Position numbers and translations under genes: made by a program. The notes below the pieces were generated by a model, which was given only the letters and a program-made list of their open reading frames with translations, was not told the DNA's origin and did no database searches. Positions 1 to 64,000 of a stretch of 64,000 nt of DNA are shown piece after piece. Numbering within the stretch: the stretch's first letter is position 1; every line of letters starts with the position of its first letter. Origin of the DNA: Methyloversatilis universalis EHg5 (GTDB taxonomy: Bacteria > Pseudomonadota > Gammaproteobacteria > Burkholderiales > Rhodocyclaceae); the NCBI RefSeq assembly GCF_000378945.1, contig NZ_KB900539.1, positions 140,168 to 204,167 of the forward strand, in the 5' to 3' direction.

Positions 1-1619
1 CCGGCGGGTGGCGGAGGCGCGTCGCCCGGCATCGGGTCGAGCGCATGCGTGACCTGATTCCACAGACCGGCGACCGGTCGTGCCGCGCGCAGCGCGACCG
101 TGTGACGGCGGGTCCAGCCCACCGACCAGAAGGTGCTGCGGTCGGCACTGCGACCGTGCATGACCGCCTGCCACGAACGACCGTCCGGCGCGGTGCGCGA
201 GGACAGCAGATCGCCGGTCAGCCAGGCCACTGGTGGCGCCCACAGCCGCTTGCCGCTGCGGTCGGCGCCGCGCCATTGCGCGGCTTCGACCGCCCAGGGC
301 GTCCATACGCCGTCATTGGCCAGCGTGCGGAAGGCATTGGCCATGTCCGGCAGGCTGGCACGGGTGCCGTTGCTGGCGGACGCGTCCAGCCCGTGTGCGC
401 GCAGCAGTGCGATCAGCGGGTCGTCGCCGACCAGCGCGCGCACCCGCAGCGCCGGAATGTCCGCCGCCTGCGCCAGCGCGGCGCGGGTGCTCAGCGGATG
501 GTTGCCGTAGGGCACGCCGGGCGGAAGCGGCAGTGCGACATGGGTCGGGCTGTCGTCGAACACCGAGGCGGCACTGATCCAGCGCTGGTCCAGCGCCAGC
601 CCGTACAGGAAAGGCTGGGTCACGCTGCCCGCCGGCAGCCGGCGCCATGCGGCGTCGACCTCGTCCGGCCCGCCGGCCCACACCAGCACTTCGCCGCTCG
701 CGTTGTCCATCACCAGTACCGACACGTCGCCGCGCTCGCGGCCCAGCGTGTCCAGCGCGCGCCGCTGCAGCCGCGCGTCCAGCGTGGTGGCGCGCTGTTC
801 GCCGGCTTCGCGCAGCAGCCTGCGGGCCAGCGCCGGCGCTTCGTTCCAGCGCGGGTCCAGCCGGTAGCGACGCGTCAGCACCTGTTCGGCCAGCGCCTTC
901 AGTTCGCTGCAGGCCGGCGCCGGCTTGAGCTTGAGCGCCACTGCGCAGGCGCGCTGGCCGACCCGGTCGGCGCCGGCATTCGGGCCGCGCAGCAGCGCGG
1001 CCAGCAGCAGCGCTTCGCGCAGTTCCACCGCGTCCGGGTCCTTGCCGAACAGGCCGCGGCTGGCGGCGGAAATGCCGCGCAGTTCGCCGCGGAAAGGCGC
1101 GAGGTTGAAATAGGCTTCGAGGATTTCCGCCTTGTTCCAGCGACGTTCGATCTCACGCGCGGCGGCCGCCTGGTCCCATTTCTGGCCGACGCTGCGACGG
1201 CTGCCCTGCAAGCGCAGCGCCGGATCGATCAGGCCGGCCAGCTGCATGGTGAGCGTGGAGGCGCCACGCGGGCGACGGCCTTCCAGTGTGCGCCAGATGT
1301 TGTCCCAGGTGGCGCCGGCCAGCGCGGTCCAGTCCACGCCCGAATGTTCGAGAAAGCGCTTGTCCTCGGCCACCAGCAGCGCGCGGATCAGCGGCGGCGA
1401 CAGCGTGCGGGCGGATACCCAGTCCAGCCGCCGCTCGCTGAAATCCACGCGGATTTCGGCCAGAGGCTGGCCGTAGCGGTCGAGCAGCCGGGCTTCGGAA
1501 GAGCGCCAGCCGTCGCGCACGGCGGCGAAATCGGGGGCGAGCGCGAAGGCGGCCGGGGCGGCCAGCGCCAGCAGCGCACAGGTGGCGGCAGCACAGGTCC
1601 GCCGCAGAGGGGCGCTCAT
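1..1619 (-). CDS. pbpC: Penicillin-binding protein 1C, 5' part (transpeptidase motifs degenerate)
   Basis: Only the first ~539 residues lie in the window; the 3' end is off the left edge. The ATG is at 1619-1617, followed by a hydrophobic N-terminal signal/anchor. The GT51 peptidoglycan glycosyltransferase domain has intact motifs: EDKRFLEHSG (catalytic Glu85), RGASTLTMQ (118-126) and RRWNKAEILEAYFN. The domain that should be the transpeptidase aligns well with PBP1C, but the SxxK motif reads SVTQ (332-335), the SxN position reads AAD, and the KTGT position reads HGRS. It should therefore polymerise glycan strands in the periplasm but not cross-link them. It follows queD by 27 bp on the same strand and may be cotranscribed. 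The identification is firm; loss of transpeptidase activity is inferred from the missing catalytic lysine. Confidence 0.9.
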   Translation of the reverse strand, partial: MSAPLRRTCAAATCALLALAAPAAFALAPDFAAVRDGWRSSEARLLDRYGQPLAEIRVDFSERRLDWVSARTLSPPLIRALLVAEDKRFLEHSGVDWTALAGATWDNIWRTLEGRRPRGASTLTMQLAGLIDPALRLQGSRRSVGQKWDQAAAAREIERRWNKAEILEAYFNLAPFRGELRGISAASRGLFGKDPDAVELREALLLAALLRGPNAGADRVGQRACAVALKLKPAPACSELKALAEQVLTRRYRLDPRWNEAPALARRLLREAGEQRATTLDARLQRRALDTLGRERGDVSVLVMDNASGEVLVWAGGPDEVDAAWRRLPAGSVTQPFLYGLALDQRWISAASVFDDSPTHVALPLPPGVPYGNHPLSTRAALAQAADIPALRVRALVGDDPLIALLRAHGLDASASNGTRASLPDMANAFRTLANDGVWTPWAVEAAQWRGADRSGKRLWAPPVAWLTGDLLSSRTAPDGRSWQAVMHGRSADRSTFWSVGWTRRHTVALRAARPVAGLWNQVTHALDPMPGDAPPPPA

Positions 1620-1646
1620 CGTGCGGTGGGCGGCCGCGGTGTCAGT

Positions 1647-2012
1647 TCAGCATGCACTGAGCGTGCATTTGTCGCCCGAAGCCTGGCGCTCGACGGTCAC
1701 CCGCGCGAGCTGCGGCAGCTGCGGTGCCAGCTGGCGCCACAGGTAGTGGCACAGGTTTTCCAGCGTGGCCGGGCCGATGCCTTCGACCTCGTCCAGGAAG
1801 CGGTGGTCCAGCCTGGCCCTGACCTCGGCCAGCGCGGCGCGAAACACCGCCAGATCCATCAGCATGCCGCTGTCCGGGTCCGGTTCGCCGCGCAGGCTCA
1901 CTTCGGCGTGATAGGTGTGCCCGTGGATGCGCAGGCTGGATTCGGTCTCCACCTTGCGGTGCAGGGTGTGGGCGGCTTCGAAGAAGAAGCGCTGGCTCAG
2001 TTCAACAACCAT
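1647..2012 (-). CDS. queD: QueD-type 6-carboxytetrahydropterin synthase (PTPS family)
   Basis: 121 aa, the usual size for QueD, which makes 6-carboxy-5,6,7,8-tetrahydropterin from dihydroneopterin triphosphate in queuosine (7-deazaguanine) synthesis. Zinc ligands are visible as His15 (EAAHTL) and His30/His32 (IHGHTY). The C-terminal DHRFLDE and PATLEN segments are typical of the family. The catalytic cysteine that normally sits four residues before the HGH motif is Ser26 here. queE lies 74 bp upstream on the same strand, which supports the queuosine role. The substitution may be a subfamily trait of betaproteobacterial proteins or may mark a different reaction within the PTPS family. Confidence 0.85.
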   Translation of the reverse strand: MVVELSQRFFFEAAHTLHRKVETESSLRIHGHTYHAEVSLRGEPDPDSGMLMDLAVFRAALAEVRARLDHRFLDEVEGIGPATLENLCHYLWRQLAPQLPQLARVTVERQASGDKCTLSAC

Positions 2013-2086
2013 CTCGTTACGTCCATCGATACTTCAAAAGGAAACCGTCGCGCCATGCAGTGCGGGCGGTTCCGGGTCTGCAGCGC

Positions 2087-2716
2087 TCAGCGTATGCCGA
2101 CCGCCTTGTGCGTCTGGAAGCTCAGCCGCCAGCGCGGGTGCTGCATGCACCATTCGATGGCCCAGCGGGTGTTGTCCGCCGAAGCCGCATTGTCCATCGG
2201 CTGCACCAGGAAGTGCTCGAAATCCCAGGCTTCCATCGCCGCGAGGTCGAGGCCGGGCTGCGGCACCACCACCTTCAGTTCCTGACCGCGGGTCTGCACC
2301 ACCGGATTGCCGGCCTTGGGGCTCACGCACACCCAGTCCAGCCCGACCGGTGCGGCCAGCGTGCCATTGGTTTCCACCGCGATTTCGAAGCCGCGCGCGT
2401 GCAGCGCGTCGATCAGCGGCGCATCGACCTGCAGCAGCGGTTCGCCGCCGGTGAGCACCACGAAGCGTGCGCCCCCTTCACCCGCCCAGCTCGCGGCGAC
2501 GGTGTCGGCCAGTGCTTCGGCTTCGTAGCGGCCGCCCAGCGTGCCGTCGGTGCCGACGAAATCGGTGTCGCAGAAGCGGCACTGCGCGCTCGCCCTGTCC
2601 TGTTCGCGGCCGCTCCACAGATTGCAGCCGGCGAAGCGGCAGAACACGGCGGCGCGGCCGGCGTTCAGGCCCTCGCCCTGCAGCGTGTAGAAGATTTCCT
2701 TGACCTGATATGCCAC
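2087..2716 (-). CDS. queE: 7-carboxy-7-deazaguanine synthase
   Basis: A radical-SAM enzyme of about 209 aa that converts 6-carboxytetrahydropterin to 7-carboxy-7-deazaguanine, the step after QueD. The [4Fe-4S] cysteines are C31, C46 and C49, giving CX14CX2C rather than CX3CX2C; this spacing is known in some proteobacterial QueE proteins. Other family signs are YTLQGEG near the N-terminus, CDTDF and LTGGEPLLQ. I chose the GTG at 2716 because the protein then begins AYQVKEIFYTLQGEG, the usual QueE start. The open frame runs to an ATG at 2776, but those 20 extra residues look unrelated and would leave only 3 bp to the divergent srkA. Confidence 0.9.
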   Translation of the reverse strand: MAYQVKEIFYTLQGEGLNAGRAAVFCRFAGCNLWSGREQDRASAQCRFCDTDFVGTDGTLGGRYEAEALADTVAASWAGEGGARFVVLTGGEPLLQVDAPLIDALHARGFEIAVETNGTLAAPVGLDWVCVSPKAGNPVVQTRGQELKVVVPQPGLDLAAMEAWDFEHFLVQPMDNAASADNTRWAIEWCMQHPRWRLSFQTHKAVGIR

Positions 2717-2779
2717 GACCGATGCCAGAACCTGCGCAAAACACGCTAGGGTATCGCGTTTATTGGATTTTTCCACCTG

Positions 2780-3874
2780 ATGACCGACGACACCGACCTG
2801 CCGGATCCACCCCAGCCGCCGCTGCCGGCCGCAGCGCAGCGCGCGGCTCAGGCCGCATTGCAGCCCTCATTACAGTCCTCATCGCAGCCCTACGCCGATC
2901 TCAATCCGGACACCGTGCTCGACGCGCTCGAAGCGGCTGGTTTTCCGGTCGACGGCCGGCTGCTGGCGCTGAACAGTTTCGAGAACCGGGTGTATCAGGT
3001 GGGGCTGGACGAAGGCGCGCCGGTGATCGCCAAGTTCTACCGCCCGGCGCGCTGGAGCGACGAGGCCATCCTGGAGGAGCACGCGTTCAGCCTGGAACTG
3101 GCCGAACGCGAGATTCCGGTGGTGCCGCCGCTGCGTCTGCCGTCCGGCGATACGCTGGCCCACCACGCCGGCCACCGCTTCGCGGTGTTCCCGCGGCGCG
3201 GCGGCCGGGCGCCGGAACTCGACCGCAGCGACACGCTGGAATGGATAGGCCGCTTCATGGGGCGCATCCACGCGGTGGGCGCGGTGCAGCCCTATGCGCA
3301 CCGACCGGCGCTGGACATCGCCAGCTTCGGCGACGAGCCGGCTGCCTATGTGCTCGACCACGGCTTCGTGCCGCCGGAGCTGGAAAAGGTGTATCGCGGC
3401 GTGGTCGCGCAGGCGTTGGATGGCGTGCGTGCCGCCTTCGAGCGGGCCGGCGACGTGGCGCGCATCCGCACGCACGGCGACTGCCACGTCGGCAACATGC
3501 TGTGGGTCGAGGGCCAGGGGCCGCACTTCGTCGATTTCGACGACAGCCGCATGGCGCCGGCGATCCAGGATCTGTGGATGCTGCTGTCCGGCGAGCGCGA
3601 CGAGCGCGTGCGCCAGCTCGGCGACGTGCTGGCCGGCTACGAGGAGTTCTGCGAATTCGACCTGCGCGAGCTGCATCTGGTCGAGGCGCTGCGCACGCTG
3701 CGGCTCATCCACCACAGCGGCTGGATCGCCCGCCGCTGGCAGGACCCTGCTTTCCCGGCCGCCTTTCCCTGGTTCGACACGCCGCGCTACTGGGAAGCAC
3801 GGGTGCTCGAACTGCGCGAACAGATCGCGGTGATGGACGAAGCGCCGCTGTGGCGCATGCCCGGCATGGGCTGA
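2780..3874 (+). CDS. srkA: Stress response kinase A (YihE/RdoA family)
   Basis: 364 aa, a cytoplasmic Ser/Thr protein kinase with an aminoglycoside-phosphotransferase fold. In E. coli it protects stressed cells from death pathways. The catalytic loop HGDCHVGNML starts at about residue 232, and the Mg-binding motif FVDFDDSRMAP follows about 20 residues later. The segment NSFENRVYQVG fits the family's nucleotide-binding loop. The first ~38 residues are rich in Pro, Ala and Gln and extend beyond E. coli SrkA, so translation could begin later, but no internal Met is placed to replace this ATG. It is divergent from queE. Confidence 0.9.
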   Translation: MTDDTDLPDPPQPPLPAAAQRAAQAALQPSLQSSSQPYADLNPDTVLDALEAAGFPVDGRLLALNSFENRVYQVGLDEGAPVIAKFYRPARWSDEAILEEHAFSLELAEREIPVVPPLRLPSGDTLAHHAGHRFAVFPRRGGRAPELDRSDTLEWIGRFMGRIHAVGAVQPYAHRPALDIASFGDEPAAYVLDHGFVPPELEKVYRGVVAQALDGVRAAFERAGDVARIRTHGDCHVGNMLWVEGQGPHFVDFDDSRMAPAIQDLWMLLSGERDERVRQLGDVLAGYEEFCEFDLRELHLVEALRTLRLIHHSGWIARRWQDPAFPAAFPWFDTPRYWEARVLELREQIAVMDEAPLWRMPGMG

Positions 3875-3919
3875 CGCCGGTGCGCCGCGCGGCGTTTGCC
3901 TGGCACATGCCGGGTCGCG

Positions 3920-5131
3920 TCAGCGCACCCGGAACGGCAGGTTGGCGGTCGCCACCCTGCCCGCGCGGTCGGTCAGCGTGATGAACAGCCGGTAAGCCCC
4001 TGTGCTCGCCGGCGCGACGAAGCGCACGCTGCGCGCGTCGGCCTGCAGTACCCGCACGTCGATGCGTGGCGGCACGGTTTCCGCATCGCCACCTGCGCGC
4101 AGATCGCTCGCTTCGGCCTGCACTGTCCATTCGGTCGTGAGCGGCGAACCGTCGAAGGCGCGTGCATCGACGCCGGCCGAAATGTCCGCACCGGGCGCGA
4201 ATTCGTCTGCCGCGATGCCGATGCCGAGAATGCGTGGCGCGGCGGTGGTTTCCGGACGGCCCCAGGCCGCGGCCAGCGCGTCGGTCATCGCGGTTTCGCG
4301 GCCATCGACCAGCAGGCTGTGCCAGGTCGCGGTCTGTTCCTGCTTCTCGCCCCACAGGAAGGGGAAGGCGGCGACGATCTGCGGCTGGCTGGCGACGAAA
4401 GCCAGCGCCTCGCGGAAGAAATCCGCCTTCTGCGTGCTGGTCAGTTCCACCGGCGCGCCCCAGGGCTTGCGACCGGCCTGCCACTGACCCAGCGGGCCGA
4501 GTTCGGTCACCACCACCGGTTTCGTGACGCCCAGCCGCTGCAGGCGCGCCGGCAGTTCGAAGATCGCGCCGCCATAGACGTTGAGTCCGAGCAGGTCGAT
4601 CTGGCGGCAGCAGTCGGCCAGCGGGCGCAGCCCGTCGTCGCTGTTGTCGGCCACCACCATCATGGTCGGGTGGCGCGGATCGAGCGCCTTCACGATGCCG
4701 GCCACGCGGTCGACCTCACGCCACAGCGGCTTCGGATCGGCGACGCCGGTTTCGATCTCGTTGCCCACACCCCAGGCCAGCAGCGCAGGATGGTCGCGGT
4801 GGCGCTGCACGAAATCGCGGATGCGCGCGTCCTGCGCCGCCACCATGGCCGGGTCGCCGTAATCGAAGCCGTGGCGCGGATGGCCCAGCCACAGCCCCAT
4901 CACCACCTTCATGCCCAGCGCGTGCGCGGCATCCAGTACCCAGGCGTCGCTTTCGCGATACACCCGCACCACGCGCGCGCCGGCTTCGGCCAGCTTCTGC
5001 AGCGCGGTGCGGTCGCCTTCGAAGGCTGCGCCCTGCCAGGCGGGATCGGCGGCAGGGCTGGCGGTCGCTGTACAGCTCAGGACGAGTACGCAAAGCGCCG
5101 CACGCAGCGACGGAAGATAAAGTCGGCTCAT
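3920..5131 (-). CDS. Secreted glycoside hydrolase family 2-like TIM-barrel protein
   Basis: About 403 aa from the ATG at 5131. The frame is open to 5185, but the signal peptide (SRLYLPSLRAALCVLVLSC...) begins at this Met. The mature N-terminal half is a TIM barrel like the GH2 catalytic domain. GVGNEIE supplies the expected acid/base Glu and VVTELGPLG a likely nucleophile Glu. The C-terminal ~110 residues look like a beta-sandwich. The substrate cannot be told from sequence; glucanase- or exo-glycosidase-like activity on a polysaccharide in the periplasm or outside is plausible. It lies downstream of the HPP gene on the same strand. Confidence 0.7.
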   Translation of the reverse strand: MSRLYLPSLRAALCVLVLSCTATASPAADPAWQGAAFEGDRTALQKLAEAGARVVRVYRESDAWVLDAAHALGMKVVMGLWLGHPRHGFDYGDPAMVAAQDARIRDFVQRHRDHPALLAWGVGNEIETGVADPKPLWREVDRVAGIVKALDPRHPTMMVVADNSDDGLRPLADCCRQIDLLGLNVYGGAIFELPARLQRLGVTKPVVVTELGPLGQWQAGRKPWGAPVELTSTQKADFFREALAFVASQPQIVAAFPFLWGEKQEQTATWHSLLVDGRETAMTDALAAAWGRPETTAAPRILGIGIAADEFAPGADISAGVDARAFDGSPLTTEWTVQAEASDLRAGGDAETVPPRIDVRVLQADARSVRFVAPASTGAYRLFITLTDRAGRVATANLPFRVR

Positions 5132-5185
5132 GCTGCTCAGAGAGGGTGCCGCAGACGGTGTTCCCGACGCGACCGCAGTGCGCAA

Positions 5186-5662
5186 TCAACGACGTAAGCA
5201 GCGCCAGTAAGTGCTGGCCAGAAGCCAGAGCAGCACGGCGCCGGCGGCGGTGGGAAGCAGCAGGAATGACCAGCCCGGCTGCAGCAGAAACACGATGACC
5301 GGATTGCTGCCGGCCGGTGGATGCACGGTTCGGGTAAGCATCATGAGCATGGCGGCGCAGGCGCCGGCGGCAGCCATCGGCAGCCAGCCGGGGCCGAAGG
5401 TGTGCAGGAAGATCAGGCCGACGGAGGATGCGAGGACGTGGCCGCCGATCACGTTGCGAGGCTGCGAGAAAGGGCTGTCCGGAAAGCCGAACAGCAGGAT
5501 GCAGGACGCGCCGAACGACCCCAGTATCCAGGCCTGTCCGGTGCCCTCTGCCAGCAATCCTGTGGTGGCGAGTGCGACGAAGGCCCCCAGGCCGGCGAGT
5601 GCAATCCTGCTGGTCTGGGGACGCTGCGCCGCACCGGCCGCCGGGGCGGAAGGTGCGGTCAT
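5186..5662 (-). CDS. HPP family integral membrane protein
   Basis: 158 aa with about four transmembrane segments and the diagnostic motif RTVHPPAGSNP that names the HPP family (PF04982). Some plant and cyanobacterial members transport nitrite; bacterial members are mostly uncharacterised. The start at 5662 is only 6 bp after the formate dehydrogenase stop, so the two are almost certainly cotranscribed. That suggests a role tied to formate or anion movement, but this is inference from position. Confidence 0.8.
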   Translation of the reverse strand: MTAPSAPAAGAAQRPQTSRIALAGLGAFVALATTGLLAEGTGQAWILGSFGASCILLFGFPDSPFSQPRNVIGGHVLASSVGLIFLHTFGPGWLPMAAAGACAAMLMMLTRTVHPPAGSNPVIVFLLQPGWSFLLLPTAAGAVLLWLLASTYWRCLRR

Positions 5663-5668
5663 GACTGC

Positions 5669-6871
5669 TTACTTCTGCCTGAAGCGGGCCGCTTCTTCCG
5701 AACCGCCGGTTGCATTGCCCGCGCTGTACGAATGCGCGCCGACGCCAGCCAGCTTGCCGCCCTGCACCACCAGATACTCGTTGCGGATCGCGCGACCCTC
5801 GAAATAGCTCTCGAGAATTTCGCGCGTGCCGGCGGCATAGCGCGCCTGTGCCGACAGGCTGGTGCCGGAAATGTGCGGCGTCATGCCGTGGTGCGGCATG
5901 CGGCGCCACGGATGGTCGGCCGGTGCCGGCTGCGGGAACCATACGTCACCCGCGTAGCCCGCGAGCTGGCCGCTTTCCAGCGCGGCGGCGATGGCATCGC
6001 GGTCGCACAGCTTGCCGCGGGCGGTATTGATCAGATAGGCGCCGCGCTTGAAGTTCTTCAGCGTTTTCGGGTTGATCATGTGTTCGGTTTCGGGGTGCAG
6101 CGGGCAGTTCAGCGTGACCACGTCGCACACCCTGGTGAGGCTTTCCAGCGAGCTGTGGTGGGTCAGGTTCAGTTCCTTCTCCACCGACTCCGGCAGGCGG
6201 TGGCGGTCCATGTAGTGCAGTTTCACGTCGAAGGGCTTGAGCAGGCGCAGTACGCGCAGGCCGATGCGACCGGCCGCGACAGTGCCGACATTCATGCCCT
6301 CGAGGTCGTACGAGCGGGCCACGCAGTCGGCGATGTTCCAGCCGCCATCCAGCACCTGCCTGTACGACGGGATGTAGTTGCGCACCAGCGCCAGGATCAT
6401 CATCGCGACGTGCTCGGCGACGCTGTTGCTGTTGCAGTAGGTCACTTCGGCCACCGTGATGCCGCGGTCCATCGCCGCCTGCAGATCGGTGTGGTCGGAG
6501 CCGATGCCGGCAGTCACGATCATCTTCAGCTTCGGTGCTCTGGCGATGCGTTCGGCCGTCATATAGGCCGGCCAGAAGGGCTGCGAAATCACGATCTCGG
6601 CGTCGTGCAGCTCGCGGTCGAGCACGCTGTCGACGCCGTCCTTGCTGGAGGTGACGACCAGCTGGTGGCCATTGGCTTCGAGATACTTGCGCAGGCCCAG
6701 TTCGCCGGACACGCTGCCCAGCAGTGTGCCGGGCCTGAAGTCGATCGCGCGCGGCGTCGGCAGCGTCTGGCCGTCCGGGTAGCGCTCGATCAGCGGCAGA
6801 TCGTCCCGCGCATAGTTCTTCGGATAGCCGCCGACCGGATCGTCGTACAGCACGCAGACTACTTTTGCCAT
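5669..6871 (-). CDS. fdh: NAD-dependent formate dehydrogenase (single-subunit, metal-free)
   Basis: 400 aa, matching the D-2-hydroxyacid-dehydrogenase-type FDH of Pseudomonas sp. 101 with a +1 residue offset. It oxidises formate to CO2 and makes NADH in the cytoplasm. The nucleotide-binding motif AAGRIGLRVL is at 199-208, followed by Asp222, which favours NAD over NADP. The catalytic Arg285 (NTARGK) and His333 (TPHISGTS) are present. A strong ribosome site, GGAGGAG, precedes the ATG. A LysR-type gene lies just upstream on the same strand, with an inverted repeat between them. Such an enzyme suggests C1 metabolism or formate use as auxiliary energy. Confidence 0.95.
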   Translation of the reverse strand: MAKVVCVLYDDPVGGYPKNYARDDLPLIERYPDGQTLPTPRAIDFRPGTLLGSVSGELGLRKYLEANGHQLVVTSSKDGVDSVLDRELHDAEIVISQPFWPAYMTAERIARAPKLKMIVTAGIGSDHTDLQAAMDRGITVAEVTYCNSNSVAEHVAMMILALVRNYIPSYRQVLDGGWNIADCVARSYDLEGMNVGTVAAGRIGLRVLRLLKPFDVKLHYMDRHRLPESVEKELNLTHHSSLESLTRVCDVVTLNCPLHPETEHMINPKTLKNFKRGAYLINTARGKLCDRDAIAAALESGQLAGYAGDVWFPQPAPADHPWRRMPHHGMTPHISGTSLSAQARYAAGTREILESYFEGRAIRNEYLVVQGGKLAGVGAHSYSAGNATGGSEEAARFRQK

Positions 6872-6967
6872 GTTTGCTCCTCCGTTGTGAATGGCTGTGC
6901 GCCGGCTGGCGCGTGGCGCGGCGATCTGCCGCGTTCGTCATCCATGATTGGCGGCGGCGGAGGGGCG

Positions 6968-6982
6968 GACAAATCGTTTGTC
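6968..6982. promoter_or_regulatory. Candidate operator upstream of fdh
   Basis: A perfect 15-bp inverted repeat, GACAAA-TCG-TTTGTC, lies about 97 bp upstream of the fdh start and just beyond the 3' end of the LysR gene. It is the clearest dyad in this gap and could be the regulator's binding site for fdh. It does not have the classical T-N11-A LysR core, so the assignment is tentative. Confidence 0.35.
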
Positions 6983-7007
6983 CCGATGAGTCGATCGGCT
7001 ATTCCTA

Positions 7008-7964
7008 TCAGTCGGGCGCTGCCAGCAATGCATCGACGCGGCGCTGCAGATCGATTGCACGAAAGGCGGTCAGCGCGGCTTCAACCAGAGGTGGCCGCGG
7101 TTCGCGCATCGGCAGCACCAGACCGATGTCGCGCCCGAGTTCCGGAAGCAGCGGGATGGCCGTGATTTCCTGTCGCATTTCGAGCAGGCACAGCACGCTG
7201 TGCGGGACCACGCCGTACAGGCCGGCGCAGCGCACATGTGCATACAGCCCCAGCATGGAATCGGTTTCGACACAGGGCTGTACGTCGTGACCCGCACGCG
7301 CGAACGCGGCGTCGATGCCGCGTCGGCACTGCATTTCGCGGGTGAGCAGGCACAGCGGCAACCGGGCGGCTTCGTCCCAGTCGATCGACGCCCGGCCGTG
7401 GAACATGGCGTCATCGCGGGCGACCAGCACGTAACGTTCGCGGAACAGCGGTACCGTCACGAAGGAGGCCAGCCGCTCGTCCTCCAGATAGCTCATGCCG
7501 ATGTCCAGCTCGAACTCGTTCAGGCCGCGCAGGATGACGCTGGATGGAAGCGTGTGTATTTCGTGACGCAACTGGCCGTAGCGCTGCATGCATTCGGCCG
7601 TGAGCAGCGGCAGCAGTGGCTGAGTGGTCGGTATTGCGCCGATGCGCAACAGGCCGGCCGGGTTTCGTTCGCTGCCCAGTGCTTCCTGCCGCAGACCTTC
7701 GCAGTCTGCGAGAACACGACGCGCCCACGCCAGCACGCGCTCGCCTTCCGGGGTGAAGCCCTGGAAGCGGCGGCCGCGCAGCACGATCACCATGCCGAAT
7801 TCCTGTTCGATGCTGCGCAGTGCGCCGGACAGCGTGGGCTGGGATACGTTGCAGGCGTCGGCGGCACGACCGAAATGGCGCTCGCGTGCGAGCGTGACGA
7901 GGTACTGGAGCTGGCGGATGAACACGGTCGGTGTGCGCCTGCGGTATTCCGGCAGGCGGTGCAT
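7008..7964 (-). CDS. LysR-type transcriptional regulator, likely of fdh
   Basis: 318 aa from the ATG at 7964. The N-terminal winged helix-turn-helix spans about residues 14-72 (HFGRAADACNVSQPTLSGAL is the recognition region), followed by a LysR effector-binding domain (LRIGAIPTTQPLLPLL onward). The frame is open 109 codons further upstream, but that part is unlike a LysR and overlaps the divergent gene. The fdh gene begins 136 bp downstream in the same direction, so the regulator may act on fdh. An inverted repeat CGTTAT-N12-ATAACG at 7970-7993, over its own start region, could be an autoregulatory site. The ligand is unknown. Confidence 0.85.
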   Translation of the reverse strand: MHRLPEYRRRTPTVFIRQLQYLVTLARERHFGRAADACNVSQPTLSGALRSIEQEFGMVIVLRGRRFQGFTPEGERVLAWARRVLADCEGLRQEALGSERNPAGLLRIGAIPTTQPLLPLLTAECMQRYGQLRHEIHTLPSSVILRGLNEFELDIGMSYLEDERLASFVTVPLFRERYVLVARDDAMFHGRASIDWDEAARLPLCLLTREMQCRRGIDAAFARAGHDVQPCVETDSMLGLYAHVRCAGLYGVVPHSVLCLLEMRQEITAIPLLPELGRDIGLVLPMREPRPPLVEAALTAFRAIDLQRRVDALLAAPD

Positions 7965-8027
7965 GGTATCGTTATATCTATTGAAACATAACGAAGGACA
8001 GGTGTTGTCCGTGTGCGGCCTGGCTTC

Positions 8028-8588
8028 ATGGAACTGACCGAAATACTCTTCTGGCGGCGTGTGGACCAGATTGGACTGGATAGCTGCCGGGTGTTCAGAC
8101 TGGACGATGGCTGGCGCATCGAAGGCGCAGCGGTGTTTGAACAGGCGGGCGAGCCGGTGCAACTCAGCTACGAAGTTGGCACCGACGCCCTGTGGGTCGT
8201 GCGCCGGGCGCGCGTGACCGGTTACCGCGGGCGGATTCCGGTCGATCTGTCGGTACGGGTCTACGCTCAGGGGGCGTGGACGCTCAACCACCGTTCACAG
8301 CCGGCGGTGCGTGCCTGCGTGGATTTCGATCTCGGATTCTCGCCGGCGGCGCGCTTGCTGGCACTGCGTCGGCGAGCAGCGCTGAGGCTGCGTACGGCGT
8401 CGTCCGAGGTTGCGGTGCTGTCCTTCGCGGACGAGGTGCTGCTGCGGCAGGACACGCTGGCGCTGCCCACGCCCGAACGTGCGGTGTTCGAACAGGTTCC
8501 ACCATGCGCCGATTCGGCCAGTAACATCAGGCATGCCGCGCTGCCGCGGCGCACCGCTTTCAGTCCTGCGGCACCCGGGTGGCCATGA
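8028..8588 (+). CDS. Putative glycolipid-binding domain protein
   Basis: About 186 aa, divergent from the LysR gene. The N-terminus FWRRVDQIGLDSCR, the DGWRIEG segment, the central W(T)LNHRSQP part and the DFDLGFSPAARLLALRR motif match the pattern of the putative glycolipid-binding family (PF06475). The role of that family in bacteria is not established. No signal peptide is seen. The last 28 bp overlap the 3' end of the convergent corC-like gene, so the last ~30 residues may be poorly conserved. Confidence 0.6.
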   Translation: MELTEILFWRRVDQIGLDSCRVFRLDDGWRIEGAAVFEQAGEPVQLSYEVGTDALWVVRRARVTGYRGRIPVDLSVRVYAQGAWTLNHRSQPAVRACVDFDLGFSPAARLLALRRRAALRLRTASSEVAVLSFADEVLLRQDTLALPTPERAVFEQVPPCADSASNIRHAALPRRTAFSPAAPGWP

Positions 8589-9852
8589 CCTGGTCGATGC
8601 GGTAGCTGTCGACGTCCATCACCTCGAAGCGGTAGCCGCCCCACACCACGCTGTCGGTGCGGCGGGGTACCCGGCGCAGCATCACCATCAGGAAGCCGGC
8701 CAGGGTGTCGTACTCGTCCTCGGCCAGCAGCGCGTCGATGCCGAGCACCCGCTTCACGTCGCCGATCGGCGTGATGCCGTCGATCAGCCAGGAGTGGTCG
8801 TCGCGGCGCACGATCTGTTCTTCGTACCAGGGCGACACCAGATCGCCCATCACCGTGCTCATCACGTCGTTCAGCGTCACCACGCCGACCACCAGGCTGT
8901 ATTCGTTCACGATGACCGCGAAGTCCTCGCCCACCTGGCGGAACTGGTCCAGCACTTCGGCCAGTGTGAGCCGGTCCGGCACGATGAGCGCCTTGTGCAG
9001 CAGGCTGTCGTCGGTGAGCGTGATCGGCTGGTTCTTCAGCACGCGCTGGAACAGGTCCTTGGCGTCGACGTAGCCGATCACGTGGTCGATGTCGCCGTCG
9101 CACACCGGGTAGGTGGAATAGGGCTCTTCCGCGATGCGGGCGCGGATCACCGCGTCCGGATCGTCGCGCAGGAAATAGGCGATGCGCTCGCGATGGGTCA
9201 TCGCGCTCGGCACCGTGCGGCTGTCCAGTTCGAACACGTTCGCGATCACCTGCTGTTCGCGCCGCGCCAGCGCACCGCTCTGCGCACCGGCTTCGGTCAG
9301 CGCCAGGATGTCGTCGGAAGTCACCTTTTCCTCGCGCACCCGTGGCAGGCGCAGCAGCTGCATCAGGCCGTCGGTCAGCCGCGCGTACAGCCACACGGCC
9401 GGCCGGAACAGCGCGCTCAGGAACAGCATGGGCGCGGCCACCCGCACCGCCAGCGTTTCCGGCACCGCCATGCTCACCCGCTTCGGGATCAGGTCGGCGA
9501 ACAGGATGAACAGCGAGGTGACCAGCACGAAAGAAACCAGGAAACCGGCGGTGGTGGCGGTGTCGGCCGAGAGCCAGCGTTCCAGCAGCGCCGACACATA
9601 GGGGCTGAGCACGCCTTCGCCGACGATGCCGCCGAGCACCGCCACCGCGTTCACGCCGATCTGCACCACGGTGAAGTAGTGCCCCGGGCTTTCCTGGATG
9701 CGCATCACCTGCTCCGCCCGTGCGTCGCCGTCCTCGGCCATCTGGCGCAGGCGCAGCCGGCGCGAGGCGGCGAGCGCGATTTCGGCGATCGAGAAGAAGG
9801 CGCTGGTGAGGATCAGCGCCACGAGCAGCAGCACGCTCTGGGTCAGGCTCAT
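8560..9852 (-). CDS. CNNM/CorC-type hemolysin family membrane protein
   Basis: 430 aa. The N-terminal CNNM (DUF21) domain has about three or four membrane helices and small-residue motifs (SAFFSIAEIALAASRR, ADLIPKR). A pair of CBS domains lies at about residues 205-335 and a CorC/HlyC C-terminal domain at about 350-425 (DDHSWLIDGITPIGD). Members such as YtfL/PaeA and CorC are linked to magnesium, cobalt or polyamine export. The 'hemolysin' name is historical. It acts in the inner membrane, and its CBS pair probably binds a nucleotide. Confidence 0.85.
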   Translation of the reverse strand: MSLTQSVLLLVALILTSAFFSIAEIALAASRRLRLRQMAEDGDARAEQVMRIQESPGHYFTVVQIGVNAVAVLGGIVGEGVLSPYVSALLERWLSADTATTAGFLVSFVLVTSLFILFADLIPKRVSMAVPETLAVRVAAPMLFLSALFRPAVWLYARLTDGLMQLLRLPRVREEKVTSDDILALTEAGAQSGALARREQQVIANVFELDSRTVPSAMTHRERIAYFLRDDPDAVIRARIAEEPYSTYPVCDGDIDHVIGYVDAKDLFQRVLKNQPITLTDDSLLHKALIVPDRLTLAEVLDQFRQVGEDFAVIVNEYSLVVGVVTLNDVMSTVMGDLVSPWYEEQIVRRDDHSWLIDGITPIGDVKRVLGIDALLAEDEYDTLAGFLMVMLRRVPRRTDSVVWGGYRFEVMDVDSYRIDQVMATRVPQD

Positions 9853-10173
9853 GATGGGGTGCGCGGGGCGCCTTGCAGGACGTTGCAGCAGTCTACCGCG
9901 ACCCCGGCGACCACCGTTCGTGTGCAGATAGTCGGGCAGGATGCGGCCTTTAGGTGCATAGTATCGGCCGGTGCGAAGGCCCGGGGCGTGTGAACAGGCC
10001 GCCCGTCTCGCACACTGTCACTGCTGTATTCCGGTTTCCTGCCCGCCCTGACTTCGTTTCGGCGACCTGAATTCCTTCGCATCCCAAAGCGATTCCGCAG
10101 TTGGCTCCATGGCGTCTCGTGCCCGTCAGCGCGGCCGACGCCCTTTTTTCATGCCTGCTCCGGGAGAACCGCA
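9853..10173. other. Gene-free stretch ahead of infA
   Basis: About 320 bp between the divergent corC-like and infA genes. No convincing reading frame is seen. It should hold the promoters of both genes. The only clear structure is the terminator-like hairpin at 10111-10149. Confidence 0.5.
10111..10149 (+). terminator. Attenuator-like hairpin in the infA leader
   Basis: GGCGTC (10111-10116) pairs with GACGCC (10137-10142), and a run of six T follows immediately, ending 25 nt before the infA ATG. This has the layout of an intrinsic terminator inside the leader of a single gene, so it could attenuate infA or end an upstream transcript. The stem is only 6 bp with a 20-nt loop, so strength is uncertain. 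Confidence 0.4.
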
Positions 10174-10434
10174 ATGGCCAAGGAAGAACTGATCGACATG
10201 AACGGCGTGGTGACCGAAGTCCTGCCCGACTCGCGTTACCGCGTCACGCTGGAAAACGGCCACGTCATCGTGGCCTACACCAGCGGCAAGATGCGCAAGC
10301 ACCACATCCGCATCATTGCCGGCGACAAGGTGTCGCTCGAAATGTCACCCTACGACTTCAGCAAGGGCCGCATCACCTTCCGCCACATCGAAGGTCGTGG
10401 TCCGGCGACGCCGCCGGCGCGCAGCAGCCACTGA
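10174..10434 (+). CDS. infA: Translation initiation factor IF-1 (extended C-terminus)
   Basis: 86 aa, a single S1/OB-fold protein that binds the 30S A site during initiation. The core [20 protein letters not shown] and [22 protein letters not shown] is classic IF-1. Canonical IF-1 has about 72 residues; the extra tail ([13 protein letters not shown]) marks the second infA copy found in many betaproteobacteria outside the ribosomal operons, often near cold-shock genes. A GGGAGAACC segment precedes the ATG. It is monocistronic and faces the dksA-like gene across a hairpin. Confidence 0.9.
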
Positions 10435-10441
10435 AATCCGC

Positions 10442-10476
10442 ACGGCCCGACCCCGCATTGCGGGGGCGCGGGCCGT
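10442..10476. terminator. Hairpin between convergent infA and dksA-like genes
   Basis: ACGGCCCG (10442-10449) pairs with CGGGCCGT (10469-10476), with a further GC-rich inner stem. It abuts the stop codon of the minus-strand gene at 10477 and follows the infA stop by 7 bp, so it can serve both directions. There is no T run, so it may stabilise mRNA ends rather than terminate strongly. Confidence 0.5.
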
Positions 10477-10905
10477 TCAGCGTCCGCGCATCTTGCGGCG
10501 CTTCTCGTGCAGTTCCTGTGCCTCGACCGACAGCGTCGCGGTCGGCCGCGCCAGCAGGCGGGCGATGCCTATCGGGTCGCCGGTGAATTCGCACCAGCCG
10601 TAACTGCCGTCGTCGATGCGCGCCAGCGCCTCGTCGATGGTGTGCAGGTGCTTGCGCTCACGGTCGCGCACGCGCAGTTCCAGCGAATGATCCTCTTCCA
10701 GCGAAGCGCGGTCCGACGGGTCCGGCGTGCGTTCGAACTCGTGCAGATGTTGGGTCGTGTCGTGCGCAGACTGCAGCAGCGCATCGCGTTCGGCCAGCAG
10801 CCGCCTGCGGAAAAAAGCCAGTTGCGAGGGGGACATGTAGTCCGAAGGCGGGGACGCAAGCAGTGCCGCGTCTGAATCGGACTCGGGCAGAAGGACAGCG
10901 CTCAT
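10477..10905 (-). CDS. DksA/TraR family RNA polymerase-binding protein, cysteine-poor type
   Basis: 142 aa. The coiled-coil part (RRLLAERDALLQSAHDTTQH...) and the globular C-terminus (YGWCEFTGDPIGIARLLARP) match DksA, which enters the RNA polymerase secondary channel and works with ppGpp. Of the four zinc-finger cysteines only the first remains; the others are Thr, Ser and Ala. This resembles zinc-independent DksA2-type proteins. A GGAAGG segment lies upstream of the ATG. Confidence 0.85.
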   Translation of the reverse strand: MSAVLLPESDSDAALLASPPSDYMSPSQLAFFRRRLLAERDALLQSAHDTTQHLHEFERTPDPSDRASLEEDHSLELRVRDRERKHLHTIDEALARIDDGSYGWCEFTGDPIGIARLLARPTATLSVEAQELHEKRRKMRGR

Positions 10906-11146
10906 GGTTCTTGCCTTCCAGGTGAGCGGTGGGGTGAGCGGCGAGACTCCGGTGCGGGGTCACGACCGCCCTGCGAAGCACTCACCATACACCCCCGGCT
11001 CTGCCGCAGTACGTGCATTTTCGTTTCAGTGCGGGTCGGGCATGCTTTGCTGCAGGGCGGGCGGCCCAATGCGCAGACCCGGGTTTATTCATCGGGCAAG
11101 AGCGCATAGCATGGCGCCCGCTGCCGACCCCTCCATGGAGACCTGA

Positions 11147-11755
11147 ATGAAGCTGTTCTACCTGCCGGGCGCCTGTTCGCTGGCCCCCCACATCGTGCTG
11201 CGCGAAGCCGGCCTGCCGTTCGAGCTGGTGCGCGTCGACCTCAAGAGCCAGACCACTGATGACGGCACGCCTTTCGGCAGCATCAGTTCCAAGGGCCAGG
11301 TGCCGGCGCTGCAGCTGGACGACGGCGAAGTGCTGACCGAAGGCCCGGTGATCGCCCAGTACGTGGCCGACCAGGTGCCGGCCCGCCGCCTCATTCCCGA
11401 AGCCGGATCGCGCGAACGCTACCGCGTGACGGCCTGGCAGAACTTCATTACCTCCGAACTGCACAAGGGCTATACGCCGCTGTTCAACCCGCTGTTCGAC
11501 GCTGCCGCGCGCAAGGTGGCGGCCGACATCCTGCTGCGCAAGTTCACCTGGGTGGACAGCCAGCTGGGTGAGGACGGCTGGCTGTGCGGACCGGACTTCA
11601 CGGTCGCCGACGCCTATCTGTACGTGGTGGCTGGCTGGAGCGCATGGGTCAGCCTCGACCTGTCGCAGCTGCCGCGCCTGCAGGCCTATCTTGCCCGCGT
11701 GGCTGCCCGTCCGGCGGTGCAGGCCGCGCGTGCGGCCGAAGGCCTGAAGGGCTGA
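11147..11755 (+). CDS. Glutathione S-transferase, beta-class like
   Basis: 202 aa. The thioredoxin-fold N-terminus starts MKLFYLPGACSLAPHI, with Cys10 in the position used by beta-class enzymes. The cis-Pro motif GQVPALQL and the GPDFTVADAYLYVV helix of the C-terminal domain are typical. It conjugates or reduces electrophiles with glutathione in the cytoplasm. A GGAGA segment precedes the ATG. The 241-bp upstream gap holds only the dksA-like and gst promoters as far as I can see. Confidence 0.9.
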   Translation: MKLFYLPGACSLAPHIVLREAGLPFELVRVDLKSQTTDDGTPFGSISSKGQVPALQLDDGEVLTEGPVIAQYVADQVPARRLIPEAGSRERYRVTAWQNFITSELHKGYTPLFNPLFDAAARKVAADILLRKFTWVDSQLGEDGWLCGPDFTVADAYLYVVAGWSAWVSLDLSQLPRLQAYLARVAARPAVQAARAAEGLKG

Positions 11756-11826
11756 GCGGACGGCCTTCCGCCGCAGGGCCGATTGACAGTGCGGGCGCCG
11801 CCGACGCAAGGTGAGCGCCCGCCGAT

Positions 11827-12978
11827 GTGCGTGCCTTTCTTCCCCATTCTTCCGTGCTGAAAATCCTCCACACCGCCGACTGGCAGATCGGCAAGCAATA
11901 CGGGCAGTTCGAACCCGACGAAGCGGTGCTGCTGGCCGAAGCGCGCATCGCCGTGGTCGAGCGCCTGGCCGCGCTGGCGACCGAACAGCAGGTTGATCTG
12001 GTGCTGGTGGCGGGCGACGTGTTCGATGCCCAGGGCATCGCCGACAAGACCGTGCTGCGGCTGTTCAACGCCACCCGCGGCTTCGCCGGCCCCTGGGTCA
12101 TGCTGCCCGGCAATCACGATGCCGCACTCAGCGAATCGGTGTGGAGCCGCGCGCAGCGCCTCGCTGCGGTGCCGGATCACGTGCACCTGTGCCTGCGGCC
12201 GGAGCCGCTGCACTTCGAAGGGCTGAACGCGGTGCTGCTGCCGGCGCCGCTCACCCAGCGCCACACCTATGCCGACCTCACCGAGTGGTTCGCCGCGGCC
12301 GACACGCCGCCTGGCGCCTTCCGCATAGGGCTGGCGCACGGTGCGGTGCAGGGCGTGCTGGCCGAAGGCATCGATTCGGCCAATCCGATCGCCGCCGATC
12401 GCGCCGCACAGGCGCGGCTGGACTATCTCGCGCTCGGCGACTGGCACGGCTGCCGGCAGATCGACGCGCGCTGCTGGTACAGCGGCACGCCGGAAACCGA
12501 CCGCTTCCGCAACAACGACTCCGGCTGTGCGCTGCGGGTCGATATCGACGCACCGGGCACACTGCCGCAGGTGAGCGTGCTGCAGACCGGGCGCTACCGC
12601 TGGCGCAGCGAGCGCGTGCTGCTGCAGGTGGCCAGCGACATCGACGCGCTGTGCGTGCTGCTCGACGGTCTGCAGGCCGGTGACGTGCTGCAGCTCGAAC
12701 TCGCCGGCCAGACCGATCTGGCCGGTCTCGCCCGCGTGCGCGATGCGCTGGCGCAGGCACAGGGCCGCGCCCGCGCGCTGCGCGCCGACCTCGACCCGGT
12801 GCGCATTGAACCGACCGACGACGATCTGGCGCGGCTGGCCGCCGAAGGCTATCTGGGTGAAGTGATCGCCGACCTGCGCGCCGCCCAGGACAGCGCCGAC
12901 GGCGACACCGCGCGCGACGCGCTGGTGCTGCTGGCCGGCCTGCTGGATGCACGCCGTACGGCCGGGGAGGCGCGATGA
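11827..12978 (+). CDS. SbcD-like DNA repair metallophosphoesterase
   Basis: 383 aa (374 aa if it starts at the GTG at 11854, which gives the usual LKILHTADWQIGK beginning). Calcineurin-type nuclease motifs are in order: HTADWQIGK, LVAGDVFD, LPGNHDAA, LAHGAVQG and LALGDWHG, which bind two Mn ions. It overlaps the next gene by the ATGA arrangement, so the two products are made together. The partner is a large coiled-coil ATPase, so this is the nuclease half of an SbcCD/Mre11-Rad50-like complex that processes DNA ends or hairpins. The C-terminal half differs from E. coli SbcD. Confidence 0.85.
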   Translation: MRAFLPHSSVLKILHTADWQIGKQYGQFEPDEAVLLAEARIAVVERLAALATEQQVDLVLVAGDVFDAQGIADKTVLRLFNATRGFAGPWVMLPGNHDAALSESVWSRAQRLAAVPDHVHLCLRPEPLHFEGLNAVLLPAPLTQRHTYADLTEWFAAADTPPGAFRIGLAHGAVQGVLAEGIDSANPIAADRAAQARLDYLALGDWHGCRQIDARCWYSGTPETDRFRNNDSGCALRVDIDAPGTLPQVSVLQTGRYRWRSERVLLQVASDIDALCVLLDGLQAGDVLQLELAGQTDLAGLARVRDALAQAQGRARALRADLDPVRIEPTDDDLARLAAEGYLGEVIADLRAAQDSADGDTARDALVLLAGLLDARRTAGEAR

Positions 12979-15653
12979 AGATTCGCCGCCTGCGGGTCGA
13001 ACAGTTCCGCCGCTTCCGCCAGCCCTTCGAACTGCGCGACCTCGAACCCGGCCTCAATCTGTTCGCCGGTCCGAACGAAGCCGGCAAGAGCACGCTGGTC
13101 GCCGCACTGCGCGCCGCCTTCTTCGAGCGCCACCGCTCCGGCACGGTCGATCACCTGCGGCCGTGGAGCGATCCGGGCGCCTCGCCGGAAGTGGAACTGG
13201 ATTTCGAACTCGACGACCGAGATTGCCGCCTGAACAAGCGCTTCCTCGGCCGCAAGCGCTGCACGCTGCAGTACGGCGAGCGCGCCTTCGATGGCGCCGA
13301 AGCCGAGGACTTCCTCGCCGAACGGCTGGGCTTCGCCTTCGCGTCCAAGGGCGCCAGCAAGGCCGAGCACTGGGGTATTCCCGGCCTGCTGTGGATAGAG
13401 CAGGGCAGCGCGCAGGAACTGCGTGAGTCGGTCGGTCATGCCACCGACCACCTGCGCAGCGTGCTCACTGCTTCGCTCGGCGAAATCGCCGGCGGCGAGG
13501 GCGACGACATCACCGCCGAAGTCGAGAAGCAGCGCAACGAGCTGCTCACGCCGTCCTCCGACCGGCCGCGCGGCATCTGGCTCGAAGCCCAGCAGCTGTG
13601 CGCACGGCTGGCCGGCGAGCTGGCCACGGTGGAGGCCGCGCTGCAGGACAGCCGGCAGAAGGTGGACCGTCTGGCGCAGCTGCGGCAGCAGCACGATGAC
13701 GAAGCACAGAGCCGCCCTTGGGTGGCGCTGCGTGCGCAGGCCGCCGAGGCGCGTGCGGCGCTGGCCGAGGCGCAGTCGCTGCAGTCGCGGCTGGCCGGTG
13801 AGCGCGAGTCGGCGCAGGGGCTGGCACGGCAGGTCGAACTGCTGCGCGGCCAGGTCGCGGCGTTCGATGCGGAGGCCACCGACGCTGCGCGCCGGGCCGA
13901 CGCGGTGTCCGCCGCGCAGCGTGCGCTGGACGCGGTGCAGGCGCTGGCCGCGCCCTGGCAGCAGCGCGAGCGCGAGGCGGCGCAGGCGCATGAAGCCGCC
14001 CGCAGGCGGCTGCAGCAGGCGCGCAGCCGCGACAACCTGCAGCAGGTGAGCCGCGAGCTCGATGACGCGCGCCGCAAGGCCGACGCCGCGCAGAACGCTT
14101 CGGCGCAGGTCGAGGCGGCACAGGCGCGCGTGCTCGCGCTGCAGGCCGAAGCCGCCGCCTGCGAAATCCGCGCGGCCGACCTGACCGCGCTGCGCGAACA
14201 GGCCAAGCGTCTGCGCGAACTGGATATCCGGCGCGCCGCACTCGCCACCCGGCTGCGCTTCGCACTCGACGACGGCCGCGAACTGCGCATCGGCGACGAG
14301 GTGATGACCGGCAGCGGCGAACGGCTGCTGCCTGAAGCCACCACGATCACCCTGCCCGGCCACGGGCGGCTGCGCATCGAACCGGGCGGCAGTGATGCCG
14401 CCGCGCTGGCACGCGAAGCGACCGAACTGATGGACCGGCAGGCCAGTACGCTGGCCCGGCTCGGGCTGGCGTCGCTCGACGCAGCCGAGGCGCGCCAGCA
14501 GCTGCATGCCCAGAAGCTGGCCGATCTGAAGGTGGCTGACGCGACGGTGAAGGCGCTGGCGCCGCGCGGTGTCGATGCGCTGCGCGCCGAATGCAGCGTG
14601 CTCGCCGGCCGGGTAGCCGAACTGACGCAGCGGCTCGATCCGCTGACCGTCGAGGCCCGGGGTGCGAGCGACGCGGCGGACCTGTCGTCGGTGGTCGAAG
14701 CCGAAGCGGCCGAAGAGCGGGCGCGTCAGTCGCTGGCCGACGCCGCGCGCCAGCTGGGCGAGGCGGTCAGCCGCCGGGCGGCGGCGCAGGCGGTGTTCGA
14801 AGCCGCGCAGGGCGAGGCGGCGGCAGCCCGGGCGCGGCTCGACGATCCGGGCCGTGCCGAGCGGCAGGCCGAGGCACAGCGCGCGCTGGCCGACGCACTG
14901 GCCCGGCAGGCGGTACAGGCGCAGCGGGTCGAGGCGCTGGCGCGTCAGCTCGAAGCGGCCCGCCCGCAGGCGCTGGAACAGGATGTGCAGCGGCTGGACC
15001 GCAGCGCCGACATTGCCGAAAAGACCCGCGACCAGCGGCGCGACGACATCACCCGGCTGGAAATCGAACTGCAGGCGACCGGCGCCCAGGGGCTGGACGA
15101 AAGGCAGGCCGCCCTCGCCCGCGACCTCGCCGCCGCCGGGCGCCGGCAGGACCAGCTGGCGCGTCGCGCCCGTGCGCTGGACCTGCTGCTCGGCCGGCTG
15201 CGCGACAAGCGGCGCGCGCTCACCCAGCGCCTGCAGGCGCCGCTGCAGACGCATCTGAATCACTACCTCGGCCTGCTGTTTCCGGGCGCACGCATCGCGA
15301 TCGACGACAGCCTGAGCCCGGGCCCGCTCACCCGCGACGGCGCGGGCGGCAGCGAAAGCGGCGAGGTGGAGGCGCTCAGTTTCGGCGCGCGCGAACAGAT
15401 GGGCGTGATCGCCCGCCTCGCCTATGCCGACCTGCTGCGCGAAGCCGGCCGGCCTACCCTCATCATCCTCGACGACGCGCTTGTGCACAGCGACGCCGCG
15501 CGGCTGGACCGGATGAAGCGCGTGCTGTTCGACGCCGCCAGCCGGCACCAGATCCTGCTGTTCACCTGCCACCCGGAGAACTGGCGCGATCTGGGTGTGC
15601 CGGCGCGTACGCTGGCGTCAACGGCTCTGCCCATCGGGCAGGGAGGGGCATGA
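12975..15653 (+). CDS. SbcC/Rad50/YhaN-like coiled-coil ATPase
   Basis: 892 aa. Walker A GPNEAGKST is at 32-40 and the Walker B region LIILDDALVHSD is near the C-terminus, preceded by the SFGAREQMG signature-like segment. The middle ~550 residues are Ala/Arg/Glu-rich heptads, i.e. long coiled coils. No CxxC zinc hook is visible in the centre; a small beta-rich segment (about residues 430-475) sits there instead, as in YhaN-type proteins. It starts inside the stop codon of the SbcD-like gene, and the next gene starts inside its own stop. It is probably the motor half of a DNA end-processing complex. Confidence 0.85.
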   Translation: MKIRRLRVEQFRRFRQPFELRDLEPGLNLFAGPNEAGKSTLVAALRAAFFERHRSGTVDHLRPWSDPGASPEVELDFELDDRDCRLNKRFLGRKRCTLQYGERAFDGAEAEDFLAERLGFAFASKGASKAEHWGIPGLLWIEQGSAQELRESVGHATDHLRSVLTASLGEIAGGEGDDITAEVEKQRNELLTPSSDRPRGIWLEAQQLCARLAGELATVEAALQDSRQKVDRLAQLRQQHDDEAQSRPWVALRAQAAEARAALAEAQSLQSRLAGERESAQGLARQVELLRGQVAAFDAEATDAARRADAVSAAQRALDAVQALAAPWQQREREAAQAHEAARRRLQQARSRDNLQQVSRELDDARRKADAAQNASAQVEAAQARVLALQAEAAACEIRAADLTALREQAKRLRELDIRRAALATRLRFALDDGRELRIGDEVMTGSGERLLPEATTITLPGHGRLRIEPGGSDAAALAREATELMDRQASTLARLGLASLDAAEARQQLHAQKLADLKVADATVKALAPRGVDALRAECSVLAGRVAELTQRLDPLTVEARGASDAADLSSVVEAEAAEERARQSLADAARQLGEAVSRRAAAQAVFEAAQGEAAAARARLDDPGRAERQAEAQRALADALARQAVQAQRVEALARQLEAARPQALEQDVQRLDRSADIAEKTRDQRRDDITRLEIELQATGAQGLDERQAALARDLAAAGRRQDQLARRARALDLLLGRLRDKRRALTQRLQAPLQTHLNHYLGLLFPGARIAIDDSLSPGPLTRDGAGGSESGEVEALSFGAREQMGVIARLAYADLLREAGRPTLIILDDALVHSDAARLDRMKRVLFDAASRHQILLFTCHPENWRDLGVPARTLASTALPIGQGGA

Positions 15654-16333
15654 GGATGATGAAGCCGGTCACGCAGCCGCGAGGCTCATCGTTTGACTGC
15701 AGGTGGTTCGCACTCCGCTGCGTGGCCGTCGTCGGGCTCGCATTTTCCGCGGGGGCGTGGAGTGCTGGCGGTGATTTCAAGCCGCCTTCGAGCGAGATCC
15801 GCCGGAACATCCGGGCGTCCTGTCAGGCGGGCCTGGATTCACGGCTCGGGGAAGATGCCCGCTCGGATACCCGACCGGCGCTGGCCAGATGGATTTCTCG
15901 CGCGGGTCTGGACGGTGCCTACTGTGACTGCGCCACAGACACTTTCGTGGCTGATGCCGGCAGTGCGCTGTTCCGACCGGACCCTGAGCGCAAGCTCGAT
16001 GCGGTGATGAGGACGGCAAGCATGAAATGCCTGCTGCCCGCTTTTATCGAAAGTTTTCCCGCGTTCTGCTCGGGCGTGTTTGCCGATCTGGCCGCAACGT
16101 CCGGCATGGCTGCACCCGTGGCTGGCAGGGTCGAGACGCTGTGTGCCTGCGTGCAGGAGGATGTCGCAGCGCTGACGGTCAGCGGATTCGGCGCCTACCT
16201 GTCGAGTTCGCTGCGCGACCATGCGACCTTCCTGCAATTCAGGAAGCTGCCGCCCGCCGGCCGTGACAGCCTGGTGGCCTCGCTGCGGCGCTGCGGCTTC
16301 GATGATCTCAGGCGATCCGCTGACAACGAGTGA
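15650..16333 (+). CDS. Secreted cysteine-rich protein of unknown function
   Basis: 227 aa from the ATG at 15650, which overlaps the ATPase stop codon (ATGA); the ATGs at 15656 and 15659 are alternatives. After a basic start, a hydrophobic segment (CVAVVGLAFSAGAWSAG) looks like a signal peptide. The mature part has about ten cysteines, several in close pairs (YCDC, LCAC), which suggests disulfides in the periplasm. I do not recognise a family. Its tight coupling to a cytoplasmic DNA repair pair is odd and may only reflect shared transcription. Confidence 0.7.
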   Translation: MRMMKPVTQPRGSSFDCRWFALRCVAVVGLAFSAGAWSAGGDFKPPSSEIRRNIRASCQAGLDSRLGEDARSDTRPALARWISRAGLDGAYCDCATDTFVADAGSALFRPDPERKLDAVMRTASMKCLLPAFIESFPAFCSGVFADLAATSGMAAPVAGRVETLCACVQEDVAALTVSGFGAYLSSSLRDHATFLQFRKLPPAGRDSLVASLRRCGFDDLRRSADNE

Positions 16334-16397
16334 TCGCCTGCTTCCACCCAGCCCTTACTTGCTGTTCGATTCAGACTTACTTCGCTCAGGTCCTGCC

Positions 16398-16679
16398 ATG
16401 AACATCAACGCCACCCCGATCACCGCCGCGCTGGCCGGCGCCTTTTCCGCCGCGGTGTGGCCGATGCTGTGGTCACGCTTCGGCGGCGAGGGCGGCGACA
16501 GCGCCGGACTGGTGATCGCCACGCTGCTGGCGATCGCGCTGCCGGCCCACCTTTTCGTGGTGGGCCTGGGGCGCGCCGGTCAGGACGCCAGCCGCACGCT
16601 CGACACCGCGCTGCTGCGGCGTATCGGCGCCTGGCTGGCCGCCGCTGCCGTGGTGGCCGCGGTGCAGTCGCTGACCTGA
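16398..16679 (+). CDS. Small membrane protein of unknown function
   Basis: 93 aa with about three hydrophobic segments (TAALAGAFSAAVWPML, GLVIATLLAIALPAHLFVVG and AWLAAAAVVAAVQSL). No family is recognised. The codon use matches the neighbours, which supports it being real. It is convergent with the secreted-protein pair that follows. Confidence 0.6.
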   Translation: MNINATPITAALAGAFSAAVWPMLWSRFGGEGGDSAGLVIATLLAIALPAHLFVVGLGRAGQDASRTLDTALLRRIGAWLAAAAVVAAVQSLT

Positions 16680-16689
16680 GCGAGACGTC

Positions 16690-17442
16690 TCAGGGGCGCT
16701 CGACCGTCAGTTTCAGGTTGTCGATCGCGAGGCCGTGGTCGAAGCCCTGGTGATTGCGCACCACCCAGCGCAGCCACAGCCGGCCGCCGGCGGTCCAGGC
16801 CGGGCGGATGACGCCGCCCAGCGCCTGCTTGGCCAGCGGGTCGCGTCCGTACACCGGCGAGCCGGTAGGGGTGACGATGAGCGGCGACGGCGATTCGAAA
16901 TCGAAACCGGCGCCCGGCCGCACCCACTCGACGTGGCCGAATTCCTCGCCTACGCCGTATTCGAACACCAGCCGGTTCAGGTCGTCACTGGCGCCCTGAC
17001 GCCACTGCTGGCCTTCGAACGCCAGCTTCACGTTGCCGATGTCGCGGTCGCCGGCATTGCGGAAGGACACGGTGATGTAGCCGGCCAGCTGACCGGCGGC
17101 CGGCGTGCCGAAGTAGCCGCCGCCCGAACCCAGGCCGCCGAGCGCGCGGTCGCTGTCGCCTTCCAGGCCGTAGCTGTAGAAGCTGCCGCCGGTGTCGTCG
17201 CCGGTGTCGCCGCGGTAGGTCGGCGTGACCAGCGGCTGCTCGACGAAATTGAGCAGGCGCCAGCCGGGCAGCGTGTCGTTGTCGCGCCACTCGAAGGCGC
17301 GGCTGGTCGCGCCCAGCGTATTGAAGTCCTGGACATAGACATAGCGTCCGGTCGCGTCCGGCGTGACCTGGATGTCGGCCGTGGCGGGCAGCGCCACGGC
17401 CAGCAGCGCGGCGCCGAGCAGGCGGATGTGGAAAGCCTTCAT
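16690..17442 (-). CDS. Secreted protein, paralogue of the upstream PEP-CTERM protein (no anchor)
   Basis: About 250 aa from the ATG at 17442; a GTG at 17451 is an alternative. A clear signal peptide (KAFHIRLLGAALLAVALPATA) is followed by a beta-rich domain. It shares the order of motifs with the neighbour at 17456-18295: FNTLG, a W..N.TLPGW block, FYSYGLEGDSDRALG, YITVSFRN and GFDHGLAIDN. It ends right after that last motif and lacks the PEP-CTERM tail, so it should be released rather than sorted by exosortase. The function is unknown. Confidence 0.8.
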   Translation of the reverse strand: MKAFHIRLLGAALLAVALPATADIQVTPDATGRYVYVQDFNTLGATSRAFEWRDNDTLPGWRLLNFVEQPLVTPTYRGDTGDDTGGSFYSYGLEGDSDRALGGLGSGGGYFGTPAAGQLAGYITVSFRNAGDRDIGNVKLAFEGQQWRQGASDDLNRLVFEYGVGEEFGHVEWVRPGAGFDFESPSPLIVTPTGSPVYGRDPLAKQALGGVIRPAWTAGGRLWLRWVVRNHQGFDHGLAIDNLKLTVERP

Positions 17443-17455
17443 TGCGCTCACCCGC

Positions 17456-18295
17456 TCAGGCCTGCTTGCGGCGCGCCGCCACGCCGATGATGCCGAGGCC
17501 GGCGGCCAGCAGCGCGATCGAGGCGGGCTCCGGTACGGCCGGGATGGCCACGCTCAGCGACACGTTGTCGATCGCCAGACCGTGGTCGAAGCCGGCGCTG
17601 TTGTAGTCGATCCAGGTGATCCACAGGGTCTGGCCGGCCTGCCATTCGAGCGCGATGTCGCCGCCCAGCTGAACCGCGTTGGCATTCCCGTCGGTGCCGT
17701 AGCCTGCGGTGCCGGCGTTGGCCACCGGCGAGTTGTACTTGAATGACACGCCCGGATTGATCCAGGTGGTGACCGCGCCGAAGGTGTCGCCGAAGCCGTA
17801 GCGGAAGTCCAGCGTGTCGGTGGTGGCGTTCGATTCGCCGACGCGCCACTGTTCGGCGTCCCAGTACACGCCGACGCCTTCGATCGTGCGATCGGCGTCG
17901 TTGCGGAAGGACACCGCGACATAGGCCGACAGCGCGTTGGACGCCGGCGAGCCCCAGTAGGCACCGCCGGAACCGAGGGCGCCGAGGGCGCGGTCGCTGT
18001 TGCCGTTTGCACCGTAGCTGTACACGTAGCCGCCGGCGTCGGCACCCGCGCTGGCGCGGTAGTAGGTGATCGGGTTCTTCAGCGCATTGAACAGCGACCA
18101 GCCGGCCAGCGTGCTGTCATTGGTCCAGGCAACGTTGGTGTTGCCGTTGGCCGACGCCAGCGTGTCGAAGGTCTGCTGGTATTCGTAGCTGTCGAACTGC
18201 CCCCAGGCGTCGCGTTCAAGCGTGACGCTCAGTGCGGCGTGGGCCGGTGCGGCGAGGGCTGCGGTCAGTGCGAGGGCGAAGGTGCGGATGATCAT
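17456..18295 (-). CDS. PEP-CTERM sorted extracellular protein
   Basis: 279 aa. A signal peptide (IIRTFALALTAALAAPAHA) leads a beta-rich domain with the GFDHGLAIDNVSL block. The C-terminus has VPEPASIA, a hydrophobic helix and a basic end (ARRKQA), which is the PEP-CTERM signal recognised by exosortase A systems linked to exopolysaccharide. It lies 33 bp after the phoD stop and 13 bp before the paralogue's ATG, so the three form an operon. The ligand is unknown; a surface or matrix role is inferred. Confidence 0.85.
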   Translation of the reverse strand: MIIRTFALALTAALAAPAHAALSVTLERDAWGQFDSYEYQQTFDTLASANGNTNVAWTNDSTLAGWSLFNALKNPITYYRASAGADAGGYVYSYGANGNSDRALGALGSGGAYWGSPASNALSAYVAVSFRNDADRTIEGVGVYWDAEQWRVGESNATTDTLDFRYGFGDTFGAVTTWINPGVSFKYNSPVANAGTAGYGTDGNANAVQLGGDIALEWQAGQTLWITWIDYNSAGFDHGLAIDNVSLSVAIPAVPEPASIALLAAGLGIIGVAARRKQA

Positions 18296-18328
18296 GGCGG
18301 TGTGCTCCGTATCGGTTGTTCTGGGGTG

Positions 18329-20005
18329 TCAGGCGAGCGGCAGCAGCGCGCGGTGTGCGCTGCCCGGCAGGGTGCGCAGCGTGGCGCCCTCGCTGAGCGT
18401 GTAGCTGCGCGATTTCACGGTGCTGACGAAATGCCAGGTGGCGCGGCATTCGTCGCGGGTGGCGGTGAGCACCAGGAAGCCGCGGTGGCCGGTTTCGGCG
18501 TACTTGAGGTCAGGGATGGCGTCGACCATCCACTGCGCCACCACTTCCGGCGCGTCGGTGCGGCGGGTCACTTCCATGCCGGGTGAGGACACGCCGGGCG
18601 TGGCGAACTCGACGCCGATGCGGTGGCCGTCGGCATCGACCAGATCGCTGGCCCAGGCGTTGTGGGTGTCGCCGGCCACCACCACCAGGTTCTTGTCCAG
18701 CCGCCGGGCGGCGGCGTACACCGCCTCGCGCGCGGCGGCATAGCCGTCCCAGGCGTCGGTGCTGCGCGGGATGGCCGGCTGGTTCAGCACATAGCGCTCG
18801 GCGCGGGTGAGGTCGTCCGGGCGGGTGGCGGCCTTGTCGTTCAGCGCGATCCAGTTCGAGATCGAAATCTGGTCCAGCGCGATGGCGGCCGGAATCTCGG
18901 CGCGTGCCATCAGTACCTGCTGGCCCAGCACCTGCCAGGTGGCGGAAGACGCTTCCAGTCGCGACTCCAGCCAGGCCTGCTGTTCGCTGCCCAGCATCTG
19001 GCGCGAAGAGGCGCCCATCGCGGCGCGCAGCGCGCTGGCATCGATGCCTTCAGGGCCGACGAAGTCACCGAAGGACAGCTGTTCGGTACGCGCCAGCAGG
19101 CGGGTTTCCAGCATGTGCAGCGACAGCAGGTCGCCGAAGTCGAAGGAGCGGTAGATGCGGCGCAGGTCGCTGGTGTCCGGCGTGCGTACCGGCAGCCACT
19201 CGTGATAGGCCTTCAGCGCGGCATTGCGGCGGGTGGCGTAATCGCCTTCGGTGGCCGGCGTGTGATTGGCGGCGCCGCTCACATAGGTGTTGTTGCACAC
19301 CTCGTGGTCGTCCCACACCGGAATCAGCGGCAGCGACGCGGTCAGCGCCTGCAGGCCGGCGTCACTGCGGTAGAGCGCGTGGCGGGTGCGGTAGTCGGCC
19401 AGCGTGATGCACTCGCCGGCCGGCAGCACTTCGCGTCCGAGCGCTGCGGCATCGTCGCTGGCGTAGCCGCCGCGGCCGTATTCGTACATGTAGTCGCCGA
19501 GGTGCAGCGCGGCGTGCAGATCGTCCATGCGCGCCGCTTCGGCGTAGGCGTGGAAATAGCCAGCAGGGAAGTTGGAGCAGGAAAACACCGCCAGCTTCAC
19601 CTGATCGACCGCGCCTTCCGGCAGCGTGCGGGTGCGCCCCGCCGGCGAGCGCTGGCCGGCATAGGTGAAGCGGTAGTGGTAGCGGGTGTCCGGGCTGAGA
19701 CCGTCGACGTCGATCTTCACGGTGAAGTCGCGGGTGGCATTGGTGCGGAACTGGCCACTGCGCACCACGCGCGAGAAGCCGGCGTCGGTCGCCACCTCCC
19801 AGTTCACGCGCGGATTGGCGTCGCCGGGCGCGCTGACCCGGGTCCACAGAATGACCCGGCGCGCAAGCGGGTCGCCGCTGGCGATGCCGTGCAGGAAGGG
19901 CGCCGCGGCGGCGGCCGGACGGCTGTGCAGCAGGACGGGCGTGGCGAGGGCGGCGGCGCCCAGCGTGCCGATGAAGCGGCGGCGGCCGGAGTGATGCGTG
20001 CTCAT
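18329..20005 (-). CDS. phoD: PhoD-type alkaline phosphatase/phosphodiesterase
   Basis: 558 aa from the ATG at 20005; the frame is open to 20092, but the Tat signal begins SGRRRFIGTLG at this start. Family blocks are FLHGIASGDPLARRVILWTR, FSCSNFPAGYFHAY, LHLGDYMYEYG, VWDDHEVCNN and VVVAGDTHNAW, which supply the Ca/Fe ligands of PhoD. The Tat signal fits export in folded form with metal bound. It releases phosphate from esters outside the cytoplasm and heads an operon with two secreted paralogues. Confidence 0.9.
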   Translation of the reverse strand: MSTHHSGRRRFIGTLGAAALATPVLLHSRPAAAAAPFLHGIASGDPLARRVILWTRVSAPGDANPRVNWEVATDAGFSRVVRSGQFRTNATRDFTVKIDVDGLSPDTRYHYRFTYAGQRSPAGRTRTLPEGAVDQVKLAVFSCSNFPAGYFHAYAEAARMDDLHAALHLGDYMYEYGRGGYASDDAAALGREVLPAGECITLADYRTRHALYRSDAGLQALTASLPLIPVWDDHEVCNNTYVSGAANHTPATEGDYATRRNAALKAYHEWLPVRTPDTSDLRRIYRSFDFGDLLSLHMLETRLLARTEQLSFGDFVGPEGIDASALRAAMGASSRQMLGSEQQAWLESRLEASSATWQVLGQQVLMARAEIPAAIALDQISISNWIALNDKAATRPDDLTRAERYVLNQPAIPRSTDAWDGYAAAREAVYAAARRLDKNLVVVAGDTHNAWASDLVDADGHRIGVEFATPGVSSPGMEVTRRTDAPEVVAQWMVDAIPDLKYAETGHRGFLVLTATRDECRATWHFVSTVKSRSYTLSEGATLRTLPGSAHRALLPLA

Positions 20006-20146
20006 GGGATTCGGTGCGGTGCGTGAAAACGGAAGCCGCGCAGTGTCCGGGCGGCCGATGACAGTTCGCACCGCCGCCCAGGCGGCCGGCATGGTCCGTT
20101 CGGATCAATCCCTACCCATCGGCCCCGCGCCACCGGCCCGTGCCGA

Positions 20147-20162
20147 CGTGATCCGGATCACG
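20147..20162. promoter_or_regulatory. CRP/FNR-type palindromic site
   Basis: CGTGATCCGGATCACG is a perfect 16-bp palindrome. Its core GTGA-N6-TCAC matches the CRP consensus, and GTGAT-N4-ATCAC is close to the FNR/ANR consensus. It sits about 142 bp upstream of phoD and 342 bp upstream of the antiporter gene, so it could act on either. Confidence 0.45.
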
Positions 20163-20350
20163 CTGCGCGTCAGGTCCTTCGCAGCGCGCCGAACCGCCCG
20201 CGGACGGGTACCGGCAAGGACGCAGGCACCCGCCGGAAGCGGTGTCCGGCCCGTGCAGGCCGCCGTAGGCGGGCGTGCGTGCAGCCCTGCCTCGCAGCCA
20301 GGCCCGGCGGGGCACCTCTCCGCGTTTCAATATCTCTGTAACGAAAAAGC

Positions 20351-20365
20351 AATCAAGCATTGATT
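20351..20365. promoter_or_regulatory. Inverted repeat upstream of the antiporter gene
   Basis: AATCAA-GCA-TTGATT is a perfect 6-3-6 dyad in an AT-rich patch about 140 bp before the antiporter start. It may be an operator. No specific regulator is recognised. Confidence 0.3.
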
Positions 20366-20503
20366 CGTTCGTCACGATGGGGGCGGCGGCTAGGCTGGGT
20401 TCATCGGTGTGCCGACAGTCCGTGCGCACCTCGCCCGCTGTGGCCCTGACATCCGGCCCTTTCCGGTCGCCAGCCGCAGCCGGTGCAGTCCGGAGGAATG
20501 CCC

Positions 20504-21895
20504 ATGAACCTGGGTCTGGTCGATCTGTTCCACGTCATCATCACGCTGGCGCTACTGCTGAGCGCTGCCCACCTCGGTGGCTATGTCGCGGCACGCCTGC
20601 GCATTCCGCCCATGGTGGGTGAACTGGCCGGCGGCCTGCTGATGGGCCAGACCGTGCTGAAGCGGCTGTGGCCCGACGCGCACGCCTGGCTGCTGCCGGC
20701 ATTACCCGCGACCGGCGGCACGGTGCCGCCGGTGCTGACCGTACTGGGCTTCTGCAGCACCATAGGCCTGCTGCTGCTCATGTTCATCGGCGGGCTGCAA
20801 CTGCGTCGCCTGCTCACCCGCGATGACACCGCGTCGGTCGGCTGGGTGGCGGCCACCGGCGTCATCGTGCCGGTGGTGGCCGGCCTGCTGCTGTTCGAAG
20901 TGGTCGATTTCAGCGGCTATGCCGGCACGGCCGGGCATCTGGGGGCGCTCAAGATCGTGCTGCTGATCGAACTGGCGATCACCAGCATTCCGGTCATCGC
21001 GCGCATTTTCCTTGACCTCGGCCTGATGCACAGCCGGCTTGCCCGCATCGTGCTGTCGGTAGCGGTGATCGAGGACGTGCTGCTCTATGTGGCGCTGTCG
21101 ATCGCGCTCGGCATGGTGCAGGCGAAATCCGGTGGCGATGCGTCGGTGCTGACCTGGCTTGGCGTCGGGCCGGACGAACCGGCTTTCGTGGTGTGGCATA
21201 TCGCCGCCAGTCTGCTGCTGCTCGGTGTCGCCGCCTGGGGCTTCGGACCGGTGCATGCGCCGGGCGGCGAGGCCTGCGCCCGTTTCAATTTCATCGCCCG
21301 GCGCAGTCCGCTGGCCTGGCTGCTCACGTCGGTGCTGGCCATTACCGGTGTGGCCATGCTGCTGGGCCTGGCGCCGATGTTCGGTGCGCTGGTGGCTGGC
21401 ATCGTCGCGTCGCGCAATACGCATCCGGAGGTGGTGAAGGCACAGCAGCAGGTCGAGTCGGTCGGCCTGGGCTTCTTCATCCCGCTCTATTTCGCACTGA
21501 TCGGCGCTTCGCTTGATCTGGTGCGCGATCTCGACGTACGCCTGACCCTCGGCATCCTGGTCTTCGGCAGCGTGGTGAAGTACGGTGGCGCGCTGCTCGG
21601 CGGCTGGCTTGCCCGCGAACCGCTGCCCATGGCCAATGCGCTGGCGATCAGCGTCAATGCGCGCGGGGGGCCGGGCCTGCTGGTGGCTGCCAGCGCGTTC
21701 GCCGCCGGCATCGTGAATCCGGCGGCCTATACCAGCCTGGTCATGCTGTCGGTGGTCACTTCGGTCGGGGCCGGACTGTTCCTGGCTCACCTGCTGCGTA
21801 CCCGGCCGGCTGTGGCGGAACTGATCGTGCGCGAAGAAGCGGCCGATGGCACGGCGGCCGGAGACGGCTTCGGACTGCTGCGCCGGCCGCACTGA
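20504..21895 (+). CDS. CPA2-family cation:proton antiporter
   Basis: 463 aa from the ATG at 20504, chosen because GGAGGA lies 7 nt upstream; the frame opens at a GTG at 20483. About 12 transmembrane helices are predicted, with the CPA2 signatures IPPMVGELAGGLLMG, SVAVIEDVLLY (proton-site Asp) and GLGFFIPLYFALIG. There is no C-terminal TrkA/RCK domain, so it is the membrane unit only, unlike KefB/KefC. It probably exchanges Na or K for protons across the inner membrane. Confidence 0.85.
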   Translation: MNLGLVDLFHVIITLALLLSAAHLGGYVAARLRIPPMVGELAGGLLMGQTVLKRLWPDAHAWLLPALPATGGTVPPVLTVLGFCSTIGLLLLMFIGGLQLRRLLTRDDTASVGWVAATGVIVPVVAGLLLFEVVDFSGYAGTAGHLGALKIVLLIELAITSIPVIARIFLDLGLMHSRLARIVLSVAVIEDVLLYVALSIALGMVQAKSGGDASVLTWLGVGPDEPAFVVWHIAASLLLLGVAAWGFGPVHAPGGEACARFNFIARRSPLAWLLTSVLAITGVAMLLGLAPMFGALVAGIVASRNTHPEVVKAQQQVESVGLGFFIPLYFALIGASLDLVRDLDVRLTLGILVFGSVVKYGGALLGGWLAREPLPMANALAISVNARGGPGLLVAASAFAAGIVNPAAYTSLVMLSVVTSVGAGLFLAHLLRTRPAVAELIVREEAADGTAAGDGFGLLRRPH

Positions 21896-21965
21896 CGCGC
21901 GAATCGTTGCCGAAATTGACCGAATCGGTGCTCCGCGCCGGTCCGGTCCGCGGTATGTTCCGCAG

Positions 21966-23252
21966 ATGCTCAGTTTTCTGTCGTCCCCGCCCCACGCGGT
22001 CATGGATCTTCTGCTCGACGCGGTGTGCATCGTCGACCAGTCCGGCCGCTTCATCTACGTCAATGCAGCCTTCGAGCGCATCTTCGGTTACACGGCCGAA
22101 GAGATCGCCGGTCGCAACATGATCGATCTGGTGCTGCCCGAGGACCGGGCACGCACGCTGAGAGCCGCCTCCGACATTATGGCCGGCGAGCCTAAATTCA
22201 GTTTCGAGAACCGCTATCTGCGCAAGGACGGGCAGGTGGTGCACATCATGTGGTCGGCGCGCTGGTCGGAGAACGAGAAGGTGCGGGTCGCGGTCGCCCG
22301 TGACATCACCCGCCGCAAGCGCGCCGAGGCGATGCAGGCGGCGATGTACGCGATGTCCGAGGCGGTGCACGTGGCGACCGATCCTTTCGGCCTGTTTGCG
22401 CTGGCGCACCGCATTGTCGGCAATCTGTTGCCGGCCGATCAGGTGGTGGTTGCGGTGCGTGGCGAACACGACGCCGCACTGCATGTCGCCTATGCGGCCG
22501 ACCAGGCGGGGCTGCCGACCGACGGGCCGAGCACCCGCTGCCTGGAGTTCTGCCGCGCGGTGGTGGAGGGGGTCGCGCCGCAGCGCAACGACGAAGAGGC
22601 CGGTGATCTCTGGCTGGGCGCGCCACTGGTCGCTGTCGATGGCTGCATCGGGGCGGTGTCGCTGAAAAGAAGGGCCGGAGGCCGGCCCTTCTCCGACGAG
22701 GACAAGGATCTGCTGCACTTCGTCGCGATGCAGATGGCCACTGCGCTGGAGCGCATGCAGCTGCACACGCGGCTGCGCCGGATGGCGCAGTACGACAACC
22801 TGACCGGCCTGCCCAACCGGGCGCTGCTGCACGACCGCATCGATACCGCAGTTGCGGTCGCCCGCCGCAACAAGGGGCGGCTGGCGTTGCTTTATCTTGA
22901 TCTGGACCGGTTCAAGGACGTGAACGATACGCTCGGTCATGCCGCCGGCGATCAGTTGCTGCAGGCGGTGGCGCAGCGCCTGCGCGACTGCGTGCGCGAT
23001 GCCGACACGGTGGCACGGCTGGGCGGCGACGAATTCGTCGTGCTGATCGCCGCGCTCACCCGGCAGGAAGACGCCGAAACGGTGGCGGAAAAGATCCGTG
23101 CAGCGCTGGCCGAACCGGTGATGCTGGAAGGCCGTGCGCTCACCGTCAGCACCAGCATCGGCATTGCCCGCTGGCCGGAGAACGGCGACGGCGCGAAGGA
23201 TCTGCTGCTGATCGCCGACGCCGCGATGTACGCGGCCAAGCGTCGGCGCTGA
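21966..23252 (+). CDS. PAS-GAF-GGDEF diguanylate cyclase
   Basis: 428 aa from the ATG at 21966. A PAS domain comes first (AVCIVDQSGRFIYVNAAFERIFGYT), then a GAF-like domain (about 130-255) and a C-terminal GGDEF domain. The active-site motif LGGDEFVVL is intact, and the RDAD inhibitory site lies five residues before it, so it should make c-di-GMP with product feedback. No membrane segment is seen, so it is probably a cytoplasmic sensor. The signal is unknown. There is no EAL domain. Confidence 0.9.
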   Translation: MLSFLSSPPHAVMDLLLDAVCIVDQSGRFIYVNAAFERIFGYTAEEIAGRNMIDLVLPEDRARTLRAASDIMAGEPKFSFENRYLRKDGQVVHIMWSARWSENEKVRVAVARDITRRKRAEAMQAAMYAMSEAVHVATDPFGLFALAHRIVGNLLPADQVVVAVRGEHDAALHVAYAADQAGLPTDGPSTRCLEFCRAVVEGVAPQRNDEEAGDLWLGAPLVAVDGCIGAVSLKRRAGGRPFSDEDKDLLHFVAMQMATALERMQLHTRLRRMAQYDNLTGLPNRALLHDRIDTAVAVARRNKGRLALLYLDLDRFKDVNDTLGHAAGDQLLQAVAQRLRDCVRDADTVARLGGDEFVVLIAALTRQEDAETVAEKIRAALAEPVMLEGRALTVSTSIGIARWPENGDGAKDLLLIADAAMYAAKRRR

Positions 23253-23265
23253 GGGGTTCAGCGGC

Positions 23266-24504
23266 TCACAGCGCGCGGCCCCAGGCGAAGCCGAGGATGT
23301 GTTCGCTCAGGTGCACGTCCGCTTCGCCGCCGCCGAAGGGTACGGCCGGAATTGAAGCGCTGCCGCGCACGGTTTCGCGGAAGGCGCGGGTGTAGGACAG
23401 GCTCAGTTCGCCGCCCGCGGTTTTCCAGGTCGCCCCGACGCTGGCGTGATCGCGCACCACGCCCGGCGCCAGAATATTGAGCAGGGTCTGGCCGGACGGT
23501 ACGGGCGCCGACACATGGCTGTAGCCGGCGCGCAGCGTCAGGTCGTCGCTCCAGTCGTAGCTTGCGCCCAGCTTCCACACCGTCACGTCGCGCCAGCCGA
23601 AACCCGGCCCCTCGTCGGAACCGAGCGGGTTGCCGGCGAACAGTGGCGCCAGCGTGCGGCCGACCGAAGGCACGCCGCTGTATTCGATGCGCTGCACGTC
23701 GGCCGCCAGCGTGAGCGCACGGGTGGCCTGCCAGGCGAGGCCGGCGCCGTAGTTCTCGGGCACGTCGAAGCCGCCGCCTTCGGCGAACAGTCCGCGGTAC
23801 TTGTCGAAATCGCCCATGCGCGTCTTGGACGCCCAGGTCAGGCCCACGGTCAGCGTCGGCGACAGCCGGCCGGTGTAGCCCAGGCGCAGGCCCCAGCCGA
23901 TGGCGTCGTCGCGACCCTGATCCGACACCTGGCCGGGTGCCGCCGAAAAGCCCGCGAAAGGCTGTATGCCCTTGGCCTTGAACTGCTGCCAGGCGAGGTT
24001 CACCGCCACCCCGACCGCGTGGTCCGGCGTGATGCGCCAGGCCAGCGACGGCGACACGAAAACCTGTGCCAGATCGATGCCGGCATTGCCCTGTGCGCCG
24101 AAGCTGCGGAAGGGGTTGCGGCTGTAGTCGGTGTTCATGCCGCCATTGCCATAGACCGCGACACCGAAGGCGTAGTCGCCGCCGAACTGGCGTACATAGC
24201 CCAGCTCGGGAATGAAGAAGTTGCGCGTGTCGTCGCCGTCGTAGCGGCCATCCAGACCGGCGCCGTTGCCGGTAATTTCCGCACCGCGGCTGGGCCGGAA
24301 CCACACCGCGCCGACGTCGATCCGGTTGCCGACGAAGGCGCTACCCGCCGGATTGGTGGCGGCCGCCAGTCCGTCCTGCGGCAGTGCGATGCCCACGCCC
24401 GCCATGCCCTGCGACTTCACGCCATAGCCGTGCTGCAGGTAACCGTTGGTGGCGAAGGCGGGCGCTGCGGCGAGCAGCGAAAGGACGAGCAGGCGATGTT
24501 TCAT
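23266..24504 (-). CDS. FadL/TodX-type outer-membrane transport protein
   Basis: 412 aa. After the signal peptide (KHRLLVLSLLAAAPAFA) the mature protein starts ATNGYLQHGYGVKSQGMAG and has the NPAG motif, the hallmarks of the FadL family, which moves hydrophobic compounds such as fatty acids or aromatic hydrocarbons across the outer membrane. Alternating beta-strand patterns run to the C-terminal aromatic-rich strand (ILGFAWGRAL). It is adjacent to the LysR gene of the catabolic operon on the same strand, so it may supply that pathway's substrate. Confidence 0.85.
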   Translation of the reverse strand: MKHRLLVLSLLAAAPAFATNGYLQHGYGVKSQGMAGVGIALPQDGLAAATNPAGSAFVGNRIDVGAVWFRPSRGAEITGNGAGLDGRYDGDDTRNFFIPELGYVRQFGGDYAFGVAVYGNGGMNTDYSRNPFRSFGAQGNAGIDLAQVFVSPSLAWRITPDHAVGVAVNLAWQQFKAKGIQPFAGFSAAPGQVSDQGRDDAIGWGLRLGYTGRLSPTLTVGLTWASKTRMGDFDKYRGLFAEGGGFDVPENYGAGLAWQATRALTLAADVQRIEYSGVPSVGRTLAPLFAGNPLGSDEGPGFGWRDVTVWKLGASYDWSDDLTLRAGYSHVSAPVPSGQTLLNILAPGVVRDHASVGATWKTAGGELSLSYTRAFRETVRGSASIPAVPFGGGEADVHLSEHILGFAWGRAL

Positions 24505-24604
24505 GATGTGCGCGCGGCAGGAAGAGAGGGCGCAGCCTAGCGGCGGCCTTCCCGCACACGAACCACGAAATTCTGATTTGCTTATCCGGCAGCCCTGCTG
24601 CCGC

Positions 24605-25516
24605 TCAGCGTGCCCCGGGCTGCGGCTTCAGGCTGCGGCTCAGCGCCAGCTTGCGCACGATGGACGAGAAGGAGCGCATTTCGCTCGCCTGCTGGTTCTT
24701 GCCCCGCTTCCACAGGATGCCCGGCGTGCGGATCGGCGTCGGGCTTTCCAGCAGGATGCGGCGCAGGCCGGACTGCGGCGTCACCGCGTTGGCGGCGACC
24801 ACCGAACCGATCTGCGTGCGTGCCACCAGGCCCAGCATCGGCGCAATGGTGTTCATCTCCGCCACCACCTGCGGCTCGGCGCCGCAGGCGCGAAAGCATT
24901 CGTCCAGCATCACCCGGGTGGCGAATTCGCGCGGCAGCAGCACCAGCTGCTGGCGGTGCAGTTCCACCAGACGCACGCGCTTGCGCTGCGCCAGCGGATG
25001 ATCTTCGGCCACCACCAGCACCATTTCCTCGTTGTACAGCGGCTCGAACCACAGATCGTCCGGCGTGGCCGGGCGGTAGGCGATGCCCAGATCCAGCTCG
25101 CCTGACTTCACCTTTGCGCTGATGTCGTCGGCCGACAGTTCCTCGACGATGACGCGCGCGGTCGGGTGCCGGGTCAGGAAGGTGGCCACGCATTCCGGAA
25201 TGAAGCCGAGGTTGAAGGTGTGGGTGGCGCCCACGCGCACCTCGCCGGCGAGATCGGCCGACGATTCCTTCAGCGCGCCTATGCCCATGTCCACCGCCCC
25301 CAGCGCCTGGATGGCGTATTCGAGGAAGCGCTCGCCACCGTCAGTCAGCATGACCCGCTTGCCGACGCGCTCGAACAGCGGCTGATCCAGCTCTTCCTCG
25401 AGCTGGCGTATCTGGTGCGACAGCGTCGATTGCGTGACATGCACCCGTTCGGCGGCGCGCGTGAAGTTGAGGCACTCGGCCAGCGTAACGAAGTAGCGCA
25501 GGTGTCGCAGTTCCAT
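24605..25516 (-). CDS. LysR-type regulator of the divergent catabolic operon
   Basis: 303 aa. The winged helix-turn-helix is at residues 1-60 (LNFTRAAERVHVTQSTLSHQ) and the effector domain starts at about residue 90 (GEVRVGATHTFNLGF), similar to CynR-like members. It is divergent from the catabolic operon, with 155 bp between. A CTAT-N7-ATAG box lies 24 bp upstream of its ATG, the normal place for a LysR protein to control itself and the facing operon. The inducer is presumably a pathway intermediate. Confidence 0.9.
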   Translation of the reverse strand: MELRHLRYFVTLAECLNFTRAAERVHVTQSTLSHQIRQLEEELDQPLFERVGKRVMLTDGGERFLEYAIQALGAVDMGIGALKESSADLAGEVRVGATHTFNLGFIPECVATFLTRHPTARVIVEELSADDISAKVKSGELDLGIAYRPATPDDLWFEPLYNEEMVLVVAEDHPLAQRKRVRLVELHRQQLVLLPREFATRVMLDECFRACGAEPQVVAEMNTIAPMLGLVARTQIGSVVAANAVTPQSGLRRILLESPTPIRTPGILWKRGKNQQASEMRSFSSIVRKLALSRSLKPQPGAR

Positions 25517-25539
25517 GGCTTTGCGGCGTCAGGTCTTAA

Positions 25540-25554
25540 CTATCGATGGCATAG
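25540..25554. promoter_or_regulatory. LysR-type binding box (CTAT-N7-ATAG)
   Basis: CTAT-N7-ATAG contains the T-N11-A core of LysR recognition sites and lies between the divergent LysR gene and the dioxygenase gene. A second dyad, GATGAA-AA-TTCATC at 25563-25576, is 9 bp away on the operon side and may be the activation half. Confidence 0.6.
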
Positions 25555-25671
25555 ATGGTAACGATGAAAATTCATCATTTCTACATCTTGTTCGGCCTGC
25601 CTATCCTCCACCGACAGATGACCGCGGGCCCTTCGACGGCACCGCGGCGACAACAGGATGGAGGAGATGCA

Positions 25672-26535
25672 ATGACCCGCTCCGTGGGCGAAGACCTCAG
25701 CCGTGCCGTACTGGCGCGGCTGGACGGCTGCAGCGATGCACGCCTGCGCACCGTAATGGAGGCGCTGGTAAGTCATCTGCACAGCTTCGTCCGTGAGGTC
25801 GATCTGACGCCTGAAGAGTGGTCTGCCGCCATCGACTTCCTGACCGCCACCGGTCAGGCCTGCACCGCCCGCCGCCAGGAGTTCACGCTGCTGTCCGACA
25901 CGCTGGGCGTGTCGATGCTGGTGATCGCGCTGGCACAGGCCCGCACCGGTGACCGCTCGAACGGCGCCACCGATGCGACCGAAGCATCGGTGCAGGGGCC
26001 GTACTGCCTGCAGGGCAGGTCTGACTGTCCGCTTGGTACCGACATCGCCGAGGGCGTGCGTGGCGAGCCCACCTTCTACGCCGGCCGCGTCACCGATACC
26101 GAAGGCATGCCGATCGCCGGTGCGCTGCTCGATGTGTGTTCCGGCGACGGCACTGGCGACACGCCGATGCATGCACACGGCCGCTTCCGGACCGACGATC
26201 AGGGGCGCTACTGGTTCTGGTCGGTCCGTCCGGCGCCTCAGGCGCTGCCGGCGGACGGACCGGTCGGCCGCCTGCTCGAACGCGCGGGCGCTCACCTGAA
26301 CCGCCCGGCTCACCTCCACATGAAAGTGTCGGCAGACGGCTTCGTGCCCCTCGCCACCCAGCTGTTCGTGGCCGGCAGCGACTACCTCGATTCGGACGCG
26401 GCGTTCGGCGTGCGCGACAGCCTGATCGTCGATTTCGACCGTCACGAACAGGGCGAAGCGCCGGACGGGCGGCGCATGCGCAAACCCTACTGGTCGGCCC
26501 ACTACGACTTCCGGCTGGCGCCGGTGCATGACTGA
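25672..26535 (+). CDS. Intradiol ring-cleavage dioxygenase (catechol/hydroxyquinol 1,2-type)
   Basis: 287 aa from the ATG at 25672, preceded by GGAGGAG. The N-terminal helical domain is that of catechol/hydroxyquinol 1,2-dioxygenases (VREVDLTPEEWSAAIDFLTATG). The Fe(III) ligands are visible as Tyr in VQGPYC, Tyr in GRYWFWSVRP and two His in RPAHLHMKV. It opens an ortho-diphenol between the hydroxyls to give a muconate. The segment after the first ligand differs from the standard EGPFY form, so the substrate may be unusual (hydroxyquinol-like or alkyl-substituted). It is the first gene of the operon. Confidence 0.85.
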   Translation: MTRSVGEDLSRAVLARLDGCSDARLRTVMEALVSHLHSFVREVDLTPEEWSAAIDFLTATGQACTARRQEFTLLSDTLGVSMLVIALAQARTGDRSNGATDATEASVQGPYCLQGRSDCPLGTDIAEGVRGEPTFYAGRVTDTEGMPIAGALLDVCSGDGTGDTPMHAHGRFRTDDQGRYWFWSVRPAPQALPADGPVGRLLERAGAHLNRPAHLHMKVSADGFVPLATQLFVAGSDYLDSDAAFGVRDSLIVDFDRHEQGEAPDGRRMRKPYWSAHYDFRLAPVHD

Positions 26536-26578
26536 TTTCGACGCCGCGCCGGCGTGCGCGGCAGCAAAGGACCTCACG

Positions 26579-27379
26579 ATGAAGATAGGCAAGGAAACGA
26601 TTCCGCGGACCGCGATCTCGACCTCGGACGAACATTCGATCACGGTGCGCGGCGCCGACCTGTGCGGCGAGCTGATCGGCCGCATCGGCTTCACGGAATA
26701 TTTCCATCTGCTGGTGACCGGCCGGCGTGCGACACCCGCGGCCACCGCCGTGCTCGACGCCACGCTGGTCGCCATCGCCGAACACGGTCTGGTGCCCAGC
26801 GTGCAGGCCAGCCGGATGACGCTGGCCGCCGCCCCCGACGCGCTGCAGGGTGCGGTGGCGGCCGGCATTCTGGGCTGCGGCTCGGTCATTCTCGGGGCGT
26901 CGGAAACCGCCGGCCGCCTGTTCCACGAAATCGAGCAGCGCGCCGCCGGTGGCGACATCGACACCGCGGCACGCGAGGTGGTGCAGGCCTGGCGCGCCGA
27001 AAGGAAGCCCATTCCCGGCTACGGCCACCCGCAGCACAAGGCGCGTGACCCGCGTGTTGACGCGCTGTTCGCGGTGGCCCGCGAACACGGCATCGACCTG
27101 CGCTACGTCGCAATCGCCGAAGCGGTCGAGCGGGCGATTCCGGCCGTGATCGGCAAGGACCTCAAGCTCAATGTGTCGGCCGCGATTCCGGCGCTGCTGC
27201 TGGGCGTCGGCTTCCCGCTGGAGGCACTCAAGGGGGTGCCTATCCTGGCGCGCACCGCCGGCCTGATCGCGCATCTGACCGAGGAGCTCCAGCGCTCGAT
27301 CGGTTTCGCGCTGTCCTATCAGGCCGCCCGCGAAGCGCAGTACGACGGCGAGCCGGCACGCGACGGAGCAGCGGAATGA
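26579..27379 (+). CDS. Citryl-CoA lyase-like protein (citrate synthase fold)
   Basis: 266 aa from the ATG at 26579 (AAAGGA upstream); an earlier ATG at 26528 overlaps the dioxygenase stop. It resembles the citrate-synthase-type lyase domain of ATP-citrate lyase and free citryl-CoA lyase: MKIGKETIPRTAIST, FTEYFHLLVTGR and PGYGHPQHK with the catalytic His. The family breaks a 2-hydroxy-2-carboxyacyl-CoA into acetyl-CoA and a 2-oxoacid. It is far shorter than citrate synthase (about 430 aa). Fusion-like coupling to a CoA-transferase gene (ATGA overlap) suggests that enzyme makes its CoA-thioester substrate. Confidence 0.8.
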   Translation: MKIGKETIPRTAISTSDEHSITVRGADLCGELIGRIGFTEYFHLLVTGRRATPAATAVLDATLVAIAEHGLVPSVQASRMTLAAAPDALQGAVAAGILGCGSVILGASETAGRLFHEIEQRAAGGDIDTAAREVVQAWRAERKPIPGYGHPQHKARDPRVDALFAVAREHGIDLRYVAIAEAVERAIPAVIGKDLKLNVSAAIPALLLGVGFPLEALKGVPILARTAGLIAHLTEELQRSIGFALSYQAAREAQYDGEPARDGAAE

Positions 27380-28548
27380 GCGGCGTGCTCGACGGCGTGC
27401 GCGTGATCGAACAGGGCACCTTCATCACCGGCCCGGCGGCCGGCATGATCCTGGCCGACCTGGGCGCGGACGTGATCAAGGTGGAACAGCCGGAAACCGG
27501 CGACCCCTTCCGCGCGTTCAAGGGCGGCCTCTACAGCCCGCACTTCCAGACCTACAACCGCAACAAGCGCAGCATCGCGCTGAACACCAAGAACGCCGAC
27601 GACCTCGCGGTGTTCGACGACCTCATCCGCAGTGCGGACGTGTACATCCAGAACTTCCGTCCCGGCGCGGCGGAACGTCTCGGTGCGGGCGAGGCGCGCC
27701 TGCGCGCGCTGAATCCGCGCCTCATCTACTGCGCCATCAGTGGTTTCGGGCAGACCGGCCCGGCTGCACAACGGCCGAGTTACGACACGGTGGCCCAGGC
27801 TGCGAGCGGATATCTGAAGCTGCTGGTGAACCCGGCGGATCCGCGCGTCGTGGGGCCGGCCGTCGCTGACGCGATGACCGGCTACTACGCCGCCTTCGGC
27901 ATTCTCGGCGCGCTGTACGAGCGCGAACGCACCGGCGCCGGCCGCAAGGTCGAAGTGTCGATGCTGGAGGCGATGTGCCACTTCAACCTCGACGCCTTCA
28001 CCCACTACCTGTCGGAAGGCGAAGTCATGGGGCCGTTCAGCCGGCCCAGCGTGTCGCAGTCCTACGTGCTGCGCTGTGGCGACGACCGGTGGCTGGCGCT
28101 GCACATGTCCTCGCCGGAAAAGTTCTGGCAGGGCCTGGCCGAAGCCATGGGCCGGCCGGACATCTTCAGCGATCCGCGCTTCTGTTCGCGCGAGGCGCGC
28201 ATCCATCACTACGACGACCTGATCGCGCTGCTGCGCAGCGTGTTCGCCACCGACACGCGTGAGGCCTGGTGCGCACGGCTGGCGGCGCAGGACGTGCCGC
28301 ACGCGCCGATGTACGACACCGATGAGGTGCTCGCCGACCCGCAGGTGCGTCACCTCGAACTCGAAGTCGGTGCCCGGCACCCGCAGATGGGGCCGTTCCG
28401 CACCATCCGTTTCCCGGTGTCCTTTGACGGACGGCGCGCCTTCGACATCCAGCCGCCGCCGGTGCTCGACGAGCACGGCGAGGCCATCCGCAGCAGCCTG
28501 CAGCACCCGGACGCCGGCACATCCACCCAGGCCGGCGACGACAGATGA
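27376..28548 (+). CDS. CaiB/BaiF class III CoA-transferase
   Basis: 390 aa. The family blocks are DGVRVIEQGTFITGP, ADLGADVIKVE, NRNKRSIALNTK, ISGFGQTGP and VADAMTGYYAAFG, the last with the Asp that forms the acyl-enzyme. It moves CoA between carboxylates; succinyl-CoA:citramalate transferases belong to this class. The start overlaps the lyase stop (ATGA), so I infer that it activates the acid the lyase then splits. It is cytoplasmic. Confidence 0.9.
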   Translation: MSGVLDGVRVIEQGTFITGPAAGMILADLGADVIKVEQPETGDPFRAFKGGLYSPHFQTYNRNKRSIALNTKNADDLAVFDDLIRSADVYIQNFRPGAAERLGAGEARLRALNPRLIYCAISGFGQTGPAAQRPSYDTVAQAASGYLKLLVNPADPRVVGPAVADAMTGYYAAFGILGALYERERTGAGRKVEVSMLEAMCHFNLDAFTHYLSEGEVMGPFSRPSVSQSYVLRCGDDRWLALHMSSPEKFWQGLAEAMGRPDIFSDPRFCSREARIHHYDDLIALLRSVFATDTREAWCARLAAQDVPHAPMYDTDEVLADPQVRHLELEVGARHPQMGPFRTIRFPVSFDGRRAFDIQPPPVLDEHGEAIRSSLQHPDAGTSTQAGDDR

Positions 28549-28629
28549 AGGGACGACTCACGACGCAGCACTGACAGGCCAGCCGCGCTCTTGCCGCGGT
28601 GGCGCCACACATCAAAAGAAGGAGGAGGC

Positions 28630-30243
28630 ATGAACAACAACACAATACGAAATGTGCCGCGCAGGCCGCGCCGCACGCTGCTGGCCACGCTGTGCGGGCT
28701 GGCATGGCTGCAGCCGGCCGCGGCATTCGACATCGACACCGGCAATCCGGACGTGAAGATGCGCTGGGACAACACGGTGAAGTACTCGGGCGCCTGGCGC
28801 CTGGAGGACCGCTCGCGGCTGCTGACCAGCGACATCAACCAGGACGATGGCAACCGCAATTTCGGTCGCGGCATGATTTCGAACCGGGTCGACCTGCTGT
28901 CCGAGTTCGACATGAGCTACAAGGGCAACATGGGCCTGCGCGTCAGCGGCGCCGGCTGGTATGACAGCATCTACCAGCGCGACAACGACAACAATTCGCC
29001 GGCCACCGCCAACCAGCTGTCACGGCCGGCCGGCGAGTTCGTCGACGCCACCCGCGACCTGCACGGCGGACGTGCCGAATGGCTGGATGCCTTCGTCTAT
29101 GCCACCGGCGAGCGCGCCAACATGCGCCTGGGCCGCCACTCCATCCTGTACGGCGAAACCCTGTTCTTCGGCGCCAACGGCATTGCCGCAGCGCAGTCGC
29201 CGACCGACATCGTGAAACTGCTGTCGGTGCCGAACTCGCAGTTCAAGGAAATCGTGCTGCCGGTGAATCAGGTGTCCGGCCAGCTGCAGCTGACCGACAC
29301 CGTGTCGATCGGTGCCTACTACCAGTTCGAGTTCCGCAAGAACCGCATTCCCGGCGTGGGCAGCTACTTTTCGGGTGCTGATGTGCTGGGCCCGGGTACC
29401 GAACGCTTCCTGTTCGCGCCGGGCATCGGCGTGCCGCGTATCGAAGACGGTGACGCCAGCGACTCCGGTCAGGGCGGCGTGCAGCTGCGCTGGCGTCCGG
29501 AAGGCAAGGACATCGAGTTCGGCTTCTACGCGGTGCGCTACCACGACAAGAACTTCCAGGTGTATCTGCGCCCGGTCGCTGGCGACCTGCAGATGGTCTA
29601 TCCGGAAGGCGTGCGCGCCTACGGCGTGAGCTTCAGTACCGAAATCGCCGACTTCAATCTGGCCGGTGAATTTTCTGTCCGCCGCAATACGCCGCTGGTC
29701 AGCGGCCCGGTGGTCGACCTGAGCCCGACCGGCGTGGCCGACAACGACCGCAACGCGCTGTATGCGATCGGCAATTCGGCGCACGCCAACCTGTCCGGCA
29801 TCTTCTTTCTGAACCGCTCGAAGTTCTGGGACAACGCCTCGCTGGTCGCTGAACTGGCCTGGAACCGCCGCACCAGCATCACGAAGAACGCCGCCGAGCT
29901 GGATCCGAACACCTCGCGCGATGCCTGGGGTCTGCGTTTCGTGTTCGAGCCGCAGTGGTTCCAGGTGGCGGCCGGTCTCGACCTGTCGGTGCCGATCGGC
30001 GTTGGCTACAACCCCAAGGGCAATTCGTCGGTGGTGCAGCTGTTCAACGGCGGCGTGGAGCACGGCGGCGACGTGTCGATCGGCGTCAAGGGCGTCTATC
30101 AGCAGGTGTGGCGCGGCGGCATCAACTACACCCACTACGTTGGTCAGGCCGGCAATGCGCTGGGCACCGACGCCAACCTCACCTTCAAGCAGAACTACGC
30201 GGACCGCGACTTCATCTCGGTTTCGCTGCAGCGCACCTTCTAA
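28630..30243 (+). CDS. DUF1302 outer-membrane-like protein
   Basis: 537 aa from the ATG at 28630 (AAGGAGGAGG upstream). After a signal peptide ending WLQPAAAF, the protein begins DIDTGNPDVKMRWDNTVKYS and is made of beta-strand repeats with a C-terminal Phe (VSLQRTF), typical of an outer-membrane barrel of family PF06980. The family is regularly found with DUF1329, YCF48-like and RND genes in operons for hydrophobic substrates. A role in moving or binding the substrate at the outer membrane is inferred. Confidence 0.85.
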   Translation: MNNNTIRNVPRRPRRTLLATLCGLAWLQPAAAFDIDTGNPDVKMRWDNTVKYSGAWRLEDRSRLLTSDINQDDGNRNFGRGMISNRVDLLSEFDMSYKGNMGLRVSGAGWYDSIYQRDNDNNSPATANQLSRPAGEFVDATRDLHGGRAEWLDAFVYATGERANMRLGRHSILYGETLFFGANGIAAAQSPTDIVKLLSVPNSQFKEIVLPVNQVSGQLQLTDTVSIGAYYQFEFRKNRIPGVGSYFSGADVLGPGTERFLFAPGIGVPRIEDGDASDSGQGGVQLRWRPEGKDIEFGFYAVRYHDKNFQVYLRPVAGDLQMVYPEGVRAYGVSFSTEIADFNLAGEFSVRRNTPLVSGPVVDLSPTGVADNDRNALYAIGNSAHANLSGIFFLNRSKFWDNASLVAELAWNRRTSITKNAAELDPNTSRDAWGLRFVFEPQWFQVAAGLDLSVPIGVGYNPKGNSSVVQLFNGGVEHGGDVSIGVKGVYQQVWRGGINYTHYVGQAGNALGTDANLTFKQNYADRDFISVSLQRTF

Positions 30244-30261
30244 GAACACCGGAGACTGCAC

Positions 30262-31608
30262 ATGATTTCTACCAAAACACTTGCGGCCGCCCTGCTGGCC
30301 GCGTCGATGGCCGGCACCGGCTGGGCGGCGGTGACCGCCGACGAAGCCGCCAGGCTGAAGGCCGAACTGACGCCGCTGGGCGCCGAAAAGGCCGGCAACA
30401 AGGACGGCAGCATTCCCGCCTGGAGCGGCGGTTACACCAAGGTGCCGGCGGGCTACAAGAGCGGTCAGCCGCGACCCGATCCGTTCGCCGACGAGAAGCC
30501 GCTGTTTACGGTGACCGCGGCCAATATGGCGCAGTACGCCGACAGGCTGGACGAAGGTCAGCAGTACCTGCTGAAGAAGTACCCGGACTACCGGATCAAC
30601 GTCTATCCGACCCACCGCAGCGCCGCCGCACCGCAGTGGGTGTATGACGAAACGTTCAAGAACGCCACCCGCGCGAAGCTGGACGGCGATTCGGTCACCG
30701 ATGCCTATGGCGGCATTCCGTTCCCGCTGCCCAAGACCGGCGCCGAGCTGCTGTGGAATCACTCGCTGCGCGTGCGCTCGCAGGGCTACCGGCAGGCTTT
30801 CCGCACCTACACCGTGGATACCAACGGCACGGCTTCGCTGGCGAGCGGCGCGCTGAACGAAGTGACGATTCCCTACTACACCAAGGGCCTGTCGCCGGAA
30901 AATCTGAAGAGCAACGGCGGTGCCTACTACCAGAACCTGCAGTCGGTGGAGTCGCCGTCTATCCGTGCCGGCGAGATGCTCATGTACTACGACCAGCTCG
31001 ATAACACCCGGCCGGCCTGGCAGTACCTGGTGGGCCAGCGCCGGGTGCGTCGTGCGCCGACCATCTGCTGCGATACGCCGAACTTCGTGGCGTCCGGCGT
31101 CGACTTCTTCGACCAGGTGTTCGTGTGGTTCGGTCCGGCCACCAACTACGACTGGAAGATCGCCGGCAAGAAGGAGCTGATCATCCCGTACAACAACAAC
31201 CGTCTGGTGGCGGCCAAGCCGGAGGACGCGATGGCCAAGCACTTCGTGAATCCGGATCTGGTGCGCTGGGAGGTTCACCGCGTGTGGGTGCTCGAAGGAA
31301 CGGTGCGCGCCGGCAAGCGCGACGTGCGCCCGAAGCGCCGGCTCTACCTCGACGAGGACACCTACATCGCCGCCATCGGCAACACCTGGGACGCGCAGGG
31401 CGCGCTGTGGCACACCAGCTACGGCTTTCCCTGGGTCCAGTACGAGATTCCGGCCGTGGGTCAGGAAACCTACACCACGCTGGACCTGATCAAGGGCACC
31501 TACTCCTACACCACGATGAGCGATCAGCAGAACCAGATCCAGGTGATCGATCCGCTGCCGCCGAGCTACTACACACCGGAATCGCTGTCGCGTCGCGGGG
31601 TGCGGTGA
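30262..31608 (+). CDS. DUF1329 periplasmic/outer-membrane protein
   Basis: 448 aa with a signal peptide (MISTKTLAAALLAASMAGTGWA). The body matches PF07044, a LolA-like fold: LTPLGAEKAGNKDGSIPAW, DPFADEKPLFTVTA and WQYLVGQRRVRRAPT. It is translated 19 bp after the DUF1302 gene. The pair is thought to help carry hydrophobic molecules through the periplasm together with the RND protein; the exact function is not known. Confidence 0.85.
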   Translation: MISTKTLAAALLAASMAGTGWAAVTADEAARLKAELTPLGAEKAGNKDGSIPAWSGGYTKVPAGYKSGQPRPDPFADEKPLFTVTAANMAQYADRLDEGQQYLLKKYPDYRINVYPTHRSAAAPQWVYDETFKNATRAKLDGDSVTDAYGGIPFPLPKTGAELLWNHSLRVRSQGYRQAFRTYTVDTNGTASLASGALNEVTIPYYTKGLSPENLKSNGGAYYQNLQSVESPSIRAGEMLMYYDQLDNTRPAWQYLVGQRRVRRAPTICCDTPNFVASGVDFFDQVFVWFGPATNYDWKIAGKKELIIPYNNNRLVAAKPEDAMAKHFVNPDLVRWEVHRVWVLEGTVRAGKRDVRPKRRLYLDEDTYIAAIGNTWDAQGALWHTSYGFPWVQYEIPAVGQETYTTLDLIKGTYSYTTMSDQQNQIQVIDPLPPSYYTPESLSRRGVR

Positions 31609-31685
31609 TCCGGTCGGTTCAGGCCCTGCCGGACGGCGGGGCCGCAACCGGACCGATCAACTGAGTGTGTATTCGGGAGTGCAGC

Positions 31686-33362
31686 ATGAGCAGCAATGAA
31701 AATTCCGTACTGATCGTCGGCGCCGGGCCGACCGGACTGATCCTGGCGCATGAGCTGATGCGTCGCAACGTGCCGGTGCGGCTGATCGAGAAGCGCAAGG
31801 GGCCGTCGCACACCACGCGGGCGATGACGGTGCATGCGCGGTCGATGGAAATGTTCGAACACATGGGCATCGCCCACCGGCTGGAAGAGGTCTGCCTGCA
31901 GTGCCCGGGCAACATCTACCACTTTCCGCATCTGGCGGAGGACGCGCAGCCGCGTACCGACTACCGGGTGCTGCCGACCCGGTTCGCCTTCTACTACAAG
32001 ATCAACCAGAACGATTTCGAGCAGGTTCTGCGCGAGCACCTGTTCTCGCAGTACAGCCTGAAGCCGGAGTACCGCACCGAACTGGTCGGCCTCACGCAGG
32101 ACGGCCCGCAGGTCGAGGCCCGCATCGCGCTGCCGGACGGATCGACCGAAACGCGTCGCCATCCGTGGGTGGTCGGCTGCGACGGCGTGCGCAGCTTCGT
32201 GCGCGGCGCCGCGGGCATCGATTTTCCGGGCGAGGAAGTGGCCGCCATGGCGATGATGGATGTCGAACTGAGCAATGTGACCTTCGACGATCGCTGGATG
32301 AACTACTTCTTCGACAAGTCGCTGTTCATGAACTGCACCAAGCTGCCCGGACGCTGCTGGCGCATCTACATGAGCGAACCGAGCGGCGCCTTCGTGCATG
32401 CCGACAATCCGCGCGAGGCCTTCCAGACGGTGGCCGACAGGCTGGGCATCGGCATGCGGATCGGCGAACCGGAGTGGGCGACCGCCTGGGCGATCCGCAA
32501 CAACATTGCCGACCGCTACCGTAACGGCCGCATGCTCATCTGCGGCGACGCTTCGCACGTGCATTCGCCGTCGGGTGGTCAGGGCATGAACGGCTGCATG
32601 CAGGACGCCTTCAACCTCGGCTGGAAGCTTGCGGCGGTGTTCAAGGGGCAGGCCTCCGAGAGCGTGCTGGACAGTTATGAACGCGAGCGCAAGCCGATAG
32701 GCGAACAGATCACCGAAGGCGCGATGTCCACCCACGAAATCGTGATGGGATTCGGCATCGAACCGGAGGAGCGCTATCACTACACGCAGGAAGAGGGCTG
32801 GGAGGCGCGCACGATCGCGCTGGTGTCCGGCCTGTCGCACAACTACCGCGACGTGTCGGTCGTGCCGCAGCTGCTGCACGCGGTTGCGGGCCCCCGTGCG
32901 GGCGAGCGTGCACCCGATGCGCTGCTGGTGCGCGAGCCGCAGAAGCGCCTGTACGACGTGTTCAGGCATCCACGCTTCACGCTGCTGGTGGTGCCCGGTG
33001 CGGACGGTGAATCCCATCTGGCCATCGGACGCAGGCTGCGTGACGAGCTGGACCGCCGCTACCCGGGCCAGGTACTGGCCTGCCTGATTCCCGGGGCGGC
33101 CGAGCAGGTGGCCGAACATCCGGACCCGGACCGGGCGACCAAGGCGACGGCCCTGTCCGCGGGGCGGGGCGACGAGCTCGGCTTCGACTTCGATCACCGG
33201 GTTGCTGATGAAACCGGCGAAATCCGCGCGCGCTACGGCATTGGCGCCGAAGGCCGTCTGGTGCTGGTGCGCCCCGATCTCTATGTCGGCATGAGCTGCG
33301 TGCCGGAAGAAGGGGCCGCCATCCTCGGCTATCTCGAACAGTGGTTCCGTCCGGCGCAATGA
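31686..33362 (+). CDS. FAD-dependent aromatic hydroxylase (PheA/TfdB/MhpA type)
   Basis: 558 aa from the ATG at 31686 (GGGAG upstream). FAD motifs are VGAGPTGLILAHEL near the N-terminus, the DG motif VVGCDGVRSFVRG and GDASHVHSPSGGQGMN, with a thioredoxin-like C-terminal domain as in phenol 2-monooxygenase and 3-(3-hydroxyphenyl)propionate hydroxylase. It adds a hydroxyl ortho to a phenolic OH using NAD(P)H and O2. In this operon it probably makes the diphenol for ring cleavage. Confidence 0.9.
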   Translation: MSSNENSVLIVGAGPTGLILAHELMRRNVPVRLIEKRKGPSHTTRAMTVHARSMEMFEHMGIAHRLEEVCLQCPGNIYHFPHLAEDAQPRTDYRVLPTRFAFYYKINQNDFEQVLREHLFSQYSLKPEYRTELVGLTQDGPQVEARIALPDGSTETRRHPWVVGCDGVRSFVRGAAGIDFPGEEVAAMAMMDVELSNVTFDDRWMNYFFDKSLFMNCTKLPGRCWRIYMSEPSGAFVHADNPREAFQTVADRLGIGMRIGEPEWATAWAIRNNIADRYRNGRMLICGDASHVHSPSGGQGMNGCMQDAFNLGWKLAAVFKGQASESVLDSYERERKPIGEQITEGAMSTHEIVMGFGIEPEERYHYTQEEGWEARTIALVSGLSHNYRDVSVVPQLLHAVAGPRAGERAPDALLVREPQKRLYDVFRHPRFTLLVVPGADGESHLAIGRRLRDELDRRYPGQVLACLIPGAAEQVAEHPDPDRATKATALSAGRGDELGFDFDHRVADETGEIRARYGIGAEGRLVLVRPDLYVGMSCVPEEGAAILGYLEQWFRPAQ

Positions 33363-33405
33363 GTGCCGTCATCCACCGCCACGCGCCGAGCCTGCGGGAG
33401 GGGTC

Positions 33406-33801
33406 ATGAAGGTTCTGGACGTGCTCGTGAGGAAGGACCTTCTCATCGACCAGCTCGATGCGGCGACCGGCTTCTACACCCGCCTGCTCGATGCGCCGGT
33501 CGGCCTGGACCTGAACCTGCTGGACGGGCAGCTGCGCATCGTGGGCATCGGCAGGATGCTGCTGGTGGCCTGCCATCCGCGCATCCGCCCGTCGATTCCT
33601 GCCGCCGGCGCCGCCTATCTGGTCAGTGGCATCGACGCCTTCCACTCGACCCTGAGCGCGCTGGGCTGCCGCGTGGTCGTACCGCTGAGCGAGGTCGTCA
33701 CCGGCAGGGCCATGGTGATCGAGCACCCGGACGGACTGGTGGTCGAGTACGTCGAACATCGCCCGCGCGATGCGGCATCCGGCCCTGGAGAACATCAATG
33801 A
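33406..33801 (+). CDS. Small VOC-family (glyoxalase/dioxygenase-like) protein
   Basis: 131 aa with one vicinal-oxygen-chelate module: an N-terminal strand-helix unit (DQLDAATGFYTRLLD) and a C-terminal strand ending EHPDGLVVEYVEH. The terminal Glu ligand is visible; the first His ligand is not obvious, so it may be a binding or isomerising protein and not a dioxygenase. GGGAGG precedes the ATG. It overlaps the next gene by ATGA. Confidence 0.7.
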   Translation: MKVLDVLVRKDLLIDQLDAATGFYTRLLDAPVGLDLNLLDGQLRIVGIGRMLLVACHPRIRPSIPAAGAAYLVSGIDAFHSTLSALGCRVVVPLSEVVTGRAMVIEHPDGLVVEYVEHRPRDAASGPGEHQ

Positions 33802-34886
33802 AAAATCTTTCGTATTCGCTTGCGCTGAAGCGCGGCGCGCTGCTGCTGGCCTCGCTGGGTGCGATGGCCGGTGTGGCTGCAGCCATCCAGGGGACATCGC
33901 CGGAGGCGCTCGATCCGCTGGACCCGCTGGCACGCAAGGCCGCGATGGTGCCCAGTGCGCCGGCGTCGGTCCTGATTGCCGCGACACGGGTCGGGGAGCG
34001 GGTTTTCGTCGCAGGCGAGAACGGCATCCTGCTGTTCAGCGACGACGGCGGCGCGCGCTGGCAGCAGGCGTCGGTGCCGGTCAGCGTGACGCTGACCGCG
34101 GTGCACTTCGCGAATGCGCAGAAGGGATGGGCGGTCGGTCACAGCGGCGTGGTGCTGGCGACTGCCGACGCCGGCCGGACCTGGGTTCGCCAGCTCGATG
34201 GACGCCAGATCGGCGATCTGCCGCAGGAGGCATCGGCGGCCGACGCCGAATCTTCACCGGCGCCGAATCCGGGCGACCCGCTGCTGGATGTGCTGTTCCT
34301 CGACGAGAACGAAGGTTTCGCGCTTGGCGCATTCGGCCTGCTGCTGCACACCGCCGACGGCGGCGCGCACTGGACGCGTGCGTCCTCGCGTCTGCCCAAC
34401 CCCGACGGCAATCATCTGTACGGCATCCGGCTGATCGGTGACCGTCTGTACGTGGTCGGTGAGCGCGGAGCCGTGTTCGCGTCGAACGACCGTGGTGCCC
34501 GGTTCGAGGCGCTGAAGACACCGTATGACGGCAGCTACTTCGGTGTCGTGGGCAACCCGCAGGGCCAACTCGTGGTGTTCGGTCTGCAGGGGCGTGCATT
34601 CGCATCGGCCGACCATGGCAGGACCTGGGCCGACGTCAGCGGCGGTGCGGACAGTGCCTGGACCGGCGCGACCACGCTGGCGGATGGCCGCATGGTGATG
34701 GTCGGTCAGGCGGGTGAGGTGCGCATGCAGGCCGGCGTGTCCGACCGCGTCGACCTGCTGCAGGGCAAGCAGCCCCCGCTGTCGGCTGTCGTGGCGCTCG
34801 ACCCGCAGCGGCTCGTCACTGTCGGGCCGCGCGGCGTGCGCGTGATTCAACTGGCTTCGGCCGCAAACAGGAGTGAACAACCGTGA
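33798..34886 (+). CDS. YCF48-like (BNR-repeat) periplasmic protein
   Basis: 362 aa from the ATG at 33798, overlapping the VOC stop. A signal peptide (LALKRGALLLASLGAMAGVAAA) precedes beta-propeller repeats of the form LFSDDGGARWQQ, LATADAGRTWVRQ, LLHTADGGAHWTR and ASADHGRTWADV. These are the photosystem II assembly factor YCF48/BNR repeats. In heterotrophs such genes sit directly before an RND gene, as here, and probably form a periplasmic partner of it. Confidence 0.85.
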   Translation: MKNLSYSLALKRGALLLASLGAMAGVAAAIQGTSPEALDPLDPLARKAAMVPSAPASVLIAATRVGERVFVAGENGILLFSDDGGARWQQASVPVSVTLTAVHFANAQKGWAVGHSGVVLATADAGRTWVRQLDGRQIGDLPQEASAADAESSPAPNPGDPLLDVLFLDENEGFALGAFGLLLHTADGGAHWTRASSRLPNPDGNHLYGIRLIGDRLYVVGERGAVFASNDRGARFEALKTPYDGSYFGVVGNPQGQLVVFGLQGRAFASADHGRTWADVSGGADSAWTGATTLADGRMVMVGQAGEVRMQAGVSDRVDLLQGKQPPLSAVVALDPQRLVTVGPRGVRVIQLASAANRSEQP

Positions 34887-37315
34887 TGCCGACGCCGAAT
34901 CAGGATGCGGCCGCCTTCGCGGCGGCAGGGCGCGACGGCTTCGATGCGCAGTCCGGCAGCCGGGCCGAGCGCCTGTTCTTCAATAACCGGCTGCTGGTGA
35001 TCGCGCTGTGCGCGCTGGCCACGCTGCTGCTGGGCTATCAGGCCACGCGGCTGCAGCTGTCGGCCAGTTTCGAGCGCATGCTGCCGACCGATCATCCGTA
35101 CGTGCAGAACCTGCGCACCTACGAAAAGCAGCTGGCCGGCTCCGGCAACGTGCTGCGCATCGTGGTCGCCACCGAAGGCGACAGCATTCTCGATCCGGCC
35201 TACATGGACACGCTGCGCCGGATCAACGACGAGGTCTATCTGCTGCCGGGCGTCGATCGCGCCTACATGAAGTCGCTCTACATGTCGGCGGTGCGCTGGG
35301 TGGCGGTGACCGACCAGGGGCTGGATGGCGGCCCGGTCATGCCCGACAGCTTCGACGGTTCGCCGGAAAAGCTGGCGGAACTGCGCGGCAACATCGAGCG
35401 GTCCGGTCAGATCGGCCAGCTGGTGGCGTCCGACTTCCGGTCCAGCGTGCTGCAGGTGCCGCTGCTCGATCGCGACTTCAACAGCGGCCGTCCGCTGGAC
35501 TACCAGGCACTGAACGCGAAACTCGAGGAACTGCGCGCGAAGTACGCCTCGGACACGGTGCGCATCCACGTCACCGGCTTTGCCAAGGTGGCGGGCGACC
35601 TGATCGAGGGCCTGCAGCAGATTCTGGTGTTCTTCGCGACCGCCATCGCCATCTGCAGCGCGGTGCTGTACGGCTACACCCGCTGCGTGCGCAGCACCGG
35701 GCTGGTGATGGCCTGTTCGCTGGTGGCGGTGGTGTGGCTGCTCGGCCTGCTGCCGCTGCTCGGTTTCGAGCTGAACCCGTACTCGATCCTGGTGCCCTTC
35801 CTGGTGTTCGCCATCGGCATGAGCCACGGCGCGCAGAAGATGAACGGCATCATGCAGGACATCGGCCGCGGTGCGCCGAAGTGGGTGGCGGCCCGCCTCA
35901 CTTTCCGCCGGCTCTTTCTCGCCGGCCTGACCGCGCTGCTGGCGGACGCGGTGGGTTTCGCGGTGCTGATGATCATCCGCATTCCGGTCATCCAGGATCT
36001 GGCGCTGGCGGCCAGCCTCGGTGTGGCGGTGCTCATCTTCACCAATCTGGTGCTGTTGCCGGTGCTGCTGTCCTATACCGGCGTGAGCCCGGCTGCCGCA
36101 GCGCGCAGCCTGCGTGCGGAGCAGGCCGGCGTCGATGGCGGCAAGCATCCGTTCTGGGCTTTTCTCGACCTGTTCACCCAGCGCCGCTGGGCCATCGGTG
36201 CGGTGGCGGTGGCCACCGTGCTGGGCGTGGCCGGTTTCGTCGCCAGCCTGAACCTGAAGATCGGTGATCTCGATCCGGGCGCGCCGGAGCTGCGTGCCGA
36301 CTCGCGCTACAACCTCGACAACGCCTACGTGATCGGTCACTACGCCGCGAGCAGCGACGTCTATACGGTGATGATTCCGACGCCGAAGGAAAGCTGCTCG
36401 AAGTACGGCACGCTGCTGCGGGTGAACGAACTGGAGTCGCGCCTGCGTGCGCTACCCGGCGTCGAATCCACGGTGTCCTTCGTCGGTACCGCGAAGAGCG
36501 GCATGGTGGGCTTCGCCGAAGGCAATCCGAAGTGGTACGAGCTGTCGCGCGACCAGGCCAGCATCAATTCGGTCACCCAGTACGCCCCGCGCGAAACGCT
36601 GGACGCGCAGTGCAGCTTCCTCACCATCCAGACCTTCCTGAAGGACCACAAGGCCGACACGCTGGATGCGGTGTCTTCGGTGGTCGACGCCTTCGGCGCC
36701 GAATACAACGGACCGGACGCGCAGTTCCTGTCGGCCGCCGGCAACGCCGGCATCGAAGCGGCGACCAATATCGTCGTGCGTCAGGCCAATCGAGAAATGC
36801 TGGCGCTGGTGTACGCCGCGGTGGTGGTGCTGTGCTTCATCACCTTCCGTTCATGGCGCGCGGTGCTGTGTGCAGTGCTGCCGCTGGTGCTTACCTCGGT
36901 GCTGTGCGAGGCACTGATGGTGGGGCTGGGCATGGGCGTCAAGGTGGCGACGCTGCCGGTGGTGGCGCTGGGCGTGGGCATCGGCGTGGATTACGCGCTG
37001 TACGTGCTGAGCGTGACGCTGGCCAATCTGAAGGCCGGGCGCACCCTGTCCGAGGCCTACTACGGCGCCCTGCTGTTCACCGGCAAGGTGGTGGTGCTGA
37101 CCGGCGTCACGCTGGGCATCGCGGTCGCCACCTGGGCCTTCTCGCCGATCAAGTTCCAGGGCGACATGGGCATCCTGCTCGCCTTCATGTTCGTCTGGAA
37201 CATGCTGGGCGCACTCATCCTGCTGCCCGCCCTCGCCTACTTCCTGCTGCGCCGCGACGTGCAGCAGGATGTCGCACGCAAGCCGGCTGCGGTCGAGCAC
37301 AGCCTCGCCGCCTGA
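34883..37315 (+). CDS. RND/MMPL-family transporter
   Basis: 810 aa if started at the GTG at 34883 (AGGAG at 34869-34873, 9 nt away); the ATG at 34886 is the alternative. There are about 12 transmembrane helices in two halves, with periplasmic loops after TM1 and TM7. The patterns LLPTDHPYVQNLRTYEK and GVGIGVDYALYVLSV (TM10 Asp of the proton relay) match MMPL/hopanoid-type RND proteins. It is cotranslated with the YCF48-like gene. It probably moves the hydrophobic substrate or intermediates, in an unknown direction. Confidence 0.85.
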   Translation: MMPTPNQDAAAFAAAGRDGFDAQSGSRAERLFFNNRLLVIALCALATLLLGYQATRLQLSASFERMLPTDHPYVQNLRTYEKQLAGSGNVLRIVVATEGDSILDPAYMDTLRRINDEVYLLPGVDRAYMKSLYMSAVRWVAVTDQGLDGGPVMPDSFDGSPEKLAELRGNIERSGQIGQLVASDFRSSVLQVPLLDRDFNSGRPLDYQALNAKLEELRAKYASDTVRIHVTGFAKVAGDLIEGLQQILVFFATAIAICSAVLYGYTRCVRSTGLVMACSLVAVVWLLGLLPLLGFELNPYSILVPFLVFAIGMSHGAQKMNGIMQDIGRGAPKWVAARLTFRRLFLAGLTALLADAVGFAVLMIIRIPVIQDLALAASLGVAVLIFTNLVLLPVLLSYTGVSPAAAARSLRAEQAGVDGGKHPFWAFLDLFTQRRWAIGAVAVATVLGVAGFVASLNLKIGDLDPGAPELRADSRYNLDNAYVIGHYAASSDVYTVMIPTPKESCSKYGTLLRVNELESRLRALPGVESTVSFVGTAKSGMVGFAEGNPKWYELSRDQASINSVTQYAPRETLDAQCSFLTIQTFLKDHKADTLDAVSSVVDAFGAEYNGPDAQFLSAAGNAGIEAATNIVVRQANREMLALVYAAVVVLCFITFRSWRAVLCAVLPLVLTSVLCEALMVGLGMGVKVATLPVVALGVGIGVDYALYVLSVTLANLKAGRTLSEAYYGALLFTGKVVVLTGVTLGIAVATWAFSPIKFQGDMGILLAFMFVWNMLGALILLPALAYFLLRRDVQQDVARKPAAVEHSLAA

Positions 37316-37347
37316 ACCGGCGATCTCACATAAAGGAGGAGCACACC

Positions 37348-37947
37348 ATGAGTCTTCAGAACTGGACCCCGAGCGACATCGATCTGGACCGCGCGCGCGC
37401 GATCGCCACCGAGCGCCGCGCCGCCAACAAGGTGAAGATGCTGCATCACCACGCCTTCCGCTGCCGCAACGCGGACGAGACGCGTGCCTTCTATGAGGGC
37501 GTGCTGGGTTTCCCGCTGGTGGCCTGCTGTATCGAACCCATCGATCCGCTGACCAACGAGCCCAAGCCCTACATGCACCTCTACTTCGAACTGGCCGACG
37601 GCAGTGCGCTGGCCTTCTTCGACTATCCGGCGCACTTCACGGCCGCCGATTTCCCGGAGGTCGACCAGTTCGGCCATCACATCGCGATGGAAGTGAGCGG
37701 CGGCCACGAAACCATCGATGGCTACAAGAAGAAGCTCCAGGCGGCCGGCATCGACGTGCTGGAGATCGACCATGGCTACTGCCGCTCGATCTACTTCTAC
37801 GATCCGAACGGCATGCGGGTCGAGTTCGCCACCAACGTGACGGTGACCGAGCGCTTCTTCGCCGACAAGTACCAGTCGGTCGATGCCGACATGGCGAAGT
37901 GGAAGGAAATCCGTGCGCAGCACTTCGGCGAGGCGGTGAAGGCCTGA
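37348..37947 (+). CDS. VOC-family metalloprotein, possible extradiol-type dioxygenase
   Basis: 199 aa with a strong AAGGAGGAG site. Metal ligands of the VOC 2-His-1-Glu type can be proposed: His in MLHHHAFRCRN, His in QFGHHIAMEV and Glu in GMRVEFATN. The N-terminal ~30 residues are an added helix. Single-domain members act as glyoxalases, epimerases or small ring-cleaving dioxygenases. With an intradiol enzyme also in the operon, this protein may act on a second ring or on a ring-cleavage product. Confidence 0.75.
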   Translation: MSLQNWTPSDIDLDRARAIATERRAANKVKMLHHHAFRCRNADETRAFYEGVLGFPLVACCIEPIDPLTNEPKPYMHLYFELADGSALAFFDYPAHFTAADFPEVDQFGHHIAMEVSGGHETIDGYKKKLQAAGIDVLEIDHGYCRSIYFYDPNGMRVEFATNVTVTERFFADKYQSVDADMAKWKEIRAQHFGEAVKA

Positions 37948-37968
37948 GCGGCCGGAAGGGTGGATGAC

Positions 37969-38850
37969 ATGACGCACGATAGTCCGCGCCCTGCCTTCCT
38001 GCGCCACGATTGCGTGTCGGAAGACGGCTGCCGCATCGCCTGGTGGTCGGCCGGAAATCCGGACGGGTGTCCGGTTGTGCTGCTGCATGGCTTCGCGCTG
38101 GACCACACGGTGTGGGCCCCGCTCTACGCGCAGCGCGCACTGATGGAGCGCTGCCATCTGGTGATGCCGGATCTGCGCGGTCACGGCGGGTCGGACCGCA
38201 TGCCGACACCGGCCCACTACATCTCGGGCGATGCCTGGGCCGCCGACCTCGATGCGGTGATCCGCGCCGCCGGTCTGGCGCGACCCACCGTGGTGGCCTG
38301 GTCTTTTGGCGGGCGAAGCGTGCTCGATTACGTGCGCCGTTACGGCGCCGACCGGCTGCAGGGCATCCAGTTCGTGGCGGCGGCCAGTCTGGCGCATTTC
38401 GCTTCGGCCGGCCCGGACCACGTCATTCTCGATGCGCTGTGCGCGGAGGACGGCGCCGCGGTGGCGGATGCGACCGGACGCTTCATCGGCGACGTGCTGG
38501 GCGTGCCGCGCGACAGCGCCGACTTCGCCGCGCTGACCGCGGTGGCGGCACGCTGTCCGGTCGAACACCGCCGCTGGATGCGCCAGCGCGGGCTGGATTA
38601 CGACGCGCTGATCGCCGGTCTCGATCTGCCGCTGATGTGGGTGAATGGCGAGCACGACGGCATCGTGCTGCCGTCGCGCGCCGAGGTGTTCCGCGAACGG
38701 CTGCCGGATGCCCGCATCTCGATTCACGCCGGCGCCCGCCATGCGCCCTTCCGCGACGACCCGGCGCGCTTCGCGCGCGAGCTGGTCGACTTCATCACCG
38801 ATCCGCCGCCCTGCCGCCGCACAGCCATTGCGCTGGCCGGATCGCACTGA
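37969..38850 (+). CDS. Alpha/beta hydrolase, MhpC-like
   Basis: 293 aa from the ATG at 37969 (GGAAGGG 8 nt upstream); a GTG in frame at 37960 is less likely. The fold is shown by PVVLLHGFALDHTVW (oxyanion loop), the nucleophile elbow AWSFGG, NGEHDGIVLP (acid) and the final His in AGARHAPF. Such enzymes hydrolyse C-C bonds of ring-cleavage products, lactones or esters. The place in the operon fits a lower-pathway hydrolase. Confidence 0.85.
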   Translation: MTHDSPRPAFLRHDCVSEDGCRIAWWSAGNPDGCPVVLLHGFALDHTVWAPLYAQRALMERCHLVMPDLRGHGGSDRMPTPAHYISGDAWAADLDAVIRAAGLARPTVVAWSFGGRSVLDYVRRYGADRLQGIQFVAAASLAHFASAGPDHVILDALCAEDGAAVADATGRFIGDVLGVPRDSADFAALTAVAARCPVEHRRWMRQRGLDYDALIAGLDLPLMWVNGEHDGIVLPSRAEVFRERLPDARISIHAGARHAPFRDDPARFARELVDFITDPPPCRRTAIALAGSH

Positions 38851-38897
38851 CAACACCGAGGCCGCACACGACGGCCCGATCAAACAGGAGACTCACC

Positions 38898-39950
38898 ATG
38901 TACCCGCTACCCGAAGGCTGTTTCGCTCCGCGCAACCAGTGGTATATCGCCGCCTGGGCCGACGAGGTCAGGCGCGAGCCGATGGAGCGCTGGATACTCA
39001 ACGAACCGGTCGCTTTCTATCGCACCGAAGACGGCCGCGCGGTCGCGCTCGAAGGCCGTTGTCCGCACCGCCACTTCCCGCTCGGCAAGAGCCGGCTGGT
39101 GGGCGACAACATCGAATGCATGTATCACGGCATCACCTTCTCGCCCAAGGGCGACTGCGTGCGCATCCCGTCGCAGGGCATGGTGCCGGCCAGCTGCAAG
39201 GTGAAGGCCTATCCGCTGGTCGAGCGCTGGAAGTGGCTGTGGATCTGGATGGGCGATCCGGCGCTGGCCGACGAATCGCTGATTCCGGATCACCACGAGA
39301 TCGGTCTGACCGACCCGGCCTTCACGGTCGAGTCCGGCACCTATCACGCAGTGCCCGGCCGCTACATGCTGATGCACGACAACCTGTTCGACCTCACCCA
39401 CCTCGGCTTCCTGCATCAGACCAGCATCGGTGCCGGCGACTACAGCGTGGTCGACGAGCAGCGGGACAACGGCGACAACTGGATCAGCAGCCAGCGCGAG
39501 TTCCCGAACATCCAGTGCCCGCCGCTCTATGCGCAGGTGTTCGGTTACGAGGGCAAGGTCGACCGCGCTTTCGGCATGAAACTCTTCCTGCCTTCGCTGC
39601 ATGCCGGCTACGACTTCCTGTTCAAGTCCAGGACCGACAGCGACGACCCGGGTGCCGTGCTTGGCAAGGTGCGCGTCTATCACGCGATCACGCCCGCCAC
39701 GAAGAACACCGCCCACTACTTCTTCGCCTACGGCCGCACTTTCAAGCAGGACGACGACGCTTTCGGCAAGGCCATGCTGGCCAGCTTCAATGCGGTAATC
39801 GAGGAGGACATGCTGGCCACCCGCGAGATCGAGGCCATGCTCACCACGCTGGGCACGACGCCGCCGGAGGTGCTGCTGAAGGCCGATGCCACCTGCGTGC
39901 GCGGACGGCGGCTGTTTGAAAGTCTCATCCGCAAGGAACAGGCGGTCTGA
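38898..39950 (+). CDS. Rieske oxygenase alpha subunit, VanA-like (O-demethylase type)
   Basis: 350 aa, the size of vanillate O-demethylase VanA. The Rieske site is CPH...CMYHG (C-X-H-X16-C-X2-H, residues about 55-78), and the mononuclear iron motif is DLTHLGFLH (D-X2-H-X4-H). It uses O2 and electrons from the next gene's product to demethylate a methoxyaromatic acid or hydroxylate a ring. AGGAG is upstream. The start of the reductase overlaps its stop (TGATG). Confidence 0.9.
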   Translation: MYPLPEGCFAPRNQWYIAAWADEVRREPMERWILNEPVAFYRTEDGRAVALEGRCPHRHFPLGKSRLVGDNIECMYHGITFSPKGDCVRIPSQGMVPASCKVKAYPLVERWKWLWIWMGDPALADESLIPDHHEIGLTDPAFTVESGTYHAVPGRYMLMHDNLFDLTHLGFLHQTSIGAGDYSVVDEQRDNGDNWISSQREFPNIQCPPLYAQVFGYEGKVDRAFGMKLFLPSLHAGYDFLFKSRTDSDDPGAVLGKVRVYHAITPATKNTAHYFFAYGRTFKQDDDAFGKAMLASFNAVIEEDMLATREIEAMLTTLGTTPPEVLLKADATCVRGRRLFESLIRKEQAV

Positions 39951-40915
39951 TGGCTACGGTCCAGACGCTGCAGGTGCGCGTCGCGCGTCGCGAAGCCGAG
40001 GCCGAGGGCATCGCCCGCTTCGAGCTGGTCAGTGCGGACGGCGCACCACTGCCCGCCTTCACCGCGGGTTCCCATATCGATGTGCTGCTGGGCGACGGTT
40101 TGACCCGGCAGTACTCGCTGTGCGGACATCCGGCCGATCGCAGCCGCTACCAGCTGGGCGTGCTGCTTGACCCGGCGTCACGCGGTGGCTCGCGTGCGAT
40201 GCACGCGCTGGCAGAGGGCGCCACGCTTGCGATCAGCGCGCCGCGCAACCACTTCGAACTGGCGGCCGATGCGCGCCACCATCTGCTGCTGGCCGGCGGC
40301 ATCGGCGTCACGCCGCTGCTGTGCATGGCGGAGCAGCTGGCGGCCGACGGCGCCGAGTTCACGCTGCACTACTGCACCCGCTCGCTGGCCCGCACCGCAT
40401 TTCGGGGCCGTCTAGCGAACGCCGAATGGGCCGGGCGCGTGAGCCTCCACCACGATGACGGCGACGCATCCCAGTCCATCGACATGAAGGGCGTGCTGGC
40501 GACCCCCGAGCCGGGCACGCATCTCTACGTATGCGGCCCCAGGGGTTTCATGGACGCCGTGCTGGCGACCGCGCGCGCGCAGGGCTGGCCGGAAGACCGC
40601 ATCCACTACGAGTTCTTCGGGGCGACCGTGGTGACGACGGACGCCGACGCCGACTTCGACGTGAAGCTGGCCCGCTCCGGCCGTGTCATTCCGGTGCGGC
40701 GCGAACAGACGGTGGCGCAGGCGCTTGCCGCGGCTGGCGTCGATCTGCCGGTGTCCTGCGAGCAGGGGGTGTGCGGCACCTGCCTGACACGCGTCATTGA
40801 CGGCACGCCGGACCACCGCGACATGTACATGACGCCGGCCGAACAGGCGAAGAACGACTGTTTCACGCCCTGCTGTTCGCGCTCACTGAGCCCGCTGCTG
40901 GTGATCGACCTTTGA
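39950..40915 (+). CDS. VanB-like ferredoxin reductase for the Rieske oxygenase
   Basis: 321 aa with three parts: a flavin domain (RQYSLCG), an NAD domain (LLAGGIGVTPLLCMAEQL, VCGPRGFMDAV) and a C-terminal plant-type [2Fe-2S] domain (CEQGVCGTC plus a later Cys in DCFTPC). This is the class IA phthalate/vanillate reductase layout. It passes electrons from NADH to the Rieske protein. Its start overlaps the oxygenase stop, and the next gene starts in its own stop. Confidence 0.9.
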   Translation: MATVQTLQVRVARREAEAEGIARFELVSADGAPLPAFTAGSHIDVLLGDGLTRQYSLCGHPADRSRYQLGVLLDPASRGGSRAMHALAEGATLAISAPRNHFELAADARHHLLLAGGIGVTPLLCMAEQLAADGAEFTLHYCTRSLARTAFRGRLANAEWAGRVSLHHDDGDASQSIDMKGVLATPEPGTHLYVCGPRGFMDAVLATARAQGWPEDRIHYEFFGATVVTTDADADFDVKLARSGRVIPVRREQTVAQALAAAGVDLPVSCEQGVCGTCLTRVIDGTPDHRDMYMTPAEQAKNDCFTPCCSRSLSPLLVIDL

Positions 40916-42582
40916 TGCCGGACACCATGATTCCCGACCCGTTGCAGGCACACGCCGCACCCGAACTGACGCCGGCGCAGGTGTTCGCGCTCTATCCGCC
41001 GCACGGCGACACGCTGGCGTCGCTGCTGGCTTCGCGCGCAGCGGCGATACCCGATGCCGAGGCGCTGCTTTTCCAGTCGCGCAGCTGGACCTACCGCCAG
41101 CTGCAGGACGGCGCAGATGCGCTGGCGGCCGTGCTGGCCGCGCAGGGCATCCGTGCCGGCGACCCGGTCGCGCACGTGGCGCCGAACAGCGATCTGGCCG
41201 TGCTGCTCTTCCTCGCGCTCGCCCGCATCGGCGCGCTGTTCGTGCCGCTGAATCCGGCACTCACCGATGACGAACTGCATTACCAGCTGCAGCACTCGCA
41301 GGCGGTGGCGGCTTTTGCGCCGCACAGCCTGTGCGAACGCGTGGCGCAGATCGTCGCGCGCTGCAGCTGTGCTGCCCGGGTGGGCGCGCTCGAAGCTTTG
41401 GGTTACGACGCCGCCGATGCCGCCGCGGCGCTTGCCTGCATCGAGGCGCAGCGGCCTCAGGACGCGCCCGCACTGGCGCAGCCCGGGCCCGACGACCCGG
41501 TGGTGGTGATCTACACCTCGGGCACCACCGGCTTTCCGAAAGGTGTGGTGCACAGCCAGCGCACGGTCGTGTGGTCGGCCGAAGTGTTCGTCGGCCGGCT
41601 GCGGCTGCAGCCGCGCGAGCGCATGCTGACGGTGTTCCCGCTGTTCCACGTCAACGCGCTGTTCTATTCCTTCGCCGGTGCGCTGGCCTGCGGCGGCACC
41701 TTCATCACCGCGGCGAAATTCAGCGCGTCGACCTTCTGGCAGACCGCGGTCGACACCGGTGCCACCCAGCTCAACATTCTGGCGGCGCTGGGCACCATCC
41801 TCGGCCTGCGGCCGCGTTCCGAATTCAATCCGGCGCACCGCATCCGCAAGATCTACGGCGGTCCGATCAGCGTCGACATGTTCCGGCTGTTCCAGCAGGA
41901 ATTCAGCGTGCCGCTGCTGATCGAGGGCTACGGCATGTCGGAGATTCCGTCCACCTGCAGCAACCCCTACGAAGGGCCGCACAAGCCCGGAAGCATCGGC
42001 CGTGCCGGTGTGCATCCGCGCTTCGACGGCGCGTTTGCACAGCTGCGCGTGGTCGATGATGACGGCCGCGACGTCGCGGTGGGCGAGGCCGGTGAATTGC
42101 TGGTGCAGACACCGACCCTGTTCGTTGCCTACCTGAACGATGCGCAGCAGACCGCCGAGGCGTTCCGCGACGGCTGGTTCGCCACCGGTGATCTGGTGCG
42201 CATGGACGCCGACGGCTATTTCTATTTCGTTGCGCGCAAGAAGGACATCATCCGCAAGCGTGGCGAAAACATATCCGGCGCCGAACTGGACGCCGCGCTC
42301 GGCCGTCATCCGGACCTGGCCGAAGCGGCCACCCTCGCGGTGCCGTCCGAACTGGGCGAGGACGACATTCTTGCCGTGCTGGTGGCGCGCGACGGCATGG
42401 CGCCGACGCACGAGGCGGTGATCGACTGGTGCCGCGCACACATGGCGGCGATCAAGGTGCCGCGCTATCTGGTGTTCGCAGACGCGCTGCCCAAGACACC
42501 CACGCAGCGGGTCGCCAAGCATCTGCTGAAGAAGGACGCCGCGCTGATCGCCCGCGCCCGCGACATGGAGGTCGCACCGTGA
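40915..42582 (+). CDS. AMP-forming acyl-CoA synthetase
   Basis: 555 aa from the ATG at 40915 (TGATG overlap with the reductase stop). ANL-superfamily motifs are [16 protein letters not shown] (P-loop), [16 protein letters not shown] and the C-terminal Lys motif [10 protein letters not shown]. It most resembles the crotonobetaine/carnitine-CoA ligase and 4-coumarate-CoA ligase groups. It would activate an aromatic or short carboxylic acid at the start or end of the pathway. Confidence 0.9.
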
Positions 42583-42605
42583 TGATCCGCAGCGACGACA
42601 GGCGT

Positions 42606-42761
42606 CGGAGCGCCGTCGCCCGGCCGCCCGAAGGTGGCGCGCCTCCTCCCTCGGGGAGGGTGTCGCGCAGCGACGGGAGGGCCCGGAGCGCCACCGCCCG
42701 GCCGCCCGAAGGCGGCGCGCCTCCTCCCTCGGGGAGGGTGTCGCGCAGCGACGGGAGGGCC
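42606..42761 (+). repeat. Two tandem 78-bp repeats with internal hairpin
   Basis: Units at 42606-42683 and 42684-42761 differ at only three positions. Each holds the inverted repeat CCTCCCTC/GGGGAGG. They lie between the ligase stop and the leuC-like ATG and end 2 bp before that ATG, so the ribosome site for LeuC (GGGAGGGCCC) is part of the repeat. They look like members of a dispersed intergenic repeat family of GC-rich proteobacteria. Confidence 0.8.
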
Positions 42762-42763
42762 CA

Positions 42764-44167
42764 ATGACCACCCCCCGTACCCTGTTCGACAAGCTGTGGT
42801 CGCGCCATGTGGTGTCCGAGCGCGATGACGCGGCGCTGCTCTACGTCGATCGCCATCTGGTCTATGAGGTGACCAGTCCTCAGGCCTTCGAAGGATTGAG
42901 GCTGGCCGGCCGGCAGCCCTGGCGGCGTGACACCGTGCTGGCGACCGCCGACCACAATGTGCCCACCACCTCGCACCGTGAGGTGATCCGTGATCCGCTG
43001 TCCCGCCAGCAGGTGGACCAGCTCACGCGCAACTGCGATGAGTTCGGCATCACGCTGTTTCCGCTCGGCGACCGGCGGCAGGGCATCATCCATGTGGTCG
43101 GGCCGGAACAGGGCGCCACGCTGCCCGGCATGACGGTGGTGGCCGGCGATTCGCACACCAGCACGCACGGCGCCTTCGCGGCGCTGGCCTTCGGCGTCGG
43201 CACATCCGAGGTCGAGCATGTGCTGGCCACCCAGTGCATGTGGGTGGACCGCATGCGCACGCTTTACATCGAGCTGCGCGGCGCGCTGCCGCACGGCGTG
43301 ACGGCCAAGGACGTCGTGCTCGCGGTGATCGCGCGGCTGGGCGCATCCGGTGGCACCGGCTGCGCCATCGAGTTCGGTGGCGACGCGGTGCGTGCGCTGT
43401 CGATGGAGGCGCGCATGACCCTGTGCAATATGGCGATCGAGGCCGGCGCGCGGGTCGCCCTGGTGGCGGTCGATGAGACCACGCTGGCCTATCTCGAGGG
43501 CCGCCCCCAGGCACCGCGCGGTGCCCGGTGGGACGCTGCCTGCCGTTACTGGCGCACGCTGGTGAGCGACCCCGGGGCGGCGCACGACGCCAGCCTTGCG
43601 ATCGACGTATCGACACTGCGGCCGATGGTGAGCTGGGGCACGTCACCGGCGCAGACCGTGGCGGTCGACGACCGGGTGCCCGATCCGGCCGGCGAATCCG
43701 ATCCGGTGCGCCGCGTGCAGATGCAGCGCGCGCTCGACTACATGGCGCTGCAGCCGGGTACGCCGATCACCGCCATCCGGCCCGACCGCATCTTCATCGG
43801 TTCCTGCACCAACGCGCGCATCGAGGATCTGCGGGCCGCGGCGGCCGTGCTGCGCGGGCGCCGTGTCGCGCCCACCGTACGCCAGGCGCTGGTGGTGCCC
43901 GGTTCTGGTCTGGTCAAGGCACAGGCGGAAGCGGAAGGGCTGGACCGCCTGTTCATCGACGCCGGTTTCGAGTGGCGCGAACCCGGCTGTTCGATGTGCC
44001 TGGGCATGAACGACGACAGCCTGCAGCCGGGCGAGCGTTGCGCATCGACCTCGAACCGCAATTTCGAAGGCCGTCAGGGTGCCGGTGGACGCACCCATCT
44101 GGTCAGTCCGGCAATGGCCGCAGCGGCCGCGCTGGCCGGGCATTTCACCGACATCAGCGAGGGCTGA
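42764..44167 (+). CDS. leuC: LeuC-type isomerase/hydro-lyase large subunit
   Basis: 467 aa, with the full bacterial LeuC pattern: [24 protein letters not shown] and cluster cysteines in [12 protein letters not shown] and [10 protein letters not shown], which bind [4Fe-4S]. LeuC with LeuD turns 2- into 3-isopropylmalate through dimethylcitraconate. No leuA or leuB is present. The place at the end of a catabolic operon suggests a paralogue that hydrates an alkylmaleate, as LeuCD-related maleate hydratases do in gentisate pathways. It may equally be the housekeeping enzyme, because it is close to standard LeuC. Confidence 0.85.
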
Positions 44168-44168
44168 C

Positions 44169-44813
44169 ATGGATGCCTTCACCGTGCTCGACGGTCTGGT
44201 CGTGCCGCTGGACCGGGCCGATGTCGATACCGACGCGCTCATCCCGAAGCAGTTCATGAAGTCGATCGCGCGCACCGGCTTCGGCGACAACCTGTTCGAC
44301 AGCTGGCGCTATCTCGATCCGGGTGAACCGGGCAAACCGCGGTCCGAACGTCGGCTGAATCCGGACTTCGTGCTGAACCAGCCGCGCTACCGGGGCGCGC
44401 AGATACTGCTCGGGCGTGACAACTTCGGCTGTGGTTCAAGCCGCGAACATGCGCTGTGGGCGCTGGTGGATTACGGCATCCGCGTCATCGTCGCGCCGGG
44501 CTTCGCCGACATCTTCTTCAACAACTGCTTCAAGAACGGCGTGCTGCCGGTGCGCCTGCCGGCCGACGAGGTCGACGCGCTGTTCGCGGCAGTGGACGCG
44601 ATCGAGGGATACCGGATGACGGTCGATCTGCACGCGCAGCGCATCGCGCTGCCGGACGGCCGATTGCTCGCGTTCGACATCGACCCCTTCCGTCGCGACT
44701 GCCTGCTCAACGGCCTGGACGACATCGCGCTCACATTGCAGCAGGCCGACGACATCCGCCGCTACGAGGCCGGCCGCCGCGACCTGGAGCCCTGGCTGTT
44801 CGCGGGCGGCTGA
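44169..44813 (+). CDS. leuD: LeuD-type isomerase/hydro-lyase small subunit
   Basis: 214 aa, one base after the leuC-like stop. The swivel-domain signatures [31 protein letters not shown] and [12 protein letters not shown] are standard LeuD. It completes the active site of the LeuC-type subunit. It is the last gene of the operon; two hairpins follow. The same caution about leucine synthesis versus catabolism applies. Confidence 0.9.
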
Positions 44814-44831
44814 ACATTCCGCTGTCCTCGT

Positions 44832-44876
44832 ACCGGCCATCCCCTCCGTGCCCCGACTGACCCCGGGGTGGCCGGT
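44832..44876 (+). terminator. First hairpin after the operon
   Basis: ACCGGCCA (44832-44839) pairs with TGGCCGGT (44869-44876), extended by CCCC/GGGG inside, followed by GATTTT. It lies 7 bp before the stronger terminator and may work with it. Confidence 0.45.
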
Positions 44877-44882
44877 GATTTT

Positions 44883-44912
44883 AATGGAGCGCCGCGTGCG
44901 CTCCATTTTTTT
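44883..44912 (+). terminator. Intrinsic terminator of the catabolic operon
   Basis: A 10-bp perfect stem, AATGGAGCGC/GCGCTCCATT (44883-44892 and 44898-44907), has a 5-nt loop and a run of seven T. It can also end the convergent ABC transporter gene, whose stop lies 17 bp further on. Confidence 0.85.
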
Positions 44913-44928
44913 GCGCAAGCTCCGTGCG

Positions 44929-46728
44929 TCAGATGTCCGCGGCTCCGGCAGGCCCGGCCAGCTCGATGAACTGCAGCTTTGCCAGCTGCGCATACAGCCC
45001 GCCACGCGCCATCAGTTCGGCATGGGTGCCGGATTCCACCGCGTGGCCGTGGTCGAGCACGACGATGCGGTCGGCGCGCTGCACGGTCGACAGCCGGTGC
45101 GCCACCACCAGCGTGGTACGACTGGCCATCAGCGGTTCCAGCGCGGCTTGCACCATGCGTTCGCTTTCGGCGTCGAGTGCCGAGGTGGCTTCGTCCAGCA
45201 GCAGGATGGGCCGGTCGGCCAGGATGGCGCGCGCGATGGCGATGCGCTGGCGCTGGCCGCCCGAGAGGCGCACGCCGCGCTCGCCCAGCGGGCTGTCGTA
45301 GCCGCCGGGCAGGTCACCGATGAAGGCGTCGGCGAAGGCTGCTGCGCAGGCGGCCCGCACTTCGTCGTCGCTCGCGTCCGGTCGTGCGTAACGCACGTTG
45401 TCAGCCACGCTGGCGGCGAAGATGACCGCTTCCTGCGGCACCAGCGCGATACGCGCCCGCAGTGCCGCCGGGTCGGTACGGCTGAGCGGTACGCCGTCGA
45501 TCTCGATGCTGCCGGACTGCGGATCGTAGAAGCGCAGCAGCAGCTGGAACAGCGTGGATTTGCCGGCGCCCGAAGGGCCGACCAGCGCCACCGTTTCGCC
45601 GGCACGCACGTTGAGGTCGAAGCGGTCCAGTGCCGGGCTGTCGGGGCGGCTGGGGTAGCAGAAGCGCACGCTGCGGAAGGCGATGTCGCCGCGCGCAGGC
45701 GAGGGCATCGGCAAGGGGGCGACCGGGGCGGCGATCGCCGGCCGGGTGTCCAGCAGTTCGATCAGCCGCTCGGTGGCTCCCGCCGCGCGCTGCAGTTCGC
45801 CCCACACCTCGGCCAGCGCGCCGACCGAACTGGCGACGATGGCGGCATAGAACACGAAGGCCGACAGTTCGCCGGCCGACAGCCGGCCGTCCAGCACGTC
45901 GTGGCCGCCCACCCACAGGATGAGGGCGACCGAGCCGAACACCAGCAGGATGACCATCACGATCATCACTGCGGTATGCCGGTAGCGGCGCACGCCGGTG
46001 GCGAAGCTGCGTTCGACCAGTTCCGCGAAGTGGCTGCGGTCCGCGTCCTCGTGATTGTTGGCCTGCACGATGCGGATGGCGTGCACCGTCTCGTCGACAT
46101 GGGTACCCAGGTCCGCCACCCGTGCCTGCCGCTCGCGTGACAGGCCGCGTACGCGACGACCGAACAGCACAATGGGGGCCACCACCAGCGGCACGCCGGC
46201 CAGCACCAGCAGCGTGAGCCGGCCACTGGTCAGCGCCAGCATGACCAGCCCACCGATCAGCAGCAGCGTGTTGCGCAGCGCGATCGACAGCGTTGCCCCG
46301 ACCGTGTTCTCGATCTGTGCGGTGTCGTTGGTCAGCCTTGAAATGACGTCGCCGGTGCGCCCGGCCTCGAAGAAGGACGGCGGCAGCGACAGCAGGTGGG
46401 CATATACCTTCGTCCTCAGGTCGGCCGCCACCCGCTCGCCCAGCCAGGACACGTTGTAGAAGCGCAGCCAGGTGGCGGCGGCCAGCAGCAGCACCAGACC
46501 CAGCGTGGCGGCCAGCGCGCGGTCCAGCCACTGCGGATCGGCGGCGGCAAAGCCGCGATCGATCACGGTGCGCAGGCCCTGGCCGAGCGCCAGCGCGGAG
46601 GCCGCGGCCAGCATCAGGCCGAGCGCAGCGAGCAGCAGTCGGCCGCGATGCGGGCGGATCAGCGACCACATCACCTGCCTTATCCGCTTCAGGTCAGGCC
46701 GGGCAGCCTCGATTCTCGATTCAGTCAC
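44929..46728 (-). CDS. MsbA-like ABC exporter (fused permease and ATPase)
   Basis: 599 aa. Six transmembrane helices fill residues ~25-320, followed by an ATPase domain with Walker A GPSGAGKST, signature LSGGQRQRIA, Walker B ILLLDEATSALD and the switch His in VVAHRLST. It works as a homodimer in the inner membrane to export lipids or drugs. Its upstream end faces the tRNA-Leu promoter. There is no link to the catabolic operon beyond the shared terminator. Confidence 0.9.
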   Translation of the reverse strand: MTESRIEAARPDLKRIRQVMWSLIRPHRGRLLLAALGLMLAAASALALGQGLRTVIDRGFAAADPQWLDRALAATLGLVLLLAAATWLRFYNVSWLGERVAADLRTKVYAHLLSLPPSFFEAGRTGDVISRLTNDTAQIENTVGATLSIALRNTLLLIGGLVMLALTSGRLTLLVLAGVPLVVAPIVLFGRRVRGLSRERQARVADLGTHVDETVHAIRIVQANNHEDADRSHFAELVERSFATGVRRYRHTAVMIVMVILLVFGSVALILWVGGHDVLDGRLSAGELSAFVFYAAIVASSVGALAEVWGELQRAAGATERLIELLDTRPAIAAPVAPLPMPSPARGDIAFRSVRFCYPSRPDSPALDRFDLNVRAGETVALVGPSGAGKSTLFQLLLRFYDPQSGSIEIDGVPLSRTDPAALRARIALVPQEAVIFAASVADNVRYARPDASDDEVRAACAAAFADAFIGDLPGGYDSPLGERGVRLSGGQRQRIAIARAILADRPILLLDEATSALDAESERMVQAALEPLMASRTTLVVAHRLSTVQRADRIVVLDHGHAVESGTHAELMARGGLYAQLAKLQFIELAGPAGAADI

Positions 46729-46772
46729 GCAAACTCATCCTTTTTCAGGTATATTCGCGCCCCTACCCAAGT

Positions 46773-46857
46773 GCGCGGGTGGCGAAATTGGTAGACGCGC
46801 TGTCTTGAGGGGGCAGTGCCGCAAGGCGTGAGAGTTCGAGTCTCTCTCCGCGCACCA
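46773..46857 (+). tRNA. tRNA-Leu (anticodon GAG)
   Basis: 85 nt including CCA. The acceptor stem GCGCGGG pairs with TCCGCGC. The anticodon arm is CTGTC-TTGAGGG-GGCAG with GAG at 46807-46809. The long variable arm TGCCGCAAGGCG is typical of class II tRNA, and the T arm is GAGAG/CTCTC. A TATATT sequence at 46750-46755 is a plausible -10 box. The 3' 26 bp are the left attachment site of an integrated element. Confidence 0.97.
46832..46857 (+). other. attL: tRNA-Leu 3' end, attachment core
   Basis: The 26 bp from the T arm to CCA are repeated without mismatch at 56605-56630. The tRNA is intact on this side, as expected when an integrase uses a tRNA 3' end as attB. Confidence 0.9.
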
Positions 46858-46951
46858 TCTTAAGCCTTTGATGTTCCTAAGGCTTTGATCCCTTAAAGGT
46901 TTTCGGAAGTCGTCCGGGAAGTTAGCTGGGAAGACCAGCTATGATTTCGGG

Positions 46952-48652
46952 ATGAAGTCTGACATGCCTAAGCCGACTATTGAGCGGCACGGCGCGAGTT
47001 ATCGCGTCACCATCACTATCCCCAAAGCTGTTCAGCACGCTTTCGATAAGGCGGTCCTACGCACGTCGATCCGAACAACGGACCGCGCTGTGGCGGAGTC
47101 GTTCGCCTATCGCTTCGCTGCGGAATGTGCCGACAAGTTCATCCGCATTCGGGACGGTCTGCCTCTGGAAGACGCTGGGCAGGAACTGCCGGAGGACTCC
47201 GCTCGCTACTTCGCGCGGGAGTGGGTGCGCCGGTGGGTCGAGAATGACGAGACCGCCCGCATCCTGGGTGACTGTCTCCATGCCCCGACAGAGGAGGGCG
47301 CGGAGGCAGCCGAAGCAGCCCTTATGCGGCTCTGTGAGGAGAACGACGAGAGCCTCCGCAGGGCGCTGGTGCTTGGCGAACTGGACCCGCCGATGGTCCG
47401 ACGTGCCGCGCAGGCAGCGGAGGAGCTTGGCTTGCCTATCCCGCAGGGCTCCTATGTCTTTCGAGTATTCGCCATCAGCCTTGCCGAACAGTGGCGCAAC
47501 GGCCTGCGCATCGTTCTGAAGCGTGCGGGTGGTCTGCCGGCAAAGACGCCCAGCGCGGAGCCTCCGCCCCGTAAGAGCCTGGGCGCCATCGTCGATGAGT
47601 TCCTGACCCGGCAGGCGCTGCTCAAGGCGGATAGCTCAATGCTCGGCAAGTACCGCTCCATCCTCCCGGAGATGGTCGAGTACATCGGGGACAAGCCGTG
47701 CAACGAGGTCAGGCAGAACGATCTGTTGTCCTTCTCGGATGACCTGTGCCGCATGCCGACCACGTGGAAGGCGCAGCGCGCTAAGGGGTACTCCATGCGC
47801 GAGCTGGCAGAGCTTCCACACGCGGCCCGCATCTCTAAGGCGACCTTCGATAGAAGCTATGTGGCGGTGGTCGGGGCCTTCCTGAACTACGCAAAGAGCC
47901 GCTACGGGGACGATGGCTTTCCCCAGCATCTGAGCACGGAGGCGATGGAGTACATCGGAGACCGCGCAGAGCCCGAAGAACGCCAGCGCGCACTGACAGC
48001 GCAGGAACTGGTGCGGCTCTTTGAGGGGGCGGAGATGCACGCCTTTGCAGCCGATCCGGACAAGGCGCATCAATACTGGCTGCCACTGGTGGGCCTCTAC
48101 ACGGGAGCCCGTGTGCGGGAGGTCTGCCAGTTGAACCCGCAGACCGACATCCGCGAGGAGGAAGGCGTCTGGTTCTTCGACATCACGGAGGAAAGTGAGG
48201 CGGCGGAGGGCGTCACCAAGAGCACCAAGACGGCTTCCTCCCGGCGGCGCGTGGTTATCCACTCCCGGCTGCTGGCGCTAGGCTTCTTGGACTACGTGGA
48301 GGCGATGAAGGCTAAAGGCGCCCGCCTGCTCTTTCCGCAGTGGAAGCCCAAGGATGGCGATGCAGCCGGCCACGCGGCGGAGTGGTTCCGCCAGTTCATC
48401 CGCGAGATCGGCCTCCGGGACGAGACACCGGGCGCCATGGTTACCGGGTTCCACGCCTTCCGGCACACGATGCTCACCCGTGCGAAGCACCTCCGCATTG
48501 ATGAGCGGCACCTGATAACAGGTCATGCGGATGGCAAGGTCGGGCGTGCGCAGGGCGGCTATGAGCGGGACGGAATGCCGCTTCCTGATTTGCAGGCCCT
48601 GATTGAGCGGGTGACGTTCGATGTGTCTCCGCCCGCTCCTAAGCGGCCATAG
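46952..48652 (+). CDS. int: Tyrosine integrase
   Basis: 566 aa. A long N-terminal arm/core-binding region contains a SAM-like domain (GAIVDEFLTRQALLKADSSM) and the C-terminal catalytic domain. Catalytic residues can be placed: Arg in TGARVREVCQL, His-x-x-Arg in GFHAFRHTML, His in ITGHADG and Tyr in GGYERDG. It starts 94 bp after the tRNA, so it is the enzyme that joined the element to this site. It is longer than most phage integrases (about 350-450 aa). Confidence 0.9.
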   Translation: MKSDMPKPTIERHGASYRVTITIPKAVQHAFDKAVLRTSIRTTDRAVAESFAYRFAAECADKFIRIRDGLPLEDAGQELPEDSARYFAREWVRRWVENDETARILGDCLHAPTEEGAEAAEAALMRLCEENDESLRRALVLGELDPPMVRRAAQAAEELGLPIPQGSYVFRVFAISLAEQWRNGLRIVLKRAGGLPAKTPSAEPPPRKSLGAIVDEFLTRQALLKADSSMLGKYRSILPEMVEYIGDKPCNEVRQNDLLSFSDDLCRMPTTWKAQRAKGYSMRELAELPHAARISKATFDRSYVAVVGAFLNYAKSRYGDDGFPQHLSTEAMEYIGDRAEPEERQRALTAQELVRLFEGAEMHAFAADPDKAHQYWLPLVGLYTGARVREVCQLNPQTDIREEEGVWFFDITEESEAAEGVTKSTKTASSRRRVVIHSRLLALGFLDYVEAMKAKGARLLFPQWKPKDGDAAGHAAEWFRQFIREIGLRDETPGAMVTGFHAFRHTMLTRAKHLRIDERHLITGHADGKVGRAQGGYERDGMPLPDLQALIERVTFDVSPPAPKRP

Positions 48653-48663
48653 GGCACGGTGAG

Positions 48664-48702
48664 GGCGCCCGCCTAGGGATGAACCAGACGGGCGCCTTTC
48701 GT
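48664..48702. terminator. Terminator after the integrase gene
   Basis: GGCGCCCG (48664-48671) pairs with CGGGCGCC (48689-48696), followed by TTTCGTT on the plus strand. It lies between the convergent integrase and gp13-like genes and may serve both. Confidence 0.65.
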
Positions 48703-48715
48703 TGATTCTGGAGGC

Positions 48716-49168
48716 CTACGCGGCGCGCAGGAAGCACGGAATGCAGGCGGGGACATTGCCTGCCCCGTCTATCGGTTCCATGAAGGTGAAGCCGACGGCC
48801 TCCAGAATGTCCCGCCGCACCTCATCGCCCGCAGGCACCGCGCCGAAGAGGACCGCGTGGCGAGGGAGGAGGACGGCGCGCGTCCATTCCTTCAGGTGCG
48901 CGATGAGTGCCGCCTTCACGGCCCCCGCTGCGCCGGTCAGTTCGACCCACGGGGCGCCGTTGCTGTCCTTCATGGGGATGCACCCGACCAGTGCCACGGG
49001 GCGCCCTGAGCGATCCTCAATCATGGCCGGTGCTGGGGAGCACTGCACGGCTGCCCTGAGTGCAGCGGCGCGTGATCCGTTCGGGTCAGTGTGGGCGTCT
49101 GCGAAGCCTTCCGCGTCGGCCGTGGTTGCGGGTCGGATGCGCAGTGCATCTTGTGTTTGCGGTGTCAT
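48716..49168 (-). CDS. Internal virion protein, T7 gp13-like (GNAT-like fold)
   Basis: 150 aa from the ATG at 49168, just after the stop of the gp14-like gene and with an AAGGGA site. The N-terminus LRIRPATTADAEGFADAH follows the pattern of the small internal virion protein A of T7-like phages, which has an acetyltransferase-like fold (T7 gp13 also starts with an IRP..-type block). The rest (RDILEAVGFTFMEPID) fits that fold. It could also be a true acetyltransferase. The neighbours favour the virion role. Confidence 0.5.
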   Translation of the reverse strand: MTPQTQDALRIRPATTADAEGFADAHTDPNGSRAAALRAAVQCSPAPAMIEDRSGRPVALVGCIPMKDSNGAPWVELTGAAGAVKAALIAHLKEWTRAVLLPRHAVLFGAVPAGDEVRRDILEAVGFTFMEPIDGAGNVPACIPCFLRAA

Positions 49169-49170
49169 GG

Positions 49171-49719
49171 TCAGAGTCCCTTCGTCTTTCGGGTGCGGTC
49201 CCAGTCCTTCCACGCCTTAACCGCTTCTGTACTGGGGGTGTCCTTGGTCTGCTTGGCGTACTCGGCCCCTACTCCCGCGATCTGGAGGCCGGTCCCTACA
49301 AGGCTCGGCCGGTTGATCGAGCGGATGCGCGAGGTGTTCTCCAGGCGGGCCGCTTCGCCGCCGTACTGGGCCGCCTTGAGGGTGTTCTGCCGGTTGCTCT
49401 CGATGATGGCGATGTCGTTGCTACGGAGCATCTGGGTTTCGCTCTCGGCGCGCGTCTGGGAGACACCGCCTAGACCCGACTCGGCGCCCACTGCGCGCAC
49501 CCGTGCGAGTTCTGCGCGGGCCTCACGGGCACGCTCGGAGACCTCATCAGTGGCGTTCTCGTTGATCTGCCGGTACCGGTCCTCCAGTTGGCGCATCTGG
49601 AGGGCATAGCCTTCCTCAATGCCGGCCTGCTGCTGGTCCGCCATGGCGTTTTGCTGCACGTACCCATATAGGGCTGCTGATGTGTTGATGAGTGCTAGAG
49701 CTGTCGGGACGTCACACAT
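49171..49719 (-). CDS. Internal virion protein, T7 gp14-like
   Basis: 182 aa, mostly helical and rich in Gln, Ala and Glu, with an N-terminal hydrophobic patch after MCDVPTALALI and a long Gln/Arg-rich coil (QQQAGIEEGYALQMRQLEDR). Length and composition match gp14 of T7, a core protein that is ejected into the outer membrane at infection. GTGLQIAGVGAEYAK is a short apolar segment near the end. The ribosome site is in a leader that is copied at 51696-51734. Confidence 0.55.
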   Translation of the reverse strand: MCDVPTALALINTSAALYGYVQQNAMADQQQAGIEEGYALQMRQLEDRYRQINENATDEVSERAREARAELARVRAVGAESGLGGVSQTRAESETQMLRSNDIAIIESNRQNTLKAAQYGGEAARLENTSRIRSINRPSLVGTGLQIAGVGAEYAKQTKDTPSTEAVKAWKDWDRTRKTKGL

Positions 49720-49751
49720 GGGTGGTGTCTCCTTTCGTTAGAGGCGGTGGG
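49713..49751 (-). repeat. Translation-start repeat B, copy 1
   Basis: This 39-bp segment, which spans the start codon and ribosome site of the gp14-like gene, matches 51696-51734 with three mismatches. The 22 bp at 49730-49751 are identical, including the AACGAAAGGA ribosome-binding region read on the minus strand. Confidence 0.9.
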
Positions 49752-49768
49752 CGGAGTTCGGGGCGACA

Positions 49769-51502
49769 TCAGGACCGCGGTCCTCGCTCCCTGTCGTAAG
49801 TACGGAGAAGGTTTCCCAGCAGCGAGTGGCGCGCACCCTCGCTTGGAGCTGTCGGAATGCCATGCGACCACATGAACCGTTCAAGGCCCTCCGCAGTAGC
49901 GTCCTTCGCGTAATCCCTGAAGAGTTCCGGCGGAGGTAGTCCTGCGCTCTCCTTGCGTGCTTTCGGTGCCTCTGAGTTCTTCGGGGCGGCTCCGCCTTCG
50001 GCCTTCTTGGGTGTGTTAGTGCGCGCATCGGGGTCTTCCGGCAGGAACTGCTTGACCAGCTTCTGGGCGGCCTCGATCTCCTGACCCGGCTTGATCTCGC
50101 CGGAGGCGATGCCTTGGGTGTAGGCCAGCTCGGCCTCCAGCTTGGCGGCGCGTGATAGCTGGGCCAGCTCGGGGTTGTTGTCGATAGAGGCGGCGTCGAA
50201 GGTGTCGAGTAGAGAAGCTATGACGCGCTCGCCCTGTCGTACCAGCGGAGAGTTGAACCGCTTGTTGAGGGCGTTCCCGCCACCCGCTGCGGTGGCCGCG
50301 TCCCGGCGCTTGTCGGCCTGGAGCTTGTCCCACTGGGTCAGGAGGGTGCGGCGCTGCTGGGCGTTGATCTTTCGTTCTCCCGTGGCCCGCATGACATCCA
50401 TCGGGCCGATCTGGCCCTTGGTGATGGCTATCATCATCTGCGCCTCAGCCTCCATCTGCTCGGGGGTGGCCTCCCGCTTAACGCGGGTTTCTACGATGCG
50501 CTGGAATTTGTCGATGTCGGAGGCGCGTTGGATTACCCCGCGCTTGATGAGCTGGGAGAACTGCTCCCGCATCTCATCCGCGTCCTCGATCAGTAGGACC
50601 CTGCCCACCTCCTGCTCCTGCATCTCGTCGCGGTCCTTCTGGAGCTTCTCGTCCATGGTCTTCCGCGCGGTCAGGTAGCGGGTCACTGCGGCCTGCTCGG
50701 CTGCGTCGATCTTGCCCTTCCACTCCGGGATGAAGTACATGCCAGGCGTGCCGTCCGGGCGGTCCTTCTTGATGGCCTCATAGACCTGCGGGTGGCCCGC
50801 GTCGCCGTACTTCTTGATGGCCTCAAACAGGAGCGCGTTGAACCGCTCGCCATTCACTCCCATCTTCTTCAGGGACAGCCGCAGCGCCCCCACAGACGCC
50901 TCGTCCAGCTCGTTGCCGCTCTCCACCATGGCGCCTACGTGGCGGTCCAGGATGTAGAGGGCGTTGGACTCCAGGCGCTCGGTGACGCGGGAGGACTCGG
51001 CCTGCCCGTGCTCCGCGCGGAGCTTCGCAACGTGCTCCGAGAGGGTCTTGTCGTAGTGCGCCCGGAACTGCGGGTCCATGCCGCTGACGCGCTCGCCGTA
51101 CTGCTTCGCCAGCCAGTCGTCGAAGTTGTCCGCTTCGGGGTCGAAGGAGGTCCGGTAGGCGTCCGCGATGGCCGCTCCGTCTTGGTCTCCCTTGACGGTC
51201 ATGTCCATCGCCATGTACCCGCCCGTGAAGTCGATGCCCTGGTCGTCTCCCAGGTTCTCCCCCATCAGGCGCGCTGCACGGCCGGCCTCGGCGTCCCGGC
51301 GCTGCTGCTCCGCCATGAACTTGCCGAGCCCCTTGTCGAACGACGCCAGCCCATCAAGGAGCCCTTCCAGTTCCCCGCGAGAGGGACTTGCGAGGGCGCC
51401 TATGTCGGTCGGGTTGGCGACCACTTGGGTCGAGTAGCTGTCCCGCGTGCGGCCTCCTGGGGTGACCACCTCACGGGCGCGTATCTGCCTGCGCTCTGCC
51501 AT
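49769..51502 (-). CDS. Internal virion protein, T7 gp15-like
   Basis: 577 aa, hydrophilic and helical, with no membrane segment. The N-terminal FDKGLGKFMAEQQRRDAEAGRA block and the repeated charged helices resemble gp15 of T7 (747 aa), the inner-core protein that forms part of the ejection channel. The C-terminus has a Pro/Ala/Lys-rich linker (about residues 490-530) and a short folded end. A GGAGG site is 9 nt upstream, and its ATG overlaps the stop of the 66-aa gene. Similarity is judged by eye from length, order and character, so a profile search is needed for certainty. Confidence 0.5.
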   Translation of the reverse strand: MAERRQIRAREVVTPGGRTRDSYSTQVVANPTDIGALASPSRGELEGLLDGLASFDKGLGKFMAEQQRRDAEAGRAARLMGENLGDDQGIDFTGGYMAMDMTVKGDQDGAAIADAYRTSFDPEADNFDDWLAKQYGERVSGMDPQFRAHYDKTLSEHVAKLRAEHGQAESSRVTERLESNALYILDRHVGAMVESGNELDEASVGALRLSLKKMGVNGERFNALLFEAIKKYGDAGHPQVYEAIKKDRPDGTPGMYFIPEWKGKIDAAEQAAVTRYLTARKTMDEKLQKDRDEMQEQEVGRVLLIEDADEMREQFSQLIKRGVIQRASDIDKFQRIVETRVKREATPEQMEAEAQMMIAITKGQIGPMDVMRATGERKINAQQRRTLLTQWDKLQADKRRDAATAAGGGNALNKRFNSPLVRQGERVIASLLDTFDAASIDNNPELAQLSRAAKLEAELAYTQGIASGEIKPGQEIEAAQKLVKQFLPEDPDARTNTPKKAEGGAAPKNSEAPKARKESAGLPPPELFRDYAKDATAEGLERFMWSHGIPTAPSEGARHSLLGNLLRTYDRERGPRS

Positions 51503-51702
51503 CAGGCCTTACCTCCGCTTGCGTAGGCACGCACTTCCGTAACGCTGTCCGGAGGCGCGATGTGCCTTGCATACCACTCCTCATATGCAGCCAGGAGCTG
51601 CTCTTTGCGCTCGGCCTCGGTCTGTGCAGCAGTCGGCGCTGCCGCTTGGGTGTTCGTCATCTGCTCAGAGCTTTCGCTGAGGCGGGTCATGTCTTCACAC
51701 AT
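51502..51702 (-). CDS. Small phage protein, unknown
   Basis: 66 aa, acidic in the middle with an AAYEEWYARHIAPPDS stretch. It starts with MCED, like the MCDV start of the gp14-like protein, because both genes share the same leader repeat. Its stop overlaps the gp15-like start. No family recognised; a small virion or scaffold-like protein is possible. Confidence 0.6.
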   Translation of the reverse strand: MCEDMTRLSESSEQMTNTQAAAPTAAQTEAERKEQLLAAYEEWYARHIAPPDSVTEVRAYASGGKA

Positions 51703-51982
51703 GTGCGGTGTGTCCTTTCGTTAGAGGCGGTGGGGGTTCCACTCCGAAACAGCGCCCGGAGGACCCGGCGCGAAACTCGAATCCGCTTTGATCGGAGTAA
51801 AGGTGGAGGTCGAAGAACGTCTGAGAGGGCCGCTGAGGCGATCCAATAGGCTCGTAGGATGAACGCCATGTAAAGACCCGCGTTGAGGGCTTCACGGCGT
51901 TCCTAAGCAGCCGGAGGAGCACCCTTCCGGCATGCATTCCTGTGGGGTTGTAGAGAGTGAAGAAGCGGGGTGAAGAGGACAT
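51695..51982 (-). CDS. Possible small phage gene (95 aa)
   Basis: An open frame with AGGAG 10 nt before its ATG. The stop overlaps the ATG of the 66-aa gene (ATGTGTGA). The product is not recognised, and its last residues are simply the translated leader repeat, so it may not be a real gene. It covers much of an otherwise gene-free 454 bp (51703-52156). Confidence 0.3.
   Translation of the reverse strand: MSSSPRFFTLYNPTGMHAGRVLLRLLRNAVKPSTRVFTWRSSYEPIGSPQRPSQTFFDLHLYSDQSGFEFRAGSSGRCFGVEPPPPLTKGHTAHV
51696..51734 (-). repeat. Translation-start repeat B, copy 2
   Basis: Copy of the 49713-49751 segment over the start of the 66-aa gene, with three mismatches in 39 bp. Confidence 0.9.
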
Positions 51983-52156
51983 CTTTCAAGGGCTCCTGTG
52001 AGGTGTGCGGGAGCGCTCAAGATGCCCATCTGAAGGGGGTACGTATATGCGCGGGATGGCGGATATACGGCTGTTTCGTGCTACCGTGGAATGCGCTCGT
52101 CTTCAATAACACTTCCACCGACGCAAGGCTTCCGTACATGGAAGTGTTTGGAGGTG
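51983..52156. other. Gene-free part between the small phage genes and RNase HI
   Basis: With 51703-51982 this forms a 454-bp stretch lacking a secure gene. Apart from the doubtful 95-aa frame I see no credible coding sequence. It may hold a promoter for the leftward late genes. Confidence 0.4.
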
Positions 52157-52678
52157 CTAGGCGGCTCCGGCAACGGCTGCACGCCTCCGTGCTTCCTGCT
52201 TCGCCAGCGCATCCGCCCTCTCGTTTGCCGGGTTGCCTGCATGGCCCTTCACCCAGACCCACCGCACCCGGTGTCGGGCTGCCGCCAGCTCCAGGCGCTC
52301 CCATAGGTCCGCGTTCTTCACGGGCTGTCCTGCGGCGGTCTTCCATCCGCGCGCCTTCCAGTCCGGGAGCCATGCGGTGATTCCGTTTCGGACATAAATG
52401 GAGTCCGTGCAGAGGGTCACCGGGAGGGGGCGCCTGAGATGTTCCAGCGCGTTGATGGCTGCCAGCAGCTCCATTCGGTTTGAGGTGGCCGCGTCTTCAC
52501 CGCCTGTCAGTTCCCTGCGTTTCTTCCCTCGGCAGATGACCACGGCCCAGCCGCCCGGCCCTGGGTTGCCAATGCAGGAGCCGTCCGTATGGATCGTTAC
52601 TCGGTCCTTCTCGGGGAAGGTGTCTGGAGGGGGTAAGGGCGGCACAGGGCCTGCCGTGCTGGTGGCATTGCTGGTCAT
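52157..52678 (-). CDS. rnhA: Ribonuclease HI
   Basis: 173 aa. The catalytic residues are Asp32 ([15 protein letters not shown]), Glu70 (SNRMEL), Asp92 (CTDSIYV) and Asp156 (NERADALA), with His146 in GHAGNP. It removes RNA from RNA-DNA hybrids, e.g. primers during replication of the element. The first ~25 residues (TSNATSTAG then Pro-rich) are not part of the fold, and the first ten are identical to those of the ATPase upstream because of a 44-bp duplication. Confidence 0.92.
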
Positions 52679-52692
52679 CGTTGAGGTTCCTT
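52649..52692 (-). repeat. Translation-start repeat A, copy 1
   Basis: 44 bp identical to 53995-54038. On the minus strand it holds the AAGGAACC ribosome site, the ATG and the first ten codons of the RNase HI gene. Confidence 0.95.
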
Positions 52693-52977
52693 GACGGGCT
52701 GGTGGTGGGTGCTTCTGGGGCGATGCCGGCGGGATACGGACTGGGCCATGTTTCCAGTTTCCGGCCCTATAAAAACAAGACTTGGAAACGGGGATGAATC
52801 CCCCCGGTTCTCCTATAGGTACTCTTAAAGACTCAGGGAGGAGCCCTTAAGCGGCGCTGCGCGCCTGAGACCACGGTTATGGATGTCTGTGTAACAGGTG
52901 TCATGTGTATGGCTCTGCCCTGGGGCGTCCGTAGCCCTCCTTCATCGCTCATGCGACGCATGAGTCTGAAGAGTCCC
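52679..52977. promoter_or_regulatory. Intergenic control region between ATPase and RNase HI genes
   Basis: About 300 bp, AT-richer than its surroundings. It has a perfect GGGGAT-GA-ATCCCC hairpin (52790-52803). On the minus strand it has two TATAGG elements: one at 52812-52818 in the context GAGTACCTATAGGAGA, similar to phage T7-type promoters, and one near 52765-52771 after a T run. A short frame encoding about 40 residues (starting MSDEGG, minus strand) overlaps the right side and is not called. Confidence 0.4.
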
Positions 52978-54024
52978 CTACGGGATGGCAGTAGGCGCGC
53001 CTGGGACGGGAGGCGGCACAGCCTTTGCACTGCTGCCGAAGCAGGCGGCCCACTCCTCGGAGGTGGTCAGCTTCAGCGCGATGGCGCGGTCCTTCTTCTT
53101 ACTCAGTGCGCCTGCCGTCATCCCTAGCTTCTTCGCCAGTTCGCCCTGGGTTCTGTAGGCACCCGTCCTCGCCTCCATGATGATTGAGGCCAGGTCCTCG
53201 CCTGGGGCGTCGTGCCCCCACCTTGCGCCGCCCTCGCTGTCTGAGTCGGTCAGCCAGGCTGTCCGGTCTTGAGCGTGCGCGCCTCGCTTACGCCTGAACT
53301 TGGGCCATGACATGTCCATGCCCAGGGCGCCAGGCGGGATGGCCCGTGTAGTCGGCTGGAGGTGAATCAAGGTCTCAAATGTCATCGCCAGTTTGGAGGA
53401 ACCCCGGTACGTGGTGGCGTTCTTCCCTGTGTGATGGACCAGGATGCACGCGGTGCCTGCCTGCTTGATCCGCTTGAGGAACTTTGCAACGCCGTTGAAG
53501 GCGCTCGCTGAATTCTCGTCGGGGCACTCAAACAGGGTGCTGAAGTTGTCTAAGATCAGGACATCAATGTTCCCGTCCCGCACCATGTCCAACACAGCCG
53601 CTTGTCCTGCGGGCTTGTCCATGTCTGGGAATGCGGTGTCCGCGTGCTGTGCCTGTTGAACGAGGAACCGGAGGTTCTCCCGCACCGCCTCAGCGTCACA
53701 GTCCTGAATACTGGGAAGCAGCATGGAGGCGCGCTCATGGATGTCCGCGAGCGGCATCTCTCCATCCACCAGCAGGACGCGGCGCGGTGCCGGCGCGTTC
53801 CATCCAAGGAGGCTCCCTCCGCCCGCGATGGTGAGAGCGAGGGCCAGCGTGAATATGCTCTTGCCGGCTCCCGTGGGGGCGTAGATGAGCGAGCTGTCCC
53901 CCTCCAGCATCCACGGCGCTAGGAGGAACTCACGGGGCGCCGGTGGAGTTGCGAGGAGTTCTCCCAGGGTCTGCACAACGAGGGGCGGCCCACTGCCTGC
54001 CGTGCTGGTGGCATTGCTGGTCAT
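52978..54024 (-). CDS. RepA/DnaB-like AAA ATPase (replication helicase type)
   Basis: 348 aa. Walker A APTGAGKS is at about residues 49-56 and Walker B DVLILDNFSTL near 158, with the RecA-fold order of RepA-type helicases (AAA_25): VLLVDGEMP and ILVHHTGKNA follow. The C-terminal ~70 residues contain a helix-turn-helix-like segment (GAYRTQGELAKKLGMTAGAL). It probably unwinds DNA for replication of the element. It shares its first ten residues with RNase HI. Confidence 0.8.
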   Translation of the reverse strand: MTSNATSTAGSGPPLVVQTLGELLATPPAPREFLLAPWMLEGDSSLIYAPTGAGKSIFTLALALTIAGGGSLLGWNAPAPRRVLLVDGEMPLADIHERASMLLPSIQDCDAEAVRENLRFLVQQAQHADTAFPDMDKPAGQAAVLDMVRDGNIDVLILDNFSTLFECPDENSASAFNGVAKFLKRIKQAGTACILVHHTGKNATTYRGSSKLAMTFETLIHLQPTTRAIPPGALGMDMSWPKFRRKRGAHAQDRTAWLTDSDSEGGARWGHDAPGEDLASIIMEARTGAYRTQGELAKKLGMTAGALSKKKDRAIALKLTTSEEWAACFGSSAKAVPPPVPGAPTAIP

Positions 54025-54038
54025 CGTTGAGGTTCCTT
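53995..54038 (-). repeat. Translation-start repeat A, copy 2
   Basis: Identical 44-bp partner of 52649-52692, over the ribosome site and first codons of the ATPase gene. Confidence 0.95.
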
Positions 54039-54067
54039 TCGTGATGTCGGGGCGGCCCTCTGCCGCT

Positions 54068-54090
54068 CCCCCTCAGAGTCGGGGTTTATC
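54068..54090. repeat. CCCC-GAGTC-GGGG hairpin repeat, right after KilA-N gene
   Basis: CCCCCTCAGAGTCGGGGTTTATC is nearly repeated at 54503-54523. The C and G runs can pair. It covers the KilA-N stop codon. It may be an mRNA processing site or a weak terminator. Confidence 0.6.
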
Positions 54091-54433
54091 CCGCATGCAC
54101 GCACGCAGACTCCGGGAGGGCGCCCGCGTCGATCTGCATGTCACACCACACCGCGAACCGGACATCCAGCCAGCGGGCGAAGAAGACGGCCAGCTTGGGG
54201 TGCGCCCAGGTTCCTACGTTGGCCCCTTTTCCCCCACAGCGGGCCTGCTTCAGTATCTCCAGCGGAATCCCTGTAGTTACCACCATGGCGTCGAGATATT
54301 CCGCAGTCTCTTGGAGGCGCCAGAAGTCGGAGAGGACCTTCCCGAAGTGCTTGGCCGCCTTGGTCATGTTGAAGTAGCCGTCTTCGCGGAAGGTGAAGGC
54401 AGCGCCGTTGTGTTCGCGGGTGATGAGTGAGTT
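54086..54433 (-). CDS. KilA-N domain protein
   Basis: 115 aa from the ATG at 54433 (an ATG at 54457 is also in frame). The KilA-N fold is shown by AFTFREDGYFNMTKAAKHFGK, then LQETAEYLDAM and GTWAHPKLAVFFARWLD. The domain binds DNA and is common in phages, often as an antirepressor-like regulator. It stands between two copies of a GC hairpin repeat. No clear ribosome site is visible. Confidence 0.85.
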   Translation of the reverse strand, partial: NSLITREHNGAAFTFREDGYFNMTKAAKHFGKVLSDFWRLQETAEYLDAMVVTTGIPLEILKQARCGGKGANVGTWAHPKLAVFFARWLDVRFAVWCDMQIDAGALPESACVHAG

Positions 54434-54502
54434 CATGGCGGCTCTGAGGGGAGCCATACAGATAAGAGAACGCGCGCAGAGGGACTTTCCCTGCCCCCAT
54501 CT

Positions 54503-54523
54503 CCCCTAGAGTCGGGGTCTATC
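54503..54523. repeat. CCCC-GAGTC-GGGG hairpin repeat, upstream of KilA-N gene
   Basis: CCCCTAGAGTCGGGGTCTATC, the partner of 54068-54090 with one indel and two substitutions. It lies 70 bp upstream of the KilA-N start. Confidence 0.6.
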
Positions 54524-54656
54524 GCCTAGCCTGGGCGAACACCTGAACACCTTCACGGGCTGTCTCGCGGCCCGCAGAGGGGACCATTGCAGTGCCCCGG
54601 ATTCGCTCTAGAGCTGAACTCGTTCAGCCTGTATCCAGCGCGGTCATTCCGGGACG

Positions 54657-54836
54657 ATGAGCACACCCCAACCCGGAGTCCCTTCGATGGCTGCTTCTTT
54701 GTCCCTTCAAGCGATCCTTCTACTCCTCGGTACCGGAGCGGTGTCGGGCGCGCTCGCGCTAGCCGTGCTCCTTCTCCTTGGGAGACACGCGCGGGGACGG
54801 CTGCTGCGCTTGGCTGTTCTGCTGGTCCGCCGATGA
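54657..54836 (+). CDS. Possible small membrane protein on the opposite strand
   Basis: 59 aa: a short polar start (STPQPGVPS), one clear transmembrane helix (LSLQAILLLLGTGAVSGALA and following leucines) and an Arg-rich end. It is the only plus-strand gene in the middle of the element and fills the gap between the KilA-N and recombinase genes. The ribosome site is weak. A holin-like or toxin-like role is possible but not shown. Confidence 0.4.
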   Translation: MSTPQPGVPSMAASLSLQAILLLLGTGAVSGALALAVLLLLGRHARGRLLRLAVLLVRR

Positions 54837-54843
54837 GCCGTTC

Positions 54844-55518
54844 CTATGCGCCCAGCCGGTCCAGCAGATTGCGCACGCTGGACTTGTGCCACGTCGCACC
54901 GCGAGGAGTCCTCATGCCGCGACCGTTGAGGGCATCCGCGAGGCTCCCCAGTGAGGAGACCCCCTCAGCGCGCAGCGCATCCACCACTGGACGTAGTGCT
55001 TCCGCGTGCTGGTCGGCAGCCTGCTTTGCTGCGGCTACCCCCGCCCCATTGCCCTTGCCCGCCCGCTTCAGGGCCGCTGCGCCGTTCGGGTTGCCCAGCC
55101 TTTGGCCTCTCGCTTTGGCCGCTTGGAGGGCCTCACGGGTGCGCTGGCTGATGGCTTCGCGCTCCTTCCGGGCGACCATGGCGAGGATGCCCACGGTGAA
55201 GGTGTCGGCGTGCGGCATGTCTGCTGCGATGAACTGGACCCCGCTTTCTTGTAGAGCGGTCAGGAATGCTGCGCTCCGGCTGAGTCGGTCCAGTTTCGCG
55301 ATGACCAGCGTTGCCCCGGTCACCTTTGTCAGATGCAGGGCGCGTAGTAGCTCCGGGCGGTCGTTCTTCTTGCCGCTCTCTACCTCGGTCACCATTTCCA
55401 GGATGTCGGCGCCGTGCTGGGCCGCATAGGCTTCCACGGCTGCACGCTGGGCCTCAAGACCCAACCCGGACTGTCCCTGCTTACTGGTGCTCACCCGGAT
55501 GTATCCGACGATCTTCAT
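54844..55518 (-). CDS. Serine recombinase (resolvase/invertase family)
   Basis: 224 aa. The catalytic Ser10 is in YIRVSTSKQGQSG, with the family Arg motifs in KLDRLSRS and ERISQRTREAL-like helix E (EREAISQRTREALQ). The C-terminus carries a helix-turn-helix DNA-binding part (SLGSLADALNGRGMRTPRG). A GGAGGG site precedes the ATG, and a 40-bp dyad lies 16 bp upstream. It may resolve multimers or invert a segment. Together with the integrase it gives this small element two unrelated recombinases. Confidence 0.9.
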   Translation of the reverse strand: MKIVGYIRVSTSKQGQSGLGLEAQRAAVEAYAAQHGADILEMVTEVESGKKNDRPELLRALHLTKVTGATLVIAKLDRLSRSAAFLTALQESGVQFIAADMPHADTFTVGILAMVARKEREAISQRTREALQAAKARGQRLGNPNGAAALKRAGKGNGAGVAAAKQAADQHAEALRPVVDALRAEGVSSLGSLADALNGRGMRTPRGATWHKSSVRNLLDRLGA

Positions 55519-55885
55519 GCGATGCCCTCCAGGGGTACAAAGTTACGTAACGGTCGTTACTTGGATTTGTACCATTGTCGGGGAGGGTTCACAAGTGGAG
55601 GTGTCAGTACATGTGGCGGACTTTTGGCGTGAGCGCCGGCCGCTGGAGGACAGGAGGCGCAACGTCTTTGAGTCCGTGCAGCTCGGTGCGGTGGGGAGGC
55701 TGATTGATTGGACCGGAGAGTCGCCACGGCGAGGGCACCCGGAGGGGGGGATCAGCTAGAAGGGGTGGGAGGGGAGGTGCTTCAGATTTTTCCTGGGAAA
55801 AGTCGCAACGGGTCGTCTGAAACAGCTTCCTTGAGAGAAGCCGCGACTAGTATCGGCGTTCCTTCAAAACTCATGCCTTTATCCT
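55519..55885. other. Gene-free stretch upstream of serine recombinase and PEP-CTERM gene
   Basis: 367 bp between divergent genes. It contains the recombinase dyad (55534-55573) and a TTTTCC-TG-GGAAAA dyad (55788-55801). A 90-aa frame across it has no family likeness and is not called. Confidence 0.4.
55534..55573. promoter_or_regulatory. 40-bp dyad upstream of the serine recombinase (res or operator)
   Basis: GGTACAAA (55534-55541) and TTTGTACC (55566-55573) are perfect inverted arms 24 bp apart. Inside is the palindrome GTTACGTAAC (55542-55551) and another GTTAC (55556-55560). Size and position suit a recombinase crossover/operator site. Confidence 0.5.
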
Positions 55886-56503
55886 ATGCATTCGCTTGGC
55901 AAGTTATTCGGCGCGGTATTCATCTCCACGCTTCTCATCCCGGCGCCTTCGGAGGCGGCTTCTGTGACGGTGAGCACCGGCCAGGTATTGGACATCCGAT
56001 ACACGCTCCCCGGTGGGCCCTACTCGCCCGACTATACGAGGGACACCGCATGGCTGCAGCTCACAGACGCCGTTACGGGTGCTACGGGTGGCTTAGTAGC
56101 ATCGCTGTATGCCGATGCCGTCCTCATCGGAAGCGATATGGCCAGTCCTGAGAATATGTTTATCTGGACGGCCCTAGGAAGCTTGAATACGAACGATGGT
56201 GCCTCATACGTCGATATGTCTCCCATCGTTGGAAGTGTCACGGCCGGGCGCGTGGTCGTGCGCTCGATAACAGGTGACGCCTGGACATTCGATGACCAGT
56301 CCGTCTATCTGAACTTTGGCGAGGCGCTCTTCAAGTTCCTGCGCGACGACGGCGGCGTCCGATATGCAGTGACCGTGGAGGCATTACCTGTCCCTGAACC
56401 TGCACAGGGGATGCTCTGGGCCATCGGCGTCATCACTGCGGCAGGGCTGGCGGCTCGCCGTCTCCGCAGGTCCGGGAACATGGTCGGGGGTCGATCCTGC
56501 TAA
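55886..56503 (+). CDS. PEP-CTERM protein carried by the element
   Basis: 205 aa. A signal peptide (SLGKLFGAVFISTLLIPAPSEA) leads a beta-rich domain of unknown type (residues ~25-165), then VPEPAQGMLWAIGVITAAGL and a basic end (AARRLRR), i.e. a PEP-CTERM exosortase signal. Its base composition is lower in GC than the host genes. It is the last gene before attR and the best candidate for cargo. It would be displayed or released at the host surface. Confidence 0.75.
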   Translation: MHSLGKLFGAVFISTLLIPAPSEAASVTVSTGQVLDIRYTLPGGPYSPDYTRDTAWLQLTDAVTGATGGLVASLYADAVLIGSDMASPENMFIWTALGSLNTNDGASYVDMSPIVGSVTAGRVVVRSITGDAWTFDDQSVYLNFGEALFKFLRDDGGVRYAVTVEALPVPEPAQGMLWAIGVITAAGLAARRLRRSGNMVGGRSC

Positions 56504-56868
56504 AGTGCAGGGAGGCCGATCCGTTGGGAAGCTTTCGCGGATTGGCTGGGAAGGCGACCGCCCGGAAACCCAAGCGGGGCGCGGTTTGAGGGATGTTCTC
56601 CCACGAGTTCGAGTCTCTCTCCGCGCACCACACCTTCCGTACCGTTCAAGGTACCGCCTCACCGGGCTCTCCGGTGCGGGCAATCCGGGCTCCCCGGTTC
56701 AGAAATCCACATTTCATCCGTTGTCGTCTCTTTGCGGCCGCGTGCAGCATGCCCTGTCCGGCGTCCTGCGCTTTGTTACTATGCGCGTCGCAATTCCCAG
56801 CCACTCTATCAACCAACGACTTCCTGACTACGAGCAGGAGGCGGACAAGGTCGGAGAAGGAGACGACG
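56504..56868. other. Gene-free stretch across the right junction
   Basis: 365 bp that hold attR and the chromosomal flank. No credible coding sequence is seen before the ATG at 56869. Confidence 0.5.
56605..56630 (+). other. attR: 26-bp copy of the tRNA-Leu 3' end
   Basis: Identical to 46832-46857. The bases before it (CCAC) do not pair as a T stem, so only the 3' fragment of the tRNA is present here. Confidence 0.9.
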
Positions 56869-57603
56869 ATGGCGCTGGACAAGGCCCTGCTCGGGCGCTT
56901 GCTGCAATTGAACGAACCGTGGACGGTGCGTGAGTTCAGATTCGATCCGGGGGCGAGACGGGTTGATGCGTGGATAGGACTCGAAGTTCAGCGCGGCTGG
57001 TTCGGCCTCGGCCGTAAACAGGCCGACCAGGAGGGCGCGGAACGGGTCTGGCGTCACATCGATCTCGCCGGCTGGCGCTGCCACCTGCATGTGCTGGCGC
57101 CCGCCAGCGCTGATCTGAGCGCGCTGCCCTGGGCCGGGCCGGCCGACATGCCTTTCTCGCAGGCGCTTTCCAAGCAGGTATTTGCGCTGTTCAACGAGGG
57201 CGTATCGCTGAACGGCATCTGCGCCATCACCGGCATTCCGCTGCAGGAACTGTGGAAGTTCAAGTTCGCGCTTGACCAGGGCAAGGCGGCGATCACCGAT
57301 CCGGCCCGCGCAGCCGTTGCCGCGCAGGCGGCGGTGGCTGCCGATGCGGCAGCGCCGGCGGTGGCCTCCGACGATGACGTGCCCGACGTGGCCGATCCGG
57401 TGTGGCTGCAGCTGATCGAGGGCCGGCGTGACATCGACATCCGCGCACTCAGCCTGAAACTGCTGATGACCCGCCTGCGCAGCCAGATGGAGGTGATCAC
57501 CGACGACGAGGTGCGCATGCTCAAGCTGCGCGAGCTGCACCGCTACTTCGTCAAGAACGCCCGCATGCTCGGTCACGAACTGGCGCAGCTGCGCACGCAC
57601 TGA
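56869..57603 (+). CDS. Conserved-looking protein with helix-turn-helix-like segment
   Basis: 244 aa, with GGAGAAGGAG before the ATG. The N-terminus (LLGRLLQLNEPWTVREFRFDPGARRVDAWIGL) recalls the start of ISL3-type transposases but there is no transposase core. The middle has a possible helix-turn-helix (LFNEGVSLNGICAITGIPLQELW), followed by an Ala/Asp linker and a helical C-terminus. Function unknown; DNA binding is inferred only from the helix pattern. It may be cotranscribed with the next gene (19 bp). Confidence 0.65.
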   Translation: MALDKALLGRLLQLNEPWTVREFRFDPGARRVDAWIGLEVQRGWFGLGRKQADQEGAERVWRHIDLAGWRCHLHVLAPASADLSALPWAGPADMPFSQALSKQVFALFNEGVSLNGICAITGIPLQELWKFKFALDQGKAAITDPARAAVAAQAAVAADAAAPAVASDDDVPDVADPVWLQLIEGRRDIDIRALSLKLLMTRLRSQMEVITDDEVRMLKLRELHRYFVKNARMLGHELAQLRTH

Positions 57604-57622
57604 ACATACCGGACGACTCCCG

Positions 57623-58630
57623 ATGACGACTCAGCACCCGTCCGCCCTGAGCGGACGCATGATGGGACTGTCCGAAGCGACGGCCCTGATCCGCGAAGGC
57701 GGCCACTACAGCATCGCCGGCGACGAGGCGCTGCTGCGCCAGCTGCCGCGCGGCCACTGGATAGGCGGCACCATTCCCTACTTCATGGGGCAGGACGGTG
57801 GCGTCACCACGCGCGACCAGCTCTATGTCGCCGCGGTGCCGGTGCTCGGCGGCGCGCCCGAGATCCGCTTCTACGACCAGATCAGTCTGGAGCGCGTGTG
57901 CGCCGACGGCCCGGACAACGGCTTCTCCATCATCGTGATGCCGGCGTTTTCGGCGGTGCATTCGCTGTTCGCGCGCAATGCGCCGGGCTACGAGGACATG
58001 TACATCAAGCCGCTGGTGGGCTGGATTTCCGGCATCCACCTGGCGGACCTCGGCCGCGCCAGCCCGCTGGTGGTGAATGGCGAAACGCTGGAGTTCGACG
58101 GCGAGCGCGCGCTGGTGATGCATGTGCCGCTGCCCGAAACGAAGTACGCGCAGATCGACATCATCAATCTGTTCACCCAGGGCGAGGGCGACCGCATCCG
58201 CTTCCCGGCCAAGGGCTTTAGCGCCTCCGACTGTCTGATCAACGATCAGCCGGGCAATTTCGCGCAGTACGTCGCATCGCGTGCGATCGACACCAAGCTG
58301 CCGCTGGTGGCCGATTACAGCGGTGCCATGATCAATGTGAGCATCAAGGCGGTCGATGCCGGCAAGGGCACGGTGGACTTCTACGCGCCGGTGTTCGACG
58401 ACATCGAATACCGCTTCGCAGCGCCGGTGCCGGACTACGTGAGCGCCTTCCACGCGGCGCTGCCGGCCCAGACCGGGCCGATCGGCTTCAGCTGCAACTG
58501 CGTGCTGAACTATCTGTACAGCGAACTGGAAGGCAAGCGCGTGCCCTCCATGCTGGGCCCGATGACTTTTGGCGAAGTGGCTTACCAGCTGCTGAACCAG
58601 ACGCTGGTGTATCTGACCATCGAAGGCTGA
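57623..58630 (+). CDS. Unknown protein, FIST-like C-terminal region
   Basis: 335 aa, soluble. The N-terminus has MGLSEATALIREGGHYSIAG and PRGHWIGGTIPYFMG. The C-terminal block with IGFSCNCVLNYLYSELEG and GPMTFGEVAYQLLNQT resembles the end of FIST ligand-binding proteins, but the match is weak. It follows the helix-turn-helix-like gene. No function is assigned. Confidence 0.65.
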   Translation: MTTQHPSALSGRMMGLSEATALIREGGHYSIAGDEALLRQLPRGHWIGGTIPYFMGQDGGVTTRDQLYVAAVPVLGGAPEIRFYDQISLERVCADGPDNGFSIIVMPAFSAVHSLFARNAPGYEDMYIKPLVGWISGIHLADLGRASPLVVNGETLEFDGERALVMHVPLPETKYAQIDIINLFTQGEGDRIRFPAKGFSASDCLINDQPGNFAQYVASRAIDTKLPLVADYSGAMINVSIKAVDAGKGTVDFYAPVFDDIEYRFAAPVPDYVSAFHAALPAQTGPIGFSCNCVLNYLYSELEGKRVPSMLGPMTFGEVAYQLLNQTLVYLTIEG

Positions 58631-58721
58631 GCCGGGCGTCGCGCCGACCGGGCAGGCGATTGCCCGGTCGCGTGGCGACTGGCGTAGCATCGCCGCTTTC
58701 ACACCGCATACCGTGCTTCGC

Positions 58722-59810
58722 ATGAACGACATTTCTTCGCAATCGCGCCGGCTTGCGCTGGTCATCGATGCCGACAATGCCCAGCCCTCGCTGATCCAGC
58801 CGGTGCTGCTGGCCGCCGCCTCGCGCGGCCGGGTGACGGTGCGCCGCATCTACGGCGACTGGACCTCGCCCAACATGACCAGCTGGAAGGCCTATCTGCT
58901 CGATCACTCGATCCGGCCGATCCAGCAGTTCCGCATCGTCGGCGGCAAGAACGCCACCGACAGCGCAATGATCATCGACGCCATGGATCTGCTGCACTCC
59001 GGTCTGGTCGATGGCTTCTGCATTGTGTCCAGCGATTCCGACTTCACTTCGCTGGCCCGCCGCATCCAGGAAAGCGGCCTGTTCGTGATGGGCGTCGGCC
59101 GTCGCACGACGCCAGTCGCCTTCCAGCGCGCCTGTGAGGAGTTCGTATTCACTGACGACATGCGTGCCACGCCGCCGCTGTCGGCGCCGAAGAAGAAGCC
59201 CTCGACGGTGCCGGCGCGCATTGAACAGCCGCGCAAGCCGCGCAACCGCCAGCCGGACGCGCAGATCCTCGAACTGCTGTCGCAGGGCATACGGTCGGCC
59301 ACCGACGAGGACAGCGGCTGGGCCGGCATCGGCCGTGTCGGCCAGATCGTCCGTCAGTACGAGCCCGGCTTCAGCCACAAGGATTACGGCCACGCCAGCC
59401 TGTCCGGCCTGCTGGAAAGTCATCCGGAGCTGTTCCGGCTGCACAAGGGCGACAACGGGCAGGCCCAGGTTCAGCTGATCGAGCGCGCGGCGGACAAGCA
59501 GCTCGAACTGCTGCCCGAGCCCCTGCCCGAGGCGCTGCCGGAAGCCGGCAGCGAAGCGGCCAACGATCTTCCGATGACCGAAGCGCCCGCTGCGCCGGCG
59601 CCCAAGTCGCGTCGCAGCCGCACACCCCGCAAGACCAAGCAGACGACCGAGGCTGCTGCGCCGGCCCGGGCCGAACCGGTGATTGCCGCTGAAGCGGCTG
59701 CACCGGCACCGGCACCGGCGGCCGAGTCCGGCGAAGCCAAGCCGGCGCGCAGCCGGGCGCCGCGCCGCAGCCGCGCGCGCAAGCCGGCGTCCGATACGCC
59801 GGCCGGCTGA
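58722..59810 (+). CDS. NYN-domain ribonuclease-like protein with OST-HTH/LOTUS domain
   Basis: 362 aa from the ATG at 58722 (a GTG at 58713 is in frame). The NYN (LabA/DUF88) domain has its acidic residues in LVIDADNAQPS, NATDSAMIIDAMDLL and SSDSDFTSLARR, which form a PIN-like metal site. An OST-HTH/LOTUS module follows (ILELLSQGI ... KDYGHASLSGLLESHP), thought to bind RNA. The last ~100 residues are Ala/Pro/Arg-rich and probably disordered. A role in RNA turnover is inferred. Confidence 0.85.
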   Translation: MNDISSQSRRLALVIDADNAQPSLIQPVLLAAASRGRVTVRRIYGDWTSPNMTSWKAYLLDHSIRPIQQFRIVGGKNATDSAMIIDAMDLLHSGLVDGFCIVSSDSDFTSLARRIQESGLFVMGVGRRTTPVAFQRACEEFVFTDDMRATPPLSAPKKKPSTVPARIEQPRKPRNRQPDAQILELLSQGIRSATDEDSGWAGIGRVGQIVRQYEPGFSHKDYGHASLSGLLESHPELFRLHKGDNGQAQVQLIERAADKQLELLPEPLPEALPEAGSEAANDLPMTEAPAAPAPKSRRSRTPRKTKQTTEAAAPARAEPVIAAEAAAPAPAPAAESGEAKPARSRAPRRSRARKPASDTPAG

Positions 59811-59813
59811 CGC

Positions 59814-61853
59814 TCAGCCGGCCGGCGTGGTCGGCGTGATGGGGGGTATGGCCGCCGGTTTCGGCGGCCAGAAGAAGTCGAGCGGCCGGCTCAGGAAGCG
59901 ACGTGCCAGCTTCACCGACAGGCCGCGGGTATCGTCGGGTTCGATGCCGCGCGAGCGCAGCGCGGTTTTCATCGCCAGACTGAAGCTCACGGTGAGGTTG
60001 GTCAGGCCGACCAGGGCGACGCCCAGCGCACTGATCGCGATGGTCTGCCAGGCCAGATCGAAATCGAGCGCGTGCAGGCCGTAGGCCAGATTGGCCGAAG
60101 CGAACGCCACGTGCCGGATGTCCAGCGGCAGGCCCAGCAGCTGGCCGAAGATCGGCGTGCAGCCCAGCATGCAGCCAAACAGGAAATTGCCCATCAGCGC
60201 GCCGAGGTTGTGTTCGACATAGTCGGCCAGCCGGCCCAGCCTTGCCTCGCCCAGCACGCTCTTCAGCCATTTAACCCGGCGCAGCCGCTCGGGTACGCGA
60301 TGGTAGAGCGACTGGTTGTCGTAATAGCCTGAAATGAGCCCGCTCAGGAACAGATAGACGCCGGCAATCGCCGCATGCACCAGCGCCAGGCTTTGCCAGG
60401 GGTGCAGGTCGTGCAGCAGGTGGGCGCCCTTGACCGGATCGACCGGGTGCCAGCCGAAGAACTGGCCGCCCACCATGACGATGGCCAGCGCGGTCAGGAA
60501 GCCGATCGATACGTTGCCGGCGATCGATATCCACTGCGTGCGGCTGACCTGGGCGGCGAGGTCGGCCAGCACGTTCAGCCGCGCTTCGCGGTTCTGCTTG
60601 CCGTCGAGCGCCGCCGCCAGCGTGGCGGCGGTCATCGCCGGCTGTTTGGTGGCGATGGTCAGGTGCAGGATGTGCACAAGCACGAAACCAAGACCGTAGT
60701 TCAGGCTGTAGGCCACCGCCTCCCACACCGGCGGCAGGCCGAGCTTGGCGCTCAGTATCTTGATCATGGCCATGCTGCCGATGATCAGGCCGGCACCGGC
60801 GGCGGCGCGGAACATGCCGAAGAATTCACCGCGTGACTCGGTCACGTAGTGCTCGCCCGACTTGCTGGCCTGTTCGGTGACACGGCGCGCCAGCAGCTGG
60901 GTGGTGCCGCTGAACAGGTCGCGTACGCTGTGGCGGCGGTTTTCCTGTCGAACGAGGCCGAGGAAGAAGTCGATCGCCCGCGCCCGCACGGTGGCCGCAT
61001 CGTCTTCCGGCGCCGGCTGCACCAACGTGCGCAGCAGGCGCAGCCGTTCGACGATCTGTTCGATGCGTGCCAGCACGAACACCAGGTTCACGCCGACGCC
61101 GGCTTCGCGCGAGCGGCGCCGTATCGTATCGACATAGCTCATGCACTGGTCGAGCAGCACTTCCAGATGGCCGTCGTGCGGCGCGGGTTCGCTGCTGTCG
61201 GCGTGGCGGTCGATGAAGGCGCGCACTTCGTCGCTCTGTGCGAGGAAAGGCGATTCGTGGCGTGCCAGCGAGGGCAGGTAGCGCAGCAGCGCCTGTTCCA
61301 TGCCGAGCGCAGCCAGCCGGTGCGAAGCCATGCGCATGGCTTCGAACAGCTCGTGCCGGCACTGCCGGCGCGCGTCGGTGAAACGTTCGCCCCCCACGTC
61401 CAGCGTGTCGAGCAGCAGCAGCCAGTCCTCGCGCGGCACCGCGCTCATCCATTCGCCATCCTGCGCGTCGTCGAACACTTCGCTGAACAGGCTGCGCAGG
61501 AAGTCGCGATCGACCGCCGGGGGCAGCATGCGGCCGAGCAGCCGGCTGCCCAGCCCGCTGAAGAAGCCCTGATTGGCCAGCACACCGGATTCTGAATACA
61601 GCGTGCGATGCATGCGCGCGGCCAGTACCGCGTTCAGATGCTGTGCGAGTGCAGCGGCCAGTTCGGGGCGGGCGCCCAGCAGCCGGAGCAGCGCGCGAAA
61701 GCGCGATTCGGCCACTTCATGGGTTTCGCGTCCGGCGGGCCGTATCAGCGCGATCAGCCGGGCAAGCGCTTCGCCGCCGCTGTCGCCAGCGTGGCGGGAC
61801 AGGTCTTCGAGCAGAGCCGTCAGTTCGGCGACGTAGGTGCTGTGTGTCGTCAT
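59814..61853 (-). CDS. Gcr-type 'site-specific recombinase' membrane protein
   Basis: 679 aa from the ATG at 61853 (MTTHSTYVAEL); 96 more codons are open upstream, but they overlap the ABC ATPase gene and are a shadow. It belongs to the PF10136 family. The N-terminal half is soluble and helical. The C-terminal half has about six or seven transmembrane helices (AAGAGLIIGSMAMIKILS, SIAGNVSIGFLTALAIVMVG). The recombinase name comes from an early Neisseria report and no known recombinase motif is present; a membrane role is more likely. Confidence 0.8.
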   Translation of the reverse strand: MTTHSTYVAELTALLEDLSRHAGDSGGEALARLIALIRPAGRETHEVAESRFRALLRLLGARPELAAALAQHLNAVLAARMHRTLYSESGVLANQGFFSGLGSRLLGRMLPPAVDRDFLRSLFSEVFDDAQDGEWMSAVPREDWLLLLDTLDVGGERFTDARRQCRHELFEAMRMASHRLAALGMEQALLRYLPSLARHESPFLAQSDEVRAFIDRHADSSEPAPHDGHLEVLLDQCMSYVDTIRRRSREAGVGVNLVFVLARIEQIVERLRLLRTLVQPAPEDDAATVRARAIDFFLGLVRQENRRHSVRDLFSGTTQLLARRVTEQASKSGEHYVTESRGEFFGMFRAAAGAGLIIGSMAMIKILSAKLGLPPVWEAVAYSLNYGLGFVLVHILHLTIATKQPAMTAATLAAALDGKQNREARLNVLADLAAQVSRTQWISIAGNVSIGFLTALAIVMVGGQFFGWHPVDPVKGAHLLHDLHPWQSLALVHAAIAGVYLFLSGLISGYYDNQSLYHRVPERLRRVKWLKSVLGEARLGRLADYVEHNLGALMGNFLFGCMLGCTPIFGQLLGLPLDIRHVAFASANLAYGLHALDFDLAWQTIAISALGVALVGLTNLTVSFSLAMKTALRSRGIEPDDTRGLSVKLARRFLSRPLDFFWPPKPAAIPPITPTTPAG

Positions 61854-61917
61854 GGGCGGAACCGTTGCTGAAGGAGGGGTGTTGAACGCTGAAGCCGCGC
61901 TCCGGTTCCCCGGATGC

Positions 61918-62610
61918 TCACGAGGAGGATACGTGCGCCACCCTGCCGTCGACCAGTTCGATGCGCCGGTCGCAGCGTGCTGCCAGCCGCGGGTCGTGGG
62001 TGACGATGAGGCATGCGCTGCCGCGTTCGCGGTTGAATTCGCGCAGCAGCGCGAAAATGTCGTCGGCGGTGTGGGTGTCCAGATTGCCGGTCGGTTCGTC
62101 CGCGAGTATGAGGCGCGGCGAGCGCGACAGCGCACGGGCAATGGCCACCCGCTGCTGCTGACCGCCGGACAGCTGGTTGGCCTTCTTGTGTTCGTGCCCC
62201 TTCAGCCCGACCCGCAGCAGCAGGTCGTGCGCGATGGCTTCCGCATCGGCGGTGGCCACGCCCTGTTCGATGATGGACGGCATCATCACGTTCTCCAGCG
62301 CGGTGAAGGCGGGCAGCAGATGATGGAACTGGAATACGAAACCGATATGACGGCCGCGCAGCACGGTGAGCGCCTGTTCGTTCAGGCCGGCGGTTTCGCT
62401 GCCGGCGATCGCCAGGTCGCCCGAAGTCGGGCGCTCCAGCAGACCGATCAGGTTCAGCAGCGTGCTCTTGCCTGAGCCGCTGGGGCCGATCAACGCGCAG
62501 AACTCGCCTTCCGCCAGTTCGATATCGATGCCGTGCAGCACCTCGGTTTCCACCGGCGTACCGACGCCATAGGACTTGCGCAGATCACGCAGCGCCACAA
62601 TGGCCGTCAT
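61918..62610 (-). CDS. LolD/MacB-type ABC transporter ATPase
   Basis: 230 aa. Walker [11 protein letters not shown]-loop [10 protein letters not shown], signature [10 protein letters not shown], Walker [13 protein letters not shown] and switch His in VTHDPRL. These are marks of the LolD/MacB group, which powers FtsX-like permeases. It starts 24 bp after the permease stop, so it is the third gene of an adaptor-permease-ATPase operon. Confidence 0.9.
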
Positions 62611-62634
62611 GCCCCGTACCTCATGCCCGGCCCC

Positions 62635-63858
62635 TCATGCACGTATCGCCTGTACCGGGTCCATCTTGGCCGCGCGCCGCGCCGGTATCAGCGCCGCCAG
62701 CACACCCACCACCAGCGCGATCAGCGCGGCCGACAGCGCGATGCCGGTATCCAGATGCGGCTGGAACAGCGGCGCGCCGTCGCCGGTGCGATAGACCGAC
62801 GAGAAGAACTGCAGCAGTCCCCAGGCCAGGCCGACGCCGGCCAGCGCACCGGTAAAGCCCACCAGCCCGCCCTGCAGCAGGAAGATGCCCATGATGCGGT
62901 TCGAGCTGGCGCCCATCGCGCGCAGGATGCCGATCTCCTTCTGCTTCTGCACCACGCTCACCACCAGCACGCTCGATATGCCGAGCGCCACGATGACAAT
63001 GACGAAGCTGCGGATCAGATTGTTCGACACCGTCTGGTTGCGCAGTGCGGCCAGCAGCTGCGAGTTGGTGGTCATCCAGCTTTCGACGGTGAGGCCGCTG
63101 CCCGCCTGCAGCCGCTCGCTCACGTCCTGCGCGTCGAAAATGTCGGTCACCGTGATGTCGATGTTGGACACGCCGCCCGGCAGGTCCAGCAGTGACTGCG
63201 CCAGCTTCATCGTGGTGAACACCCAGCGCCGGTTCAGGTCCTTGTTGCCGATGTCGAACAGGCCGGTGATCTGCAGCAGTTCGTCCCGCCCGCCGGCCGC
63301 GCGCACGAACACCTTGTCGCCCACGGTGACGCCCAGATCCTTCGCCAGTTCGATGCCGATGATGGCGTTGGTGCCCTCGACATGGAAGGTGCCGCGCGTC
63401 ATGTAGCCGTCCATCTTCACGATGCGCCGGTAGCGGTCGGCATCCACCCCCATCAGCGCCACCGACTTGCTGGCGCGCCCGCGCAGCGCGAAGGCCGGGC
63501 CACTCACCACCGGCGACACCGCCACCACGCGCGGCTGGGCTTCGGCCAGCTTCACCATCGCTTCCCACTGGTCGATCGAACGCAGGCGCTGCGCGCGCGG
63601 CTCGATCACCGCGATGCTGGCCGGGTCGTTCAGCGCGCGCTGGTTGGCTTCTTCCAGCGGCCGCATCACCACATGCGCCTGGCTGCCGAGCACGCGGTCA
63701 ATGATGGTGGCCTGGAGCTGCGAAATGAGCTGGGACAGGAACACGATGACCGCCACGCCGCCGGTCACGCCGAGCAGGATGAGCGCAGTCTGCATGCGCC
63801 CCTCGCGCAGGAAGCGCAGCGCGACCAGGAATTCGAACGGAAGCTTGGGCCGGGCCAT
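62635..63858 (-). CDS. FtsX-like/MacB-type ABC permease
   Basis: 407 aa with four transmembrane helices: one near residues 25-50 (ALILLGVTGGVAVIVFLSQL) and three near the C-terminus (SFVIVIVALGISSVLVVSVV onward). A large periplasmic domain lies between, and the KEIGILRAMGASSNRIMGIF coupling block follows the second helix. This is the MacB/LolC topology. It couples ATPase work to movement of a substrate or lipoprotein in the periplasm. Confidence 0.9.
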   Translation of the reverse strand: MARPKLPFEFLVALRFLREGRMQTALILLGVTGGVAVIVFLSQLISQLQATIIDRVLGSQAHVVMRPLEEANQRALNDPASIAVIEPRAQRLRSIDQWEAMVKLAEAQPRVVAVSPVVSGPAFALRGRASKSVALMGVDADRYRRIVKMDGYMTRGTFHVEGTNAIIGIELAKDLGVTVGDKVFVRAAGGRDELLQITGLFDIGNKDLNRRWVFTTMKLAQSLLDLPGGVSNIDITVTDIFDAQDVSERLQAGSGLTVESWMTTNSQLLAALRNQTVSNNLIRSFVIVIVALGISSVLVVSVVQKQKEIGILRAMGASSNRIMGIFLLQGGLVGFTGALAGVGLAWGLLQFFSSVYRTGDGAPLFQPHLDTGIALSAALIALVVGVLAALIPARRAAKMDPVQAIRA

Positions 63859-63866
63859 GGGCGCGC

Positions 63867-64000
63867 TCAGCGGCCGAGGTTGGGCGTCGGGCCGGGCGCG
63901 CCGCGCGGCGGCTTGATGCGGATGTGGTCGCCATCGACCGCGCCGCCCGCCGGCAGGATGGCGACCTCGCCTTCGTTCAGCCCGTCGGTGATTTCGACGC
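63867..64000 (-). CDS. Membrane-fusion protein (MacA/HlyD type), C-terminal end
   Basis: Only the last ~43 codons are in the window; the 5' part is beyond the right edge. The readable end, VEITDGLNEGEVAILPAGG, is the usual last strand pair of periplasmic adaptor proteins, followed by a Pro-rich tail (PPRGAPGPTPNLGR). Its stop is 8 bp before the permease start. With the permease and ATPase it forms a tripartite MacAB-like export system. Confidence 0.7.
   Translation of the reverse strand, partial: VEITDGLNEGEVAILPAGGAVDGDHIRIKPPRGAPGPTPNLGR

Follow-up and report, generated by a model that had tools for sequence, protein, structure and literature searches.

A LysR-associated operon of Methyloversatilis universalis EHg5 that may complete aromatic degradation with a remodelled citrate synthase-fold enzyme

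Introduction

The 64,000-nucleotide DNA stretch of M. universalis EHg5 analysed here (the window) carries a catabolic operon in which oxygenases and candidate ring-cleavage enzymes are encoded together with a citrate synthase (CS)-fold protein, a CaiB-type CoA-transferase and a LeuCD-type hydro-lyase. Its gene content raises the question of how the aromatic ring is opened and how the product is then split. The answer proposed tentatively below is a LysR-controlled route in which demethylation and ring cleavage by a VOC protein, VOC2, would lead to maleate or an alkylmaleate, followed by cleavage of the malyl-CoA type.

Organization and conservation of the operon

Sixteen plus-strand genes (positions 25672-44813) form a single operon beside a divergent gene for a LysR-type regulator (24605-25516, minus strand; Pfam LysR_substrate and HTH_1), the ensemble covering 24605-44813. 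A previous sequence-only reading delimited the same run and named its gene families, and both are borne out, together with its claim that muconate cycloisomerase, maleylacetate reductase and thiolase are all absent from the 16 genes. Several neighbouring genes overlap or abut, and the 16 open frames show neither frameshift nor stop. Gene order is identical in two relatives from the same genus (G001 and G005) and is kept in a third (G007), which lacks the FMO and VOC1 genes and has two additional Rieske genes between the RND transporter and VOC2 genes. Such conservation, complete in G001 and G005 and nearly so in G007, places the operon beyond a chance arrangement. The dN/dS values between the window and G001 range from 0.04 to 0.30 across genes and reach 0.53 for VOC1, in a data set that leaves out the CS comparison with G007, where the rows are misaligned and there is a frame error.

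Family matches identify a DUF1302 protein (28630-30243) and a DUF1329 protein (30262-31608), both possibly acting in uptake or in the envelope, a YCF48/BNR-repeat protein (33798-34886), an MMPL/RND transporter (34883-37315) and an AMP-forming acyl-CoA ligase with an AMP-binding domain (40912-42582). YCF48 and VOC1 diverge fast. A repeat array sits between the genes of the AMP ligase and LeuC.

Relatives of the CS gene were compared in 47 loci obtained from one scan and assigned by organism name to the Beta-, Gamma- and Alphaproteobacteria. A LysR homologue is found in 34 of these loci, two of the matches being weak and partial. The palindrome ATCGATGNCATCGAT occurs with at most two mismatches in 30 of 35 regions upstream of LysR, compared to 19 of 2797 random 150-mers. 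In the window this conserved palindrome marks a putative LysR operator (25542-25577) composed of ATCGATGGCATAGAT plus ATGAAAATTCAT, an extended site that has a single match in its own genome. Minimal clusters in which CS and CaiB are accompanied by a Bug receptor alone have the palindrome too, an indication that the inducer and the CaiB/CS substrate are closely related. If the pathway proposed below is true, the motif provides a tool for finding further members of the cluster family.

Candidate enzymes for oxygenation and cleavage of the ring

Two oxygenase systems may act on the intact ring. The Rieske oxygenase (38898-39950) has the Rieske and VanA_C domains and DdmC as top PDB match (E 2.6e-47), features that predict an aromatic O-demethylase of the DdmC/VanA-like type. 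It is 97-99% identical in G005 and G001, and its partner is a flavin/2Fe-2S reductase (39950-40915; Fer2, NAD_binding_1). The second system is a member of the FAD-dependent aromatic hydroxylase family (31686-33362; Pfam FAD_binding_3), to which the G007 operon has no match.

The first gene of the operon (25672-26535; Pfam Dioxygenase_N and Dioxygenase_C) codes for a protein of the hydroxyquinol 1,2-dioxygenase family whose top PDB matches are chlorohydroxyquinol and hydroxyquinol dioxygenases. Intradiol dioxygenases bind Fe(III) by two tyrosines and two histidines. At these four positions the window protein aligns a gap, Gln, His and His, while 36 of 40 non-window rows keep all four ligands. 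The name intradiol dioxygenase is thus one of family, not of demonstrated activity, since both iron-binding tyrosines are absent, and the alignment indicates that the protein is probably not an active intradiol dioxygenase. A search of the own genome for further intradiol homologues matched nothing besides this copy. The ring cleavage that had been ascribed to this gene is not supported for this strain, given the lost tyrosines and the lack of a second genomic match. G001, G005 and G007 retain an intact intradiol gene alongside VOC2, and in locus L005 the intradiol gene is broken across two frames.

A special acceleration of the window gene was considered and dropped. With G001 as reference, the intradiol gene has the highest ratio of window-G007 to reference-G007 dN (1.31, followed by 1.22 for YCF48), but DUF1302 exceeds it (1.58) when G005 is the reference. 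Relaxed selection on second intradiol copies that lost their ligands is likewise not supported, their dN/dS (0.34-0.64) overlapping that of the first copies from the same four loci (0.35-0.44).

Type I extradiol enzymes feature a metal triad of His, His and Glu with a catalytic His and a Tyr. VOC2 (37348-37947) has this motif complete, with H34/H35, H112, H143, Y150 and E160 invariant in all seven sequences compared, and its nearest PDB entry by sequence and by fold is 9u42, titled homogentisate 1,2-dioxygenase. It is predicted to be a one-domain ring-cleavage dioxygenase of the type I extradiol or hydroquinone type. Its structural model is of moderate quality (pLDDT 73.7), and the 50 matches listed in the fold search are mostly glyoxalases and proteins of the fosfomycin-resistance type. 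On its motif, VOC2 is likely a better ring-cleavage candidate than the intradiol homologue of the window, a role that the sequence-only reading overlooked. Among weaker VOC2 relatives, L082-L084 have surroundings without a CS or CaiB match; for L085, CaiB was matched at 35%. The second VOC protein, VOC1 (33406-33801), evolves fast (54-56% identity with G005 and G001) and scores 22.1 bits against Pfam Glyoxalase (cut-off 20.6).

Next to VOC2 lies the gene of an alpha/beta hydrolase (37960-38850; Pfam Abhydrolase_1), predicted to hydrolyse a C-C bond of the ring-cleavage product. The two genes adjoin in the four operons of the genus and in L005.

The CS-fold protein and CaiB

The CS-fold protein (26528-27379) resembles citryl-CoA lyase, scoring 326.8 bits in NF004868 (cut-off 193), and PDB entry 6hxp is its top match both by sequence and by Foldseek. 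It belongs to a clade defined by Ser217 and the motif GHPxHK, found in 58 of 58 aligned rows (55 distinct sequences). The serine takes the place of an aspartate common to 6hxp and ATP-citrate lyase, an aspartate that is catalytic in citrate synthase. Throughout the 58 rows a proline also replaces the arginine that follows a conserved histidine (GHR to GHP), and a histidine replaces tyrosine at +3. The active site is in this way rebuilt with Ser for Asp and a second His at +3. The His position of the 6hxp motif GSAHGG is occupied by Ile in 56 rows and by Val in two; this His is not universal, since ATP-citrate lyase has Phe there. The automatic name "citryl-CoA lyase" misfits such an active site, and the exchanges count against the cleavage reaction proposed below.

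The adjacent gene (27376-28548) codes for a CaiB-type CoA-transferase in which Pfam CoA_transf_3 (366.6 bits) spans residues 5-367 of 390. The Asp of the ADxxTG motif, a feature of class III (CaiB) CoA-transferases, is present. CaiB is found in 45 of the 47 CS loci, mostly adjoining CS, and LysR, CS and CaiB are a core that recurs across Proteobacteria. The terminal CaiB and lyase steps anticipated by the sequence-only reading stand as far as the conserved gene pair is concerned, and the combination with LeuCD recurs in other genera; the cleavage reaction itself stays conjectural. The titles and abstract beginnings listed in searches of licensed PMC papers describe no aromatic cluster with CaiB plus citryl-CoA lyase. 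In Advenella (L018) an iron-alcohol dehydrogenase gene lies beside CS, and NCBIfam does not name it maleylacetate reductase; a search of the own genome for this dehydrogenase, run with no positive control, gave no match.

The LeuCD pair

The operon closes with the large (LeuC, 42764-44167) and small (LeuD, 44169-44813; Aconitase_C) subunits of a LeuCD-type hydro-lyase. By itself the family score of this LeuC, over the cut-off of the leuC equivalog, fits leuC. A second LeuC, 66% identical, is encoded elsewhere in the genome. In the LeuC tree the nine operon rows among 31 need two label changes, compared to a mean of 8.0 after shuffling and no shuffle of 500 as low, a low count helped by near-copies among the rows. 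The other genomic LeuC falls in a housekeeping-like group of 14 rows with no operon row, at an open fork with support 88/96. Because the operon carries an additional LeuC, which clusters away from the biosynthetic copy, the pair is probably catabolic. This agrees with its earlier assignment to a role outside leucine biosynthesis; leucine biosynthesis itself is unlikely for the same reasons.

LeuCD occurs together with CaiB and CS in L005, L034, L036, L037 and L062, besides the four operons of the genus. It is not an obligate partner of CS-CaiB, since LeuC is found in just four of the 47 CS loci. Nor does operon-type LeuC grouping prove a CS-CaiB pathway, because the LeuC of L092 groups with operon rows though neither CS nor CaiB was matched around it. 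VOC2, Rieske and CS-CaiB genes are present in L016, yet its genome gave a single LeuC match (E 1e-120). The L034 cluster unites VOC2, Rieske, hydrolase, CS, CaiB and LeuCD with a formaldehyde dehydrogenase (760.9 bits, NCBIfam cut-off 636.95). Its genome gave no intradiol match, so that clusters of this kind can occur where an intradiol enzyme is absent.

Proposed pathway and alternatives

We infer the reactions, the order of the steps, the substituent and the substrate of the following scheme. A hydrophobic, probably methoxylated aromatic compound would lose O-methyl groups by the Rieske oxygenase and reductase, and the FAD enzyme would hydroxylate the ring. Opening of the ring, of the hydroquinone or extradiol type, would then fall in this strain to VOC2 instead of the intradiol homologue. 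The neighbouring hydrolase would split the product to maleate or alkylmaleate, which the dedicated LeuCD-type hydratase would convert to (alkyl)malate. CaiB would transfer CoA to this acid and the CS-fold enzyme would cleave (alkyl)malyl-CoA to acetyl-CoA and a 2-oxoacid. This route is possible and is put forward as a working scheme.

An unlikely alternative places CaiB and CS before LeuCD. The CoA ester of a beta-keto product such as maleylacetate would be cut hydrolytically to maleate and acetyl-CoA, and LeuCD would make malate for central metabolism. A hydroxyquinol-type intradiol homologue is indeed present in 26 of the 47 CS loci, usually adjoining CS and in most cases with no LeuCD, and six of nine genomes checked that lack it at the CS locus have one elsewhere. 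The remodelled CS active site leaves scope for different chemistry. In L062, whose gene table is incomplete, no alpha/beta hydrolase is listed from LysR to the TIM barrel gene, so another enzyme could cut the C-C bond. In the window, however, CS and CaiB remain constrained (dN/dS 0.07-0.19 against G001 and G005) despite the ligand-less intradiol protein, and both are present in L034, L012 and L018, three loci for which a search of the genome gave no intradiol match. Minimal clusters with a Bug receptor would also better fit a stable hydroxy-acid than an unstable beta-keto acid.

Decay of the operon in M. universalis EHg5, with the route cut by loss of the intradiol enzyme and the other genes yet to erode, is improbable. 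The lost ligands, the fast-diverging VOC1 and YCF48 and the repeat array would agree with decay, but 16 intact frames and low dN/dS elsewhere against G001 and G005 (0.04-0.07 for Rieske, 0.07-0.09 for VOC2) speak against it.

Still less probable is the scheme of the sequence-only reading, in which the intradiol enzyme cleaves a hydroxyquinol-type ring to an alkylmaleate processed by LeuCD, CaiB and the lyase, with the VOC proteins as accessories. The nearest PDB relatives of this protein fit that role, the intact ligands of most other rows make it possible in relatives, and L062 combines intradiol, CS, FMO, CaiB, LeuC, LeuD and TIM barrel genes; the window copy lacks both tyrosines and is the sole intradiol match in its genome. 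Least probable is that the CS-CaiB pair serves an imported citrate-like tricarboxylate and met the aromatic genes by accident, as clusters of LysR, CS and CaiB with a Bug receptor or MFS transporter alone might indicate, in view of its repeated joining with different ring-cleavage families (intradiol, VOC2 and, in L064, a class III extradiol homologue) and of the LysR upstream site common to the clusters.

Several substrates were set aside. Riboflavin catabolism (PMC12746152) employs a Rieske enzyme together with a dioxygenase acting on catechol, but the word CoA does not appear in that text. Thymol, carvacrol or isopropylmaleate are chemically possible, with no gene evidence and, among the papers listed, none that bears on them by title or abstract beginning. 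Conversion of methyl-resorcinol (orcinol) to citraconate was considered and has no direct evidence.

Beyond this strain, it is doubtful, though conceivable, that a widespread LysR-controlled lower pathway ends in C-C cleavage of (alkyl)malyl-CoA or beta-ketoacyl-CoA by the rebuilt CS-fold enzyme, and that ring cleavage in some of the VOC2 clusters passed to an extradiol enzyme of one domain as the intradiol protein lost its iron site or frame. If the proposed pathway is true, bacteria could finish an aromatic ring with neither maleylacetate reductase nor thiolase, and an enzyme with new C-C chemistry would be available for study.

Comparison with known systems

Maleate hydratases are LeuCD-like, and citramalyl-CoA lyases of the itaconate route are CitE-like. 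In the hydroxyquinol or beta-ketoadipate-type lower pathway, the dioxygenase belongs to the family of the operon's first gene; that pathway differs in that the 16 genes lack maleylacetate reductase, a PcaIJ-type CoA-transferase and thiolase, and in the missing tyrosine ligands.

The gentisate route of P. alcaligenes (PMC5658364) is a precedent for the proposed scheme: gentisate is converted through maleylpyruvate to maleate, with participation of HbzF, and, as proposed here, a hydrolase splits the ring-cleavage product to maleate. Hydration of maleate has a counterpart in a maleate hydratase named in the title of a reference. The cupin gentisate dioxygenase is absent from the 16 genes, ring opening would proceed by VOC2 or an intradiol enzyme, and CaiB and the CS-fold protein are added.

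Itaconate degradation, a three-step route (PMC12290011), uses CoA-transferase, hydratase and citramalyl-CoA lyase. It follows the same logic of CoA transfer to a dicarboxylate and C-C cleavage to acetyl-CoA and pyruvate, while the operon has LeuCD, ring-cleavage genes and a CS-fold protein whose active site is changed.

The closest counterpart of the CS-fold protein is the standalone citryl-CoA lyase of Hydrogenobacter (6hxp), with which it has His167, Arg176 and Arg242 in common and from which its whole clade is set apart by the Asp to Ser, GSAHGG His to Ile or Val, GHR to GHP and Tyr to His exchanges described above.

The operon and its relatives in the genus

All 16 plus-strand genes at 25672-44813 were confirmed by profile searches, as the sequence-only reading had described them, and a LysR gene (24605-25516) is divergent from the operon. 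The genome totals 4.09 Mb in 2 contigs. Among 12 other genomes of the genus, three relatives (G001, G005 and G007) have a strong homologue of the operon's intradiol protein (70-72%), a fourth has a weak one (30%) and eight have none. Gene set and order of the operon are identical in G001 and G005. The order is kept in G007, which lacks the FAD monooxygenase and the first VOC-family protein (VOC1) and carries two extra VanA_C Rieske genes between the MMPL/RND transporter and the second VOC-family protein (VOC2), an arrangement that would fit a route with several O-demethylations. The nearest locus in genome_contigs is that of a Methyloversatilis MAG, whose citrate-synthase-fold protein (CS) is 92% identical.

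An OMPP1/FadL/TodX-type outer-membrane transporter gene (23266-24504) adjoins LysR and may be part of substrate uptake; it did not turn up in the part of G001 covered by the search, in which LysR has its neighbouring gene close by. The gap between the AMP ligase and LeuC genes holds a 37-base G+C-rich unit in two exact copies 78 bp apart (42645-42759). Within it CCTCCCTCGGGGAGGG looks palindromic, and the unit's sole further genome match with at most 3 mismatches is at G000:C1:2898892. The stretch 46773-55518, with tRNA-Leu(gag), then an integrase-like gene (DUF6538; Phage_integrase below cut-off) and a resolvase-family gene (54844-55518), is probably an integrated element adjoining the operon. 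A D-2-hydroxyacid-dehydrogenase-family protein encoded at 5669-6871 presumably resembles NAD formate dehydrogenase, a likeness in keeping with the use of products of demethylation.

Ring-cleavage candidates

The intradiol dioxygenase proposed earlier keeps its family, the closest solved relatives being chlorohydroxyquinol and hydroxyquinol dioxygenases, but not its metal site. Two tyrosines, which we take to bind Fe(III), are conserved in five PDB alignments of the protein; here one falls in an 8-residue in-frame deletion and the other is Gln, while both His are kept. All four iron ligands are present in 36 of 40 other aligned rows (the 40 comprise 36 distinct sequences, with 7 rows from the three genus relatives; hits below 180 residues, L005 included, were dropped). 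The remaining four are second intradiol copies with open frames at L030 1377, L032 1351, L038 3289 and L040 3308, each lacking at least one ligand, in L030 only the second His. Their dN/dS range, 0.34-0.64, and the range for the first copies at the same four loci, 0.35-0.44, overlap, which does not establish relaxed selection. The window gene, the genome's sole intradiol match, has an open frame and a dN/dS of 0.28 against G001. The copy in the L005 cluster is split across two frames, possibly by sequencing error, and a search of the L034 genome gave no intradiol match. Intradiol homologues occur in 12 of 15 checked genomes, which complicates the picture; these include 6 out of 9 genomes without one at the CS locus, where the homologue lies elsewhere.

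VOC2 has H34/H35, H112, H143, Y150 and E160 in 7/7 sequences, a layout which we take to be the pattern of type I extradiol dioxygenases. Among solved structures, both sequence and fold place it nearest to 9u42, an Acinetobacter entry titled homogentisate 1,2-dioxygenase. The 50 fold hits listed for its moderate model (pLDDT 73.7) include L-DOPA dioxygenase and 2,6-dichlorohydroquinone dioxygenase, most others being glyoxalase and Fos-type proteins. One-domain type I extradiol dioxygenases are described in an excerpt of PMC4250580. VOC2 is constrained (dN/dS 0.07-0.09 against G001 and G005) and matched at E 1e-35 in 5 of 399 genomes drawn evenly from the order, this one included, and in this one only among 369 genomes of the class. 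A hydrolase gene directly follows VOC2 in four genus operons and L005; a different hydrolase-like gene, its family tested for L034 only, precedes it in L034 and L016.

The CoA-transferase and the lyase-like protein

One scan of genome_contigs gave 47 CS loci. The CaiB-type CoA-transferase is found in 45, a LysR homologue in 34 (2 of them weak), an intradiol homologue in 26, VOC2 in 6 and LeuC in 4, some absences possibly being missing sequence only since several contigs end close to CS. The citryl-CoA-lyase-like assignment holds for predicted fold (model pLDDT 82.8) and sequence family, with citryl-CoA lyase 6hxp the best match in both, but not for the NVD and GHR segments. Every one of the 58 aligned rows (55 distinct sequences, with some rows repeating a locus; the short L050 dropped) has Ser in place of the NVD-segment Asp, GHP in place of GHR with His at the +3 residue, and Ile or Val in place of the GSAHGG His, a position held by Phe in ATP-citrate lyase. 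Because of the Asp to Ser and GHR to GHP changes, "lyase" is here a statement of predicted fold and family. Going by the alignment, D1026 of ATP-citrate lyase probably lies in the same segment as the Ser. The human D1026A variant accumulates citryl-CoA, and its authors regard the domain as allosteric, not catalytic (PMC10115795, in excerpt).

Other gene sets are found at further loci. On Cupriavidus necator N-1 plasmid pBB2 (L066, 12001-22605), genes for a citryl-CoA lyase, an AMP-binding protein and a dioxygenase are close to CaiB, HMG-CoA-lyase, LeuC, LeuD and Bug genes, perhaps an alternative C-C lyase serving the same logic. A Burkholderia glumae plasmid (L062, 8104-15633) has a compact set of intradiol, CS, FAD monooxygenase, CaiB, LeuC and LeuD, together with a TIM-barrel protein that resembles hydroxypyruvate isomerase but scores under its NCBIfam cut-offs. 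A single-domain MetE-like gene (methionine-synthase family, below cut-off; L015 6943-7962 and C6 relatives) precedes intradiol in several CS clusters.

Regulation

With at most 2 mismatches, ATCGATGNCATCGAT occurs in 30 of 35 LysR-upstream regions (the 150 bp before starts of the form M[ED][LM]RHLRY, other loci not counted; part of them near copies, as in L033/L035, L024/L026 and the genus loci) versus 19 of 2797 random 150-mers. It is absent from L011, L016, L024, L026 and L045. A genome search matched the extended window site at one place only, so the putative LysR regulon is probably this single operon. As the site is also common to clusters of only CS, CaiB and a Bug receptor, the inducer may be close to the CaiB/CS substrate.

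The LeuCD pair

A second LeuC (66% identical) with its LeuD (64%) is encoded in the genome. Placing the 9 operon rows on a tree of 31 LeuC rows takes 2 changes (mean 8.0 after shuffling, 0/500 as low), and 14 housekeeping-like rows, the second copy included, group apart (support 88/96, fork drawn open). From the second pair and this separate grouping, the operon LeuCD is probably catabolic. The LeuC of L092, around which window queries match LeuC and LeuD only, also falls with the operon rows, so the grouping is no proof of this pathway. A single internal stop interrupts the L036 copy.

Proposed route and known systems

The operon proteins probably act in the following order. DUF1302, DUF1329, YCF48 and RND proteins would serve uptake, the Rieske enzyme O-demethylation and the FAD monooxygenase hydroxylation. 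VOC2 would open the ring, and the alpha/beta hydrolase would convert the product to (alkyl)maleate, which LeuCD would hydrate for CoA transfer by CaiB and cleavage by CS. Activation of the second fragment from the hydrolysis may fall to the AMP ligase. A glutathione-independent formaldehyde dehydrogenase in the L034 cluster (760.9 bits, NCBIfam cut-off 636.95) is in line with O-demethylation.

No description of the lower route, an aromatic cluster with CaiB and CS, was found among the titles and abstract openings listed from the licensed PMC literature. The proposed lower route joins known parts in a new way and includes one unusual enzyme clade, CS. For the maleate part there is a precedent in the gentisate pathway, namely its direct route as presented in an excerpt of PMC5658364; maleate hydratase appears as a title in a reference list.
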